Of a stretch of 55,480 bases of DNA, positions 1-55,480 are shown piece by piece. Position 1 is the first letter of the stretch; each line of letters opens with the position of its first letter. A program made the translations under genes and the position numbers. The notes under the pieces are model-generated. The model made no database searches and was not told the origin of the DNA. It worked only from the letters and a program-made list of their open reading frames with translations. Source of the DNA: Planctomycetota bacterium (lineage in GTDB: Bacteria; Planctomycetota; Planctomycetia; Planctomycetales; Planctomycetaceae); NCBI GenBank assembly GCA_027618475.1, contig JAQCEJ010000030.1, positions 1-55,480 of the forward strand, read 5' to 3'.

Positions 1-439
1 GCAAATCCTCGTTTTTCGCGTCACCCATTGGGTTCCCCTGTCACCTTGGCATGATTTGGCAAAATACCCCTGCTTTTCAGGGGTCTGGCGCAAATCACAT
101 GCCAAAGTGCGGGAAGTCATCTGGGAAATGCGGGGTTACACCGTTCGTATCAGAAATCTGCAACAAAAGCGGTGTCGATGTCTTCCGATCGATTTCAATT
201 CGCGGTTGAATTCTGTAGATTATGGTCTCATACCGATACCGTGGTTGTCAAGAATGCCCAACCGACCGGCAACCCGGTCATACGTCACAAGCGACCACAT
301 GCGTTAGTCTTGCGACTGGGAAAGTGATCGGCTACAAGTTACGGTTCGCAAATTTTACGATCGGTGGCGTTTGCCATGTGCGCTATGCTTCTGGTCTGAC
401 GTATAAGTTTTGCCTTCGAACGAGTTAGGAATGTTGGCT
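1..439. other. Intergenic / no supported gene
   Basis: Short open frames occur here on the plus strand (for example 56-307 and 222-428), but they overlap each other, have no ribosome binding site and look like random translation (Arg/Cys-rich, no domain). The only structure seen is a 6-bp hairpin at 67-83. A TATAAG hexamer at 402-407 resembles a -10 box for the small gene at 440, but no -35 box at proper spacing was found. Confidence 0.5.
67..83 (-). terminator. Weak hairpin, possible leftward terminator
   Basis: CCCCTG and CAGGGG pair perfectly around a 5-nt loop. Read leftward the stem is followed by TATTTTG, a poor T-tract. It could end a gene lying left of the window, but the stem is short. 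Confidence 0.2.
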
Positions 440-580
440 ATGGTTTACCGACCCCGTACGAAATTGCACAAATTTCGAAGCACCCGCCGTTGTCCCAAAT
501 GCGGGACAGTCGTCCGCCGTCGCGTTCGCTGCAAGGTTTGCCATTTGAAGCTCCCCAAAGCGCGCCTGCCAGGGATGTAA
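440..580 (+). CDS. Small basic zinc-ribbon protein (46 aa)
   Basis: A 46-codon frame with four cysteines in two CxxC knuckles (C18/C21 and C31/C34) separated by nine residues, the layout of a zinc ribbon. It is very basic: the linker between knuckles carries TVVRRRVR and the N-terminus RPRTKLHK, which suggests nucleic-acid or ribosome contact. AGGA at 427-430 lies 9 nt before the ATG at 440; the in-frame ATG at 431 is too close to that site. The next gene, a DUF1501 protein, starts 141 bp downstream and is probably not functionally linked. The family is not recognised by name; zinc binding is inferred from the cysteines. It is shorter than usual gene-calling cut-offs. Confidence 0.6.
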   Translation: MVYRPRTKLHKFRSTRRCPKCGTVVRRRVRCKVCHLKLPKARLPGM

Positions 581-721
581 GGGGGCGTGCCGCCACGCAC
601 TGTGGATCTTTTCATCCGCAGAGACCGTTAACGAAAATCACCGTTCACACCGAGGGGACGTGCGATACCATAGAAGTGTGGTCATCCAAGTGAACTGACA
701 TTCCGACAGTTGGAGCCGGTG

Positions 722-2149
722 ATGCAACATCGCGACGACTCCGTTCTTAACGATCGCTCTTCTATCGGTAGCCGGGCAATTCAATTTCGACGGCGCGAGT
801 TTTTGCGATTTGGTCTTGCCGGGTTTTCGGCAATGTCGCTCCCCGATCTCTTGCGATTGCGGTCTGCATCGGGCAGCGAGAAACGACGCCGCACGTCGAT
901 CATCATGGTTTGGCTCCCCGGAGGGGCGAGTCATCTCGAGACGTACGATCCCAAACCCGACGCCCCCGCCGAATTTCGCGGCCCCTATAACGCCATAAAA
1001 ACGTCTGTCGAGGGGATGCACATCTCCGAACTGCTGCCGCGACATGCTCAGAATGCGCATCGGTTTTCGTTGTTGCGATCGGTTCAGCACAGCGGATTTT
1101 GTCATCAGCAGGGAACCCAGCAATTGCTGACCGGGCATCCGGTGCTCGAACTCAAGCAAAAACCCGACAACCCCGATTTGCTGGCGATTACCAATCTCGT
1201 CCGTCACGATGCCCAACGGTCGCTGCCGAATTATGTAGGGGTCCCCCCAATCAATTATTCGGGCGCGGCGTACATCGGACCGACTTACGAACCGTTCGGC
1301 GTATTTGGCGATCCGAGTTCCCCCGAGTTTTCGGTTCCCAACGTCGGCCTGACCGACGCCTCTCTCAAATCAAAACTCGAACAACGTATCGACCTGCGTC
1401 AACGGTTCGATCGCCTGCAGCGGGATCTCGATCAAGCGGGAAGCATGCGGGCGTTTGATGCGTTCGAGTCGCAAGCGATGAACTTGCTCACCAGCAACCA
1501 GACGAAAGATGCATTCGATCTCTCGCAGGAGAGTGACGCCATCAAAGATCGATACGGTCGGAATATGTGGGGCCAACGTTGCCTGCTGGCCCGTCGGCTC
1601 GTTGAAGCCGGCGTCGAAATTGTGACCACGCAGTTTGACGGAAGTCTGTGCGGTCGTGTCGGAAACTGGGATGATCACGCCGTCAATCATAATGTTTTCG
1701 AAGGAATGAAATATCGGGCGCCGTTTTACGATCAGGCGGTATCGACCCTTATCGAAGACCTCGCCGAACGGGGTCTCGATCGCGATGTGCTGGTCGTCGT
1801 GACGGGGGAATTCGGCCGTACGCCTCGAATTTCGTATTCGCCGAGCACCGGCGAAGGGATCGCGAGCGCACCGGCGGGAACCGTGCAACCGGGCCGCGAT
1901 CACTGGCCCTCGGCGACCTCGATTCTCTTTGCCGGAGGAGGCATCGATCCGGGACAAGTCGTCGGTGCCACCGACCGCCGCGGCGAAGGACCGGTCGATC
2001 AGTTAGTATCGCGCGGCGATTTTCTGGCAACGCTTTATCGCCATCTGGGAGTTGATGCCGAGCGGATCGCTTTCAATAATTTCTCGGGGCGACCGATCCC
2101 GATTCTGCAGGATGGCAAACCGATACCGCAACTTGTCGCTCGCGGCTGA
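722..2149 (+). CDS. DUF1501 family protein, Tat-exported
   Basis: 475-aa DUF1501 protein, a family expanded in Planctomycetes and related to the alkaline-phosphatase/sulfatase superfamily; its biochemical role is not established. A twin-arginine signal (RRREFL, residues 23-28) precedes a short hydrophobic stretch, so export is expected. The family signatures are visible: the N-terminal WLPGGASHLETYDPKP block, GNWDDHAVNHN in the middle, and VTGEFGRTPRI near the C-terminus. ATG 722 is chosen because GGAG at 712-715 lies 6 nt before it; an in-frame TTG exists at 710. In many planctomycetes DUF1501 genes follow a DUF1549/DUF1553 cytochrome-type gene; no such partner is present upstream here. The decarboxylase gene starts 25 nt after the stop, so co-transcription is likely. 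Confidence 0.9.
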   Translation: MQHRDDSVLNDRSSIGSRAIQFRRREFLRFGLAGFSAMSLPDLLRLRSASGSEKRRRTSIIMVWLPGGASHLETYDPKPDAPAEFRGPYNAIKTSVEGMHISELLPRHAQNAHRFSLLRSVQHSGFCHQQGTQQLLTGHPVLELKQKPDNPDLLAITNLVRHDAQRSLPNYVGVPPINYSGAAYIGPTYEPFGVFGDPSSPEFSVPNVGLTDASLKSKLEQRIDLRQRFDRLQRDLDQAGSMRAFDAFESQAMNLLTSNQTKDAFDLSQESDAIKDRYGRNMWGQRCLLARRLVEAGVEIVTTQFDGSLCGRVGNWDDHAVNHNVFEGMKYRAPFYDQAVSTLIEDLAERGLDRDVLVVVTGEFGRTPRISYSPSTGEGIASAPAGTVQPGRDHWPSATSILFAGGGIDPGQVVGATDRRGEGPVDQLVSRGDFLATLYRHLGVDAERIAFNNFSGRPIPILQDGKPIPQLVARG

Positions 2150-2173
2150 TCGATAACATGGAACATCACCGAA

Positions 2174-3832
2174 ATGCCGGCACCGTACGAAGCGATTCTG
2201 AACACGTTGAGACAGGCGTTTCCCCAGCCGGTCTCTGATCGGGTTCACGACGCCTACTTCGTCTTTTCATTTTTACGGGCTCTCGATCAGGTCGATGCAC
2301 TTAAATCGGTCACTCCGCTGCTCGGTACACAGCGAGACCTCGATTACGAGACGGCACGCACCCGTTTGATGAGCGATTCGCCGCAACATCTGGAAACCGT
2401 CGTCGCCGATCTGGTGAAACATCTCGAAGGGATGTTCATCTTCGGACATCCGAAATCTCAGATCAACGTCGTCCCCGCCCCGACGATTCCCAGCATCATC
2501 GGCGGGCTCTTGCCATCGATTTATAATCCGAATCTGGTCAGCGACGAATCGTCGCGACAAGTGGCGGTCGCCGAGGTCGAAGTTTCGGCGATGTCGGCAT
2601 CGCTGGTTGGGTACGATCCGCAACAGGCGGCCGGAATTTTTACGTTTGGAGGGACATCAACACTTCTATACGGACTAAAAATCGGCCTCGAAAAAGCTTG
2701 CCCCGGAACGATGCACAAAGGAATTTCAGAACCAGCGGTTGTTCTTTGCTCAGAACAGGCTCATTATGCCTGCCGCACCGCCGTCGCCTGGCTTGGGCTC
2801 GGTGAAGACCGACTCGTCGAAATTCCATCGACTCCCGACAACGAAATCAGACCCTGTCTGCTCGAATCGGAGTTACGCCGCGTTCTCAACGAAGGAACCA
2901 AAATCGCCGGGATCGTGGCTACGATGGGAACGACCGATGCGTTCGGTCTCGACGATCTGAAAGTGATTCATCAGCTGCGCGACGATCTCGTTCACGAATA
3001 TTCGCTGGATTATGTTCCGCATATACACGCCGACGCCGTCATTGGCTGGGCCTGGCGGGTGTTTAACGATTACGATTTCGAGTCCAATCCTCTGGGATTC
3101 AGAAACCGGACGGTGCGTGCTCTCGCCGGCGTACAGCGCCGTATCGAACATCTACATCTCGCCGACTCGATCGGCATCGACTTTCACAAGACAGGTTTTG
3201 CACCCTACGTGTCGAGCCTGTTTCTCATTAAAGATGCTCACGAACTGCAACTTATCGCCAAAGATCCGACATCAACACCGTATCTTTTTCACGCCGGAAA
3301 ATACCATCCCGGCAAGTACACACTTGAGACCACTCGCAGCGGCGCGGGACCGCTCGCTGCATTGGCCAACCTTGCCTTGTTCGGTAAAGATGGCTTGCGT
3401 GCTTTGCTCGGCCATCTGGTATCGATGGCCGAATTGCTCCGCGAACATCTCGAAGGGCATTCGTCGACATTCGTGCTCAATCGCGGGAACTTCGGCCCGG
3501 TGACGCTCTTTCGCGTTTATCCCGACGACGTCGACACGTTCAGCGAACCTCAAAAGGAGTTTCACGATCCGAGAAAGAAAGATCAGCTTCAGAAGCATAA
3601 CGCCTACAACCGCCGTATTTTCGAAATCATGCACGACGACGCGATTCGCGGCGAAGGGGTTGTTGTTTCGCTGACCGACTGTTACCGCGAGACAGACTAC
3701 GGCGAGCCGATCGTGGCCCTGAAATCGTACATCATGACCCCCTTCGCCGAAGAACAATACGTCTCGGCGGTGCTCGATTCGATCTGGAAAGCCCGCGATC
3801 AGATCAAAAGTGAACAGAGAGGGACATCATGA
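2174..3832 (+). CDS. Group II pyridoxal-phosphate decarboxylase family protein
   Basis: 552-aa PLP enzyme of fold type I, group II decarboxylase family (relatives of glutamate, aromatic-L-amino-acid and diaminobutyrate decarboxylases). Landmarks: a glycine-rich FTFGGTSTLLYGLK loop for phosphate binding, SEQAHYA with the histidine that stacks on the PLP ring, HADAVIG with Asp287 against the pyridine nitrogen, and DFHKTG with Lys339 as the Schiff-base lysine. All key residues are intact. The substrate cannot be told from sequence. About 70 residues at the C-terminus form the small domain. The stop overlaps the next start (ATGA, 3829-3832), so it is translationally coupled to a PhoD-like phosphatase, an unusual pairing. 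It may be co-transcribed with the DUF1501 gene 25 bp upstream. Confidence 0.85.
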   Translation: MPAPYEAILNTLRQAFPQPVSDRVHDAYFVFSFLRALDQVDALKSVTPLLGTQRDLDYETARTRLMSDSPQHLETVVADLVKHLEGMFIFGHPKSQINVVPAPTIPSIIGGLLPSIYNPNLVSDESSRQVAVAEVEVSAMSASLVGYDPQQAAGIFTFGGTSTLLYGLKIGLEKACPGTMHKGISEPAVVLCSEQAHYACRTAVAWLGLGEDRLVEIPSTPDNEIRPCLLESELRRVLNEGTKIAGIVATMGTTDAFGLDDLKVIHQLRDDLVHEYSLDYVPHIHADAVIGWAWRVFNDYDFESNPLGFRNRTVRALAGVQRRIEHLHLADSIGIDFHKTGFAPYVSSLFLIKDAHELQLIAKDPTSTPYLFHAGKYHPGKYTLETTRSGAGPLAALANLALFGKDGLRALLGHLVSMAELLREHLEGHSSTFVLNRGNFGPVTLFRVYPDDVDTFSEPQKEFHDPRKKDQLQKHNAYNRRIFEIMHDDAIRGEGVVVSLTDCYRETDYGEPIVALKSYIMTPFAEEQYVSAVLDSIWKARDQIKSEQRGTS

Positions 3833-5127
3833 AACGCACAACGAGTATCGGTTGTTTCTTGCTATTCGGTATCAGTCTCACCTCCTCGTTGCTCGATGCG
3901 GCCGAGTTGACTCATGGTCCGATGGTCGGGCATGTCACGTCGACAACGACAAAGGTCTGGGCGAGATTTTCCGAACCGGGGGAGTATTCGTTGAACGTGC
4001 GGGAAATCGACTCTCGGCAACCGACCGTCGACGTTACCGAATCGACAAACGACGAACGCGATCTGACAGTGACATGGAGTGTAAACGGGCTACTTCCTGG
4101 CCGGCAGTACCGATATGAGATTCGTTCCGGCGACTCGATTCTTTCATCGTCCGACGCTCAAACCTTAACCACACCGCTCGAAGTCGAATCCGAGAAGAAG
4201 GTCAAACTCGCTTTTGGCTCGTGTGCATGGGATGTGAGTTTTCCCGAACAACCGGTCTGGACATCCATCGATCGATCGGGTGCCGATGCGATGATCTTGC
4301 TCGGCGACACTCCGTATATCGACTCGACGCAATTGCCGGTGTTACGACAACGGTATCGGGACTTCTGGGGCGTGAAAGAACTTAAAGAGTTGATGCGGCA
4401 CACACCGATTTACGCCGTCTGGGACGACCACGACTACGGCTCGAACGATGCACTGGGAGCCATTGGAGGTCGCGAGAATTCCCGTCAGGTTTTTCTTGAA
4501 TATCATGCGAATCCCGAGTATGGGGTCGATGATGAAGGGATCTTCTGCAAGTTTCGCAGGGGACCGGTCGAGGTTTTTCTGCTCGATACCCGCTGGTTCG
4601 CCAACACCGAGGCCTCACCGTTCGATTCTGAACGAAAGACGCTGATCGGCAGCAAGCAGTGGAAATGGCTGAAACAATCGTTGACAGAATCGACAGCGCC
4701 CCTCAAGGTTCTGGCCTGCGGTATGATCTGGAACGAAGCGGCCCGTCCAGGAAAGCTCGATTATTGGATGGCCTATCCCTACGAACGGGAAGGGCTGTTC
4801 GCTTTTCTGAATCAGCAACAAATCTCCGGCGTGGTGCTTATCGGCGGCGACATTCATCGGTCGCGTCACCTGATACACCCCACTCGCGACCGGGTCGGGT
4901 ACGATCTGCACGAGTTCGTCACCTCGCCGCTCGCCGAGAATGTAGCCGATTACAACAATGTTCCGAGTCCTTACCTGATATACGACGCCGAGCTGTTGCA
5001 CTCCCACTTGCTGTTGACGGTAGACGCCACAGTCGAACCGGTTCAATGGCATGCCGAGTTTTACAGTCAGTCGGAGAAGAAATACGGCGTGACGTATAGC
5101 ACAGAAGAGCTGCAAGGAAGTCGGTGA
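3829..5127 (+). CDS. PhoD-like alkaline phosphatase / metallophosphoesterase
   Basis: 432-aa exported phosphoesterase of the PhoD family. Residues 1-25 form a Sec-type signal peptide (MKR, hydrophobic LLFGIS core, cleavage near DAA). An N-terminal fibronectin-like PhoD_N domain (about 30-115) precedes the catalytic domain. Metal-ligand motifs are present: AFGSCAW, MILLGDTPYID, YAVWDDHDYGSNDA and GVVLIGGDIHRSRH. The family uses Ca/Fe or related metals to hydrolyse phosphodiesters and monoesters in the periplasm; the substrate here is unknown. Its start overlaps the decarboxylase stop by 4 bp. A candidate lone -10 (TACAAT, 5177-5182) lies after its stop, before the next gene. Confidence 0.9.
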   Translation: MKRTTSIGCFLLFGISLTSSLLDAAELTHGPMVGHVTSTTTKVWARFSEPGEYSLNVREIDSRQPTVDVTESTNDERDLTVTWSVNGLLPGRQYRYEIRSGDSILSSSDAQTLTTPLEVESEKKVKLAFGSCAWDVSFPEQPVWTSIDRSGADAMILLGDTPYIDSTQLPVLRQRYRDFWGVKELKELMRHTPIYAVWDDHDYGSNDALGAIGGRENSRQVFLEYHANPEYGVDDEGIFCKFRRGPVEVFLLDTRWFANTEASPFDSERKTLIGSKQWKWLKQSLTESTAPLKVLACGMIWNEAARPGKLDYWMAYPYEREGLFAFLNQQQISGVVLIGGDIHRSRHLIHPTRDRVGYDLHEFVTSPLAENVADYNNVPSPYLIYDAELLHSHLLLTVDATVEPVQWHAEFYSQSEKKYGVTYSTEELQGSR

Positions 5128-5298
5128 ACCTGTTCGTCTGGATAGAGGGTGGTGACTGGTCTTGCGTTATCCTGTCTACAATAGTCTGGCTGTTGGCCCA
5201 CAAAGCAATTTTGTGGTTCCGAGTGATAATGAACCGGCTACCACACAATTGGAGCTGACCCCAGGCGAAAAGACGGATTGAATGGGAGGTTACTGTAT

Positions 5299-5637
5299 AT
5301 GCACGAACATATTCATAAACCGTTAGCACAATTCAATGCCGGGGTGATTACAAAACTCGAACTTATTGATTCCATTCGTTATACGCTGGAATTCGAATGC
5401 GGTCGAACTAATTACAAAAACCTTGTAGAAGGGTTACCACATCATGTATTCGTCGTCATCCACAACGATGTCGCCAGAGCGCCGCGGTCGGAAGAGGAAT
5501 GGGATGTTTTCCAGATACATCGTGGAATAGGGATCTATGATCCGCTGGAGCCATTAGAGGATTCAACAATTCACAAAGAAAGTATGCTTGCCGACTTAAA
5601 AGCGAGTTATTACCGTTTTGTATGCGCATGGCGTTAA
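5299..5637 (+). CDS. Hypothetical protein, 112 aa
   Basis: Unrecognised 112-residue soluble protein. The start at 5299 is chosen because GGGAGG at 5284-5289 sits 9 nt upstream; an in-frame ATG at 5281 precedes that site and would be unsupported. The sequence begins MHEHIHKPLAQFNAG and contains an aspartate/glutamate-rich middle (SEEEWDVF, YDPLEPLEDS). No signal peptide, membrane segment or cysteine pair is seen. Codon use is more AT-rich than in flanking housekeeping genes, and the gene converges with the toxin-immunity pair on the other strand, so it probably belongs to the same accessory patch. It could be a regulator, a second immunity protein or unrelated. Confidence 0.65.
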   Translation: MHEHIHKPLAQFNAGVITKLELIDSIRYTLEFECGRTNYKNLVEGLPHHVFVVIHNDVARAPRSEEEWDVFQIHRGIGIYDPLEPLEDSTIHKESMLADLKASYYRFVCAWR

Positions 5638-5748
5638 GCGTTCTGTTCCGAAGAAATTGACTCCGATGGCGATTGATGAATTGCCCGAGACTTTCCTTCA
5701 GCAGAGGGTGCCAGATTCTACTTGATCCTCCCGGCAAGGTCTATTCGT

Positions 5749-5988
5749 TTACAAACCTTCTAACAGCCGCGGTTTTTCGGTTTCTGCGTCAACAATAATA
5801 ATTGCGCCGTGTACATCATCTTCGATCAAGGGGTCCATTTTTCCAAACTGAATGTGAATGATCCATTCGTTTATGTCCTCTTTTCTGGAATGAACAATTC
5901 TCTCGATCTCGAACGGCGCCAGCCCGATTTTCCGACCGTAGTCTTCGGCGATCTGGCAGATATTCGTAATCGTTGTCGTTGTAGACAT
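5749..5988 (-). CDS. Putative immunity protein of the adjacent zincin toxin (79 aa)
   Basis: 79-residue acidic protein starting 18 bp after the stop of the HELKH metallopeptidase-like gene, on the same strand. The pattern of an N-terminal helix (ITNICQIAEDYGRKIG), a WIIHIQFG strand and a C-terminal GAIIIVDAETEKPRLLEGL strand resembles small NTF2-like/YrhB-like immunity proteins, which end in a similar VDxETxxxRLLEG motif. GGGAT upstream of the ATG is a plausible ribosome site. The immunity role is inferred from gene order (toxin then immunity), small size and acidity; no specific family is claimed. Confidence 0.55.
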   Translation of the reverse strand: MSTTTTITNICQIAEDYGRKIGLAPFEIERIVHSRKEDINEWIIHIQFGKMDPLIEDDVHGAIIIVDAETEKPRLLEGL

Positions 5989-6006
5989 AGTATTCTATCC
6001 CGTCGT

Positions 6007-6474
6007 TTAATTCCCGAAGAGCTTACGGATGTACTCGATATATTCTACTGCATGATCTCGTTCGGCGTCGTTAAAAAGGCGCCAATGATTGCTCTCTTGC
6101 ATCGCTTTGAAGGTGAAGGCCTCTCGTTCCAGTTTATTCGACGTGACATACCTCTTCGGATCGGCGAGCCAATGTTCGTAGTGCTTGAGTTCATGGACAA
6201 GTTGGTACCGCGTGGGGTTTGGCCGGAGTAGTATTCCTGCACTGCCATCTTTGAATCGTACGAATTGGGCACCATCACCACTTTTCTCGAGAAGCTCCTG
6301 TGACCATTCGTTTTTGATGATTGAGACGTTATTTCGATTCAATCGACTTGAAAGCCTTTTGATCACGGAATCCGAAATGAGTTCACCGTCTTTAAACCCT
6401 TTCATGGCTTCTGCTATCCCAACTACACGCTTTGCCAATACACTCCCCAACCGCCCCACGACTCTATTGTTCAA
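6007..6474 (-). CDS. Zincin-like metallopeptidase toxin domain, apparently a displaced C-terminal tip
   Basis: 155-residue frame (TTG start at 6474; frame open back to 6528) carrying HELKH at residues 94-98 and a downstream glutamate in NKLEREAF (E118), the zinc ligands of a gluzincin. The Gly-rich strand before it (FKDGSAGILLRPNPTRYQLV) and the short helical tail ending near the stop fit the Tox-MPTase class of polymorphic-toxin tips, which lie at the C-terminus of large secreted proteins. There is no ATG before residue 24, no ribosome site, no signal peptide and no delivery domain: the frame begins in a linker-like sequence (VKAAVAKPAPAL) next to the divergent pcnB-like gene. It is therefore probably an orphan or remnant toxin module. 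A small immunity candidate follows after 18 bp. Confidence 0.6.
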   Translation of the reverse strand: MNNRVVGRLGSVLAKRVVGIAEAMKGFKDGELISDSVIKRLSSRLNRNNVSIIKNEWSQELLEKSGDGAQFVRFKDGSAGILLRPNPTRYQLVHELKHYEHWLADPKRYVTSNKLEREAFTFKAMQESNHWRLFNDAERDHAVEYIEYIRKLFGN

Positions 6475-6571
6475 TGCGGGGGCGGGTTTGGCAACAGCAG
6501 CTTTGACAGGATGGTAGGTTGACCTGCCTCATCTGTTGCTCCCCGCGCGGTGATCGACTACCTTCATTCGC

Positions 6572-7834
6572 ATGGCCAATCAACCGACTCATCGCGAATT
6601 CACGCTCGACGTCGTGAGACAACTTCAGGACGCCGGATACATCGCCTACTGGGCCGGGGGATGCGTGCGCGATGTCCTTCTGGGACGCGAACCGAAAGAT
6701 TACGACGTTGCGACCAACGCGCATCCCGACCAGGTCCGCGAACTCTTCGGCAAACGGAAGACCCTCGAAGTCGGGCTCAGCTTCGGCGTCGTCATCGTCG
6801 TCGGCACGAAGTCGGCGGGAAACGTTGAAGTCGCCACGTTCAGAACGGAGGGAGACTATCACGACGGCCGGCGTCCGTCGCATGTCGCCTTCTGCACTCC
6901 GGAAGCAGATGCCATGCGACGCGATTTCACCATCAACGGTATGTTTTACGATCCCGTCCATCAGCAGATCCACGACTTCGTGGAGGGTCAACGCGATCTG
7001 GGGAACGGACTGATTCGTGCCATTGGCAACCCCGGCGACCGCATGCGCGAAGACAAACTCCGCATGCTCCGCGGCGTTCGCTTCACGGCATCACTAGAAT
7101 TCCAGCTCGACGAAGCGACGGCGCAGGCGATTCGCAGCATGTCGAGCGAGATTTATGTCGTCAGTGCCGAACGAATTGCCCAGGAACTCAAAAAGATGCT
7201 AATCGACCGGCATCGTGCAAACGCGATGTCGCTCGCACGCGAACTGAATCTGTTTCAGGAAATTCTGCCTGAGTGGAAACTGGGCGAGCCACAGTATGAG
7301 GATGACTGGACGAACACTCTTCAGGCATTGCATCTGTTGGATGAGCCCTCCTTCGAACTTGCGTTCGCAGCGCTGGTGCAGGCGGTGCATCGTCACAACA
7401 CCGCAAATGGGCTCGAAGCAGAGATCGTGAGTGCGATCGTCAAACGGTTTCGATTGTCGAACCGCGAGCACGACCGGATCGTCTGGCTGGTCGCGCAATT
7501 ACCGACGGTCGAGACTCTGCATCAACGACAGCCATCGGTCTGGAAACGCCTGATGTCTCACGACGGTTTCGCGGAGCTAGTCGCATTGGCTCGGGTCGTC
7601 GCACTGGCCGAAGAGCAACCGCTCGATGGCGTCCTGTTTTGCGAGGAAATGTTTAAGCAATTATCGCCCGAACAAATCGCGCCGGCATTGCTGCTGACGG
7701 GAGACGATCTGATACAGCTCGGATTGCAATCGGGCCCGGATTTCAAGCGCATCCTCGAAGCCGTACGCGATGCCCAGCTCAACGGAGAAATTTCGACGGC
7801 GGATGAAGCTCGCCAATTGGCGCTCAAACTGTAA
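6572..7834 (+). CDS. CCA tRNA nucleotidyltransferase / poly(A) polymerase family
   Basis: 420-aa class II nucleotidyltransferase. The head domain has GGCVRDVLLG (residues 29-38) followed by the catalytic DYD pair (D43, D45), the RRDFTIN motif (116-122) and the neck EDKLRMLRGVRFTASLEFQL, which together define the tRNA CCA-adding enzyme and bacterial poly(A) polymerase superfamily. No HD phosphohydrolase domain is seen at the C-terminus. Whether it adds CCA or poly(A) cannot be settled by eye; a single genomic copy would favour CCA addition to tRNA. It starts only 43 bp from the open end of the divergent toxin-like frame. Confidence 0.88.
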   Translation: MANQPTHREFTLDVVRQLQDAGYIAYWAGGCVRDVLLGREPKDYDVATNAHPDQVRELFGKRKTLEVGLSFGVVIVVGTKSAGNVEVATFRTEGDYHDGRRPSHVAFCTPEADAMRRDFTINGMFYDPVHQQIHDFVEGQRDLGNGLIRAIGNPGDRMREDKLRMLRGVRFTASLEFQLDEATAQAIRSMSSEIYVVSAERIAQELKKMLIDRHRANAMSLARELNLFQEILPEWKLGEPQYEDDWTNTLQALHLLDEPSFELAFAALVQAVHRHNTANGLEAEIVSAIVKRFRLSNREHDRIVWLVAQLPTVETLHQRQPSVWKRLMSHDGFAELVALARVVALAEEQPLDGVLFCEEMFKQLSPEQIAPALLLTGDDLIQLGLQSGPDFKRILEAVRDAQLNGEISTADEARQLALKL

Positions 7835-7987
7835 CAATCGCCAAAACCGGTCTCTTCAATTTCTCCGGATGGTGCACAATTTTGTTGCATGAGCGATGGA
7901 AACTCGCTACGATTTTGGGCAGACGGCCCTATCTGGCGTTTTGGCCCCGTCGAAACGCGATTTTTTTAGAAATGAGCGTTCGTCGCC

Positions 7988-8374
7988 ATGCCAAACATTC
8001 GTGACCTTTTTGAAATCGAACAAGTCAAAGATATCCTCATACTGACCCCTCGTGGGGATGTGGCGGGGTTTCTCGAGCTCGATGTGCATCGACAGGTTCA
8101 GGAAATCGAAAAGAGAATCGATTCGGGGGAAACCCGGCATCTGCTCGTCGATCTGGGAAACTCCCGGTATTTCGGCACTGTCGTGATCGGGATTCTCAAT
8201 TCTCTGGCACGGCATGTGCGAGAGTGTGGAGGGATTCTGGTCTTGAGTCAGGTCTCTGAAGACATGTCACAAATTCTTCGCGTCATGAAGCTCGCCGACA
8301 CGCTGCCGCAATTCGAAACGCGAAAAACAGCACTCCACTATTTAAAGAAAGTCGAAGTATCGGCCATTCGGTGA
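7988..8374 (+). CDS. STAS domain protein (anti-sigma factor antagonist-like)
   Basis: 128-aa single STAS domain. It opens with ILILTPRGDVAGFLE, has a central LLVDLGNSRYFGTVVIGIL block in the place where SpoIIAA-type proteins carry the phosphorylatable DSSG, and ends with the LAD..PQFETRKTAL strand-helix. The usual serine is not in the normal context (NSRYFGT), so regulation by phosphorylation is uncertain. Such proteins in planctomycetes take part in partner-switching or simply as scaffold proteins. No kinase or sigma factor is adjacent. It stands between a tRNA nucleotidyltransferase and a BON-like gene, each with its own gap, so is probably its own transcript. Confidence 0.8.
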   Translation: MPNIRDLFEIEQVKDILILTPRGDVAGFLELDVHRQVQEIEKRIDSGETRHLLVDLGNSRYFGTVVIGILNSLARHVRECGGILVLSQVSEDMSQILRVMKLADTLPQFETRKTALHYLKKVEVSAIR

Positions 8375-8511
8375 AAACCAGTGGACGACGATCGTTATTT
8401 CGAGACGTAAAGTCTACCGGTCGATTTTTTTGAAACCCTCCTTTTATGAAAAAAAACACATCGCGCACTGGTCGGTTGGAAAACCCACAAAACCGGGAAA
8501 CGGAGTTGCCC

Positions 8512-8844
8512 ATGTCGAATCCACTCGAACGTCATCAGCGCCCTTCCAATTCTGCCGACGCGTTAGAAACGGAAACTCAATTCACCGTTCACGACAGATC
8601 TCCCGGTGCGGCCCCTCACTTTCTGGAATTCGAAGTGCAGCGGCAGTTATTATCCGAGCCGCGATATCAGTTTACCTCTCTGGTCGTTCGCCGGACGAAA
8701 AGCGGTGTGTGTCTCGACGGTGTGCTGATAGCCGATGAAGAGGCCCCGAACGTGACCGAACTTGTCCGTAAGACCTGCAGCGTCGAAGACGTCGTCAACC
8801 GTCTGGTTGTCTGCCACAGCGGGGCCGGGGAAATGGTGAGCTGA
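8512..8844 (+). CDS. BON-domain-like protein, 110 aa
   Basis: Residues about 40-105 show the BON pattern: a beta strand (FTSLVVRRTKSGVCLDGVLI) followed by a helix and a closing strand (SVEDVVNRLVVC). BON domains bind phospholipid or partner proteins. The N-terminal 35 residues are polar and probably disordered. ATG 8512 is chosen because GGAG at 8502-8505 lies 6 nt upstream; an in-frame ATG at 8446 adds 22 residues but has no ribosome site. There is no signal peptide, so if it is a BON protein it is cytoplasmic. The domain call is by pattern only. Confidence 0.55.
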   Translation: MSNPLERHQRPSNSADALETETQFTVHDRSPGAAPHFLEFEVQRQLLSEPRYQFTSLVVRRTKSGVCLDGVLIADEEAPNVTELVRKTCSVEDVVNRLVVCHSGAGEMVS

Positions 8845-8922
8845 GCGGAATGGCCCCTAGCGTTGAGGGCAATCGAACGTTCGAGACGGTTCTCTTGTCG
8901 CCCATCACGGTATCGACCCATT

Positions 8923-9834
8923 CTATTCGAATCGTATGACCTTTTCGGGAAAGTTGTCTCCCCAGCGGCTGGGATTGATTCCCGGGGCTTCAGACTTCAT
9001 GACTGTCGGTTTGTGTTCCTGTTCCCACGCCTGACTTGATGTATTCAGGCTCTTCAAAAATGGTTTGGCGATCTCTGGTGCACTGGCGACCAATGCGGGA
9101 TCCCAATCGTCGATCGGCTGAATGGGTCCGGCCCAGGCCGGTCGATATCCCAACTGCACCAACTCCCGCGGCTGTTCGTCTTTGTTCGGATGGCTGCCAT
9201 GCAGCAACAGCGACGGCACGATGACCGCCGATCCCGCCGGAACCACAAGAGTGATCTCTTCGGGATGCGATTTGTACCGCACATAGGGGCTCGCTTCCGC
9301 ATGAAATGACAAATGCGAACGGGGGATCAGTCGGAACGGCGCACGCTGCGGCGTCAATTCGTCGAGGTAGTACAAAACACGCACCAGCCGCGGACAACTC
9401 CCTTCGTACCCGAACAGATTCGAGCCATGCGGCTGACCGTCGGTATGCATCGAAATACCGGGACATCCCGGTTTTGACCGCTGAAAGAAACCCCGAGTAA
9501 AGACAATATCCGGCCCCATCAGGTCGGTGAGAAAATCGATCATCGGCGGGTACCCGATGAGTTCGGCGACAGCGCGGCTGTGCCATTGCGGTTGTATCAC
9601 CGCGCGCGTCTGATTGACGCTGTAATTCGTATGCGTCATCTCGGAGTCGGCGAGTTCACGCTTGATTCGGGCCACGTCATCGGGAGCGAGAATCGACGGA
9701 AATACAACATAACCCTCGACCTCGAGATGCCGAATCTGATCCGGACGGCTCATCGAGGCGAAATCGGTCATGTCGACGTTCATGAATTGAACTTCGTCGT
9801 CGTCGGTGAACCTCGGTGCGGACGTCAGATTCAT
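8923..9834 (-). CDS. Phytanoyl-CoA dioxygenase (PhyH) family protein
   Basis: 303-aa Fe(II)/2-oxoglutarate oxygenase-like protein. The metal triad is H130-x-D132 (in SMHTDGQPHG) and H212 (in LLLHGSHPN); R223 or R231 could bind 2-oxoglutarate. PhyH-family members hydroxylate diverse small molecules; the substrate is unknown. ATG 9834 is preferred because GAGG (9844-9847) lies 9 nt upstream. The frame extends to an ATG at 9894, but that codon lies inside an 89-bp repeat element (9882-9970) and lacks a well-spaced ribosome site. No clear operon partner: the downstream neighbour converges and the upstream neighbour diverges. Confidence 0.85.
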   Translation of the reverse strand: MNLTSAPRFTDDDEVQFMNVDMTDFASMSRPDQIRHLEVEGYVVFPSILAPDDVARIKRELADSEMTHTNYSVNQTRAVIQPQWHSRAVAELIGYPPMIDFLTDLMGPDIVFTRGFFQRSKPGCPGISMHTDGQPHGSNLFGYEGSCPRLVRVLYYLDELTPQRAPFRLIPRSHLSFHAEASPYVRYKSHPEEITLVVPAGSAVIVPSLLLHGSHPNKDEQPRELVQLGYRPAWAGPIQPIDDWDPALVASAPEIAKPFLKSLNTSSQAWEQEHKPTVMKSEAPGINPSRWGDNFPEKVIRFE

Positions 9835-9881
9835 CGGTTCGATCCTCAGTGAAATTCTCGCAGGAATTGTTTCTTCTTCTC

Positions 9882-9970
9882 CAAGCTGTTTCATAACCCT
9901 CTGGACGGTGGAGTTCTCGCTGTCATTTGAACGATAATCCTGTCGCCAACCGGGTTATGAAACCAGTTCT
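9882..9970. repeat. MITE-like palindromic repeat, copy 1
   Basis: 89-bp element with perfect 12-bp terminal inverted repeats GTTTCATAACCC / GGGTTATGAAAC at 9888-9899 and 9952-9963. Its reverse complement matches copy 2 (11507-11595) over the full length with no gaps, at about 68 of 89 positions: roughly 25 bp at each end and a central CGTTCAAATG are nearly identical while the connecting segments differ. It lies between the PhyH-like gene and the glycosyltransferase. Confidence 0.8.
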
Positions 9971-10077
9971 CATACATTTTTCGCCGATCGTCTGCAAGAG
10001 TGTCGCCGTTCGTAGAAAGGAAGTATAGTGTTGAGGAACAGACTCGACGCCGACGAAAACGCCATTGAGGCCGTGTG

Positions 10078-11508
10078 ATGTCAGCCATGCCGACCGGTTT
10101 AGAACAACGCCGCCATGTGTACGCCGCGAGCGCGATCGTTCTCGGGGCGTTGTTCATTCGTTGGCGGGCCAGTCTGGGGGAATTCTGGCTGGATGAGATC
10201 TGGTCGTGGTTTCTGGTGCAGTTTCAGGTGACGTCTTGGTCCGACGTCGTGTTCACGCTGAAACACGACAACAACCATCTGCTCAATTCCTGGTTCCTGT
10301 ATGCTCTCGGGCCCGGTCAGGACTGGACAATTTACCGTTTGCCTTCCGTGCTGTTTGGCACGGCGACCGTGGCACTGGCAGGCTGGTGGGGACGACTTCA
10401 CGGCACGTCTGTCGGCTGGTTCGCGATGATTCTCACGGCAGGGTCGTACGTGCTGACGCATTATTCGTCGGAAGCACGTGGTTATGCACCATTGATGTTT
10501 TTCAGTCTGCTGGCATTCATCGCGATGGAACGCGCCCTCGCCACGGGAAAAGCGAAGTGGGATGTCGTGTGGAACTTTGCCGCCATTTTCGGCGTGCTGT
10601 CACATGCAACATTCGTCACAATGCTGGTATCCATCGGGTTGTGGTCTGTCGTCACAATGCTGACATCGGCGACGAGCAAGGGGTACGTCGTTCTAAGATT
10701 ACTGCGCTGGCACTTCATCCCGGTGTTGTTTGCCGGATGGCTCTACTGGGTGAATTTGAGTCAGGTCGCCATCGGCGGTGGTATTCAGCAATCGCCGTTG
10801 GGGGTCGTACGCGATGCCTTATCGCTGACGATCGGCGGCCCATTCGAGAATTGGGTCAGCACGGTCTTCGCCGGCATCGTCGCGACATCTGTGATAGTGT
10901 GTCTCACCTGGCTGGCGGTCACACGTCAGAAACGTTACGCGTTTGCCTTCGCAATGATCATCGCCATCGCGCCAGTGGGTTTGGTTGCATTTCTAGGATA
11001 TTCCGATTTGTACGTTCGCTTTTTTCTGACCAGCATCTTGTTTGTGATGTTGCTCTTCAGCCTGGCGCTGGGACGCCTCTATGATGCCGGAGGACGAAGA
11101 CGCTGGTTCGCTGTCGCGATAACCATTGCGATTGTCGCAGGCAATGCCGTGCATATCGAACGGGTGTTCCGCCTCGGACGTGGCAGTTATCTCGTCGCGT
11201 TGGATCTGATCTTAAACGAGTCGCGAGACGATCGGACAGTCATCGCCTTCGATAACGATTTTCGCCATCGTCTGGTCGTCGCGTTCTACCAGAACCGCAT
11301 CGTAAAATTGCAATCGATGGATTTTGTCGAACCCCAACGTGCGTGGAGCAATCCGGAATGGCTGCTGACGCACGGCTTCGACAGGGACTGGCAACCTGTT
11401 GATTCCATCACACCGACAGGTGGAACACGTTACGACCTCGTACGAGTATTTCCTTACGCCGGACTTTCGGGCTGGTCGTTAGGAGTTTATCGACGCGCGG
11501 AAGATTAG
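10078..11508 (+). CDS. Integral-membrane GT-C glycosyltransferase
   Basis: 476-aa polytopic protein with roughly ten hydrophobic segments. The first loop carries GEFWLDEIWSW with the acidic pair D39/E40, the catalytic-metal signature of GT-C enzymes (GT39/ArnT/PMT superfamily), followed by HDNNHLLNSWF and HYSSEARGYAP, which are typical of this family in Planctomycetes. These enzymes transfer a sugar from a polyprenyl-phosphate donor to lipids, glycans or proteins on the outer face of the inner membrane; the acceptor is unknown. ATG 10078 is preferred: GAGG at 10067-10070 is 7 nt upstream, while an in-frame GTG lies 3 nt earlier. The stop codon touches copy 2 of the repeat, and copy 1 lies just upstream, so the gene sits as a bracketed unit. 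Confidence 0.85.
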   Translation: MSAMPTGLEQRRHVYAASAIVLGALFIRWRASLGEFWLDEIWSWFLVQFQVTSWSDVVFTLKHDNNHLLNSWFLYALGPGQDWTIYRLPSVLFGTATVALAGWWGRLHGTSVGWFAMILTAGSYVLTHYSSEARGYAPLMFFSLLAFIAMERALATGKAKWDVVWNFAAIFGVLSHATFVTMLVSIGLWSVVTMLTSATSKGYVVLRLLRWHFIPVLFAGWLYWVNLSQVAIGGGIQQSPLGVVRDALSLTIGGPFENWVSTVFAGIVATSVIVCLTWLAVTRQKRYAFAFAMIIAIAPVGLVAFLGYSDLYVRFFLTSILFVMLLFSLALGRLYDAGGRRRWFAVAITIAIVAGNAVHIERVFRLGRGSYLVALDLILNESRDDRTVIAFDNDFRHRLVVAFYQNRIVKLQSMDFVEPQRAWSNPEWLLTHGFDRDWQPVDSITPTGGTRYDLVRVFPYAGLSGWSLGVYRRAED

Positions 11509-11595
11509 AACTGGTTTCATAACCCGGTTGGCAACCGAAAAGACGTTCAAATGGTCCTGAAATACTCGAAGTCCAGAGGGTTATGAAACTGCTTG
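11507..11595. repeat. MITE-like palindromic repeat, copy 2 (opposite orientation)
   Basis: Second 89-bp copy, inverted relative to 9882-9970, with the same 12-bp terminal inverted repeats at 11514-11525 and 11578-11589. It begins within the stop codon of the glycosyltransferase gene, so could double as its 3' hairpin. Confidence 0.8.
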
Positions 11596-11972
11596 TAACA
11601 GTTCGGTAAGACCTGGGCCGAGGCAAACATGGTGAAACATCAGTTGTACTGAATTGGCGCGGCTTGACGATTTCGTGTCGCCTGAATTTTTGATGAAGTG
11701 AAATTCTCCGTGTAGAAATCGCAAACGTGGCAAACGCGATACTACGCTGTGCGAAAGATGGCGCATCGTAAATCGGCCCGATGTCTCGTTCACATGCGCT
11801 TTTCACCTTCCATTATCAGGTCGGTGATGTGATAATAGAGTCCTTCAAAACTTTGCCCCGCAATACGACACTCCCGCTGAATTCGATGCTGACTTCATGC
11901 GGTCACTCCTTGCCAACACGCCTTGTGTTTTCAATACGATTCAACACGACGGCCTTGAAAGAATCGTTCATA
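11596..11972. other. Intergenic region before the RND operon
   Basis: No gene is supported. The reading frame of the efflux adaptor is open back to 11781, but that extension has no signal sequence or ribosome site. Leftward frames here (11408-11806, 11581-11793) overlap the repeat and look random. The region presumably holds the efflux operon promoter, but no convincing -35/-10 pair was found. Confidence 0.4.
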
Positions 11973-13403
11973 ATGTCGCAATCCATTGCATCAGTCCCGT
12001 CGTCGCCGCGGATCCCACTGAGGGTCGTCATACTTGCGCTGATGCTCAGTCCTCTTCAATTCGGTTGCGATTCATCTTCTGCAACGGTTGCCCAGCCTCA
12101 GGAGAAAAAACTCCCTACGATCCAGGCCGATGTTTTAAATGTCACTCAAAGGTCGTGGCCGACAATTGTCCGCAGCCAGGGAAATCTTATCGCCGATGAA
12201 ATGGCCGTTGTCGGGTCGAAAGTCGCCGGTCGTGTCGCTCGGGTCCACGTTGACCTGGGAGATATTGTCAAAGCCGGCAGCCCACTGATAACGCTCGATG
12301 AAAACGAATTCCGCCTGCGAGTGTTGCAAGCCGATGCGCAGTTGACGCAGGCGCGATCGGCGGTGGGATTAGGTGTCGACGATAGGGTCGAAAACCTGAA
12401 AGCCGAGAATTCCCCTCCCGTGCAAGAGCAACTGGCGCTCTGGGACGAAGCCAAAGCGAATCTCGAACGGATGAAAAAGCTGCAAATGCAGAAGGCGGTC
12501 ACTCTGGCGGAAGTCGAACAAATTGCCGCCGCCGCACGCGTTGCCGAAGCACGCTACGCTTCGGCCCTTAACAGCACACGAGAAAAAATTGCCCTGATCG
12601 GGATTCGGCAGGCAGAGTTGTCGCTGGCCCGTCAGCAGTTAGATGATGTCGTCGTGCGAATGCCGTTCGACGGATTGGTGCAGCAGCGTGACGTCGCCCC
12701 CGGGGCTTACGTGCAGGTGGGGAATCCGGTTGTCACTGTTGTCCGAACGAATCCGCTTCGTTTCCGGGGGGCAATGGCCGAACGATTAGCACAGAACCTC
12801 GCCGTGGGTCAAAAAATCGCACTGAAGATCGAATCGCTCGACGAACCGCGCATGGTGACAGTGGCCCGGATCAGCCCGGCACTGAACCGCATGAACCGTT
12901 CGCTGACGTTTGAAGCCGATGTGAAGAATGAAGACCATCGGCTGCGTGCGGGGTTGTTTGCTGAGGCGGATGTGTTCATCGATCCGCAGGCTCAAGCACT
13001 GGTCGTCCCCGCCTCCGCAATTGTCGAATTCGCCGGTGCCGAAAAAGTCTGGAAGGTCATCGAGGGTAAAGCGACAGAACACGAAGTTTTGACCGGCGCA
13101 CGCCGCGACAACACGATCGAAATTCTAAAAGGGCTCGCCGTGGGAGATGTCATTCTTGTCGACGGCATGAAGGGGCGAGAAGCCTTGATCGATCCCCAGC
13201 CCGTGCCGGAATCGAGTCATTCATTGCCACCTCCCGAAAATCAGGCCGGCAAACAGACGGCCCCGGCAACCACCATTGAACTCGGGACGCAAGAGGTCGA
13301 CGGTGATGAAAAAGTCGACGAAAGCATAACCGATCGACCAGCGTCTGTAGGGGGCGAATCGATCCCCGAACCGGTGTCGTCCGAAACCGCCGTCTCCGAA
13401 TAG
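11973..13403 (+). CDS. RND efflux pump periplasmic adaptor (HlyD/MFP family), lipoprotein
   Basis: 476-aa membrane fusion protein. Residues 13-32 form a lipoprotein signal with lipobox LQFG-C32. The mature part has the split lipoyl domain (GRVARVHVDLGDIVKAGSPLITLDE), an alpha-helical hairpin (about 110-215, rich in Ala/Glu/Arg heptads), the second lipoyl half (VRMPFDGLVQQRDVAPGAYVQVG) and beta-barrel/membrane-proximal domains. The last 60 residues are a Pro/Glu/Ser-rich tail not needed for the fold. It connects the inner-membrane pump to an outer-membrane channel; none is encoded nearby. ATG 11973 is chosen since it places the signal peptide near the N-terminus. The pump gene starts 56 bp downstream. 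Confidence 0.9.
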   Translation: MSQSIASVPSSPRIPLRVVILALMLSPLQFGCDSSSATVAQPQEKKLPTIQADVLNVTQRSWPTIVRSQGNLIADEMAVVGSKVAGRVARVHVDLGDIVKAGSPLITLDENEFRLRVLQADAQLTQARSAVGLGVDDRVENLKAENSPPVQEQLALWDEAKANLERMKKLQMQKAVTLAEVEQIAAAARVAEARYASALNSTREKIALIGIRQAELSLARQQLDDVVVRMPFDGLVQQRDVAPGAYVQVGNPVVTVVRTNPLRFRGAMAERLAQNLAVGQKIALKIESLDEPRMVTVARISPALNRMNRSLTFEADVKNEDHRLRAGLFAEADVFIDPQAQALVVPASAIVEFAGAEKVWKVIEGKATEHEVLTGARRDNTIEILKGLAVGDVILVDGMKGREALIDPQPVPESSHSLPPPENQAGKQTAPATTIELGTQEVDGDEKVDESITDRPASVGGESIPEPVSSETAVSE

Positions 13404-13459
13404 CGACGGTGAACCCCCTGTCACAACACACAGAGCATTGCTGACGGAGTAACGTAACC

Positions 13460-16400
13460 GTGTATTGGCTTGCCGAAGTCTGCGTGAAACGGCCCGTGTT
13501 CGCGCTGATGCTGATCTTGGCGCTAGTCGTGGCAGGTGTCGCGGCCTTTCCGTCGTTGGGAGTCGATCGATTTCCCAATATGGATATGCCGACGATCTAC
13601 GTCCGCACCAATTATCCCGGCGCCGCGGCGACCGAAGTGGAATCGGAAGTCAGCGCGATTCTCGAAGATGCCGTCGCGACCGTCGCCGGTATTGAAGAAT
13701 TGCGATCGATTTCGCGCGATGATCGGTCGTTCGTGCTGATCACATTCGCACTCGACCGAAATATTGACGCGGCGACGCAGGATGTGCGTGACGCGATTGC
13801 CGGTGCCCTTAATCTGCTCCCTCCGGGCATCGACCCGCCCGTTGTCCAGAAGCAGGATCTCGACGCCTCATCGATTATGTCGATTGCCGTTTCCGGTCCG
13901 CGGACGTCTCGTGAACTGTTTGTCCTCGCCGAACGCTATGTGAAAAACGTGATCGAATCGTCGCACGGGGTGGCGAGTGTTGAAATCTCCGGCGCTGCCG
14001 ACCGGGCGGTTCAGGTTGAGATCGACGCACGCCGTCTGGCAGCTCATCAGTTATCGATTCTGCAAGTCCGTGAAGCGCTCGTGAATCAAAACGCCGAGGT
14101 TCCCGGCGGAAAGATGGATCAGGGTTATCGCGAACGGGCGATGCGTACGCTGGGTCGCGTCGACCATGCCCGCGAGTTCGACGAAATCGTCGTCACAACC
14201 GTCGATGGTGCCCCCATCCGCCTCAAAGATCTTGGACAAGTTTATGACCGCACGAAAGAAGTGCGCACGTTGGCCCGACTCAACGGCAAGCCTGCCGTCG
14301 TCTTGCGAGTCCAGCGCCAATCGGGCGAGAACACTGTGGCGGTGATCGACGCCGTTAAAGCGGCGCTCCCTCGCTCGCGAGAATTGATGCCCGAAGATGT
14401 CGAAGTCACCATCATTCAGGATCAGTCGCGGTACATCCAAGAGGCGTTACACGAAATCGAACGCCATCTGATCTCGGGCAGCATCCTGGCGTGCATCACG
14501 GTGCTGCTGTTTATGCGGTCGTGGCGGTCGACGCTGATCGCCGCCGTCGCCATTCCGGCGTCGATTATCGCCACGTTTGCCTTTATGAACTGGTTCGATT
14601 TCACACTCAACAATGTGACCATGCTCGCACTGGTGTTGATGGTGGGAGTCGTCATCGATGACGCGATCGTCGTTCTCGAAAACGTCTTTCACTGCATCGA
14701 AGAAAAAGGAATGGATCCGTCCGAAGCGGCGATTTACGGCACGAAGGAAATCGGCCTCGCCGTGCTGGCGACGACGCTGTCGCTCGTGATTGTATTTCTG
14801 CCCGTCTCCTTTTTGTCGAGCGTGACGGGACGAATGCTCTTTCAGTTTGGTGTAACGGCAACCGTGGCGATTCTCGTCTCGATGATCGTCAGTTTTTCGC
14901 TCACGCCGATGATGTGCAGCAAACTCCTCAAACCGGGCATGGCGTCCCCCGACGGCAGCGGTGCGGCTTCACGGCGGGGGTTTTACCACCTTGTCGAAGT
15001 GGCCTATTTATGGATGCTGAGATTAGCGATGCGCCTGCGGTGGCTGGTGCTGCTCGTTTCCATCGCCGTAATTGCGAGCAACTACTGGCTGTATCATCTC
15101 GTCAAGCACGATTACATTCCGCTGAATGTCGACGAATCGGAATTCGAAATTCGTGCCGAGGCCAAGCAGGGTGCCAGTATCGTTGCGATGAAAGAAACCG
15201 TCGATGTGATCGAAGCCGAATTGAATCAGGTCGAAGGAATCACCACGGTGTTGACGTCGGTCGGATCGGTCACATTCGGCGACGTCAATCGGGCCAACAT
15301 CTTTGTCCGGCTGCAAGACAGTCAGGAACGGACCTTCTCGTTTTCGCGTCTCTTTCAGGGGATTCTTAACGGCGACCCCAAGGCTGCATTTCGCGGTAAC
15401 TTTACGCAACGAGAAAAGATGAGTGAAATTCGCCAGAGGCTTAATACCATTCCCGATCTGAAAGTCGGTGTGCGTAATCTCACGTCGTTTCGGCAGGGGG
15501 CCCCGGTCGACATCGATCTGGCGATTACCGGCCCTACGATGGACGGCTTGCTGGCATTCAGCGAAAAACTCCGCGACAAAGCGAAGACGATTCCCGGACT
15601 GGTCGACGTCATTTCGACCTTGGAAATCGACAACCCCGAACTTCTGGTGCGCATCGACCGTGACCGTTCTGCGGCGCTTGGGGTCGACGTGCGTGAAATC
15701 GCCGATACGCTGCGTGTCGCCGTCGGTGGTGACGACCGCGTCTCGCGGTATCGAGACAAAACCGTCGACGATGCGTACGATGTCGAACTCAGGCTGGTCA
15801 ATCTCGACCGTCGCGATGTCGAATCGATCTCTCAACTCTATGTCCGCACGGGATCGAGCCTGCCGTCCGGCCCATCGGCGGGAGAAGGGAATGAGGGGGA
15901 CTCCGTGTTGACGCCGATCAGCAATGTGATTCGATTCGAGTTCAATCAGGCCGCGTCGCGCATCGATCGGTTGAATCGCCAGAAGATGGTCGCGGTTCGC
16001 GCTAACTTAAAGGGAGGATACGCACTGGGAGACGGCCTCGATGCCATCCATCAGGCCGCCGATGAAATTGGAATTCCTCCCGGCTTCAATACGCAGGTGC
16101 TCGGCGGAGGCCGCGAACTCGAACGCACGCTGGCAGACTTCAGTTGGACGTTCGTCATGTCATTCATCTTTATGTACATCGTACTCGCCGCACAGTATGA
16201 GCATCTCGTGCATCCCTTTGTGATTCTGTTGTCGTTGCCGCTCGCCGTTCCGTTCGGCTTGATCAGCCTGTACTGGGGAGGCGAAACGCTGAATCTGTAT
16301 TCCGCACTCGGCATTCTGGTTCTGTTCGGCGTTGTAAAAAAAGCATCGATTCTGCAGGTTGACCATACCAATGCGCTGCGTGCCAAGGGGATGGAACGCG

Positions 16401-16729
16401 AAGAAGCGATCATTCAGGCCAACCGCGATCGGCTCCGTCCGATTCTGATGACGACGCTGTCGTTCGTCGTCGGACTGTTGCCGCTCTTGATCGCAACCGG
16501 ACCCGGTGCCGAAGAACGCCGCTCGATCGCCGTCCTTGCCGTCGGCGGACAGACCCTCTCGCTGCTGTTGACGCTGCTTGCGATTCCCGTTCTCTACTCG
16601 TACTTCGACGACATCGGCCTGATCGCCCATCGGGTCTGGAAATGGTGGACACGACCCGCCAAATCAACGTTGACGACTCCGCAGCCGAGTTCGGTGGCAA
16701 TGACGACGGCGGAACAATCAAGTCGTTGA
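13460..16729 (+). CDS. RND family efflux transporter permease (HAE1-like)
   Basis: 1089-aa proton-driven RND transporter. The N-terminus (MYWLAEVCVKRPVFALMLIL) is the classic cytoplasmic start plus TM1, followed by the porter domain with the PxxxVRTNYPGA motif, TM2-6, a second porter half and TM7-12. TM4 holds GVVIDDAIVV with the proton-relay pair D400/D401. Length fits the family (about 1020-1100). It begins with GTG, preceded by GGAG at 13446-13449 (10 nt spacing). With the adaptor just upstream it forms a two-gene operon; substrates may be drugs, lipids or metabolites. No local regulator or TolC-type gene is present. Confidence 0.93.
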   Translation: MYWLAEVCVKRPVFALMLILALVVAGVAAFPSLGVDRFPNMDMPTIYVRTNYPGAAATEVESEVSAILEDAVATVAGIEELRSISRDDRSFVLITFALDRNIDAATQDVRDAIAGALNLLPPGIDPPVVQKQDLDASSIMSIAVSGPRTSRELFVLAERYVKNVIESSHGVASVEISGAADRAVQVEIDARRLAAHQLSILQVREALVNQNAEVPGGKMDQGYRERAMRTLGRVDHAREFDEIVVTTVDGAPIRLKDLGQVYDRTKEVRTLARLNGKPAVVLRVQRQSGENTVAVIDAVKAALPRSRELMPEDVEVTIIQDQSRYIQEALHEIERHLISGSILACITVLLFMRSWRSTLIAAVAIPASIIATFAFMNWFDFTLNNVTMLALVLMVGVVIDDAIVVLENVFHCIEEKGMDPSEAAIYGTKEIGLAVLATTLSLVIVFLPVSFLSSVTGRMLFQFGVTATVAILVSMIVSFSLTPMMCSKLLKPGMASPDGSGAASRRGFYHLVEVAYLWMLRLAMRLRWLVLLVSIAVIASNYWLYHLVKHDYIPLNVDESEFEIRAEAKQGASIVAMKETVDVIEAELNQVEGITTVLTSVGSVTFGDVNRANIFVRLQDSQERTFSFSRLFQGILNGDPKAAFRGNFTQREKMSEIRQRLNTIPDLKVGVRNLTSFRQGAPVDIDLAITGPTMDGLLAFSEKLRDKAKTIPGLVDVISTLEIDNPELLVRIDRDRSAALGVDVREIADTLRVAVGGDDRVSRYRDKTVDDAYDVELRLVNLDRRDVESISQLYVRTGSSLPSGPSAGEGNEGDSVLTPISNVIRFEFNQAASRIDRLNRQKMVAVRANLKGGYALGDGLDAIHQAADEIGIPPGFNTQVLGGGRELERTLADFSWTFVMSFIFMYIVLAAQYEHLVHPFVILLSLPLAVPFGLISLYWGGETLNLYSALGILVLFGVVKKASILQVDHTNALRAKGMEREEAIIQANRDRLRPILMTTLSFVVGLLPLLIATGPGAEERRSIAVLAVGGQTLSLLLTLLAIPVLYSYFDDIGLIAHRVWKWWTRPAKSTLTTPQPSSVAMTTAEQSSR

Positions 16730-17102
16730 GATACTTCATGTGGGCGATACGTTTTCTGCGATTCCGTCGCATTTTAACGATTCGACGCGGCTTACGCGAT
16801 CCGGAGTTGACCCTTGAATTCCAAAGAAAATCGCCTTTTACAGGCAGAATCGCAGACGTGCGTTTGAGTTTGAGTCGAATTGACACAAAGAGATATTCAT
16901 TAACGAAAGGCTTAAGTCACTGTGACAATTGGCATTAACAATTGACACGCACGCATCAACACCGCATAATATGGTTTATCTGAAAATGAATTTCAGTTGA
17001 ATTTATTCCTTTCAATAATGCGGTTCCGCGGTCACCTCATGATGCGTCGTCGCTGAGGTCGATAACTTTCGTTCTTTTTGTTGTTTCAGAAAAGGAATCA
17101 CC
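16730..17102. other. Intergenic region with prepilin promoter
   Basis: 373 bp without a gene, notably AT-rich after 16900. It contains the consensus-like promoter at 16942-16970 and a leader of about 125 nt before the prepilin start. Confidence 0.5.
16942..16970 (+). promoter_or_regulatory. Sigma-70-type promoter for the DUF1559 prepilin
   Basis: TTGACA (16942-16947), 17-bp spacer, CATAAT (16965-16970): a perfect -35 and a 5/6 -10 box. Transcription would start near 16977, leaving a leader of about 125 nt before 17103. Confidence 0.7.
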
Positions 17103-18074
17103 ATGAATGCATCACGTCGAAAAGGGTTTACGCTGATCGAGCTATTGGTCGTCATCGCCATTATTGCCGTCTTGATTGCCTTGCTGCTTCCGGCAGTGCA
17201 ACAGGCACGCGAAGCGGCACGCCGTACCCAATGCAAAAACAACCTCAAGCAATTGGGGTTGGCGGTGCACAACTATCATGACGCTCATTTGGTGTTCCCG
17301 TATGGAGCACAGGGTTATGGTCCCGCCGGCCGGTTCTATGGCGCCTGGAAACAATTCGTATTGCCCTACCTCGATCAGGCAGCTTTGTATAATCAGGTCT
17401 CTCCATACTTCGGGTACCCGGCAACGTCATACGCCACGATTAATGCTGCTCTGGCAACGCAGAATCTGATCGCATTTCCTGCATTTTATTGCCCCAGTGA
17501 ATCGGCCGATCAGGTCGGTAACATCCCGGCAAGTGCATCCTGGCCAAGCGAAATATGCGTTCCGACGACATCAGCGCGATCCAGTTACGTCGGGAGCGCT
17601 GGCGCGGACAATGCCGGTTCGTGTGCGGCGACGCTGTGCAACGGAACGAATTGCTACTGCGGAACCGCAGGAGCCCACTTTATCGCCAGCCCTTCAGAAA
17701 GCTCGATCGCTGGCATGTTCGCTCAAAGTGCCACGCGCACAGCGATCCGACATGTGACTGACGGCACGTCTAACACACTGCTGCTGGGTGAAGTCACTCA
17801 AGCCCGACCGTCACAACTGAGCGTCAATGCACTCGGCTCCAAATGGCAGGCTGTGCTCGGCATTTGGGGTTGCGCATCGACGGCCGCAGGAATCAATTCC
17901 CCCTTGCGTACCGGCAATTATTACGGCAGCGAAGCTTTCGCCAGCTACCACGAAGGTGGGGCGCAGTTTACGATGGCGGATGGTTCCGTCCGCTTTATCT
18001 CGGAGAGTATTGATCTCCGCGTATTCGGATTTGTCGGATCGCGATCTGGTGGTGAAACGCTGGGCGAATTCTGA
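17103..18074 (+). CDS. DUF1559 prepilin-like protein
   Basis: 323-aa protein with a type IV prepilin/pseudopilin N-terminus: short basic leader, predicted cleavage G8|F9 by prepilin peptidase, E13 at position +5 and a 20-residue hydrophobic helix ending LLLPAVQQ. The following [26 protein letters not shown] is the DUF1559 hallmark, and the C-terminus has the matching [16 protein letters not shown] motif. DUF1559 proteins are hugely expanded in Planctomycetes and are thought to be surface or pseudopilus-like components. AAGGA before the ATG fits a ribosome site. A strong promoter lies upstream, and a hairpin terminator directly follows, suggesting high expression relative to the lipoprotein gene beyond. 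Confidence 0.93.
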
Positions 18075-18112
18075 TACCGTCCTTAAAAGGTGTCGTTGTT
18101 ACACACACTTAC

Positions 18113-18157
18113 AACTGCGACTGCCGGTGGTTCTGGCAGCCGCAGTTGTTTTCTTTC
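18113..18157 (+). terminator. Rho-independent terminator between prepilin and lipoprotein
   Basis: A 13-nt stem (AACTGCGACTGCC with GGCAGCCGCAGTT, one mismatch) around a 9-nt loop, then GTTTTCTTTC. It lies between two genes in the same direction, so partial read-through could set their ratio. Confidence 0.75.
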
Positions 18158-18176
18158 ACAATTTTGAGGATACAAC

Positions 18177-18626
18177 ATGCGCATGGTTTCGGGGATACGT
18201 AACTTGAGTCTTTTGGCGATATTGCTGGGGAGCTGTCTGGCTGGCTGTGGCCCGGGAACTGACAAGCCGGCGACCGTTGCCGTTGGGGGTGTCGTGACTC
18301 TTGATGGACAGCCTGTCAAGAATGCCCGAGTAAGATTCATTCCTGATGCCGACAAAGGACGTGCCGCGGCCGGAACGACCGGCGACGATGGTTCATTTTC
18401 GCTCTCGACATTTGACACGGATGATGGAATTGTCCCGGGCAACTATTCTGTTGACGTCACTAGCATGGCAATCGACGACATCTCGACGGAGACGAAGGAC
18501 AGCGGCGAGCCCCTGACGAGCGAGATTCCGGCAAAATTCAGTAATTCGACCACCTCGGGCGTGTCGTTTACCATCGGTGAAGGAGATGCCGGGAAGAATC
18601 TGGAAATCAAACTCACCACCCAATAA
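18177..18626 (+). CDS. Carboxypeptidase-regulatory-like lipoprotein
   Basis: 149-aa lipoprotein with lipobox LAG-C24. The mature domain begins VAVGGVVTLDGQPVKNARVRFIPD and contains GTTGDDGSFSLSTFDTDDGIVPGNYSVDV, the transthyretin-like fold of carboxypeptidase regulatory-like domains. In Planctomycetes such small lipoproteins very often follow DUF1559 genes, as here, and may be a periplasmic partner of the pseudopilin. GAGGA at 18166-18170 lies 6 nt before the ATG. A terminator sits on each side, so its mRNA may come from read-through of the prepilin transcript. Confidence 0.88.
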   Translation: MRMVSGIRNLSLLAILLGSCLAGCGPGTDKPATVAVGGVVTLDGQPVKNARVRFIPDADKGRAAAGTTGDDGSFSLSTFDTDDGIVPGNYSVDVTSMAIDDISTETKDSGEPLTSEIPAKFSNSTTSGVSFTIGEGDAGKNLEIKLTTQ

Positions 18627-18655
18627 TCAACACGGTAAATACAACGAGAATTCAA

Positions 18656-18698
18656 CGGATCGATCGGGCTTTTGAGCGAACGGTCGATCCGTTTTGCT
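18656..18698 (+). terminator. Rho-independent terminator after the lipoprotein gene
   Basis: CGGATCGATCG pairs with CGGTCGATCCG (one G-T wobble) around a 14-nt loop, followed by TTTTGCTTG. It closes the prepilin-lipoprotein unit before the convergent DUF1501 gene. Confidence 0.65.
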
Positions 18699-18735
18699 TG
18701 TTGTTAACGAAAAGACAACTGCGACGACATCGGCT

Positions 18736-20316
18736 TCACGTCAGAGATGAAATCGGGTGCCCCTGAAAGATTCGGAACGGCCGGCCTTCGGTGTCGTGAA
18801 ACTCCGCTTCGGAATCGACTCCCAATTGCGCAAAGACGGTCGCCGCCATATCGGAGGGGGTATGTCCGTCCGATATGGGTTGTCCCCCCTGCGGATCAGT
18901 CTTGCCGATCACTCGTCCCGGTACAATCCCCGCACCCGCGAAAAAGCAGGGGAAGACGTCTCCCCAGTGATGCCGGCCGTCGGTGAATAGATCCCCCGCA
19001 GCGTTCTTGCCACCGACGGCGATCGGTGAAATCATCGGCGTGCGACCCATCTCGCCACACATCACGATCAGCGTTTCGGAGAGCAGACCCCGTTCGTGCA
19101 TGTCGTCGAGAAAACCGCTGAGACAATGATCGAGCGACGGTAACAATTTTCCCTTGAGATCGCGAAACGCATTCTGGTGCGTATCCCAGCCGCGCAAATT
19201 CACCTGCACCATGCGGACGCCCGCTTCGATCAACCGGCGGGCGACAAGAAACGACTGTCCCCATTCTTCCCGTCCATATTGATCGCGCATCGCTGCCGAT
19301 TCCTGTGTCAGGTCGAACGGGTTGTTCTTCCCGCGCTGCGAAAGAATCATCATCAAGGCTTGTTTCTGATACGCATCGTAATTCTCGACGACGCGGTGAG
19401 AATCGAGGTCGCGGCGCATCGCATCCAGTTGTGCGAGCAGGCGTCCGCGATGTTCGATGCGCTCGATGGCAATCTCGGTGCCGTTTCCCAAATCGGGAAG
19501 TGTAAAATCGGGGTTGCGGCAACTGCTGTTGTCGTACCACGAGTTCGGCAATTTGCCTGGCCGACGATCGGGATCGTCGGGCTCGTCGTGGCTGAAACAA
19601 TTCGGGCACGAACCGGCCGGATCGGGGGCCCGGCATTGCGGAGCGAGATTGACCCGCCAGTGCGCGAACTTCGGACCGAGCATCCCCGGAGCCGTTCCCG
19701 CGACATAAAACTCACCCGTGTTGATGCGGGTTCGCGGTACTTGAATCACCGGAGGGAGCCCCATACCGGGCAATGGGGGAACGGCATACGCGACCATCGA
19801 TCCGATGGAAGGCCATTCGAGATTGCGTGCTTTTTGCAGGCCGATTGTTCCTGTTGTTTCACCGGGAGGAAGATAATTCATCCCGGTATTCACCATATAC
19901 ATCGACGCGGCATGTTCGTTACGGAACTGGCGATCGGCGGGATGATACATGCTGCGGACGATCGAATACATGTTCGCCCGCTTCGCCAAACGAGGAAGAT
20001 ATTCGCAGACCGTCAGATCAGGATTGCTCGATTGAATCGTGCCGTATTCGCCACGAACTCTTTCCGACGCTTCGGGCTTGGGATCGAATGTCTCGTGCTG
20101 CGAAGGGCCGCCCGACTGGAAGATGAAGACCACGTTTTTCGCAGGACCGTTAAGGGCTCCTCCCCCACGCTGTTGACTCGCCTCCAGCCTGGCGAGATCG
20201 CCCAGACCGGCTCCCAGCAGCGACAATCCGCCGATCTGCAGAATTTCACGTCGACCGATTCGGGGATGGTCTTCGGGCGTGCAACCACGGCGATGTGAGG
20301 GTAGCCGTCTCGCCAT
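18736..20316 (-). CDS. DUF1501 family protein, Tat-exported
   Basis: 526-aa second DUF1501 protein of the window. A Tat signal (GRREILQIGGLSLLGAG) follows about 20 basic/polar residues. Family blocks are present: FIFQSGGPSQHETFDPKPEA, NLRGWDTHQNAFRDLKGKLLPSLD and VMCGEMGRTPMISP near the C-terminus. A cysteine-rich insert (APQCRAPDPAGSCPNCF) near the middle is unusual relative to the first copy and could bind a metal. The start is uncertain: ATG 20316 follows a GGGGGA run at 6 nt; the frame extends to ATG 20352. No DUF1549/DUF1553 partner is adjacent. It faces the prepilin-lipoprotein unit and diverges from the Rrf2 gene. Confidence 0.88.
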   Translation of the reverse strand: MARRLPSHRRGCTPEDHPRIGRREILQIGGLSLLGAGLGDLARLEASQQRGGGALNGPAKNVVFIFQSGGPSQHETFDPKPEASERVRGEYGTIQSSNPDLTVCEYLPRLAKRANMYSIVRSMYHPADRQFRNEHAASMYMVNTGMNYLPPGETTGTIGLQKARNLEWPSIGSMVAYAVPPLPGMGLPPVIQVPRTRINTGEFYVAGTAPGMLGPKFAHWRVNLAPQCRAPDPAGSCPNCFSHDEPDDPDRRPGKLPNSWYDNSSCRNPDFTLPDLGNGTEIAIERIEHRGRLLAQLDAMRRDLDSHRVVENYDAYQKQALMMILSQRGKNNPFDLTQESAAMRDQYGREEWGQSFLVARRLIEAGVRMVQVNLRGWDTHQNAFRDLKGKLLPSLDHCLSGFLDDMHERGLLSETLIVMCGEMGRTPMISPIAVGGKNAAGDLFTDGRHHWGDVFPCFFAGAGIVPGRVIGKTDPQGGQPISDGHTPSDMAATVFAQLGVDSEAEFHDTEGRPFRIFQGHPISSLT

Positions 20317-20446
20317 ATTTTTCCCCCGAGGTGTTTGACTTGAACTCATCACATCAATAGATCGTCATCTAACCATACTTTATTTGAATTCAACACCTCA
20401 TTCAACGGGTATTTATCAATTGACCGTTCAAAAAGGTGAAAGTCTG

Positions 20447-20475
20447 TTGTCCGCGATCCCGATTATTCCGGACAA
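20447..20475. promoter_or_regulatory. Inverted repeat in the DUF1501 / Rrf2 divergent spacer
   Basis: TTGTCCG (20447-20453) and CGGACAA (20469-20475) form perfect 7-bp arms around a 15-bp spacer, 88 bp before the Rrf2 start. It could be an operator for the Rrf2 regulator, but this rests on symmetry alone. Confidence 0.35.
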
Positions 20476-20562
20476 GAAAGCGACTATGAATCCCAGAGGA
20501 CTTACGTGATTGTCCTTCGAAAATGCCTGGAGTAAGAGGGCTTAAAATCGGAGGTTAATATA

Positions 20563-21096
20563 ATGTCATTGAAATTCGGGAAAATCAGGTCTAGAATTCA
20601 GCATACTCATTCCGACGTTTTCATAGATAGAAAAGCGGGCATGATCTCACAAGCGATGGAATATTCACTGCGGGCAATGGCTTTATTGGCCCAGAACACC
20701 GCTGAACCGATCGCCGTCCAGCACATCGCCGAGCGATGTCAGGTACCGGCCCCTTATTTGTCAAAACTTATGCAAGGGTTGGTGAAATCCGGGTTGGTCA
20801 AATCTCGACGAGGAGTAAACGGCGGATTTACACTCTCGCGACCTCCCGCCGAGATCACGCTCTCCGATATCGTTCAGGCCGTTGACCCGATTCGGAGAAT
20901 CGAACGATGTCCGTTGGGAATCAAAGGACATGTCGCCCTCTGCCCGTTGCATCGCAAGATCGATCAGGCCATTGCCACGATTGATGATGCGTTTCGCAGC
21001 ACGTCTCTGGCCGACTTGTTCCAGGAAAGTGGCGGCGTGGTCCCATTGTGTGAAACCCGCGAACAGCTTTTTCAATTCGCAGCTCGCGGCACTTAA
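20563..21096 (+). CDS. Rrf2 family transcriptional regulator
   Basis: 177-aa winged-helix regulator. The Rrf2 core starts at MISQAMEYSLRAMALLA (residue 27), with the recognition region VPAPYLSKLMQGLVKSGLVKSRRGVNGGFTLSRP. Cysteines C116 and C127 in the RCPLG..LCPLH segment plus C163 could hold an Fe-S cluster, as in IscR/NsrR. The ATG at 20563 has GGAGG at 20550-20554 (8 nt), much better than the ATG at 20641, so a 26-residue N-terminal extension (MSLKFGKIRSRI...) seems to be translated, which is unusual. Likely target: its own promoter or the divergent DUF1501 gene. Confidence 0.88.
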   Translation: MSLKFGKIRSRIQHTHSDVFIDRKAGMISQAMEYSLRAMALLAQNTAEPIAVQHIAERCQVPAPYLSKLMQGLVKSGLVKSRRGVNGGFTLSRPPAEITLSDIVQAVDPIRRIERCPLGIKGHVALCPLHRKIDQAIATIDDAFRSTSLADLFQESGGVVPLCETREQLFQFAARGT

Positions 21097-21181
21097 TAGA
21101 TGCGTCGCCGGCGATTTCCACGGCAATAGCTCTTGTTCGATAAGAACAGTGCCTCGCAGGGGATCGAACACCAGCGGTTCT

Positions 21182-21400
21182 TCATTTCGATTCGCGCAGC
21201 GTGTGTCCGATGGCGAAGACTACGATGGCAACAACGGTGAGCGCGGGCATAAGAATCAGTCGAAATCCGAAATTCAGCTGCCAGAGAATCAACAGAGGGA
21301 GAAATCCCATCACGAGCAGTTGCAGGTAATATCCGATCTGCTGTTTCATGTCCCCGAGATAACTTTCTATCAGGATGATCATCAAATGCACGGCGGACAT
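21182..21400 (-). CDS. Small two-helix membrane protein (72 aa)
   Basis: 72-residue hydrophobic protein with two predicted transmembrane segments (YYLQLLVMGFLPLLILWQL and ILMPALTVVAIVVFAIG). It starts 51 bp after the stop of the VWA membrane protein, on the same strand, so is likely the last gene of that operon. The start is uncertain: GGAG lies only 2 nt before the ATG at 21400; an internal ATG at 21382 is an alternative. Family not recognised; a small subunit or membrane anchor of the VWA complex is possible. Confidence 0.6.
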   Translation of the reverse strand: MSAVHLMIILIESYLGDMKQQIGYYLQLLVMGFLPLLILWQLNFGFRLILMPALTVVAIVVFAIGHTLRESK

Positions 21401-21451
21401 TGCTCCGATGCCGCGTCGTTTGGTCTCTCATTACATTAACGAGAACGTCCG

Positions 21452-23704
21452 TCAGACGAAACCACGGAACAGGCGATAGGACCAGTCCAACGCCAACAGC
21501 AGGGAGAGGAGCAGCATGAGGCTGAAGTTATGCCACAGATCGTAGGGATGCTGTCGGATCGATGTCACTCCGGCTGGTGTTTCCGCCGAGACCCAGCCCT
21601 CTTCACGTGTCGGATCAATCACTCGCCCACCGGTTAATGACGCCCAGCGTTCGAGCGTAGCAAGGTCGACTGCCGTCCCGTCAATTTCCCGATCGCCGCG
21701 GGTCACCTCGATCACGACGAACGTTTCTGCGACAGACTGGCCGTTCAATGTCGCCGACGCTTCGATGCGATAGCGTCCAGGTTCGGTCGCTTCGAATTCG
21801 ACGGCGGGAATCGCTCCGGGAGTCGCCGGCACGCGGATCGAGACGGGAACACGCCGACCGTCGGGCATCACGACGGTGGCGTCGAGTGATGGGACCGATG
21901 GTTCATCGCCGCCGGTGGTATTCAATTCGGCGGCGATTCGTACCGTTTCTCCGGTTCGATACTTGGTTCGTTCGGGACGCAAAAACATCTGCCGCCCCGC
22001 CGCCGATCGCTCCATCGGGGCCATCGCCCGCATGGCGTGTTGCCAGAAGGCGGCGTGCAGTGTCACCCCGTCGTCGGTCCTTGGTCCATAATTCTGCCAG
22101 CGCCATAATGTGTCGGTCGCGACAAACAAGACGCGGCCTCGTCCGTATGTGTGCTCGACTATCACGGGCAACGGACCGTAAGCATTCTGATGTCCCATTG
22201 CCTCTACGAGTACGGTTGCAGCCGGCTGTTTGCGCAGCACCGGGTAAACATGTTCGAGCGTCGGTAACGTCGAGACTGTTTTCGGCTGCGAATTCTGACC
22301 GGTCGGCAACGTAAACCAATCGGATGACCGTCCCGCCGGTGTCAGCTGCAACTCAATTGCACCGGAGAGCGGCAATCCCGAATCGCGTGTCAATTCCACA
22401 GGCAACAACCGAGACAATTCGGGCGTTTCGACCCATTCCCCCAAATGCCTTCCCGCCAGAACGACGAGCGATTTACCGCCATCGCTCACCACCGAATGAA
22501 TGTGGCGTGCGAGACCTCGCGGCCAACTCGACGGCTGCACGTCACCCACAATGATCGTATCGAACCCATCGAGTTCGCTGCGACTTTGTGGAAAACCGCC
22601 CAACTTAACCCGCCGGTCTGGTTCTCCAAACTGTACAAAGGCATTCCCCTCTCGGGACAGAAACGCCGTCATATTGAAACTCGGATCGTCTTCAAGCACA
22701 CGCCGGAGATATTTGAATTCCCAGCGCCAGGTTTCTTCCAAGATCAGTACATCGTGCTTGTCGTCGACGGCCAGTACATTAACGGCAAATGGCCGACCGA
22801 CAGCGGCCTCCCCTTGTCGTAAAAAGAATTCGTAACGTTTCAATCCCGCCTCTTTCGGGCAGTCCTTGATGATGACGAACCGATCATCCGCGGCGACCAG
22901 TCCCGCCAATTCTTCCCGAGCCAGTTCCTGCCCTTCAACTTCGGCGACCAGCGTAAGATTGTCGAGTGAACGGTTCGGCCGCACCGTAACCTGAAATGCG
23001 GTTTCCGATCCGACAAGGACACGGCGTGCCGCCTGTACCAGATCGATCGAGGCCGCCGAGGCAGCTTCATTGTCGGCTGTCAGCGACAACGGCAGGATAT
23101 CGACTGCCAGTCCCAGTTCTTTGGCAGTGGCCACGACATCGGACGAACTCCGATTGATGCCGTCGGAGACCAGCAGGACTCGATCGGGATCTGCGTTTAT
23201 TTCACGGGACGCGTTCGACAACCGGACATGATTCCAGGCCGATTTGAGACTCGCCGCGATATCGGTTTCGTCACCAGCCGGGGCGATTTGATCGAGTTCA
23301 TCCGGCATGATCGGAATGGCACGTTGATCGAATGAAAACCAATGCACGTTGTGCGTCCGCGTTGCAGATTGCACGGCCGGACTCTGCTCGATAAGCCGCC
23401 GTGCTTCGTCCCAGCGCGTTCCTTCGGTCGACGCCGACGACATACTTGCCGAGCGATCGAGCAACAGAATCAGGCCGGGGACGTCGGTAACGGATTTCGG
23501 CAGAGAAAGTACGGGTTGAAACAGGCAGAGTGTCACGACGGCGATCATTCCCAATCGCAGCAAACCTAACTGCCAGATGGCGTTACGAGGAACATGCTTT
23601 TCCCGCAACAGCCAGCTGCCGTATGCCAACACGGCCATCAGCGCGACGGCAAACAGCACAATGACCGCCGGTGGAAACATCGGTAACCATTGCCAGGTCA
23701 TCAT
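21452..23704 (-). CDS. Membrane VWA / glutamine-amidotransferase-like protein
   Basis: 750-aa membrane protein. Two N-terminal TM helices (about 11-35 and 50-67) precede a von Willebrand A domain whose MIDAS is intact (LLLDRSASM: D83, S85, S87). A following amidotransferase-like region has the GFDTIIVGDVQPSSWP..LVVLAGRHLG pattern, with no catalytic cysteine visible, so is probably non-enzymatic. A beta-rich domain and a C-terminal TM (LMLLLSLLLALDWSYRLF) follow. Planctomycete and Bacteroidetes BatA/B relatives share this layout. Its start overlaps the upstream VWA gene by 4 bp. The protein is expected at the inner membrane with the VWA domain exposed to partners such as MoxR clients. Confidence 0.85.
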   Translation of the reverse strand: MMTWQWLPMFPPAVIVLFAVALMAVLAYGSWLLREKHVPRNAIWQLGLLRLGMIAVVTLCLFQPVLSLPKSVTDVPGLILLLDRSASMSSASTEGTRWDEARRLIEQSPAVQSATRTHNVHWFSFDQRAIPIMPDELDQIAPAGDETDIAASLKSAWNHVRLSNASREINADPDRVLLVSDGINRSSSDVVATAKELGLAVDILPLSLTADNEAASAASIDLVQAARRVLVGSETAFQVTVRPNRSLDNLTLVAEVEGQELAREELAGLVAADDRFVIIKDCPKEAGLKRYEFFLRQGEAAVGRPFAVNVLAVDDKHDVLILEETWRWEFKYLRRVLEDDPSFNMTAFLSREGNAFVQFGEPDRRVKLGGFPQSRSELDGFDTIIVGDVQPSSWPRGLARHIHSVVSDGGKSLVVLAGRHLGEWVETPELSRLLPVELTRDSGLPLSGAIELQLTPAGRSSDWFTLPTGQNSQPKTVSTLPTLEHVYPVLRKQPAATVLVEAMGHQNAYGPLPVIVEHTYGRGRVLFVATDTLWRWQNYGPRTDDGVTLHAAFWQHAMRAMAPMERSAAGRQMFLRPERTKYRTGETVRIAAELNTTGGDEPSVPSLDATVVMPDGRRVPVSIRVPATPGAIPAVEFEATEPGRYRIEASATLNGQSVAETFVVIEVTRGDREIDGTAVDLATLERWASLTGGRVIDPTREEGWVSAETPAGVTSIRQHPYDLWHNFSLMLLLSLLLALDWSYRLFRGFV

Positions 23705-25932
23705 GGTGCGGTCGCTCCTTCCCGCTCCGCCTCACGTTCTTTCAGCGGTGCGACAAAACCGCGGCGTCGACGATGTGAACCACTGATCGCCGGATTCATT
23801 TTCGGGCAAAGCCAGTGTACAAGAAACATTTCCGTCAGCAGACACAATCCTGCAAGTCCGATCAACCAGGGTTCCAAGACAATACGATCGTCGTCGGCAT
23901 TCGCGGTCGATTCGGAGATTCCCTGCACCTGTTCGATTTCGATCTCAACTGGGGACCACCACGCGCGGAATTTCTCGGGATCGACCGACTCCAACCGACT
24001 CTCTTCACGCCCCGGTTGTATGATCAACGAAAAATCGGCCGTCGAACCGTCAGACGATTCAACCCGGTAGTACCCCGCTTCGGTCGCATCGGCAATGTTC
24101 ATCCAGGTTCGCGTCCCGACCGATTGCAGCTGCACCGTGACGTCCTTCCCAGAGGGGGACAAAACGCGCGGCGGCCGGTTCGTTGCTTCATCATTCGACA
24201 ACACGAGCGTCATCGGCTCACCGATCGTCCAGCTGCGACGATATCCTCCGGTTTGTACGTGAGACAACAAACGATCGATTAACGGGACGAAACTCTTTCG
24301 ACGCGGTAAGTCGCACCAGCGGTCATCAGCCGAGGCGTTTACGATCACGACTTTCCCCGCACCGACACGACGGGCGATCAGCGCGGGCGAGCCGTCACCA
24401 AGCGTCGCCAGCACTTCGTCGGAGGGGGACAACTCCTGAGCGAAACGATACCACCGTTGCGATGACGTCGCTGCGAGATCGCCAATCTCGGGATCGACCA
24501 ACCCCTTGAGTATCGAATGCCGATCGTTCCAGTGAGTCCAGGTCGACAAGCCTCCGTCGGCGATCTCGGCAGCCAGCGTTCCGGCGAGTTCCGCAGGCAG
24601 AATGCTTCCCGACGCATCGAGAGGCTGCCGAAACCCGCGATTGTAATTCTCGTATTCGACGGTGGGCCCGAGAAACAGAATCAATCCGGCTCCGTGCATC
24701 ACGCGCGCTGTGATAGCCGTCGCCAGCGATTCGGGCAGGCCGGGGACGTCCGCCAGAAGAATGACTTCAGCCGCGTCAATGTCGTTCGAGGTCAACGTTG
24801 ACGGATCACGCACGAGTAAGGTGCCTTCGGCAGCGAGAGAACCGGCTTCGCCCAACGCACCGATGGCCGTCTCTAACGCCAGTCCGGTTCGCTGGGTCGC
24901 GCCCGGGGGGGTAATCGGCGTCACCAACAATAACGGAGCCCCTCCCGTCTCGCTGAGGTCGACATACAGCACGTCATCGTCGGCCAGATCATCGGCAGGT
25001 TCGAGTTTCAGCGTGGCAAGACTCCCAGAGGCTTCGAATGTGGATGGCAACGGCAATTCAAGTTGCGTCCGTCTCCCCGGCGTAATCGTCACCGGTATCT
25101 CTTCGGTTTCGACTCCCTTCACCCCCGAAATATGCAGTGTTCGCTTTAACGGACCGTCTCCGACGCCGTCGACTTCAACACGCAAGACAGCGGTCGAATC
25201 TGCACCATGAACTCGCGCGCCAACCAGCCAGGCATTTCTCGGTAAAGGAACAGAGGCATCGACCAATCGAAATGTGACTGACGGCAGATCACTGACATCG
25301 TGTGCGAACGTCGCGAGTTCTGTCGTATTCCAACCAGACGCCGGATTGTCCGTCAAAAAAACGACTTCGACGGCGACATCCGGTCGGAGTTGAGTCAGCA
25401 GCGAACGAATCGGTTCCAGTGAGGTATCCAGTCGCGTCTCTTCCAACGTCGGCTGCAGCGTTTCGATCGCCGGTAAATACAACGCCGGGTCGGAAGTCCA
25501 CGGGGCGAGAACGCTCGTCGATTGGCCGGTCACCAGCACGGATGTGCGATCCCCCGCGACGTTGTGACGAATGATGTCGAGAGCCATCTTGCGAACCGAC
25601 TCGAAGGGTGTCGGACGGCCGTCGACCAGCCGGCCCATGCTGCGACTGACATCCAGGACGATGATTCGATCGAGCCCCGAACTCTCCCCGCGCGTCGACC
25701 AGATCGGCCGCGCCAGCGCGAAGACAAGTAACACCAGGAATGCTGCCCGTAACAGAAACAGCAACACCTGATGCCATTGGATACGCCGCGCCATTCGCTG
25801 TTGTGTCAGATGCAGCCAGCGCAAACTGCTGAACGGAGTCTGACGGACATGCCTCGGCTGAAACAGATGGACGACTATCGGAATAGCCAGCAGGGCCAGA
25901 CCGAACAGAGCCAAAGGGGCGAGCAAAGTCAT
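23701..25932 (-). CDS. BatA-like membrane protein with VWA domain
   Basis: 743-aa protein beginning with the aerotolerance-regulator BatA N-terminal region: two TM helices around LFQPRHVRQTPFSSLRWL. A VWA domain with an intact MIDAS (VLDVSRSMG: D94, S96, S98) follows, then beta-sandwich domains and an amidotransferase-like segment. The C-terminal TM (EPWLIGLAGLCLLTEMFLVHWL) anchors it. It overlaps the neighbours by 4 bp on each side (25929-25932 and 23701-23704). In MoxR-DUF58-VWA operons such proteins act with the AAA ATPase, probably in envelope assembly or stress tolerance. Confidence 0.9.
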   Translation of the reverse strand: MTLLAPLALFGLALLAIPIVVHLFQPRHVRQTPFSSLRWLHLTQQRMARRIQWHQVLLFLLRAAFLVLLVFALARPIWSTRGESSGLDRIIVLDVSRSMGRLVDGRPTPFESVRKMALDIIRHNVAGDRTSVLVTGQSTSVLAPWTSDPALYLPAIETLQPTLEETRLDTSLEPIRSLLTQLRPDVAVEVVFLTDNPASGWNTTELATFAHDVSDLPSVTFRLVDASVPLPRNAWLVGARVHGADSTAVLRVEVDGVGDGPLKRTLHISGVKGVETEEIPVTITPGRRTQLELPLPSTFEASGSLATLKLEPADDLADDDVLYVDLSETGGAPLLLVTPITPPGATQRTGLALETAIGALGEAGSLAAEGTLLVRDPSTLTSNDIDAAEVILLADVPGLPESLATAITARVMHGAGLILFLGPTVEYENYNRGFRQPLDASGSILPAELAGTLAAEIADGGLSTWTHWNDRHSILKGLVDPEIGDLAATSSQRWYRFAQELSPSDEVLATLGDGSPALIARRVGAGKVVIVNASADDRWCDLPRRKSFVPLIDRLLSHVQTGGYRRSWTIGEPMTLVLSNDEATNRPPRVLSPSGKDVTVQLQSVGTRTWMNIADATEAGYYRVESSDGSTADFSLIIQPGREESRLESVDPEKFRAWWSPVEIEIEQVQGISESTANADDDRIVLEPWLIGLAGLCLLTEMFLVHWLCPKMNPAISGSHRRRRGFVAPLKEREAEREGATAP

Positions 25933-26993
25933 CGGCGCACCTTGCTGCGACGGTTGAGAAACGCGGTGAGAGCATGGTCGTACTGCTGTCGCGTATTGAT
26001 CAACTGATAATCAATTCCCGATTCGGTCAAACCCTTGCGGTAAAATTCACAACATTGCCGAATCTGTTCGAGATACCCGTCGCGGACGGCCATCGGGTCA
26101 ATCTCCAGCTCTTCACCCGTTTCCAGATCGCGGAACTGCGTCGCTCCTTGAAAGGGAAATTCCAGTTCCGCCGCATCCTGCAGATGAAAGACGATCACAT
26201 CATGTTTCTGGCTGCGCAGCTGCCGAATCGCCTTGAGCGTCGTTTCGGGGTCATCGATCAGATCGCTGATCACCACCACCAGTCCCCGGCGTTTCAGATT
26301 ACGGGCTATTAAACGCAGACTCGAAGGCATGTCGGTCCCTCCTTCCGGAGGGTTGTCGACCATCACCTTCATCATCTGGCGCAAATGCGGACGTCGACAA
26401 CGGGGTTGAACCAGCAGACCCGGCTTTGCGCCGAACAGAGCCAAACCACAAGCGTCTTGCTGCCGCAGGACAAGATAACCAAGACAACTGGCTAGAAAGC
26501 AGCCGTAATCCCATTTCGTCAGTAGCCCGGTGCCGAAGGACATCGACGCCGAGCGATCGAGCAGAACATAACAGCGCAGGTTCGTTTCATCTTCGTAACG
26601 TTTGACGTAATAATGATCGGTTCTTGCGTACAAATGCCAGTCGAGGTATTTCAGATCGTCGCCGGGGACATATTCGCGATGGTCGGCGAACTCGACCGAA
26701 AACCCATGAAACGGGCTTTTGTGCAGACCGTTTAAAAATCCCTCGACGACCAGCCGAGCCAGCAGTGGGGAAAACCCGACTCGCGCCAGCACCTCGGGAT
26801 TCAAATAACGATCGGGACTCGCCGAGGAGATTCCTTCGGTTAACGACACCTGACCGGCATGCTCACTCCAGGCGCGATGTAACTTCTGCAACAGTCTCGA
26901 TGCTGACGGTCCGAGCTTACGCCACCACGCAGAACGTTGATTCCCGTTCCGGGGGATTGGTGTATTCGGCGGGAGGGGCGAATTTGTGGACAT
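25929..26993 (-). CDS. DUF58 protein (MoxR-associated, VWA-like)
   Basis: 354-aa soluble DUF58 protein. The family core HREYVPGDDLKYLDWHLYAR spans about residues 105-124, followed by a VWA-like MIDAS (LLDRSASMSFG, D146/S148/S150). DUF58 proteins are the constant partners of MoxR AAA ATPases and probably deliver or bind substrates for remodelling. The gene follows MoxR by 47 bp and overlaps the next VWA gene by 4 bp. The first 30 residues are Pro/Asn-rich and likely flexible. Confidence 0.93.
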   Translation of the reverse strand: MSTNSPLPPNTPIPRNGNQRSAWWRKLGPSASRLLQKLHRAWSEHAGQVSLTEGISSASPDRYLNPEVLARVGFSPLLARLVVEGFLNGLHKSPFHGFSVEFADHREYVPGDDLKYLDWHLYARTDHYYVKRYEDETNLRCYVLLDRSASMSFGTGLLTKWDYGCFLASCLGYLVLRQQDACGLALFGAKPGLLVQPRCRRPHLRQMMKVMVDNPPEGGTDMPSSLRLIARNLKRRGLVVVISDLIDDPETTLKAIRQLRSQKHDVIVFHLQDAAELEFPFQGATQFRDLETGEELEIDPMAVRDGYLEQIRQCCEFYRKGLTESGIDYQLINTRQQYDHALTAFLNRRSKVRR

Positions 26994-27040
26994 GTCGCTT
27001 CAGACTTTCGTGCCTCGTCATGCACCGACAGATCACTCGA

Positions 27041-28048
27041 TCAGTTTGTTCGTTCCGTCACCATTTCGAGGAGTCGGCGAACGATGTCATCGGTGCTGAT
27101 CCCTTCCGCCTCAGCGGCGAAGCTGCACGAAATGCGGTGCCGCAAAACGGGGAGCGCCAGATGACGGACATCGTCGCACGATACGTTCAACCGGCCTTGC
27201 AACGCGGCCCGGCATTTCGCACAAAGAATCAACGCCTGACTCGCACGCGGCCCGGCCCCCCACGAAATCTGTTCGGTGATGAATTCCGGTACGCCGGGTT
27301 CCAGAGGACGAGTCGCCCGGACCAGATCGACGGCATAGCGGGTCACGTGCTTCGAAACCGGAAGACTGCGTACCAGTTTCTGCACGCGGATTACGATCTC
27401 CTGATCGCACACCGGTTGCAGATTTACCTCGACGTTCGCCGTCGTTCGTTCGACGATCGTCTCTTCTTCATCGAGGGAGGGATACCTGATAAACGTATTC
27501 AGCAGAAAGCGGTCTTTCTGCGCTTCCGGCAGCGGATATGTTCCTTCCTGATCGATCGGATTTTGAGTCGCTAAGACGAAAAACGGTTCGGACAGTTTGT
27601 ACGTCTTTCCGCCCGCGGTCACTTCGTGTTCCTGCATCGCCTGCAACAGGGCGGCCTGAGTTTTCGGCGGCGTCCGGTTGATTTCATCGGCCAGCACGAC
27701 GTTCGTAAAGATGGGGCCGGGGACGAAGACCGTGACACGTTTACCCGTCGTGTGATCTTCTTCGATCACGTTCGTCCCCACAATGTCCGAGGGCATGAGA
27801 TCGGGGGTAAACTGAATGCGTTTGAATTCGAGCGACAATAACTGCGCCAGCGTGTTGATCATCAACGTCTTGGCAAGACCGGGAACCCCTTCGAGCAGAT
27901 TGTGACCGCCGGCGAATACCGTCACCAGCAGTTCTTCTAGAACCGATTGCTGACCGACGATCACCTGCGACATGCCTTCGAGCATGCGGGCGTGGAGTTG
28001 ACTCAGTTGGGCTAATTCACGTTCAATTTCAGCGGGGGGAATGCTCAC
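27041..28048 (-). CDS. MoxR family AAA+ ATPase
   Basis: 335-aa AAA+ ATPase. Walker A is EGVPGLAKT (K60/T61), Walker B and sensor are VLADEINRTPPKTQAALLQAMQEHEV, and the arginine-finger region sits near NPIDQEGTYPLPEAQKDRF. Subfamily MoxR ATPases are chaperone-like and act with DUF58 and VWA partners, all of which follow in this operon. The gene leads the MoxR-DUF58-VWA-VWA part and is separated by 191 bp from the DUF4159 gene upstream on the same strand, so it may have its own promoter. Confidence 0.93.
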   Translation of the reverse strand: MSIPPAEIERELAQLSQLHARMLEGMSQVIVGQQSVLEELLVTVFAGGHNLLEGVPGLAKTLMINTLAQLLSLEFKRIQFTPDLMPSDIVGTNVIEEDHTTGKRVTVFVPGPIFTNVVLADEINRTPPKTQAALLQAMQEHEVTAGGKTYKLSEPFFVLATQNPIDQEGTYPLPEAQKDRFLLNTFIRYPSLDEEETIVERTTANVEVNLQPVCDQEIVIRVQKLVRSLPVSKHVTRYAVDLVRATRPLEPGVPEFITEQISWGAGPRASQALILCAKCRAALQGRLNVSCDDVRHLALPVLRHRISCSFAAEAEGISTDDIVRRLLEMVTERTN

Positions 28049-28239
28049 GATGTTGGCTTATCAGCAGAAGGTAATGAGGAGGGAATATACGGCTCGGCCG
28101 ATTCAACGGAATGTTGCGTTCAAATGACACGGTCCTCAATAACCTCTCGATTTTGACTTTCTGTGCGTAGAAATCTGGATAATTCAGACGAAATGACGAC
28201 TTTTCTGTCCACCGGTTTGTTCAATCGTGCATCGACGAT

Positions 28240-29799
28240 TTAGTGGCTCAGTGCATACGTAATCGCATTAATCACAATTCGCGTCGCATCGTCGGCGCTG
28301 ACTCCCTTCGCGTAGGCATTCGACTCATGATTCACGCCGCTCATCAGGTCGAACGGCGTATACAGAACCGCCAATCGACCGTCTAAAAACACTCCGTAGA
28401 ATTCCGGATATTCGAGCGTGGGATCATCGCGCAAGGCAGTCGGAGTATACTCGACCCGTTCGATGGGATTCCATCCTCCCAGAAACAGCGGATGCGTGGC
28501 GGGGAGTTTGATCAGTTCCCCCTCGGGAAGTGCTTTTTGAAGTTCTCGCCGAAAACCAATGTCGAACGGCTGTAAACCGGCGGCTGCCGTGGCGACGATC
28601 ATGCCTCCCCGTTCGAGATAGGCTTTCAGACCGTCGGCCTCTTCACCGGTCAACTGAAAATCGTAATGTCCCGTCATAAAGACGAGTGGGTAATCTCCCA
28701 GTTCGGGATCGTCGAGAGCCACGGCCACCGGAGCGTAGTCGACGTCGAGACCGGTATTTTCCGACAGCCCCTGCAATACACTGTTTTGTAGTGACGGATT
28801 GACATCCCAGCTGCCGTTGTAGGCGAGAAGACCGAAACGAAACACGTCGCCGGGGGCGGTGCGTCCGTCGTAGACCGGGAATTCCTGTGCGAGAAAACGC
28901 CCGTACTCGGTAGCCCCTAGAACGTACGAAACCAGATTGACGCCGAGTCGCACGGCGGATTCACCGACGAGGTGCTTTCCTTGCGGATGATACGGTTCGC
29001 TGCTCCAGGCCGCCCCCATACCGATCGGTGCGAGAATCGCTGCGGCGCGCGTACCGATATCGAGTGTGTAGATTTCAGGGGGTTGCTGAAACTGAATTCC
29101 ATTGACGAGCGTCATCACTTTAGGAACGCGATAACGGGCGTTAAACAACGGGTGATCTTGTGGAGCCCGCATGAAGCGTTTTTCAGGAAACACTTTTCGC
29201 ATCTCGCGAACGACGGCTTGCGAAAACTCATCGCGCCCGCGAGCTGCATTGAATAAGATGGTTCCTCCTTCTGAGAGAAACTTTCGCAGGTTATCAACTT
29301 CTTCGGGTGAAAAGGTGAAGTCGTAATCACCGGCCATAAACAGCAAGGGAATATCAATCGGATCGAATCCCTCGCTGGCCAGCGGCTTGGTGGCATACTG
29401 GTAGTTGTTCCCATCCTCCAGCCGGGAATTCACCGACGCCATCAGGTAATAACCGTCGTTGGGAAAACTCTTCCATTGTTCGAACGTCTGAACCGTGCCG
29501 TCGGTGTGCACGTATTCGAGCGTTTCTCCGTATTCGAGCTTGTACATGACAGTCAAGTTCGTAGGAGGAGGAGGCGTACGGGTTTGTGTCTTACGTTGCG
29601 ATGGACCGGGATCGGGAATGACACCCGTATCTTCGCCGCTCGCTTCGGTCTTATCAGGTGCCTTGACCGGCGGTGGCGGCGGTGCTTCCGCAGGTGGAAA
29701 CGTAACGCGGCGCTGGGCAAGTGCAGTGGATGCCTCCCCCAGACCGAGAACGATCATGAACAGGCAAATTCCGACGGTATTCGCACAGACACGTTTCAT
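28240..29799 (-). CDS. Exported protein with tandem DUF4159 domains
   Basis: 519-aa secreted protein. A signal peptide (MKRVCANTVGICLFMIVLGLGEASTALA) is followed by a Pro-rich linker and two DUF4159-like domains, about residues 100-300 and 310-519. Each has the DY(P/D)..(V/L)FMxGxYDF(T/Q)L(S/T)xEE pattern (PLLFMAGDYDFTFSPEE, PLVFMTGHYDFQLTGEE) typical of this amidotransferase-like Rossmann family. ATG 29799 is chosen because it overlaps the upstream stop by 4 bp (ATGA, 29796-29799) and puts the signal peptide at the start. The 18-residue frame extension upstream is rejected. Function unknown; the domain also occurs in BatA-type proteins, linking it to the MoxR operon beside it. Confidence 0.88.
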   Translation of the reverse strand: MKRVCANTVGICLFMIVLGLGEASTALAQRRVTFPPAEAPPPPPVKAPDKTEASGEDTGVIPDPGPSQRKTQTRTPPPPTNLTVMYKLEYGETLEYVHTDGTVQTFEQWKSFPNDGYYLMASVNSRLEDGNNYQYATKPLASEGFDPIDIPLLFMAGDYDFTFSPEEVDNLRKFLSEGGTILFNAARGRDEFSQAVVREMRKVFPEKRFMRAPQDHPLFNARYRVPKVMTLVNGIQFQQPPEIYTLDIGTRAAAILAPIGMGAAWSSEPYHPQGKHLVGESAVRLGVNLVSYVLGATEYGRFLAQEFPVYDGRTAPGDVFRFGLLAYNGSWDVNPSLQNSVLQGLSENTGLDVDYAPVAVALDDPELGDYPLVFMTGHYDFQLTGEEADGLKAYLERGGMIVATAAAGLQPFDIGFRRELQKALPEGELIKLPATHPLFLGGWNPIERVEYTPTALRDDPTLEYPEFYGVFLDGRLAVLYTPFDLMSGVNHESNAYAKGVSADDATRIVINAITYALSH

Positions 29800-31421
29800 G
29801 GCAAGGTCACCTCGAGCGTGGGTTTCTTTTCGTTGGCATCGGCGCGGTACCAACCGGGTTCCGGCGTGACGGTCAGCGTTTTCAGAATTTTGCGTTCCCC
29901 GTTCTCACCAATAATCGGGCCGACGATGTTGACTTGATATTGTGGTGCCGGCTGCGGTTTTGCATCGGCATCAAGATGCCAGCCCCGCACGATTAATGGT
30001 TCTAATGTTCGCGGGAACGGCGTCAGGCTGTTTTTCAGCACCGGTGCAGGGGAATTCCGCACGTTGGGATCTTGCGCACCAGGGGGCAAGGGTTCTGGTA
30101 AATTGGCGCTCTTGAATTCGACCGCCACCTCCGGAGGAACCTGTCCGTCGACTTGTACAACCACATAATACAACATCTGCACAGCCGGCAATCGAGGCTT
30201 GCCCTCCACAATCGGTGCCGGTTCGAAGTTCGGCGGAATCGTGATGTCCTCCGGCGTGATCGGGGAATTGATCAACGTGAGTTGATCGTCACTAATGTAG
30301 ATCTTGTAGCCCTGTGGATGGGGTTGCATGTCGCGAATATCGAGATTCGTCATCTGTATGATCGAGAGATTTTGATAATACCCGGTCTGGCTTTTTTCGA
30401 TCAGCACATCTTCGACGGTTCCAGCGGCGCTGGTCAGCGTCAGTCCATGAGGACAATCGCGAATGTGTAAATTCTTGATCATGAACCCGCTGCCGTACCA
30501 GTACACGCCGGTTGCGCACTTCTCGACGAGCGTGTTCGTCATGGTCGAATCATTTTGACCATAACAGGTGACCCCCGTCGGGTAGTTCCCGCGTATTGTG
30601 TTGCCTCGAAATTCCAACAATGGGGAAGCCGATAAATACACGGCCGGCTGCGGCACGGGAAACGGGTCATCCCGCTCGAACAGATTGTCGGCAATGATGG
30701 CCGAATCGCAACTGGTCGCATTCAAGCGAGAGGTGCCTGTAAAGTGATTTCTGAGCACATTGATCCGCTCGCCCGGTTTTGCGCCGGTATTGTCGATGCC
30801 GGTCGCCTGCACATAAATGTTAATAAGATTCGTTCGCTGGATATCGAGCGTGGTACCGGTTGCCGACTCCACGATTGCCGTGGGATCGACAGGAGGACTC
30901 CCCGCAGGCACCTCTTCGACCGGAGGTTGTGAAATCAACACGGCGTTACGACGGCTTTTCGACAAACCGCCGCGACCGGCGACGATCAGCCCGCCCCCTT
31001 GACTGGTTTTCAACATGCGTTGTTCGGGATCTTCCGCGACAAGGCGTAACTCGTGATGGTCCTTCGACGATTTCGAAGCATCCATCCGTATGTAGCCGTA
31101 ATTGTCGATCAGGCCGTTCACCGTCATGACGATCCGGCCGGAGTTCATCTTGAATTGCAACAGCGCACGGGGATCGAGCGCGAGGTTGCGGCAACTCGTT
31201 TTGCCGTCGTCGTCGCGATCAAAATCGATGACGTCGTCTTTCGAGATCACGACGTCGTCGTCCGGACCGGGCACCTTGCCCCCTAGCCAGGTCGCCCCCT
31301 CCGACCAGGCTCCTCCTCCCGTTGTATTGGAATAAATCTCTTCTGCCGAAGCTGAAGAAAAATTTGCAATGACGAGACAGACGGCCAATATGCAGGTCAT
31401 TCGTGACGATGTATTTGTCAT
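29796..31421 (-). CDS. Exported right-handed beta-helix protein
   Basis: 541-aa secreted protein with a signal peptide ending at SSASA. The segment GGAWSEGATWLGGKVPGPDDDVVIS resembles the G8-type start of surface beta-helix proteins, and repeats of N(T/N)xIxGN..VxxxNxxxCxxG.YWYGSG motifs (about 200-360) form a right-handed parallel beta-helix. The C-terminal 150 residues are proline-rich. Such folds bind or cleave polysaccharides. No lyase active-site set could be assigned. It overlaps its neighbours by 4 bp on both sides, so it is stoichiometrically co-made with them. Confidence 0.8.
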   Translation of the reverse strand: MTNTSSRMTCILAVCLVIANFSSASAEEIYSNTTGGGAWSEGATWLGGKVPGPDDDVVISKDDVIDFDRDDDGKTSCRNLALDPRALLQFKMNSGRIVMTVNGLIDNYGYIRMDASKSSKDHHELRLVAEDPEQRMLKTSQGGGLIVAGRGGLSKSRRNAVLISQPPVEEVPAGSPPVDPTAIVESATGTTLDIQRTNLINIYVQATGIDNTGAKPGERINVLRNHFTGTSRLNATSCDSAIIADNLFERDDPFPVPQPAVYLSASPLLEFRGNTIRGNYPTGVTCYGQNDSTMTNTLVEKCATGVYWYGSGFMIKNLHIRDCPHGLTLTSAAGTVEDVLIEKSQTGYYQNLSIIQMTNLDIRDMQPHPQGYKIYISDDQLTLINSPITPEDITIPPNFEPAPIVEGKPRLPAVQMLYYVVVQVDGQVPPEVAVEFKSANLPEPLPPGAQDPNVRNSPAPVLKNSLTPFPRTLEPLIVRGWHLDADAKPQPAPQYQVNIVGPIIGENGERKILKTLTVTPEPGWYRADANEKKPTLEVTLP

Positions 31422-34180
31422 GGCTGGTCTCCCGGCGTGACTCCCTCCGTAAAATTTTTCAACCAGTGCAATTCCTCATCGGAGACGGCATGAACTTCCA
31501 GGCTGTCGACCTCGATAACGCCATAGGGAAGAGTTCCGATGTAAATCCGGCCGTCGAGCGAACCGGGGGGAGCGTCGAGTAGAAAGCCGATCTTGCGCCA
31601 GCTGCCGTATGTTCGTTCGAGAAAGTAGGTTCCACGTCCTTTGACTTCGAGATTCTCATTTTCCTTGCCGTACATGTAAAGGTAGACGTGCGGGTTGAAA
31701 CCGGGGAACAGTGCATGCATATGCTCGCGCACCCAGCATTCCACCCAATAATGCCCGCTGATCGTCAGATTTTGCAGCGGGTGTTCGTAGGTCAGATAAC
31801 CAAGATAGATCGGATACGCTTCAACCAGGCCGACATGCTGACCCGAAAATCCAAGTCCGCGCACGACCTTGAAGTTCATCGTACTGGACCAGGGAGGTTC
31901 ATCCGGTTCGAAACTGGTCGTCCACGTTTCGAAATGCCGCAACTGCGGTTTTCCACCCGCCTCAGAAGGAGGATCGGCGCGGTCCAGCCGATCTTGAAAT
32001 TCCTGTTTCCGCGCGGCGAGTTTCTCATCTTCGTAATACTTGGGAAACCCCTTTTCCAACACGTTCAACCGCTCGATGGCTTCGGACAACTGTTCCAGGC
32101 GAGCCAGACACTCCGCCATACCGTACAACGTGCGATCCCGGTAACCCGCCCACTGCCGCAATTGAAGCAGAACTTCATAATTTCGCAGAGCGGCATCATA
32201 TTGTCCCGCTGCGCGGTCTGCCTCAGCGCGAAGAAATCGGTAAAGACCTTCGAGCTTCTGTTCGGGATAATTCAATTCAATCTGGTCCAGAAGCAACTGG
32301 GTTTCCTTCAAGTCTCCCGTGCGAAGTTTCTGTTCGGCGACGCGCAATAACGCTCCGCGCGTGATTGCTTCTGACTGAGCCGTCGCCAGAAACTCCTCTC
32401 CTCCCAGCGACGCTGCAAGTCGATACAGTTCTTCCGCCGCTTTCAACTCGCCCGCTTCCACCAGCAAATCTCCCCGTTGAATGGCGGCTCGGCGAATGTC
32501 CGGGTGTTCGAGACGGCGATGTTGTTCTAACAAGGCGTCGAATTGCTTGGCCGCGACATCGGGCTCTTTGAGTTGCCGATGCGTCATCTCGGCAGCCGTC
32601 AATTGCACGCCGACAGCCAGCGTCGGAAGGTCTGCAAATTCATCGGTCGCCTGCTTCAGCGTTTGTTCGAGTTCCTTTTTATTGCCGGCATGTCCCAATG
32701 CGGCAATCAGCGACTTGTACAACTCCGCACGATATTGCGGATCGAGCCCCGATTCGGTCAGACGGTGACGCGACAGGCGTTCCAGCAACGGCCAGCGCTG
32801 CGGCGCTTCGGTGCTTTGCAGAAAATCGAAAATCAGATCTTGTCGTTCGGGGGGAAGCGTCGACACGTCCGATGCCTCAATGTCGCGAATCACGTATCGA
32901 ATCGAGAGCGGACTAACGACGCCAGGGGCGGCCCAGACGTGAACTCGCTTTCGAAACGGGGGAAACGTCCCTCCCCCTGTCAAAGTGACGGTATAGTCGC
33001 CGGGCGTGTAATAGACGTGCCGTACGCTGGAACCGACTCCCGTTGAGCCGTCGCCAAAATCCCATACGACCTGCTTCGGATCGGCCGGCAGGTCTCCCTG
33101 CGCTTCGAAACGAACGAGGTACAACATCGCGTCGCCCGATGTCATCAGCGCATCGTCGATGCCGAAGCCGATCGCGGCACCGGTGCCGCCTTCCGCAACG
33201 TCAAGAGCGGCGACGTGCGCGAAATCGGGGAGTGCGAAGAATTCTTTGGTCACATAACTGAAGGTTTTGGCTTCCGGCGGCACCCAAAGTAGAGAACATC
33301 CCCCGTAGGTGTCGGGGTTCTCCATCAGCACGTGAAACATCTCGACAAGATGCGGACCCGCTTTCAATTCGATTTCGGTGCCGGTCGTCTTGATCGGCAC
33401 GCTTCCTCTCAGTCGCGCATTGACACCGGGTCGATCGCACACCTTAAAGCCGTCGATAAACAAGAATGATGCGTCTTCGGAGTTGACCAGAAAACGGTAC
33501 ACGCCGTCGGCAGCAATGTTCAAATAGCCGCGATACGTGACCGCGTAATGACGGGGGTCGGTCGGACGGAGCGGGTTGGCAGTCTGCACCATCTCGTCGA
33601 CGAAGGCATTCAACAAGACAGGTCCACTTTGCGTCAAGCCGTCGCGAACGGTTGTCCAACTGCTGATGTCCTCTCCCTTCCAATCGCGCGCTTCCAGCAC
33701 GATTCCTTCGGGAATGGGTTCGGATGGCGCAGCGGCGGGGGCATTGGCATTCACCGCGTGAACCCAGTACCACAAGTCCTGCGCGTGCCGCGGGAATTGA
33801 ATCAGCGTATCACCCAGCGGAGCATGTGAAAGGACAGTGACCGGCAGCGAGGTTCCATCGGCGGCCAGAACCAGCAGATCCGAACCGTCGGGCTTAAGCC
33901 ATCCCCCCGTCGGCAACCGGGCGACAATCGATTTTGCCGTCGACGTCGCCGCCTGGGGACCGACGACGCGCAACGTGTATCGAACGAGGTATCCCTCAGG
34001 CCACGCCGGAACGGCCTCGGGGAGCGGTTCCGCCATATTCCTGGGAGGCTCGGCAGGGGGTGTTTCCTGCGCGAAGGTCGCATCGATTGCGATGCAGGCG
34101 ATGAAGAGTCCGACGACAAGACGCCACGATCTCATACAAGACCAGAAGCAATTCGAAATCAAATCTCGCTCCTTCTCCAT
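31418..34180 (-). CDS. Large exported protein with PA14-like, PKD-like and TPR regions
   Basis: 920-aa (longest start) exported protein. A hydrophobic signal (RLVVGLFIACIAIDATFAQ) follows 15 to 18 N-terminal residues; ATG at 34135 would put it directly at the start and is a good alternative. About 170-300 resembles a PA14 carbohydrate-binding domain (YLNIAADGVYRFLVNSEDASFLFIDG). About 340-415 is PKD-like (VVWDFGDGSTG..YTPGDYTVTLTG). About 460-720 is helical tetratricopeptide-like repeats, and the C-terminus is a beta-sandwich. It leads the leftward envelope operon; the next gene overlaps by 4 bp. Confidence 0.8.
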   Translation of the reverse strand: MEKERDLISNCFWSCMRSWRLVVGLFIACIAIDATFAQETPPAEPPRNMAEPLPEAVPAWPEGYLVRYTLRVVGPQAATSTAKSIVARLPTGGWLKPDGSDLLVLAADGTSLPVTVLSHAPLGDTLIQFPRHAQDLWYWVHAVNANAPAAAPSEPIPEGIVLEARDWKGEDISSWTTVRDGLTQSGPVLLNAFVDEMVQTANPLRPTDPRHYAVTYRGYLNIAADGVYRFLVNSEDASFLFIDGFKVCDRPGVNARLRGSVPIKTTGTEIELKAGPHLVEMFHVLMENPDTYGGCSLLWVPPEAKTFSYVTKEFFALPDFAHVAALDVAEGGTGAAIGFGIDDALMTSGDAMLYLVRFEAQGDLPADPKQVVWDFGDGSTGVGSSVRHVYYTPGDYTVTLTGGGTFPPFRKRVHVWAAPGVVSPLSIRYVIRDIEASDVSTLPPERQDLIFDFLQSTEAPQRWPLLERLSRHRLTESGLDPQYRAELYKSLIAALGHAGNKKELEQTLKQATDEFADLPTLAVGVQLTAAEMTHRQLKEPDVAAKQFDALLEQHRRLEHPDIRRAAIQRGDLLVEAGELKAAEELYRLAASLGGEEFLATAQSEAITRGALLRVAEQKLRTGDLKETQLLLDQIELNYPEQKLEGLYRFLRAEADRAAGQYDAALRNYEVLLQLRQWAGYRDRTLYGMAECLARLEQLSEAIERLNVLEKGFPKYYEDEKLAARKQEFQDRLDRADPPSEAGGKPQLRHFETWTTSFEPDEPPWSSTMNFKVVRGLGFSGQHVGLVEAYPIYLGYLTYEHPLQNLTISGHYWVECWVREHMHALFPGFNPHVYLYMYGKENENLEVKGRGTYFLERTYGSWRKIGFLLDAPPGSLDGRIYIGTLPYGVIEVDSLEVHAVSDEELHWLKNFTEGVTPGDQP

Positions 34181-34664
34181 CGCATCGAAAGAGAAATTTG
34201 AGGCCCGTCACCCAAAACCTGACCTGCGACGGAATTAACCCTACTTTTGACTCGAAACGTCTGGCATCTCGTGGGGAATGAGTCAGTTACAGGACAACAT
34301 GTCAGCAGAAAAATTTCCCATCGGCAGAACCGTCAACCGATCCAGATTCTGCCTCTGATAACATATTAACAGCGATCCTGGCTGTTATCCAGCAGGAAAT
34401 CAACCTCCCCGTGTCGAACCTCGACGCGGGTTGATTCCGACATTTTACTTCACCTCGAGAACGACAGTTTGAAGAGATTTAAGACGCCATACCATAGTCA
34501 ACTGTTTTGTCTGTCGTTGTGTCTGTTGGGATATCCCCGCTTGCACTCGTCTCAATTCCACCATTAGAATCAAAAGAGAAGCGTTTAGAGCGAGACGGTT
34601 CCTCCGGAATCGAATTCCTTGAGATCTGTTCGGAGCACGAACAATAATTCTCTGTCGAGGTGTT
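34181..34664. other. Divergent promoter region of the envelope locus
   Basis: 484 bp between the leftward and rightward envelope genes, no gene supported. It contains an imperfect hairpin at 34398-34436 (AATCAACC paired with GGTTGATT) and the rightward promoter candidate at 34619-34648. Shared regulation of both arms is plausible. The leftward promoter was not identified. Confidence 0.5.
34619..34648 (+). promoter_or_regulatory. Candidate promoter of the rightward envelope arm
   Basis: TTGAGA (34619-34624), 18-bp spacer, AATAAT (34643-34648): 5/6 matches in both boxes. A start near 34655 gives a short leader containing GAGG (34656-34659), 5 nt before the ATG at 34665. Confidence 0.5.
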
Positions 34665-37600
34665 ATGATCGACCGAATCGAATCGTTGCAGGGCCTTATG
34701 AAGTCACAGCGACTCCGTTGGCAACGCTGGCACTTGCTCGAAGCCGTCGGCTGGACGCTCTCCGGTCTGCTGGGGTACTTCCTTATCGCCGTGCTCATCG
34801 ATAACGTGGCGCACCTTCCGATACTGGGACGCTTTGCGTTGACGATCGGCCTGATCCTGATGATCGGCTGGCTTGGTCGACATCTCGTCGCCCGATTGCT
34901 TCAACGCCCCGTCACCGAAGACGAAATTGCACTGGCCATCGAACGTCGCACACACGGCGTGGTCGAAAACCGGCTCATCAACGCACTGCAGATCGGCCGC
35001 GAATCAGCACAAGGACAATATGCTCTGGCACCGGCCCTCATCCAGGAAAATTGCCGTCATCTGGCGACGGTCACTCTCCCCGCAGCCACAACGATTCAAC
35101 CGGCGACACGGTGGCTCATTTTTGCGGCGTTTCTGTCGGCGATTGCCGCTGGTGGCTGGCTCTGGCAGCCGCAGCGATTTGCGAGTTCTGCAGCGCGAAT
35201 TTTGATGCCGTTTGCCTCGATCGACCCCATTTACCGAACGCGACTGGAAGTCGAACCGGGGGATATCGAAGCGGCCGGAGACATTCAACTCCGCATTCGC
35301 ATCTTGGGTGAGATTCCGGAAGAACTCGCCGTTCTCACCGACGAACAAAATCGACTCAGCACACACGTTGTATCGACGAATCATTCCCGCACCGTTTCGT
35401 ACAGACTGAGAAACGTGAAGCAGAGTTTGTCGTACGCCGTTCGCGGGGGGGATTTCATGTCTCCCTACTATCGCATCGAGGTTCCGACCCCCGCGCGGCT
35501 GAAACATGTCGAAGCGACGTATACCTATCCCGAATATACGCGGATTTCACCTAAATCGGTGACGTCGCAAGGCGACCTCGAAGCACTGGCGAGAAGTCAT
35601 GCCCGGTTAAAGTTTACGCTCGATCAACCGGTTGAGCATCTCCGGTTGCTGATGCGCAGCCGTCCCGATTCAGACCGCAGCACCGACGGTCAACATGCGA
35701 AACCACGCACACTCGAATTGCAACAATCGAGTGCCACCGAATACGTCGGCGAATTATCATTCGACGACGTATCGGAATACGCCCTGGAAGCGGTTCGCCC
35801 CGATCGGCCCAGCAGGGTCGGTCCCTGGTACGCCATTCGCATCGTCGACGATGAACCGCCACGGCTGACGCTGACCGGATTACCATCGAACGGTGAACTG
35901 GGGATCGACTCACCCATCAGTGTGCAGGTCGAGGCAGTTGACGATCTCGGACTGGCACAAATGGGATTGTTCTTCCGCCGCACGCGACCGAGCGTCGAAT
36001 CGGAAGCGACTGACGGCGAGGGATGGACGGCGATTCAAACAACGACGATCGACCATCTTCGCCAGGCGACAAATCGCTGGGAGTTATTGCCGGCGAATTG
36101 CGGCCTCGTCGAAGGTGAGCGAATTGAACTGGCAGCTCGGGCTCTCGACTTTAATCCGGACCGCGCCACACACTGGACGACCGGCACGCCGCAAGTCTTG
36201 CTGATTGCCAGCGATGGGTCTCAATTGCAATTGCTGTATGAGCAGATTCTGAAAACCGAAGCCGAACTGGCCGCACTGATCGAGGTAGAACAACGGCAGT
36301 TCAATAGTTTGGAGCGGCTGGTCCGCACGCTGGATAACGATCCGAACGCCGATGGCAACGATCCCGAACGCGTCAAAGTGCTGGTAGCGACGGCGACCGA
36401 AACTTCTCTGGAACAGGATCAGACACGTCAGACCGCCGGACGAATCGCACGCGAGATGGCGGCTCCGGCAGGAAATCTGCGTTTGTCTGTCGCTTTACTG
36501 GCCGATGCCGAAATGGTGCGGGCCATTCGAATTCTCGACAGCGTCGTGACGCGCGACGATGCCGCCGGCCGCCGAACGTCGTTTGCCGATGTCCGAGCAA
36601 CAACGCAACGCATCGTGCAAAGTTTGAACGAGATTTACGAACAATATGTCCGATTCCGCAAAGAATGGGAACTGGCGCACATGACGTCGTTCCTGCGAAT
36701 GCTCGCCGATCGTCAGGCGTTGCTTCGCGATCAAACGGTCGGCTGGCGTGACGGATCCAGCGAGGTTTCCGAGACACTGCGCGAATCGGCTTCGCGACGA
36801 CAGACAAAGCTGGCGGAACTCTGCGGACTGGCGGCGACGGCATTTTCCGGACTGGCCGAACGCGCTGCCGAACTCGAGTTGCCGTTAAGCGAAACGTTTG
36901 CAGAAACCTCCGAAACCCTCGACGGCGAAGAGTTGCAATCGGGGCTGTCGGCCGCGACCGATGCATTAACCTCTTCCGAATGGTCGACCGCTGCCGATCG
37001 CCAAACGGAAGCGGCGATCTTGCTCGATGCACTTTATACTCGATTGCGAGAAGCCCAGAACGAAGCTGCCCGTCAGATGTTGTCCGACATGGATCAACAC
37101 GAAGAAAGCGACCTTGCCGGTCAGGCCGACATCGAAAAACTGAAACAAGGCAACACCGAAGACATGCTCGATGAGCCGGAAGGGTTAAGCCTCGAGAATA
37201 TCATCCATAACGCCGAAGTCGCTCGTGCTAAAAAAGACGGTACGGGGAACGACGAGGAATACAAGAACGATTATCTTTTTCCGGACAGTGCCGTCCCCGG
37301 ATTGCAGCGTGCCGACAGCGGCATGCGGCAGGAATTCAAGAATCTTAAACTTGCCGAGTCGCCCGGCAAGACGCCGAGTTTCCCCAGCCAGTCCGACCGG
37401 CAGAGCAATCGTGTCAAGCCCCATATTCAAGAGAAATTCGAGGATCTCGTGGGAGATTTGCTCGAAGAAGAGGACGAGATGAAGGAGAACTACGAGACCT
37501 TCAATCTCAACGCCGCGTTCAATATCAACGAAAAGGGAGACGTCGGCAAACAAGGGGGAGACCTGAACTCAACGGCGGCAGCGGCGGCAACCGGCAATCA

Positions 37601-38333
37601 AAAGCCTCCGACGACCAATGTCGGCGGAGCATCCCGCGTCGGCCGACAGGGGGCACGCGCACACGGTGCCGCCGTCGGTAACGAATCGATCAACCGCCGC
37701 GGCCGCGACAAGGTTCAGGAAGGTCAGGAACGTGTTCCCGATCAGGCCGGATCGGTGAAAGAAACGAAAAGCGACGACCCGCAGTCGGATACATCGACCG
37801 GCATCGGCGGCCGAAAAGTCGAATCCGACGAGGCGACGTTCAGCCTTAGCGATTCCGGCGAATGGTCGGATGACATGATCGATCGCATGGACAAGCCGCT
37901 CGACAAGCAGTCGATCGTAGAACGGCAGGGTGCGAAGTTTGATTCCGAACTTGCGGAAAAACTTCGAGATATGACCAGCAAACAGGAACAGACCATCGAA
38001 CGATTGAAGTCGATTCGCAAAGATCTCAAGAATCTGTATCTGCCAACTGAACATCTTGATCAGCTGATCGATCAGATGCAGGCGAATTTACAAAGCCTCA
38101 ACGACCGGCCCACGGCCGATATTTTCCGCCTGCAGCAAGAAACATTGGAAAAAGTGAGGGGAGTGTTGCAGGTCTTCCATCAGGCTCATTCGGGATTTCA
38201 GGCGAGTTTGCCGCGCGATCAGCACGTTCGTGGACGAATTGTCGACGAACCGGCTCGGTCGGCTCCTCCCGGATACGAAGCCGCCGTCAAAGTCTATTAT
38301 GAGCGACTCGCCGCTCCTGAAGGATCTCGATGA
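34665..38333 (+). CDS. Large membrane/coiled-coil protein (DUF4175-like layout)
   Basis: 1222-aa protein with three TM helices in the first 170 residues (LSGLLGYFLIAVLI, FALTIGLILMIGWL, WLIFAAFLSAIAAGGWL), a periplasmic beta-rich region with Ig-like segments (about 200-520), then long charged coiled coils (about 520-880 and 1120-1200) and a low-complexity Glu/Gln/Asn/Gly-rich section. The layout resembles DUF4175-type proteins, but the family match is by arrangement only. Most of the protein should project from the inner membrane. It overlaps the next gene by 4 bp and is the first gene of the rightward arm, divergent from the PA14/PKD/TPR gene. Confidence 0.75.
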   Translation: MIDRIESLQGLMKSQRLRWQRWHLLEAVGWTLSGLLGYFLIAVLIDNVAHLPILGRFALTIGLILMIGWLGRHLVARLLQRPVTEDEIALAIERRTHGVVENRLINALQIGRESAQGQYALAPALIQENCRHLATVTLPAATTIQPATRWLIFAAFLSAIAAGGWLWQPQRFASSAARILMPFASIDPIYRTRLEVEPGDIEAAGDIQLRIRILGEIPEELAVLTDEQNRLSTHVVSTNHSRTVSYRLRNVKQSLSYAVRGGDFMSPYYRIEVPTPARLKHVEATYTYPEYTRISPKSVTSQGDLEALARSHARLKFTLDQPVEHLRLLMRSRPDSDRSTDGQHAKPRTLELQQSSATEYVGELSFDDVSEYALEAVRPDRPSRVGPWYAIRIVDDEPPRLTLTGLPSNGELGIDSPISVQVEAVDDLGLAQMGLFFRRTRPSVESEATDGEGWTAIQTTTIDHLRQATNRWELLPANCGLVEGERIELAARALDFNPDRATHWTTGTPQVLLIASDGSQLQLLYEQILKTEAELAALIEVEQRQFNSLERLVRTLDNDPNADGNDPERVKVLVATATETSLEQDQTRQTAGRIAREMAAPAGNLRLSVALLADAEMVRAIRILDSVVTRDDAAGRRTSFADVRATTQRIVQSLNEIYEQYVRFRKEWELAHMTSFLRMLADRQALLRDQTVGWRDGSSEVSETLRESASRRQTKLAELCGLAATAFSGLAERAAELELPLSETFAETSETLDGEELQSGLSAATDALTSSEWSTAADRQTEAAILLDALYTRLREAQNEAARQMLSDMDQHEESDLAGQADIEKLKQGNTEDMLDEPEGLSLENIIHNAEVARAKKDGTGNDEEYKNDYLFPDSAVPGLQRADSGMRQEFKNLKLAESPGKTPSFPSQSDRQSNRVKPHIQEKFEDLVGDLLEEEDEMKENYETFNLNAAFNINEKGDVGKQGGDLNSTAAAAATGNQKPPTTNVGGASRVGRQGARAHGAAVGNESINRRGRDKVQEGQERVPDQAGSVKETKSDDPQSDTSTGIGGRKVESDEATFSLSDSGEWSDDMIDRMDKPLDKQSIVERQGAKFDSELAEKLRDMTSKQEQTIERLKSIRKDLKNLYLPTEHLDQLIDQMQANLQSLNDRPTADIFRLQQETLEKVRGVLQVFHQAHSGFQASLPRDQHVRGRIVDEPARSAPPGYEAAVKVYYERLAAPEGSR

Positions 38334-39670
38334 CCGATTTGCTGATCGCCGCGCACCGGCGTCGCGATATGCGGTGTTTGCTGCTGATTTTGGTCGCATG
38401 TCTGTGGGGACCGACAATCGGTTTTGCTGCAAAAGAGCTGCGCGTCAAAGCCCCGACGGAAACGCCGCTCCCTTTCGTGACAACGGTCACTGCCCCTTTG
38501 GCACGGCATGTCGCCGTAAGTGATGTGGCTGGTATCGTGGCCATCGGCCATCGGATGAAACACCCGGTTCACGTGTCGATATATCGCCTCGATGATCAAG
38601 GTCAAGTCGCCGCCGGTGATCCGATCGCGCTGACGCTGCCGAAACCGGCCTCGCTTGCCACGCATTCGAATTTCCCATTGGGCGTGTTATGTCATCCGCA
38701 ACTCCCCTTGCTATATATCTGGCAGGACATCGACCCTGTCATGCCGAACGTGCTCGTCGACCCCGCATTGACGGCAGAGTTCGATCATCTGTTTATCTAC
38801 AGTCTCGCCGAGGCGGAACCCAGGTTGTTGCTCGCCACGGCACGCGGAACCGACTACGCCAGCGGAAATCTCGTCGGTGGATTCGCCTTAAACGAAGACG
38901 CCTCACGTTTGTATGTCCCCAGCATGCAGCGAATGAATGCAGCGAAAAAATTTGAAACGGGGGTCGGTTGGATCGTGCTCGACCCCGACGGACTCCCGGC
39001 CTTCGATTCACCCGATACACCAACTGACGAAGTAATCGCGGCTCCGACCGATGATGTCCCACCGCCGGACTGGGCGACCGCCTCGGCCTTGCACGCGGCA
39101 AAGTTAGCCGCCATCGATCAGGCCGCCGCAGCAGGCATGCCGCTGATTCTGCGACGCTATCTGGAAGTGAGCTGGACGTTTCAGACACAACCGGCTCCGT
39201 ACAATTATGCGCCGTTAAACGATGACATCATTTTTGGTGCGGTGCATTCCGGTATTGCCAACTGGATACTGCCCGATCGCCTGGGCCGTATTAACTACCT
39301 TTATGTGCAGCCGTACGTCCCCTATCGCTACCGCGTTGCCGTTCACCCCACGGCTCCGTCGGTCTACGTCGCTCCTATCACCTACGACGGCCGTATCATG
39401 CGCGTCGAACATGCCGATGGCTACTTCACGCTCGTGCCGCAGACGCTTAACATTGAGACAATGGTCTATCACAGCACACCGCTGGTATTGCCAAAGACAA
39501 ATCAGGTTGCGATTGGTGCGAACGGCCGCATCTGCCTGATCGATCTCGAAGAGGATGGCCGCTTCAAAGCCGCCGTCGTGCAAATGACGATCAATAATCC
39601 AAACGTCGAAGGTCTGGCGTGGTCCGAGCGATTCGGGCGTCTTTATGTCCCTGTGGAGCCTCCACCATGA
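38330..39670 (+). CDS. Exported beta-propeller-like protein
   Basis: 446-aa protein. ATG 38330 overlaps the previous stop by 4 bp; a second ATG at 38369 directly precedes the signal-like hydrophobic stretch (MRCLLLILVACLWGPTIGFAA). The mature region has repeated short strands such as HVAVSDVAGIVAIGH, VHVSIYRLDDQG, LFIYSLAEAEPRLLLA and RLYVPSM, resembling WD/YVTN-type propeller blades. No catalytic motif is seen. It overlaps the following gene by 4 bp. Confidence 0.7.
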   Translation: MTDLLIAAHRRRDMRCLLLILVACLWGPTIGFAAKELRVKAPTETPLPFVTTVTAPLARHVAVSDVAGIVAIGHRMKHPVHVSIYRLDDQGQVAAGDPIALTLPKPASLATHSNFPLGVLCHPQLPLLYIWQDIDPVMPNVLVDPALTAEFDHLFIYSLAEAEPRLLLATARGTDYASGNLVGGFALNEDASRLYVPSMQRMNAAKKFETGVGWIVLDPDGLPAFDSPDTPTDEVIAAPTDDVPPPDWATASALHAAKLAAIDQAAAAGMPLILRRYLEVSWTFQTQPAPYNYAPLNDDIIFGAVHSGIANWILPDRLGRINYLYVQPYVPYRYRVAVHPTAPSVYVAPITYDGRIMRVEHADGYFTLVPQTLNIETMVYHSTPLVLPKTNQVAIGANGRICLIDLEEDGRFKAAVVQMTINNPNVEGLAWSERFGRLYVPVEPPP

Positions 39671-40368
39671 ACCTGAGCCGTCTCACACATCCTTCTACCG
39701 GACCGAATCGTATTGTCGGGTTCTTTCGGTCGTTGCCACTTGTTCTGATAGGTATCGCTTTTTCGCTGTGCGGAAGCACGACGTTTGCGCGCACGATCGT
39801 CATCACCGACGAAGAATGCGAACTGATGGCGGCGATCACCGCGGCGGCGCCGCGAGTCGGCTGGGCCGGTATTTCGTACGGGCCGGGAGAGTACATCAAC
39901 TCGCAGATCGACGTGACGACAAAATCGTCGTTTCTCATTCAGTTTCCGCTCGATCGTATTCCCAAAAGTCATCGCATCAGGAAGGCCGAACTCACGATCC
40001 CCTATGATTTGCATGCACCTCCCACGGGAATTCGCACGCAAGTGCATCGTCTTCTTGCCGATTGGGGACCGGGTGTATGTCATCAGTTCCGCCGCACCCG
40101 TCCCGAACGAGTGGAATGGAAAACGGCAGGAGCTATGGGATTCGGCACAGATCGGGCCGTCAAACCGACGGCTACCGCGTCGCTGAAAGGGGCGGGCGAG
40201 CACACATTCAACGTCACCGAGGATGTCGAATTATGGCATTCCGGCGCAGCGGGAAATCATGGCTGGTTGATTACGACCGATGATCCCATGGGATATCTGA
40301 GACTGGCATCCCCCTTCTGGGGGGGGGCCAAACGCTGGAAGCTGCGGATTACTTTTGAGCCGCGTTGA
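39667..40368 (+). CDS. Exported DNRLRE-like domain protein
   Basis: 233-aa exported protein: basic N-terminus, hydrophobic FFRSLPLVLIGIAFSLCG, then a jelly-roll region with DVTTKSSFLIQFPLDRIPKSHRIRKAELTIPY, VHRLLADWGPG..WKTAGA and FNVTEDVELWHSG, the DNRLRE-type pattern of adhesion modules in planctomycete surface proteins. ATG 39667 is chosen because it overlaps the preceding stop (ATGA, 39667-39670); the longer frame back to 39619 is rejected. The 3' end overlaps lspA on the opposite strand by 20 bp (40349-40368), a convergent overlap. Confidence 0.75.
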   Translation: MNLSRLTHPSTGPNRIVGFFRSLPLVLIGIAFSLCGSTTFARTIVITDEECELMAAITAAAPRVGWAGISYGPGEYINSQIDVTTKSSFLIQFPLDRIPKSHRIRKAELTIPYDLHAPPTGIRTQVHRLLADWGPGVCHQFRRTRPERVEWKTAGAMGFGTDRAVKPTATASLKGAGEHTFNVTEDVELWHSGAAGNHGWLITTDDPMGYLRLASPFWGGAKRWKLRITFEPR

Positions 40369-40936
40369 CGGTTTCAACCTTCGAAGCAATGGCGACACGC
40401 TCCTCGGCGGGCTGCATGAATAACGATTGCAGCACCATCATGATCGAACCGGTTACCAGAAACACGTCGGCAAAATTGAACACCGGCCAGTGAAACGCAC
40501 CGAATGTGAAGAGCAGAAAATCACGGACGGCATAAATCGTTTCGCCGTTGACGATACAACCATGCATCGCCAGCCGGTCGTACAAATTACCCAGGGCTCC
40601 TGCGGTAATAAAGCCGAGCGAAATTGTCATCCATAAACTGCTGGCGCCATCGCGAAAGAAGAGCCAGTACACAACGCCGATGACCGCCACAACGCTGAGC
40701 GTCGCAAAGACGAGCGTAAAACCCTGGCCGAATCCCCAGAGGGCACCCTGGTTGAAGCTGGTGACGAAGCGAAAGGTCATCCAGCCGGCGGACGATTCCC
40801 ACAGCAACGGACCTTGCCGATTGGGATACCCGAGATTCTGAAAAACGACCTCTTTCGAATAGAGATCCAATGCTACCCCCAACACCACAAGTACCCAAAA
40901 AAAGATCCAGCGGTTGGTGGGGTAGTGTTTCGTCAT
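40349..40936 (-). CDS. lspA: Lipoprotein signal peptidase (signal peptidase II)
   Basis: 195-aa inner-membrane aspartic protease that removes lipoprotein signal peptides after lipidation. Four TM helices, with the catalytic aspartates in GNLYDRLAM (D120) and FNFADVFL (D157), spaced normally. Length is slightly above the usual 160-170 owing to an acidic/basic C-terminal tail. The start at 40936 is set by ATGA overlap with the dksA-like stop (40933-40936); the ORF further upstream lies inside the dksA-like frame. Several lipoproteins in the window (RND adaptor, carboxypeptidase-regulatory-like protein, PAP2 protein) are expected substrates. Confidence 0.93.
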   Translation of the reverse strand: MTKHYPTNRWIFFWVLVVLGVALDLYSKEVVFQNLGYPNRQGPLLWESSAGWMTFRFVTSFNQGALWGFGQGFTLVFATLSVVAVIGVVYWLFFRDGASSLWMTISLGFITAGALGNLYDRLAMHGCIVNGETIYAVRDFLLFTFGAFHWPVFNFADVFLVTGSIMMVLQSLFMQPAEERVAIASKVETVNAAQK

Positions 40937-41325
40937 AGTGTCAACTTTTCGCGCTTCCGTTCGCATTCGACGCAATTGCGGGCATAAGGGATCGCCTTGA
41001 GGCGGGATTTCAAAATCGCCGCTTTCGACGCAGACACGCCTGCCTGCAGGCACATTTCACACATGCCATAAACGCCATTTTCGATTCGTACGAGTGCTGC
41101 GGTAATCTCATCGAGCGTTTCCTGCTCGTTTTCGATAAACCGAAGTGAGAAATCCTGTTCGTATGCTTCCGATCCGAGTTCGGCCAGATGCGTGGGCGAT
41201 TTCGATTCGACCCCGACATCCCCACGGTCAAGCGTTTCGTCGGTTAATTGTCGAACATCCCCGCGCAACCGCGCCTGAATCGAGATCAAAAGGTGCTTGA
41301 ATTTGTCGAGTTCGTCTTTTTTCAT
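40933..41325 (-). CDS. DksA/TraR family zinc-finger protein
   Basis: 130-aa DksA-like regulator. A helical N-terminal half (LDKFKHLLISIQARL...LIENEQETLDEI) is followed by a C4 zinc finger C89-x2-C92...C118-x2-C121 (YGMCEMC and RNCVEC), in which the usual third-cysteine spacing is preserved. Such proteins bind the RNA polymerase secondary channel and mediate (p)ppGpp responses. Its stop overlaps the lspA start. A consensus-like promoter lies 127 bp upstream. Confidence 0.88.
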   Translation of the reverse strand: MKKDELDKFKHLLISIQARLRGDVRQLTDETLDRGDVGVESKSPTHLAELGSEAYEQDFSLRFIENEQETLDEITAALVRIENGVYGMCEMCLQAGVSASKAAILKSRLKAIPYARNCVECERKREKLTL

Positions 41326-41798
41326 GATGACAGAGAACCTGGATTTCTACAAGACGTTTTTTCGGTCGGAGACCAGCTCTGATTGACCGGAAAACCTCCT
41401 GGTGACATGACCGATGACCGTCAAATCGGAGAGAGCTCGTCAAAGAGCACAATATTATGGGCGTACATATGAAGAGCGTCAAGTGTCATGCGTGCTTGAT
41501 CTTGCGATCAATTTGCGAATTCGTCACCCGCAGAATATTCTGTTCTTGCCCCTTCGATATATCCTCTGTTAATAAAACAGGTTGCGAATAAAAACAGGCC
41601 CAGACACCTCTTGAAACCTCGTTTGAATAATCATCACGTTTCGTGCAAAAAATCGTCAGGCAAGGTTGGCCTGTACGATGGTTTTTCAGCATCTATTTCG
41701 TATGATAGAACACCGTCGGTCACTCGAACCCGAATTGCCCCTTGATGTTGAGATGATTTGCGCCGTTGAGTTCACGAGCATCGAAAGGAACAGGAATT
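41326..41798. other. Intergenic region with leftward promoter
   Basis: 473 bp between the divergent dksA-like and bcp genes. It holds the promoter at 41454-41482 for the leftward pair. The leftward frame 41486-41692 (68 codons) has no ribosome site and no domain and is not supported. Confidence 0.5.
41454..41482 (-). promoter_or_regulatory. Sigma-70-type promoter of the dksA-like/lspA pair
   Basis: On the minus strand TTGACG (41477-41482), 17-bp spacer, CATAAT (41454-41459). It is the same architecture as the prepilin promoter at 16942. The leader would be about 120 nt. Confidence 0.65.
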
Positions 41799-42284
41799 AT
41801 GCCGTCTAAGAACGACAAACTGCAGGTCGGAAATCGCGCCCCCGCTTTCGAATTGGCCGCCTTTCCTCAGGGAAAAGTGAAACTCAGCCAGTTCAAAGGG
41901 GAAAAAAACGTCGTGCTCTATTTTTATCCACGCGACAACACCCCCGGATGCACGACCGAAGCGTGCGATTTTCGCGACCAAATCACCCATTTCAACAAAA
42001 ATGAAACCGTCGTCCTGGGAATCAGCCCCGATAAAGTGGAATCGCACGAGAAATTCATCGCGAAATTCTCGCTCCCCTTTACGCTCCTCTCCGACCCCGA
42101 ACACACCATTGCCGAAAAATACGGGGTCTGGGTAGAAAAAAACATGTACGGCAAGAAGTCGATGGGGATTCAGCGATCGACATTTTTGATCGACAAAGCG
42201 GGAAAACTGGCCGCGATCTGGCCGCGAGTTTCGGTGAAAGGGCACGTGCAGGCTGTCGCTGAACAACTCAAAGAGCTGTCGTAA
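41799..42284 (+). CDS. bcp: Peroxiredoxin, Bcp/PrxQ type
   Basis: 161-aa thiol peroxidase. Peroxidatic C51 and resolving C56 lie in TPGCTTEACDFRD, the PrxQ arrangement, with the RDNTPG loop and IQRSTFLIDKAG C-terminal strand intact. It reduces peroxides with electrons from thioredoxin in the cytoplasm. AAGGAA at 41785-41790 lies 8 nt upstream of ATG 41799; the frame extends to 41766 without support. The stop is 8 bp from the end of the convergent PAP2 gene. Confidence 0.93.
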   Translation: MPSKNDKLQVGNRAPAFELAAFPQGKVKLSQFKGEKNVVLYFYPRDNTPGCTTEACDFRDQITHFNKNETVVLGISPDKVESHEKFIAKFSLPFTLLSDPEHTIAEKYGVWVEKNMYGKKSMGIQRSTFLIDKAGKLAAIWPRVSVKGHVQAVAEQLKELS

Positions 42285-42292
42285 TTCGCCGG

Positions 42293-43516
42293 TCAATAGG
42301 ATGTCACGAATTCGACACCGTACGTCTCGTTGATCTGCGAATAGGTCGGACGAATGCGGACACGCGGGTCGTCCTGCAGATGATAGGCTGCAACCGATTT
42401 GCCGACGACGTAGCCCAGCATGGCACCAAACACCACATCCGACAGATCGTGATCCCGTTCGTCGATGCGGCTCCAACCAATCAGCCCGGCGAGAACGTAA
42501 AAGGGAACCGCGCGCTTGACGCCGTAGTATTCTTCAATCACGGCGGCGATCGTAAACGAACTTGCCGTATGGAACGACGGAAATCCGTGATGGCCGTTGT
42601 TCCAGTCGTCGCTTGGGCGATCGGTATCGGTAATTCCCTTAATGGCAATTGTGCTCACGCCTGTAATCGTATAGGCGTTAACCAGCGTTCGCGAGAAATC
42701 GTAAAGTTGAATATCTTCGGTCCAGACGCTGTTGCCGTATACGAATAGAATCGCCGGAACTTGCCACTGCACTTCGCCGAGAATTCCGAGTACACGCGAA
42801 CCCTCTCCCCAGCGGTCGGGGTGCTCCGCGGTGTATTCGCGAACCTCGTCATCGGCGTCGGCACGTAATGCCAGCGCGATGCCGGTCGCTCCGAGAATCC
42901 AGGCTCCATTGTGCCAATTGACAATCGCCCGGGTATCATTCCATAAGCCGGGTAGAAATTCGCGTGCATCGTCGCGGAACTGCATCCTGAAAGTCGGGGC
43001 GAAAATCTCCGTCTCGTCGAAGGTGAATTCATCGACAATTTCCAACTCGCCGTTCGCCGGCTGGTTGGTCCCATCGCTCCCGATTATACCATGCGTTTCG
43101 TCATCAAATGAGACCAATTGAAGCGGAAACGAACGGGATATCGGCGCGGAAAATTTTGCCGTGTCGTCAGCTCGCTTTGTTTGATTTTCCAAACGCAAGA
43201 ACGGCGGAGACATCCACGTATAGATCGAAGGAATCACCGGGGCGGTATTCGGTAATCGAACGTCGACCACCGTCTCGCAAGATTTGCGCTTTGATGTTAT
43301 GCGATCACTCACCGGCGTAATGACAGTCGACTGCTGTTTCGACGTCGTGAATGACATCGCCTCTGAACGTTGCGGCGGATTGACAAACTTTTCAGCGGGC
43401 GTGCGCATTTCTTCCTGGTGAATGTCAGCCGTGTGGTAGGGTCCGGTCGACTGACATCCGATAGTGACAGCGATCAGCAACCAAAGCATGGCCAACCACC
43501 GGACGGACCGCGACAT
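42293..43516 (-). CDS. PAP2 superfamily phosphatase, lipoprotein
   Basis: 407-aa protein. A lipoprotein signal (LWLLIAVTIG-C21) is followed by about 130 polar residues and a helical phosphatase domain with the three PAP2 motifs: KGITDTDRP, GFPSFHTASSF and SRIDERDHDLSD. PAP2 enzymes dephosphorylate lipid phosphates such as undecaprenyl-PP or phosphatidic acid; here it would be anchored to a membrane. ATG 43516 is chosen for the signal peptide; the frame extends to 43618 with a non-signal N-terminus. Confidence 0.88.
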   Translation of the reverse strand: MSRSVRWLAMLWLLIAVTIGCQSTGPYHTADIHQEEMRTPAEKFVNPPQRSEAMSFTTSKQQSTVITPVSDRITSKRKSCETVVDVRLPNTAPVIPSIYTWMSPPFLRLENQTKRADDTAKFSAPISRSFPLQLVSFDDETHGIIGSDGTNQPANGELEIVDEFTFDETEIFAPTFRMQFRDDAREFLPGLWNDTRAIVNWHNGAWILGATGIALALRADADDEVREYTAEHPDRWGEGSRVLGILGEVQWQVPAILFVYGNSVWTEDIQLYDFSRTLVNAYTITGVSTIAIKGITDTDRPSDDWNNGHHGFPSFHTASSFTIAAVIEEYYGVKRAVPFYVLAGLIGWSRIDERDHDLSDVVFGAMLGYVVGKSVAAYHLQDDPRVRIRPTYSQINETYGVEFVTSY

Positions 43517-44109
43517 TCGTGCGGAGACGTGCTGGTGTCGTGCTTCGACGATCAAGATGGAAGTTTCCAGCGGCTGTGGCCGATGCCCTGCTGTGGAACG
43601 GATGACGGAGGCAAACAACGGGTTTCCTCAGGTTTCTTTCGACAAATCGAGTGAAATATTCGTAAAGAATTCAAGAATGGAGAGGGTCGGTGTGACGAGA
43701 CGAACAGATATACGGAGCCATCGTGTGTCAAAAACTCAAAATGATGCCGATCTGTGAATTGAGTAACAGAACCGCGTCTCGCATTGTGTTTGAGTGGGAT
43801 TGAAAATCGAACAGGCGATAAAAACCGTTGCAAACATAGCGAAACAGGGTATATAGAGGGTTATATTGCAAATTGTCGACTTCGATCTCGACAGGGATGC
43901 CGCATCGAGATACCCCTCTTTTATCACTTCGGTCATTAGAATCGTTCCACTCGAAAAAACCGGAACAAACAGTCCTTCTCGACGAAATCGTCAAAGACGT
44001 CCTGATCGTTAGAGTTTACCAACCTGAGAGTTTGCCCCACCGGCTGACCCGTCTATAATGCGGCTTCGTATTCCACTGGTTTCCCCGTGCAGGAGCGAGA
44101 AGAAGCCTT
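43517..44109. other. Intergenic region before the lone MoxR gene
   Basis: 593 bp with lower GC than the neighbours and no supported gene. Short leftward frames (43552-43833, 43728-43994) overlap and lack ribosome sites. A promoter for the MoxR gene is at 44032-44059. The region may hold degenerate sequence. Confidence 0.5.
44032..44059 (+). promoter_or_regulatory. Candidate promoter of the lone MoxR gene
   Basis: TTGCCC (44032-44037), 16-bp spacer, TATAAT (44054-44059): a perfect -10 with a 4/6 -35. A start near 44066 leaves a leader of about 44 nt. Confidence 0.6.
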
Positions 44110-45066
44110 ATGATCGGAGCGAATGTGATTGCTGAGTCGAAAGACCAGATTTCCCAGTTGGTCGAAAACATTTCCATCGCCCTGCTTGGCAAACCCGACG
44201 CCGTAAGGCTTTCTGTCGTCGCACTATTGGCGGAAGGTCACATTCTGATCGAAGATGCACCGGGGGTCGGAAAAACAACGCTGGCGAAAGCCATCGCCAA
44301 GAGTCTCGATTGCAGTTTTACGCGATTGCAATTCACTCCCGACATGCTCCCCAGTGATATTCTGGGATCGAGCGTGTTCCTCCCCAACCTGGGAGATTTC
44401 GAATTTCGTCGCGGGCCTATTTTTACACACGTGCTGCTGGCCGATGAAATCAATCGCACGACGCCGCGAACACAAAGTGCATTGCTTGAAGCGATGAATG
44501 AGGGTCAGGTATCGGTCGAAGGAAAGACGTATCCGCTTGAGGTCCCGTTCTTCGTATTGGCAACTCAAAACCCGTTTGAGTACGAAGGAACTTTCCCTCT
44601 CCCCGAAAATCAGCTCGATCGGTTTACGCTGTGCGTCGAAATCGGGTATCCCACGCGCGATTTCGAACGGCAAGTGTTGAACAATCATCGCAACGGAGAA
44701 CCGGTCGATCAACTCCGGGCGGCGATTACGCTCGATCAGTTGCGCAACGTCCATCGCCAGGTTCGCGAAGTGACCGTTGAAGATTCTGTGAACGATTACA
44801 TCCTCGACATCATCGCGGCGACACGAGATCACGACGAACTGTTGCTGGGGGTCAGCACGCGCGGGGCATTGACGCTGTACCGGACCGTACAGGCTCTTGC
44901 GTTTATGCAGGGACGAAATTACGTGATCCCCGACGATGTCAAAGACCTTGTTATTCCGGTCCTCTCGCATCGAATGATCTGCAAAGGGTTGATCCGCGAA
45001 GGCCAACGCGCCCGATCAGGTGAAATTCTTCGGCAGATATTGCGAGAGATTCCGGTTCCACGCTGA
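44110..45066 (+). CDS. MoxR family AAA+ ATPase (second copy)
   Basis: 318-aa MoxR ATPase. Walker A is EDAPGVGKTTLA (K55), Walker B VLLADEINRTTPR, and sensor/arginine region FEYEGTFPLPENQLDRF. It differs from the 335-aa copy in the substrate-contact segments and lacks the DUF58/VWA partners that surround that copy; the next gene is a Tat-exported unknown protein 182 bp away. It might act on a different client or pair with partners elsewhere. Confidence 0.92.
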   Translation: MIGANVIAESKDQISQLVENISIALLGKPDAVRLSVVALLAEGHILIEDAPGVGKTTLAKAIAKSLDCSFTRLQFTPDMLPSDILGSSVFLPNLGDFEFRRGPIFTHVLLADEINRTTPRTQSALLEAMNEGQVSVEGKTYPLEVPFFVLATQNPFEYEGTFPLPENQLDRFTLCVEIGYPTRDFERQVLNNHRNGEPVDQLRAAITLDQLRNVHRQVREVTVEDSVNDYILDIIAATRDHDELLLGVSTRGALTLYRTVQALAFMQGRNYVIPDDVKDLVIPVLSHRMICKGLIREGQRARSGEILRQILREIPVPR

Positions 45067-45248
45067 CGCCGATCGAACAACCGAAACCGCCAGAGCCTAC
45101 CCCACCTGTGTCGCTCCGCGATACAAAACTTGAATTTTTCACACAACAAGATCCGATCCATCGACCGGTGAAATACGAGTTGTTCCGACTCTGCATCACA
45201 CTCTTCATCAGTTGATTTCCGACGACAATTCTCCGAAAGGATTTCATC

Positions 45249-46538
45249 ATGCTCGATCGACGCACATTTTTAGGAGCGATGGGTGCCGGGCTTGCCGCCG
45301 GGCGATTGATATCGCCTGCCACTTCGGCGCAAGGAGCAGAATCCGATAATCAGAAACGCAAACGTCTTGCCGTCGTCACGACCGAATGGCGCTACCTCAA
45401 TCACGCCTGGCATATGGCCGAACGGTTTCTGGTCGGGTATCCCAGCAACGGCAGCTGGCATCATCCTCCCCTCGACGTCGTGACGGCCTATGTCGATCAG
45501 TTTCCCGACAACGATCTGGCGAGACAGCGATCGGAGGAATTCGGGTTCCCGATTTATCCATCGATCGCCGAAGCCCTTCGCTGCGGCGGCGACATGCTTG
45601 CCGTCGACGCCGTGCTGATCATCGGCGAACATGGGAACTATCCGAAGAATGAATTCCAGCAGACGCAGTACCCACGATACGAATTTTTCAAACACGTGAC
45701 CGACGTCTTCCGCGAGGATGGCCGGGCGCTGCCGATCTTTAACGATAAGCATCTCTCGTGGAAATGGGAGTGGGCGAAAGAAATGGTCGACATCTCGCGC
45801 GAGCTCGATTTCGGTTTCGCTGCGGGCTCGTCGCTGCCCGTGACGTGGCGGATGCCCTCGATCGATATGCCCTACGGTGCAGAAGTCGAAGAGATGTTGT
45901 GTGTCGCGATCGGCGGGGTCGACAGTTACGATTTTCATGCCCTCGAAGTGATTCAATGCATGGCCGAACGCCGCAAGGGAGGTGAGACCGGCGTCGTCGC
46001 TGTGCAGGCATTACGCGGCGATGCCGTCTGGAAGGGAATGGACACAGAAAACTGGGACGACGGTGGTTGGGATCCGCAGTTGTTTGAGGCCTGCCTGTCG
46101 CGAAGCCAGACGTTGACTCAGCCCGAGAGTTACAGTCACCGTTACCCGACGGTGGAACAGATTCGCGAATGGGTGATGAATCCCCTTTCATACCGCATCG
46201 AATACGCCGACGGTACGAAGGCGACCATGCTGATGATGAACGGACTCGTCGACGATTTCACGTTCGCTGCTCGATTGAAGGGAGAAAGCGAACCGCTTTC
46301 GACGTTGTTCTATCTCCCGCCGCGGCCGAATGTGTCGTACTCGGCCGAGCTTATGTCGAAAGCCGAAGCAACATTCATGACGGGAAAAGCTCCCTGCCCG
46401 ATCGAACGGACATTGTTGACATCGGGACTGGTGGAAGCCGGTTGTCGATCGTTAGGAACGGGGCAGAAGCGACTCGAAACACCGCATCTCGATGTGCATT
46501 ACACAGCGCCGAAGAAATCGACGTTCGCACGGTCGTGA
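45249..46538 (+). CDS. Tat-exported protein of unknown function
   Basis: 429-aa protein with a twin-arginine signal (DRRTFLGAMGAGLAAGRL) and mature body rich in WRYLNHAWHMAERFLVGY, DVVTAYVDQFPDNDLAR, NDKHLSWKWEWAKEMVD and MPYGAEVEEMLCVAIGG motifs. The regularly spaced histidine, aspartate and tryptophan residues look enzyme-like, but no family is recognised by eye. AAAGGA at 45236-45241 lies 7 nt before the ATG. It lies between a lone MoxR gene and a large palindrome at its 3' side. Confidence 0.75.
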   Translation: MLDRRTFLGAMGAGLAAGRLISPATSAQGAESDNQKRKRLAVVTTEWRYLNHAWHMAERFLVGYPSNGSWHHPPLDVVTAYVDQFPDNDLARQRSEEFGFPIYPSIAEALRCGGDMLAVDAVLIIGEHGNYPKNEFQQTQYPRYEFFKHVTDVFREDGRALPIFNDKHLSWKWEWAKEMVDISRELDFGFAAGSSLPVTWRMPSIDMPYGAEVEEMLCVAIGGVDSYDFHALEVIQCMAERRKGGETGVVAVQALRGDAVWKGMDTENWDDGGWDPQLFEACLSRSQTLTQPESYSHRYPTVEQIREWVMNPLSYRIEYADGTKATMLMMNGLVDDFTFAARLKGESEPLSTLFYLPPRPNVSYSAELMSKAEATFMTGKAPCPIERTLLTSGLVEAGCRSLGTGQKRLETPHLDVHYTAPKKSTFARS

Positions 46539-46549
46539 TTCTTCTCTTT

Positions 46550-46729
46550 CACCCTCTCCCTCTGGGAGAGGGCCGGGGTGAGGGTGCCTTTGAAGAAAAG
46601 GATGAAGGCGGAAGGATGAGTCAGAAAAAAGGCATTTGATATTCCTTCTGACTCACCCCTCATAATTCATCCTTTGTCTTAAAATCCCCCTCATCCGGCC
46701 TGCGGCCACCTTCTCCCAGGGGGAGAAGG
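46550..46729. repeat. Nested palindromes between convergent genes
   Basis: Three structures lie in this gap. (1) CCCTCTCCC/GGGAGAGGG at 46552-46572 with a 3-nt loop. (2) Nested perfect 10-bp inverted repeats: AAAGGATGAA (46597-46606) with TTCATCCTTT (46666-46675), and inside it TGAGTCAGAA (46617-46626) with TTCTGACTCA (46646-46655), each separated by a 10-nt internal loop. (3) CCTTCTCCC/GGGAGAAGG at 46709-46729 plus GGCC-TGC-GGCC. Elements 1 and 3 have related sequence in opposite orientation. The region probably stops transcription from both sides. Confidence 0.8.
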
Positions 46730-46735
46730 GAAAAT

Positions 46736-47170
46736 TTAGCCGACCTTCGCGGCGACACAGGTGAATTCCAATCTAACGGCGACGTCGTTACCGACGCTGA
46801 TTTTTCCGGTCAGCAAATACGCCGATGAGATCACCTCAGTCAGTTTGACCTCCAACCGAATCGAATCGCCCGGTCGCACCATCCGTCGAAATTTGACGTT
46901 GTTCACCCGCGTGACGACAGGGACCGCATCATCAGTGACGGGATGGTTTTTCGCGATCAGAATCGCCCCGGCCTGAAACGCCGCTTCGCAGAGGAGCACG
47001 CCCGGAAAGATGGGAAACTCAGGATAATGCCCCGCAAACACCGGTAACTGTGGATCGAGGAATTTCTCGGCGACGATCGTTGTCACGGTGATCTCGCTCA
47101 CCGTATCGATCCATAGAAACGGATCGCGATGCGGGATGAGTTTCTGGATGTCGTCGCGTCCCAGTGGCAT
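46736..47170 (-). CDS. FabZ-like 3-hydroxyacyl-ACP dehydratase
   Basis: 144-aa hot-dog-fold dehydratase. Catalytic His48 and Glu62 lie in AGHYPEFPIFPGVLLCEAAFQ, with the LIPHRDPFLWIDT opening. It would remove water from 3-hydroxyacyl-ACP in fatty-acid elongation or a specialised lipid route. AGGAG immediately upstream supports ATG 47170; the longer frame to 47272 runs into the oxidoreductase gene. Only 20 bp separate it from the CrtI-like gene on the same strand, implying a joint pathway. Confidence 0.88.
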   Translation of the reverse strand: MPLGRDDIQKLIPHRDPFLWIDTVSEITVTTIVAEKFLDPQLPVFAGHYPEFPIFPGVLLCEAAFQAGAILIAKNHPVTDDAVPVVTRVNNVKFRRMVRPGDSIRLEVKLTEVISSAYLLTGKISVGNDVAVRLEFTCVAAKVG

Positions 47171-47190
47171 GTCTCTCCTCTCAATGGATT

Positions 47191-48618
47191 TCACACCCGC
47201 GTCGACGCCAGCGTCAGGTATTTGTCGACGTCGTTTGAAACGATCACGCCGTAGTTCACGGCTCCCAACCAACCCGACATGATGATGCCGACCGAACCGG
47301 CGTGGTACAGACCGGCGATTTGTTCGGGGAGCCCCTTGCTGATCTTAAGTCCTTCGAACTTCGTGCCGAAGCTCGCGCCATGTGCATGCCGGGTATAATG
47401 CTGAAACGTTCGGGGCGTCGAGGCTTCGACGTGGTCGAGTTTCTGCCGGACTCCCGGAACGTATTGATCGAGGCAGTCGAGCGTTGTTTCAATCAGATCC
47501 TGCTTGGCGGCTTGATAGTCCTCTTCACTGAGACTCGCCCAGTCGCTGTAGTTGGCGTTCGTCGATGAGACGATCAGATATCGATCGCTGCCGGGACGAA
47601 TCGACGGATAATAGAACGAAAACGTCCGGCTGCTGACGTGCCGACTGAGCATGGCGTCGATGTCGAACCCTTTGTGCTCGGAGTGAAATAAGAGGTCGCC
47701 GACATAATCGAATTCTTCCCCCGGTTTGAGGGCGATATAAACCTGGCAACTGCTGTTGTTGAGGCGGACAGCCCGTGCTTCATCGAAAAACTCTGTGTCG
47801 AAATGTTCGGGTCCAACGAGATTCGTGACAGTCGTTTTGATATTGGCGTTCGACAGCACCGCCTTGCAACGGATGGTCTTGCCGTTGACGACCACTCCCT
47901 GCACGACGCGATCGGGAGAAACCACAATTTTCTCGACGAGGCAACGGATGCGAATGTCGACGCCGTTTTTCGTCATCTCGGCTTTCATCTGATTGACGAG
48001 ATGATCGGTCCCCCCCTGAAAGGTAAAGACTCCCTTGCTCATAAAATTCGAAAACACGATGCCGTAGGTGATGGCGGGGTCTTCGAGCGTCGAACCGTTG
48101 GCGTAGGTGATCGGTTCCATCAGCAGGCGGACGACGTCGTCGCGGCCGGGGAAGAATTCGTCGAACAGTTCGCGGGTGGTTTTGTCCTGATCGTCGTAAA
48201 AATTCATCTGCCGGGCGGCGTCGAAAAATCGATCGACGGTCGCCGGTTCGATGCGGAATTTGTCGATCAGCAGTCGGGTGAAGTCGTCGCGGTTAAAGGT
48301 CGTCTGCAACGAGAACTGCGGGTTTTCGAAGCGAATCCCTTTGAGTTGCACGATCGACTCGGCGATTTCAGGCGTCCAGTATTTGCGGCAACTTTTGATC
48401 ATGCCGATGGGAAAACCGTGCAGCGAGATATCGAAGATATGTCCGCCGCGACGTTTGAACCATGTCGCCATACCCCCCAGCTGGTAATGATGTTCGAGCA
48501 ACAGCACCGAATACCCGGCCCGCGCAAGGGTATTGGCCGAAGTCAGGCCGGCGAGTCCGCTGCCGATGACGATGACGTCGTATTCGTCGTTTGCGTTTTT
48601 CAGAAAATCTTTAGTCAT
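47191..48618 (-). CDS. FAD-dependent phytoene-desaturase-like oxidoreductase (CrtI family)
   Basis: 475-aa flavoprotein. Rossmann GxGxxG at G19/G21/G24 ([11 protein letters not shown]), followed by the [13 protein letters not shown] motif and, at the C-terminus, a [25 protein letters not shown]-binding end. Such enzymes desaturate or isomerise polyenes/carotenoids, or reduce ring systems. Its tight pairing with a FabZ-like gene points to lipid or polyene work rather than carotenoid work, since no other carotenoid gene is near. A 16-bp perfect hairpin lies about 120 bp upstream of its start. Confidence 0.88.
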
Positions 48619-48738
48619 GCCTGTCGATCAACTCGTTCACGGTGTCCTGGTCGCGAGACCTTTGTTGTACACATGCGTCTCCTTCCGACGGAGAAACTCA
48701 TCACCCGTTCGGCCGGAATCCGCATCATGAACAGATTT

Positions 48739-48779
48739 GTCTCGAAGGGCAAGAGTGTCGCATTCTTGCCCTTCGAGAC
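48739..48779. repeat. 16-bp perfect hairpin in divergent spacer
   Basis: GTCTCGAAGGGCAAGA (48739-48754) and its exact reverse complement (48764-48779) flank a 9-nt loop. No T-tract follows on either strand, so it is not a standard terminator. It could be a leader structure for the leftward oxidoreductase gene. Confidence 0.65.
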
Positions 48780-48833
48780 CTTCTCCGAAACCCGCCGGTA
48801 TGACGCGGTCCATCGTCGGGCATCCGAGCGATC

Positions 48834-48863
48834 TTGACACGTTTACTAATTTCTTAGTAAAAA
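48834..48863 (+). promoter_or_regulatory. Promoter with a palindromic operator for the prepilin-blaI genes
   Basis: TTGACA (48834-48839), 18-bp spacer, TAAAAA (48858-48863) form a promoter. Between the boxes lies the perfect palindrome TTTACTAA-N4-TTAGTAAA (48842-48861). BlaI/MecI/CopY-family repressors bind palindromes at such positions, and a BlaI-family gene is the second gene downstream. The site is inferred from symmetry and position. Confidence 0.6.
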
Positions 48864-48905
48864 CACCGCGTCACGGATGACACGCAGGGGAGAGGTTTTC
48901 TAAAA

Positions 48906-49805
48906 ATGAGATCTGTGTCAGGTTATCGACGACGCAGCCGGAACGTCTTACGCTCTTCATGTATTGCCGCTGAGGTGACTCGCTTCCGCCGCGGGTTTAC
49001 CATTCTCGAATTGCTGACGGTCTTCGGCATCGTCAGCACGCTGGCCGCTCTGTTCCTCTCTGCGATAGGATCGGTGCGCGAATCAGCCCGCCGGTTGCAG
49101 TGTACTAATCAGCTCAAGCAGATCGGTTTGGCGTTACATAATTATCACGACCAATTCCGTTGCTTTCCAATGGGTCTGCAATACGAACGCACCCTTCAAT
49201 CCGCCTACGGCTGGTCGGTTCCGCTGCTACCGTTCCTTGAACAGCGTGCCGTCTACGATACCATCGATCGCAATCAGACGCTCGGCGATCCGGTGAATGC
49301 TTCAGCACGCGAGCGGACGCTCGCGTTGTTTTTGTGTCCGTCGGACATCATCACACCGACGTTCACCTTGTACGAAGAAGACGAAGCAACGCTGGTGACA
49401 ACCCCTCTTGTCGATTTGCCGACGGCAAATTACGTCGGTGTGTTCGGAACTCTGGAACCTGACGAACTCGATCCCTATCAGGAAGGGGATGGTGCCTTCT
49501 TGCATTTTCGACCGACAAATTTCGCGGAATTCACTCGCGGATTAAACAATACGATCATCATCGGCGAGCGCATGATGGCACGCGTACCGTCAACCTGGCT
49601 CGGCGTCGACGTACACGGTGAAGATGCGGAATGCAGGCTGCTCGGCAACGCTTTCACCTCTCCCAACTGCGAAGTGTGCGACGAATGCGAATTCGACAGC
49701 CGGCATGCGGGAGGAGCCAATTTCCTCTGGGGAGACGGTCGCGTTCAATTTGTTTCTTCGAGTATCGATAGCGGAGTTTATCAGCAATTGTCCAAACGCC
49801 GGTGA
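48906..49805 (+). CDS. DUF1559 prepilin-like protein
   Basis: 299-aa DUF1559 protein with an unusually long basic leader (29 residues) before the predicted prepilin cleavage G30|F31 (RRGFTILELL, E35). The hydrophobic helix and the SARRLQCTNQLKQIGLALHNYHD block are typical. The C-terminus has an NFLWGDGRVQFVSSSID motif and a CEVCDEC cysteine cluster, which may bind metal. It is the first gene of a unit with blaI; GGGGAGAGG precedes the ATG. The promoter overlaps a probable BlaI operator. Confidence 0.88.
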   Translation: MRSVSGYRRRSRNVLRSSCIAAEVTRFRRGFTILELLTVFGIVSTLAALFLSAIGSVRESARRLQCTNQLKQIGLALHNYHDQFRCFPMGLQYERTLQSAYGWSVPLLPFLEQRAVYDTIDRNQTLGDPVNASARERTLALFLCPSDIITPTFTLYEEDEATLVTTPLVDLPTANYVGVFGTLEPDELDPYQEGDGAFLHFRPTNFAEFTRGLNNTIIIGERMMARVPSTWLGVDVHGEDAECRLLGNAFTSPNCEVCDECEFDSRHAGGANFLWGDGRVQFVSSSIDSGVYQQLSKRR

Positions 49806-49850
49806 CAGTCGTTTTCCTTGGCGATGGCAGATTGCAACGAAGGGTGAGTT

Positions 49851-50225
49851 ATGAAGGAGTTTCATCTGACAAAATGCGAACGAGAAGTTATGGACGTCGT
49901 CTGGAAACTGGGAAGTGCCACCGTTCAGGAAGTCGTTGATGCACTCCCTCGCGACCTGGCATACACGACCGTCATGACCACGTTGAAAATTCTGACTGAA
50001 AAGCGAAAAGCCGTCACCAAACGAAAGGTCGGGCGTGCTTTTGTTTACGAAGCCGCGGTCGCTCGCGAAGACGTGCAGAAGAGCATGGCGAGTGAACTGA
50101 CGAAGTCGTTGTTCGACGGTTCCATTAAATCGCTGGTCTTGAGCCTGATTGACGAAAACTCGATGACCCAGTCCGATATCGACGAACTCCGTGACGCCAT
50201 TGCCGCTGTGGAGGAAAAAAAATGA
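49851..50225 (+). CDS. BlaI/MecI/CopY family transcriptional repressor
   Basis: 124-aa winged-helix repressor: LTKCEREVMDVVWKLGSATVQEVVDAL is the N-terminal DNA-binding part with the AYTTVMTTLKILTEKRKAV recognition helix/wing, and LSLIDENSMTQSDIDELRDAI the dimerisation end. These repressors are usually inactivated by cleavage when a BlaR1/MecR1 (M56) sensor senses beta-lactam or another signal. The following overlapping gene is a broken M56 remnant, so control may now be constitutive or use another protease. Confidence 0.93.
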   Translation: MKEFHLTKCEREVMDVVWKLGSATVQEVVDALPRDLAYTTVMTTLKILTEKRKAVTKRKVGRAFVYEAAVAREDVQKSMASELTKSLFDGSIKSLVLSLIDENSMTQSDIDELRDAIAAVEEKK

Positions 50226-50561
50226 CGTCGACGCAGTTTCTCGAATTGTTCGCATCGCTGACGCTGCAATTAACGATCGTGGTTTTCGTGACGCATTGGA
50301 CTCGTACAGCGCGCTCACAACGATCATCGACTTTGCATGTGAAAAGAGCGTCGCGTGTTGTCGGCCATCGGGGTGATCGTCGCGTCGCTGGTGGCCGCGT
50401 GTCTCTGGATACCGCTCGATATGCTGGCCTCTCCCCGGTCGCAATGGTCCCCCTGGCCGAAATGGTCATCCGCCGTGCTTCACGACGTCGGTGTGCACAC
50501 CCCCGACTTTGACGTGTTCGATCATGATCTCAATGAAATCGTTGGATTTGAAGATAACTAA
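50222..50561 (+). pseudogene. Decayed BlaR1/M56-type membrane sensor (N-terminal remnant)
   Basis: The frame starts at ATG 50222 (overlapping blaI by ATGA) with one TM helix (FASLTLQLTIVVFVTHW) and then turns random. Skipping the A at 50300 opens the next frame, LVQRAHNDHRLCM, followed by a TGA (50340-50342), then KERRVLSAIGVIVASLVAAC, a second TM helix, to a stop at 50559-50561. One frameshift, one stop and a missing peptidase domain (HExxH) mark a decayed M56/BlaR1 gene. No alternative intact gene was found. Confidence 0.6.
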
Positions 50562-50588
50562 ATCTCCCCTCCTCGGACGGAAACTGTT

Positions 50589-52646
50589 ATGACGATACCC
50601 CTGATGACAACACGAAGGTCAAATTCGGACGAGAGCCAACCGACGTCGAGCCGGTTTTCTTCCAATACTCGAATCGCTCGCAAGATCGCTTCTTTGTTGG
50701 GGCCTTACTGTGTCGTATTTCTGATCGCCCTGGCTTGTATCGTCGTCTTCGGTTTATTGCGTGCGTCGTTATTGATCGCCTATGGCGAGGTAGATGAATG
50801 GACAATCGAAACTCTGGCCGAAGTATTCTGGCTGGGGTTGCGATTTGATCTGCTCGTGGCATTTTGCCTGGTGCTCTGGCAAGCATGGCATGTGGCAATT
50901 GTTCCGCAAAGCCGATTGTTGCGGCCGATCAGCCGCATCTGTCTCGAATGCGAATGGATCATCATCAGTTTGTTTCTGCCGCTGCTGTGCCTTGTGGAAT
51001 GGATCTTCTTCGACGAGTTTCAGTCGCGGCTGAATTACATTGCCATTGAGTATCTCGTTTACCCGACAGAAGTCTGCTGCAATATCTGGGAATCGTATGC
51101 CGTCGTTCCGTGGTGCACGGCGATCCTTCTACTCGGAGGAACGACGTACTACTTTGTTCGTCGTCCGTTGCTCGCCATGATGGCCCAACCCGCATCGACC
51201 CCGCACCGCTGGGGTATCACAGCAGGAATTCTCGCGGCGATTGCCGGGTTGTGGTCGACAACCGATATGGACCATCGCGACGTTTCGAACGATCGGGTTG
51301 CCGTTGAGTGCTCGAACAACGGATTGTACAGCCTCGTCTATTACGCCTGGACGTGCCGCTTCGATTTCAATCAGAACTACATCACGATCAGCGAAAAAGA
51401 AGCGGATCGCGAACTGCGAAAGGCCGTCGTCGGAACACGTGATCGATTGCAGGCGGGTTCACTCAATCCTGTTGATCGAATCGTTTCAGCACAAGAAAAA
51501 CAGCGTCCATGGAATGTCGTGCTGATTCTCGAAGAGAGTTTCGGATCCGATTTTGTGGGTGTTCTTGGGAACAAACAAGGTCTGACGCCGCACTTCGACA
51601 GGCTCTCGCGTGACGCATTGATGTTCGACAACATCTATGCAACCGGCAACCGCACGGCGCGGGCTCTCGAAGCAGTGCTTACGTCGATGCCTCCGTTGCC
51701 GACCGAATCGATTCTTAAGCGAGATCATTCCGACCGCGTTTTCACACTCGCCAATGTTCTTGCCGATCGTGGGTACGAAAGACTGTTCATGACCGGTGGA
51801 CGGGGCATCTTTGACGGCGTCGGCGAGTTTATGACCGACAACGGCTTCAATCATTTCGTCGATCAAGCCGATTTTGACGATCCCTTGTTCGTCAACGCCT
51901 GGGGAGTCAGCGACGAAGATCTCTTCCGCGAATCGCTGGTGCGGATGGATGACCTGCACGCCACGGGCAAACCCTTTTTCGCCACACTCCTGACGGTGTC
52001 GAACCATCGCCCCTACACCTTTCCGGAGGGACGAGTCTCGGATATGCGGCAGACGCGAGAAAATGCCGTCAGGTATGCCGACTGGGCGCTCGGGTATTTT
52101 TTCCGCGAAGCGAAATCGCACGACTTTTACAAGAATACATTGTTCGTCGTGATGGGAGATCACGGCGCCCGGATTTATGGCAGCCAGTTCTTCCCCATGA
52201 AGTCGTATCGTATTCCGGTGTTGATCATTCCTCCCGCAGCGAGCGACGGTCCAGACAATGGGGTGATCAAAGGAACGCGATGTCACACGCTCGCCTGTTC
52301 GCTCGACATCGCGCCGACGATTATGGGACGACTCGGCGGTTCGTACCGTTCGGTCTTTTTCGGTTACGATATTCTCAGGACCAAACCGGAAGAGGGACGA
52401 GCCGTCATGCAGCATAATCACGATGTCGCAGTGCTCGATGCGAACAACCACATGGTTGTTCTCGGCTTCAATCACACAAAACATGGCTTCGTACTCGATC
52501 CCACTCACTTCAAACTCAAAAAATCAAAGCAACCCGACCCGCAACTGTTACTGGAAACTATCGCGTTGTTTCAATCGACATACGAGTTGTATTACGACGA
52601 ACGTTGGTATCCTCAGGCCGCTCAACTCGCGATAATGCCGCAGTAA
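50589..52646 (+). CDS. LTA synthase family sulfatase-like membrane enzyme
   Basis: 685-aa enzyme: five TM helices in the first 230 residues, then an extracytoplasmic alkaline-phosphatase-fold domain. The catalytic features are ILEESFGSDF (metal Glu315/316), GNRTARALE with nucleophile Thr356, and MGDHGAR for the metal site. Family members move phosphoglycerol or phosphoethanolamine to acceptor glycans or lipids. In an organism without teichoic acid, the product could be a substituted periplasmic glucan or lipid; the donor is not identifiable. It starts 28 bp after the decayed sensor gene. Confidence 0.88.
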   Translation: MTIPLMTTRRSNSDESQPTSSRFSSNTRIARKIASLLGPYCVVFLIALACIVVFGLLRASLLIAYGEVDEWTIETLAEVFWLGLRFDLLVAFCLVLWQAWHVAIVPQSRLLRPISRICLECEWIIISLFLPLLCLVEWIFFDEFQSRLNYIAIEYLVYPTEVCCNIWESYAVVPWCTAILLLGGTTYYFVRRPLLAMMAQPASTPHRWGITAGILAAIAGLWSTTDMDHRDVSNDRVAVECSNNGLYSLVYYAWTCRFDFNQNYITISEKEADRELRKAVVGTRDRLQAGSLNPVDRIVSAQEKQRPWNVVLILEESFGSDFVGVLGNKQGLTPHFDRLSRDALMFDNIYATGNRTARALEAVLTSMPPLPTESILKRDHSDRVFTLANVLADRGYERLFMTGGRGIFDGVGEFMTDNGFNHFVDQADFDDPLFVNAWGVSDEDLFRESLVRMDDLHATGKPFFATLLTVSNHRPYTFPEGRVSDMRQTRENAVRYADWALGYFFREAKSHDFYKNTLFVVMGDHGARIYGSQFFPMKSYRIPVLIIPPAASDGPDNGVIKGTRCHTLACSLDIAPTIMGRLGGSYRSVFFGYDILRTKPEEGRAVMQHNHDVAVLDANNHMVVLGFNHTKHGFVLDPTHFKLKKSKQPDPQLLLETIALFQSTYELYYDERWYPQAAQLAIMPQ

Positions 52647-52787
52647 TCGTTTGACGTTACACGTGAGAATCGTCACGATTTCAGCGGTCTACAAAAGCCG
52701 CGCTGATGCGGACGAAAGCCCGGTGTTCTGCTAAGATAGGCCAAACTTCACAATTGACGCCGTACACCGAACCCAGCCTGGCCCGAC

Positions 52788-53825
52788 ATGACTGCTTTTC
52801 AACCGCTCCTTCTCGCCATCGAATCGTCGTGTGACGAAACGGCTGCAGCCGTTATCGCCCGCGATCTTTCGGTTTTGTCGAATGTTGTTGCCTCTCAGGC
52901 GGGTTTACACGAACGCTACGGAGGCGTCGTCCCCGAAGTCGCTTCGCGCGCTCATCTGCAACGAATGCTCCCCGTCATCGACGATGCCCTGAACGCAGCG
53001 GGTGTGACGCTCCAGGATCTGACGGCGATCGCCGTCGCCACCGAACCGGGACTCGTCGGCTCATTGCTGGTCGGGCTCACCGCCGCCAAAACGTTGGCGC
53101 TGACGCTCGATATTCCGCTGGTTCCCGTCAATCACATCGAAGCCCATCTGTTCGCCTGTCGCATGATCGCAGGCCGCGATATCTATCCCGCGATCGGTTT
53201 TGTTGTCAGCGGCGGACATACCAACCTCTATCGTTGCCGCAGCGAAACCGAAGTTGAATTGATCGGCTCGACGATCGACGACGCCGCTGGCGAAGCGTTC
53301 GACAAGGTCGCTGCGATGCTCGGCCTCGACTATCCCGGTGGCCCGTCACTCGAGAAAGCCGCGTTGAATGGCGATCCCCGCGCCGTTTTATTTCCCCGCG
53401 CGTTCCTGCGTGACGACCGACTCGACTTCAGCTTCAGCGGCTTGAAGACGGCGGTTCGGTATGCAATTCATGGCCAACCCAACGCCAAGACCGCTCCACC
53501 GCCGGTCACACCGCAGCGCATTGCCGATCTTTCCGCGAGCGTGCAACAGGCGATCGTCGATATTCTAGTGGCCAAATGCCGACAGGCCTTGAAACAGTCA
53601 GGTCTCCGCCAATTATGTATTGGGGGAGGCGTCGCCGCGAACACACTCTTTCGGTCGCAGTTGGAACTCATGGCCTCCGAAATGCACGCCGAGGTGATCG
53701 TCCCTCCGATGAGCTACTGCACCGACAACGCGGCGATGGGGGCCATCGCCTGGAAACTCCTCGACGCCGGCCGCGTGGGCAACTGGGAAACCGACGTCGT
53801 ACCGGGGTTGGTACGAAAGCGGTGA
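52788..53825 (+). CDS. tsaD: tRNA threonylcarbamoyladenosine synthase TsaD
   Basis: 345-aa universal ASKHA-fold enzyme that completes t6A at position 37 of ANN-decoding tRNAs, with TsaB, TsaC and TsaE. The iron ligands H116 and H120 lie in VNHIEAHLF, the N-terminal SSCDETAAA and the GEAFDKVAAMLGLDYPGGP and SYCTDNAAMGA blocks are intact. Length is normal. Other t6A genes are not in the window. The photolyase gene begins 20 bp downstream, so the two may share a transcript. Confidence 0.95.
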   Translation: MTAFQPLLLAIESSCDETAAAVIARDLSVLSNVVASQAGLHERYGGVVPEVASRAHLQRMLPVIDDALNAAGVTLQDLTAIAVATEPGLVGSLLVGLTAAKTLALTLDIPLVPVNHIEAHLFACRMIAGRDIYPAIGFVVSGGHTNLYRCRSETEVELIGSTIDDAAGEAFDKVAAMLGLDYPGGPSLEKAALNGDPRAVLFPRAFLRDDRLDFSFSGLKTAVRYAIHGQPNAKTAPPPVTPQRIADLSASVQQAIVDILVAKCRQALKQSGLRQLCIGGGVAANTLFRSQLELMASEMHAEVIVPPMSYCTDNAAMGAIAWKLLDAGRVGNWETDVVPGLVRKR

Positions 53826-53844
53826 TAAAAAAGAAAGGAGTACC

Positions 53845-55278
53845 GTGACCGCTGCTATCGTCTGGTTTCGCAACGACCTTCGTTTGCACGACAACCCCGC
53901 GCTCGATGCGGCATTGTCGTCGGGGCAACCGGTGATCCCGGTTTTCATCCGGCCGCCGCACGACACACAGAAATGGTCTCCCGGAGCGGCGTCGAGATGG
54001 TGGCTGCATCATTCGCTGACCTCGCTGGCAGCTGAACTGAACCGCCGACAGAGCCGATTGATTATCCGCACCGGTTCTCCTCACGATGTGTTGCACCAAC
54101 TCCTCGCCGAAACCGACGCCGATTCAATCTATTGGAACCGTCGTTACGAACCGGACGGCATCGCCACGGACACAACGATCAAACGACAACTCCACAGCGA
54201 CGGGTACACCGTCGAAAGTTTTTCCGGCAATCTCCTGTTCGAACCGTGGACGGTCGAAACGAAGCAAGGGAAGCCGTATCAGGTCTTCACTCCCTTCTGG
54301 AAGGCGTGTCAGTCGAGATCGGTCGCCGATCCGATCGAACTCGATGACATGGAGTTTCCTGCACCGCGAAACTGGCCCCTGTCGGAGACAATCGACTCCC
54401 TCAAACTCTTGCCGCGAATCACATGGGATGCCGGTTTCTACGATCGCTGGAGACCCGGCCGGCAAGGAGCCATGCAGGCTCTGGCGACGTTTCTCGAAAC
54501 CACCATCGCCGGATATCACGAACGCCGAGATTTTCCCGCCATCACTGGAACATCGTCCCTCTCCCCCCATCTGCACTTCGGCGAGATCGGTCTGTGTGAA
54601 ATCTGGCATGCGGTACACGAACGACACAAGACGCCGGCCACGTTGACGCAGGGTGAAATCACATTTCTCGCCGAACTTGGCTGGCGTGAGTTTGCTCATC
54701 ATGTGCTGTATCACTTTCCGCAGATCAGCGAGAAACCGCTGCGCGAGAAATTTCTGAAGTTTCCCTGGGTTAACGACGCTGAAAGATTTCGTGCGTGGAA
54801 AGCCGGAAGAACAGGGTATCCGATTGTCGACGCCGGCATGCGCGAACTCTGGACGACCGGCTGGATGCACAATCGCGTACGGATGATCGTCGGCTCGTTT
54901 CTGACGAAGCATCTCTTAATCTCGTGGCAACAGGGAGCCCGCTGGTTCTGGGAGACGCTCGTCGACGCCGATCTCGCCAACAACACACTCGGCTGGCAAT
55001 GGATCAGCGGCTGCGGCCCCGACGCCGCCCCGTATTTTCGGATCTTCAACCCCGTCACGCAGGGTGAAAAATTCGACCCCGAGGGTGAGTACGTCAAACG
55101 CTGGATCCCCGAACTGAGATCGCTGCCGACGAAATGGATCCACCACCCCTGGAACGCCCCTCAGGAAGTCCTCGCTGCCTCCGACGTGAGCCTCGGAGAG
55201 AGTTACCCGTTGCCGATCGTAGATCATCGAGAAGCAAGAGCCCGAGCCCTCGCCGCATTTGCGGAAGTGAAGGGGTGA
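53845..55278 (+). CDS. phr: Deoxyribodipyrimidine photolyase
   Basis: 477-aa photolyase/cryptochrome family enzyme with an N-terminal antenna-chromophore domain (IVWFRNDLRLHDNPAL) and a helical FAD domain (TGYPIVDAGMRELWTTGWMHNRVRMI, WQWISGCGPDAAPYFRIFNP). It repairs cyclobutane pyrimidine dimers with blue light. Start codon is GTG, with AAGGAG at 53834-53839. All FAD contacts appear intact. Class I CPD photolyase is most likely. Confidence 0.94.
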   Translation: MTAAIVWFRNDLRLHDNPALDAALSSGQPVIPVFIRPPHDTQKWSPGAASRWWLHHSLTSLAAELNRRQSRLIIRTGSPHDVLHQLLAETDADSIYWNRRYEPDGIATDTTIKRQLHSDGYTVESFSGNLLFEPWTVETKQGKPYQVFTPFWKACQSRSVADPIELDDMEFPAPRNWPLSETIDSLKLLPRITWDAGFYDRWRPGRQGAMQALATFLETTIAGYHERRDFPAITGTSSLSPHLHFGEIGLCEIWHAVHERHKTPATLTQGEITFLAELGWREFAHHVLYHFPQISEKPLREKFLKFPWVNDAERFRAWKAGRTGYPIVDAGMRELWTTGWMHNRVRMIVGSFLTKHLLISWQQGARWFWETLVDADLANNTLGWQWISGCGPDAAPYFRIFNPVTQGEKFDPEGEYVKRWIPELRSLPTKWIHHPWNAPQEVLAASDVSLGESYPLPIVDHREARARALAAFAEVKG

Positions 55279-55311
55279 ATAAGACTTTTGACAGATGGAG
55301 CCGCAATTTTT

Positions 55312-55330
55312 CACGGCTCGTAGAGCCGTG
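55312..55330. repeat. Short intergenic hairpin after the photolyase gene
   Basis: CACGGCTC and GAGCCGTG (perfect 8-bp stem, loop GTA) 33 bp after the photolyase stop, preceded by a T-tract but not followed by one. The form resembles short dispersed planctomycete intergenic repeats. Nothing else was seen in 55331-55480. Confidence 0.5.
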
Positions 55331-55480
55331 GCACGAATGAATTCGGGAAGATTTGTCGGAACATGTCAACCGGGGCACCCGGCTGACATCGTGACCTGCG
55401 GGACTGACATTTCATCGTGCCACCTTTCGCCCATTCGGTTTCGCCGTTCATCCCCCCTGCACCCTCCCTGATGCAGTTGC

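What the first reader, a model, noticed from the sequence alone, without database searches (positions are those of the whole stretch)
21182..40368. A 19-kb divergent envelope locus of chained-overlap genes with MoxR, DUF58, VWA, DUF4159, beta-helix, PA14/PKD/TPR and propeller proteins
Seen: two divergent arms. The leftward arm has ATGA overlaps at 31418, 29796, 25929 and 23701; the rightward arm at 38330 and 39667. Known: MoxR, DUF58 and VWA proteins act as a chaperone-like unit, and DUF4159 resembles amidotransferase-like domains found in BatA-type proteins. Inference: the locus builds or repairs a cell-surface structure, with the MoxR unit remodelling exported client proteins. The combination with beta-helix, PA14/PKD and propeller proteins is not a system I can name.
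Basis: partly seen in the sequence, partly recalled or inferred. Interest (0 to 1): 0.75.

Follow-up and report, generated by a model that had tools for sequence, protein, structure and literature searches.

The report
Ten-gene MoxR-powered cell-surface assembly operon
Ten neighbouring genes that recur together, in the same order, in other scattered bacterial genomes likely form one machine in which an ATP-driven chaperone inside the cell would help assemble a protein coat or adhesive on the outside; in this genome the first three genes appear flipped, which is why the locus looks like two opposed arms.

Summary
In detail: ten genes, six exact ATGA overlaps, two divergent arms. The divergence is not the usual design. 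In 8 of 19 close relatives' loci all ten genes lie on one strand in one order (DUF4175-like, propeller, DNRLRE, PA14/PKD/TPR, beta-helix, tandem DUF4159, MoxR, DUF58, BatA, VWA/MG2). Both blocks are co-directional in 13 of 13 such loci that hold them; only the window has the first three genes turned round. Both marker proteins are present together or absent together in 14 of 14 relatives' genomes searched, so the arms are one unit. The engine resembles a simpler cluster of the same class (DUF4159, MoxR, DUF58, BatA, VWA in 4 of 4 selected loci, usually with a DUF4175-like gene), with paralogues in the same genome. This locus adds a second DUF4159 domain and four exported proteins of types known from archaeal surface proteins. 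Most likely mechanism (inferred): cytoplasmic MoxR/DUF58 works through membrane VWA proteins and the DUF4175-like scaffold to assemble a carbohydrate-binding surface structure. No function has been tested; open-licence full-text searches found no description. New variant of a known kind.

The parts
34665..38333 (+). DUF4175-like protein, 1222 aa: N-terminal membrane segments, long middle region, then a low-complexity Gly/Asn/Ser-rich segment (res. about 920-1060) that holds its most conserved 40 residues; first gene of the cluster in relatives
   Evidence: The name DUF4175-like is from recall of the topology; no DUF4175 hit at E 0.01
38330..39670 (+). Predicted exported beta-propeller protein, 446 aa
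   Evidence: model and PDB fold matches; hydrophobic N-terminus; ATGA overlap with the previous gene
39667..40368 (+). Predicted exported DNRLRE-domain (CBM96-like) protein, 233 aa
   Evidence: NF033679 40.3 bits; hydrophobic N-terminus; ATGA overlap
34181..34664 (.). Intergenic region between the two arms, at the left breakpoint of the inferred inversion
   Evidence: 1 promoter-like match against a mean of 0.5 in shuffles: not evidence
31418..34180 (-). Predicted exported PA14/PKD/TPR protein, 920 aa; first gene of the left arm
29796..31421 (-). Predicted exported right-handed beta-helix protein, 541 aa
28240..29799 (-). Predicted exported protein with a conserved Pro-rich N-terminus and two tandem DUF4159 domains, 519 aa (ORF extends to 29853 if read from TTG)
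   Evidence: PDB 4i66; no Cys after the FPP motif in the window protein
27041..28048 (-). MoxR AAA+ ATPase, 335 aa (GTG start)
25929..26993 (-). DUF58 protein with MIDAS motif, no membrane segment found, 354 aa
23701..25932 (-). BatA-type membrane protein with VWA domain, 743 aa
   Evidence: (TIGR02226)
21452..23704 (-). Second membrane VWA protein with macroglobulin/CARDB-like domains, 750 aa; last conserved gene
   Evidence: model pTM 0.46, local matches only
21182..21400 (-). 72-aa hydrophobic ORF, probably not part of the conserved unit

Best explanation
These ten genes recur as one co-linear unit in relatives, and together they likely make an envelope machine in which the cytoplasmic ATPase MoxR and its DUF58 partner would power the assembly of a carbohydrate-binding protein structure on the cell surface. 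Shown: ten genes in a fixed order in relatives, the two arms co-distributed, the first three genes inverted only in this genome among those seen, and ATPase and MIDAS (VWA) motifs conserved except in BatA of two relatives. Inferred: (1) MoxR rings use ATP to remodel DUF58. (2) The signal crosses the inner membrane through two VWA proteins (BatA and VWA/MG2), whose VWA domains are predicted to face the periplasm, and through the membrane-anchored DUF4175-like scaffold. (3) The exported tandem DUF4159 protein, which has no conserved cysteine and so is unlikely to be a cysteine-type amidotransferase, works as a binding adaptor. (4) The PA14/PKD/TPR, beta-helix, propeller and DNRLRE proteins are the clients, assembled into a surface coat, fibre or adhesive.
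For: Synteny: all ten genes, one strand, one order, in L009, L011, L013, L014, L018, L020, L021, L025 (8 of the 19 loci L009-L027). The DUF4175-like and PA14/PKD/TPR blocks are co-directional in 13 of 13 ten-gene-type loci holding both (11, plus L071 and L072). Co-occurrence: full-length DUF4175-like in 12 of 14 genomes and full-length PA14/PKD/TPR in the same 12. Divergent homologues also co-occur: 31 of 40 genomes with the PA14/PKD/TPR type also have the DUF4175 type, against 77 of 254 without (Fisher p 2e-8); neighbouring and co-directional in 7 of the 30 other than the window's (places, distances). Pairwise-distance correlation 0.87-0.99 between all ten families. Purifying selection on all ten in two pairs of relatives. 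Core PA14/PKD/TPR-DUF4159x2-MoxR-DUF58-BatA-VWA in 3 of 14 divergent regions fetched (L077, L079, L084 of L073-L086). A simpler DUF4159-MoxR-DUF58-BatA-VWA cluster in 4 of 4 loci fetched from the class, chosen because one search had shown MoxR there; a DUF4175-like gene inside it in 2 of 4 and in a third (L100) by the place given. Topology: N-terminal hydrophobic segments in six of six exported or scaffold proteins, membrane segments in both VWA proteins, none found in MoxR or DUF58. MIDAS motif in DUF58 (11 of 11 rows) and VWA/MG2 (10 of 10). Carbohydrate and surface link: DNRLRE is related to CBM96 (PMC9971899, passage), PA14, and a CBM_4_9 hit in one of three proteins at the propeller position of divergent clusters. 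Propeller, PKD and beta-helix are the domains in the title of a paper on archaeal surface-layer proteins (seen only in a reference list). Precedent: MoxR1 is reported to mediate RipA export in mycobacteria (PMC12067865, passages).
Against: No phenotype, localisation or interaction was found for any of the ten. Adjacency and congruent trees are expected of any linked cluster and do not prove a complex. BatA's MIDAS is degenerate in L020 and L026, so not every VWA needs metal. The cluster is broken up or incomplete in L012, L016, L019, L022, L023, and the DUF4175-like gene lies on another contig in L026's genome, so co-transcription is not required everywhere. Patchy distribution (full-length PA14/PKD/TPR in 1 of 294 phylum genomes; 7 of 170 in the order) fits a dispensable niche function rather than core envelope building. 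DUF4175-like relatives also occur in 77 of 294 genomes without a detected PA14/PKD/TPR relative. The periplasmic side of the VWA domains rests on the positive-inside rule applied by eye.
Confidence: 0.42

Rival explanations
1. A Bat-like envelope stress or quality-control system: MoxR/DUF58/VWA protect or refold envelope proteins in general, and the four exported proteins are sensors or protectants rather than structural clients.
For: The core genes are of Bat type. Bat disruption lowers aerotolerance in Bacteroides as retold in PMC3557215 (passages), and moxR and batA affect heat or oxidative survival in Riemerella (PMC11834572, passages).
Against: Bat proteins did not aid oxidative resistance in Leptospira biflexa (PMC3557215, passages). 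No BatD family among the ten. The genome keeps other MoxR-DUF58-BatA-VWA clusters (L108, L110). Four co-inherited exported proteins suggest specific clients.
Confidence: 0.25
2. A biological-conflict (immunity) system related to the MoxR-vWA-beta-propeller ternary systems.
For: PF20030 bpMoxR hits the MoxR at 35.8 bits, cut-off 27. Patchy distribution. Such systems occur in Planctomycetes (PMC7159879, passages).
Against: AAA_3 fits far better (206 bits). In those systems the propeller is fused to the vWA protein, whereas here it is a separate protein with a signal-like N-terminus. PADLOC gives only one weak REase_II hit, 15 bits, on the MoxR ATPase. No effector domain found among the ten.
Confidence: 0.07
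3. A polysaccharide capture or uptake machine: the exported proteins bind and hold large glycans at the outer membrane, and ATP work by MoxR drives their import rather than the building of a coat.
For: CBM-like and PA14 domains. Planctomycetes bind dextran on fibres of crateriform structures and take it into the periplasm (PMC5394234, passages).
Against: No outer-membrane channel and no glycan-degrading enzyme recognised in the ten genes. The full-length PA14/PKD/TPR marker was found in 1 of 294 Planctomycetota sampled, too rare for a general uptake route.
Confidence: 0.15
4. Two unrelated operons that happen to be neighbours.
For: Opposite strands in the window.
Against: Co-directional in 13 of 13 ten-gene-type loci with both blocks; same 12 of 14 genomes; same placement of the window in both arm trees.
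Confidence: 0.02

Closest known systems
Simpler DUF4159-MoxR-DUF58-BatA-(DUF4175-like)-VWA cluster of the window's family and class (L100-L103)
   Same: Same core proteins in the same order apart from the DUF4175-like gene
   Different: Single DUF4159; no PA14/PKD/TPR, beta-helix, propeller or DNRLRE gene detected in the 20 kb held; the DUF4175-like gene, where detected (2 of 4, a third), lies between BatA and VWA instead of first
Bacteroides aerotolerance (Bat) / MRP-type moxR operon
   Same: MoxR, DUF58, BatA-type membrane VWA
   Different: No BatD; TPR only as a sub-threshold match within a PA14/PKD protein; DUF4159, DUF4175-like and four exported proteins added
Mycobacterial moxR1-DUF58-VWA operon beside ripAB
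   Same: MoxR, DUF58 and membrane VWA next to exported envelope proteins; MoxR1 reported to mediate RipA export (PMC12067865, passages)
   Different: Clients are peptidoglycan hydrolases; no DUF4159 or DUF4175 in the passages seen
MoxR-vWA-beta-propeller ternary conflict systems (Kaur et al. 2020)
   Same: MoxR, VWA and a propeller in one neighbourhood; bpMoxR profile above cut-off
   Different: Propeller not fused to VWA and predicted exported; no effectors; no PADLOC hit of note
[quoted passage not shown] 2002, title only, seen)
   Same: The same domain types; DNRLRE is also from archaeal surface proteins (PMC2447325, abstract; PMC9971899, passage)
   Different: There in surface-layer proteins without a MoxR engine (recalled); here separate genes

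Membership tests
Bat / MRP-type MoxR operon | MoxR AAA+ ATPase with Walker motifs | tested here: met
   AAA_3 206.5 bits; GVPGLAKT and LADEINR in 11 of 11 rows
Bat / MRP-type MoxR operon | DUF58 protein next to MoxR | tested here: met
   DUF58 176.2 bits; MIDAS motif in 11 of 11 rows
Bat / MRP-type MoxR operon | BatA: double-TM N-terminus plus VWA | tested here: met
   TIGR02226 65.7 bits, cut-off 23.05; PF07584 and VWA_2 above cut-off
Bat / MRP-type MoxR operon | BatB, second membrane VWA protein | tested here: inconclusive
   VWA_2 23.6 bits below the cut-off of 27, no NCBIfam hit; MIDAS motif in 10 of 10 rows
Bat / MRP-type MoxR operon | BatC (TPR) and BatD | tested here: not met
   No BatD family among ten proteins; TPR only as sub-threshold matches within the PA14/PKD protein
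Bat / MRP-type MoxR operon | Aerotolerance phenotype | not testable with these tools
   needs mutants
MoxR-vWA-beta-propeller ternary system | bpMoxR-type ATPase | tested here: inconclusive
   PF20030 35.8 bits over cut-off 27, but AAA_3 206.5
MoxR-vWA-beta-propeller ternary system | beta-propeller fused to the vWA protein | tested here: not met
   propeller is a separate ORF 38330-39670; definition from PMC7159879 passages
MoxR-vWA-beta-propeller ternary system | effector domains in the neighbourhood | tested here: not met
   none by Pfam, NCBIfam or PADLOC in the ten proteins; genes outside the ten were only partly scanned
DUF4159 family | PF13709 match | tested here: met
   two stretches, whole-protein 210 bits; solved relative 4i66
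DUF4159 as cysteine-type amidotransferase | conserved nucleophilic cysteine | tested here: not met
   0 Cys after the FPP motif in 9 of 12 rows; one Cys in 3 rows (residue 254 in L021 and L026, 296 in L025)
DUF4175 family | Pfam or NCBIfam match | tested here: not met
   no DUF4175 hit at E 0.01; the name is used for topology only (recall)

The most novel reading that the evidence does not exclude
A dedicated trans-envelope MoxR motor that builds a planctomycete surface lattice from separately encoded propeller, PKD/PA14, beta-helix and DNRLRE building blocks, i.e. an S-layer-like or crateriform-structure-like organelle with its own ATP-driven assembly line, docked through the highly conserved low-complexity tail of the DUF4175-like scaffold and the Pro-rich tail of DUF4159.
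Probability: 0.15. Interest if true: 0.82.

Novelty: new variant of a known kind. Interest (0 to 1): 0.52.

Why it matters
MoxR-DUF58-VWA clusters are widespread, yet what they act on is largely unknown (recalled; the papers seen say as much for DUF58 and Bat proteins). Here a fixed, co-inherited set of predicted exported proteins rides with the engine, so the presumed clients are named by the genome and can be tested one by one. It also gives a candidate gene set for surface structures of Planctomycetota.

Tried and rejected
Two independent operons: rejected by synteny and co-occurrence. Conflict/defence system: no support beyond a bpMoxR match and patchiness. Rrf2 gene at 20563-21096 as a regulator of the locus: no Rrf2 match in the DNA held for L009-L027, so dropped; one lies near a lone DUF4159 in L031. 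72-aa ORF 21182-21400: not seen in 7 relatives. Conserved flanks pointing to one insertion site: of 20 window flanking proteins only generic paralogues (two DUF1501-like proteins, MoxR) matched L009, L011, L013, L014 or L067-L099 at E 1e-15. Repeat-mediated inversion: none of 19 inverted-repeat pairs convincingly links the two breakpoints, so the cause stays unknown; an assembly error cannot be excluded because I have no reads. BatA or VWA/MG2 sharing a domain with DUF4159: profile comparison found nothing (probabilities 0.3 and 0.2 percent). VWA/MG2 fold model: pTM 0.46, whole-chain matches poor, only local CARDB-like and VWA-like pieces. Promoters in the intergenic region: 1 match against 0.5 in shuffles. 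RNA families and tRNAs: none in the window. Recent transfer into the window genome: the window groups with genus g249 of its own family in both arm trees, so not supported; older transfers remain possible. A motif step failed and was redone. Limits: in the 294-genome searches only the best 2 or 3 first-look candidates per genome were scored, in the order search 5, and works from exact peptide patterns, so relatives will have been missed.
Full report
What is there. The window carries ten genes between 21452 and 40368. Left arm, read leftward: PA14/PKD/TPR (31418-34180), beta-helix (29796-31421), tandem DUF4159 (28240-29799), MoxR (27041-28048), DUF58 (25929-26993), BatA-VWA (23701-25932), VWA/MG2 (21452-23704). 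Right arm, read rightward: DUF4175-like (34665-38333), propeller (38330-39670), DNRLRE (39667-40368). Domain calls are from Pfam and NCBIfam. The VWA in the last left gene is below its Pfam cut-off but has a MIDAS motif in 10 of 10 rows aligned; the TPR families are just below theirs. The propeller was confirmed by structure prediction and fold search.

The divergent layout looks like an inversion. A pattern-based scan of GTDB species contigs with the DUF4159 protein gave 28 loci. Nine of them (L028-L036) are distant (at most 34% identity) and showed only DUF4159 of the ten families. Of the other 19 (L009-L027), eight (L009, L011, L013, L014, L018, L020, L021, L025) hold all ten genes on one strand in the order DUF4175-like, propeller, DNRLRE, PA14/PKD/TPR, beta-helix, DUF4159, MoxR, DUF58, BatA, VWA/MG2. 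L015, L024 and L010 show as much of that order as the DNA held allows. L026 has nine, its DUF4175-like gene being on another contig of the genome. L012, L016, L019, L022 and L023 are rearranged or incomplete; L017 and L027 are short. Where both blocks are in one ten-gene-type locus (11 of these, plus L071 and L072), they are co-directional in 13 of 13. The window alone has the first three genes turned round. No inverted repeat convincingly joins the breakpoints, and without reads an assembly error cannot be excluded.

The arms belong together. In the genomes behind 14 of the 28 loci (L012, L015-L026, L028), a full-length DUF4175-like protein (over 1300 bits) was found in 12 of 14 and a PA14/PKD/TPR protein (over 950 bits) in the same 12. 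The two without either are those of L019 and L028. On one contig the pair is co-directional in 9 of 9 genomes; in 3 it is on separate contigs. Caveat: several of these loci supplied rows to the profiles, and all were found through DUF4159. In a sample of 294 phylum genomes, weaker relatives are more widely spread: 40 have a PA14/PKD/TPR relative, 108 a DUF4175-like relative, 31 both (Fisher p 2e-8); only the best 3 and 2 candidates per genome were scored. In 7 of the 30 other than the window's, the listed places lie 3-5 kb apart and co-directional. The arm trees differ in inner branches (Robinson-Foulds distance 6; support up to 94 on one side of a conflict) but place the window next to genus g249 of its own family, with 100% support around it, in both. 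Pairwise distances correlate at 0.87-0.99 among all ten families.

Distribution. Full-length PA14/PKD/TPR proteins were found in 1 of 294 sampled phylum genomes (the window's) and in 7 of 170 genomes of the order; the window's genus has one held genome. A protein search gave 310 relatives among 7996 candidates scored; in the 120 listed, the names given are at most 'PKD domain-containing', 'TPR repeat protein' or 'hypothetical protein'. Several records are labelled Verrucomicrobia by their submitters, but titles in this set are unreliable. No window flanking gene accompanies the cluster elsewhere, apart from generic paralogues.

What the engine is. In four loci fetched from the window's family (L100-L102) and class (L103), chosen because DUF4159 stood next to MoxR there, the cluster is single DUF4159, MoxR, DUF58, BatA, VWA, with a DUF4175-like gene detected between BatA and VWA in 2 of 4 and in a third, L100, by the place given. 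Two other DUF4159 loci of the family (L042, L047) showed no MoxR in their short flanks. The window's genome itself has paralogous MoxR-DUF58-BatA-VWA clusters on other contigs (L108, L110), seven strong MoxR matches and six BatA domains. In 3 of 14 divergent regions fetched (L077, L079, L084) the order PA14/PKD/TPR, DUF4159x2, MoxR, DUF58, BatA, VWA is kept without the beta-helix. In three others (L075, L080, L083) the place of the propeller between DUF4175-like and PA14/PKD/TPR is taken by another protein family, one of three members of which has a CBM_4_9 carbohydrate-binding domain. So the engine is stable and the exported proteins vary: this is the main argument that they are the clients.

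Mechanism. MoxR and DUF58 have no membrane segment by a hydropathy scan; BatA has three candidate segments and VWA/MG2 two, plus a C-terminal helix in the model; the six remaining proteins begin with a hydrophobic stretch. With the positive-inside rule (applied by eye), the VWA domains of BatA and VWA/MG2 face the periplasm. The MIDAS motif is present in DUF58 and VWA/MG2 in every row, and degenerate in BatA of L020 and L026. DUF4159 has two domains, a strongly conserved Pro-rich N-terminus and no conserved cysteine, so a cysteine-dependent amidotransferase is unlikely and a binding role is inferred. In the DUF4175-like protein the best conserved 40 residues (961-1000, 0.85 against a mean of 0.63) lie in a low-complexity Gly/Asn/Ser-rich stretch (res. 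about 920-1060, 0.75-0.85); residues 1-200 could not be scored, and the C-terminal region after it also reaches 0.79. This suggests a docking segment. From this I infer that MoxR/DUF58 acts through the VWA proteins and scaffold on exported clients. Precedents, seen as passages: mycobacterial MoxR1 and RipA export (PMC12067865); Bat operons (PMC3557215 and PMC11834572); DNRLRE as a CBM96 relative (PMC9971899); dextran-binding fibres of crateriform structures (PMC5394234). The archaeal surface-layer paper (propeller, PKD, beta-helix) was seen only as a title in a reference list. A protein with a DUF4175 domain, AdvA, is a division factor in Acinetobacter (PMC7481262, passages); kinship to the protein here was not tested.

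Is it in print? Full-text searches for DUF4159 (0 papers), MoxR+DUF58+Planctomycet (0), MoxR+Planctomycetes+operon (5), MoxR+DUF58+VWA (2), DUF4175 (1), MoxR/VWA/BatA/aerotolerance/chaperone (6), MoxR+beta-propeller+vWA+ternary (3) and a five-term search (13, 10 listed) showed no title or start of abstract describing this cluster; passages of six of these papers were looked at, not whole texts. The library holds open-licence papers only. FtsZ-like/VWA membrane-remodelling operons (PMC2875224, passages) are a different set of genes.

Verdict. A real, conserved ten-gene unit; a specialised variant of the MoxR-DUF58-VWA (Bat/MRP) kind; divergent only here among the genomes seen, by an inferred inversion; surface-assembly function inferred, not shown.

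Noticed in passing
window 34665-38333, residues about 920-1060: The best conserved 40 residues of the 1222-aa DUF4175-like protein lie in a low-complexity Gly/Asn/Ser-rich segment (0.75-0.85 against a mean of 0.63); the matches listed for divergent relatives all end by model position 438 and do not reach it.
   Followed up: partly
window 28240-29799, residues about 33-80: Near-invariant Pro-rich N-terminal stretch before the first DUF4159 domain, unusual for a linker.
   Followed up: partly
window 44110-45066: A second MoxR gene 16 kb away, 37-41% identical to the cluster MoxRs of the loci searched, with no DUF58 or VWA domain found in the two flanking genes scanned.
   Followed up: no
window 40349-41053: Signal peptidase II (LspA) gene converges on, and overlaps by 20 bases, the end of the DNRLRE gene, at the right breakpoint of the inferred inversion.
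   Followed up: partly
window 11781-16729: HlyD-type and AcrB-type RND pump pair, followed by a DUF1559 gene with a pilin-like methylation motif at 17103-18074.
   Followed up: no
L075, L080, L083: Divergent clusters carry a different protein family, one of three members with a CBM_4_9 domain, in the slot of the propeller.
   Followed up: partly
L025:3870-5429: Two consecutive DNRLRE genes in this relative's cluster.
   Followed up: no
L031:9187-9543: An Rrf2 regulator lies beside a lone DUF4159 gene in a Neomarinimicrobiota-labelled record, as one lies near the window's cluster; none matched in L009-L027.
   Followed up: no
control genomes: Among 14 named control genomes, Caulobacter vibrioides alone has DUF4159 and is one of four with a BatA domain, so a tractable laboratory species carries part of the engine.
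   Followed up: no
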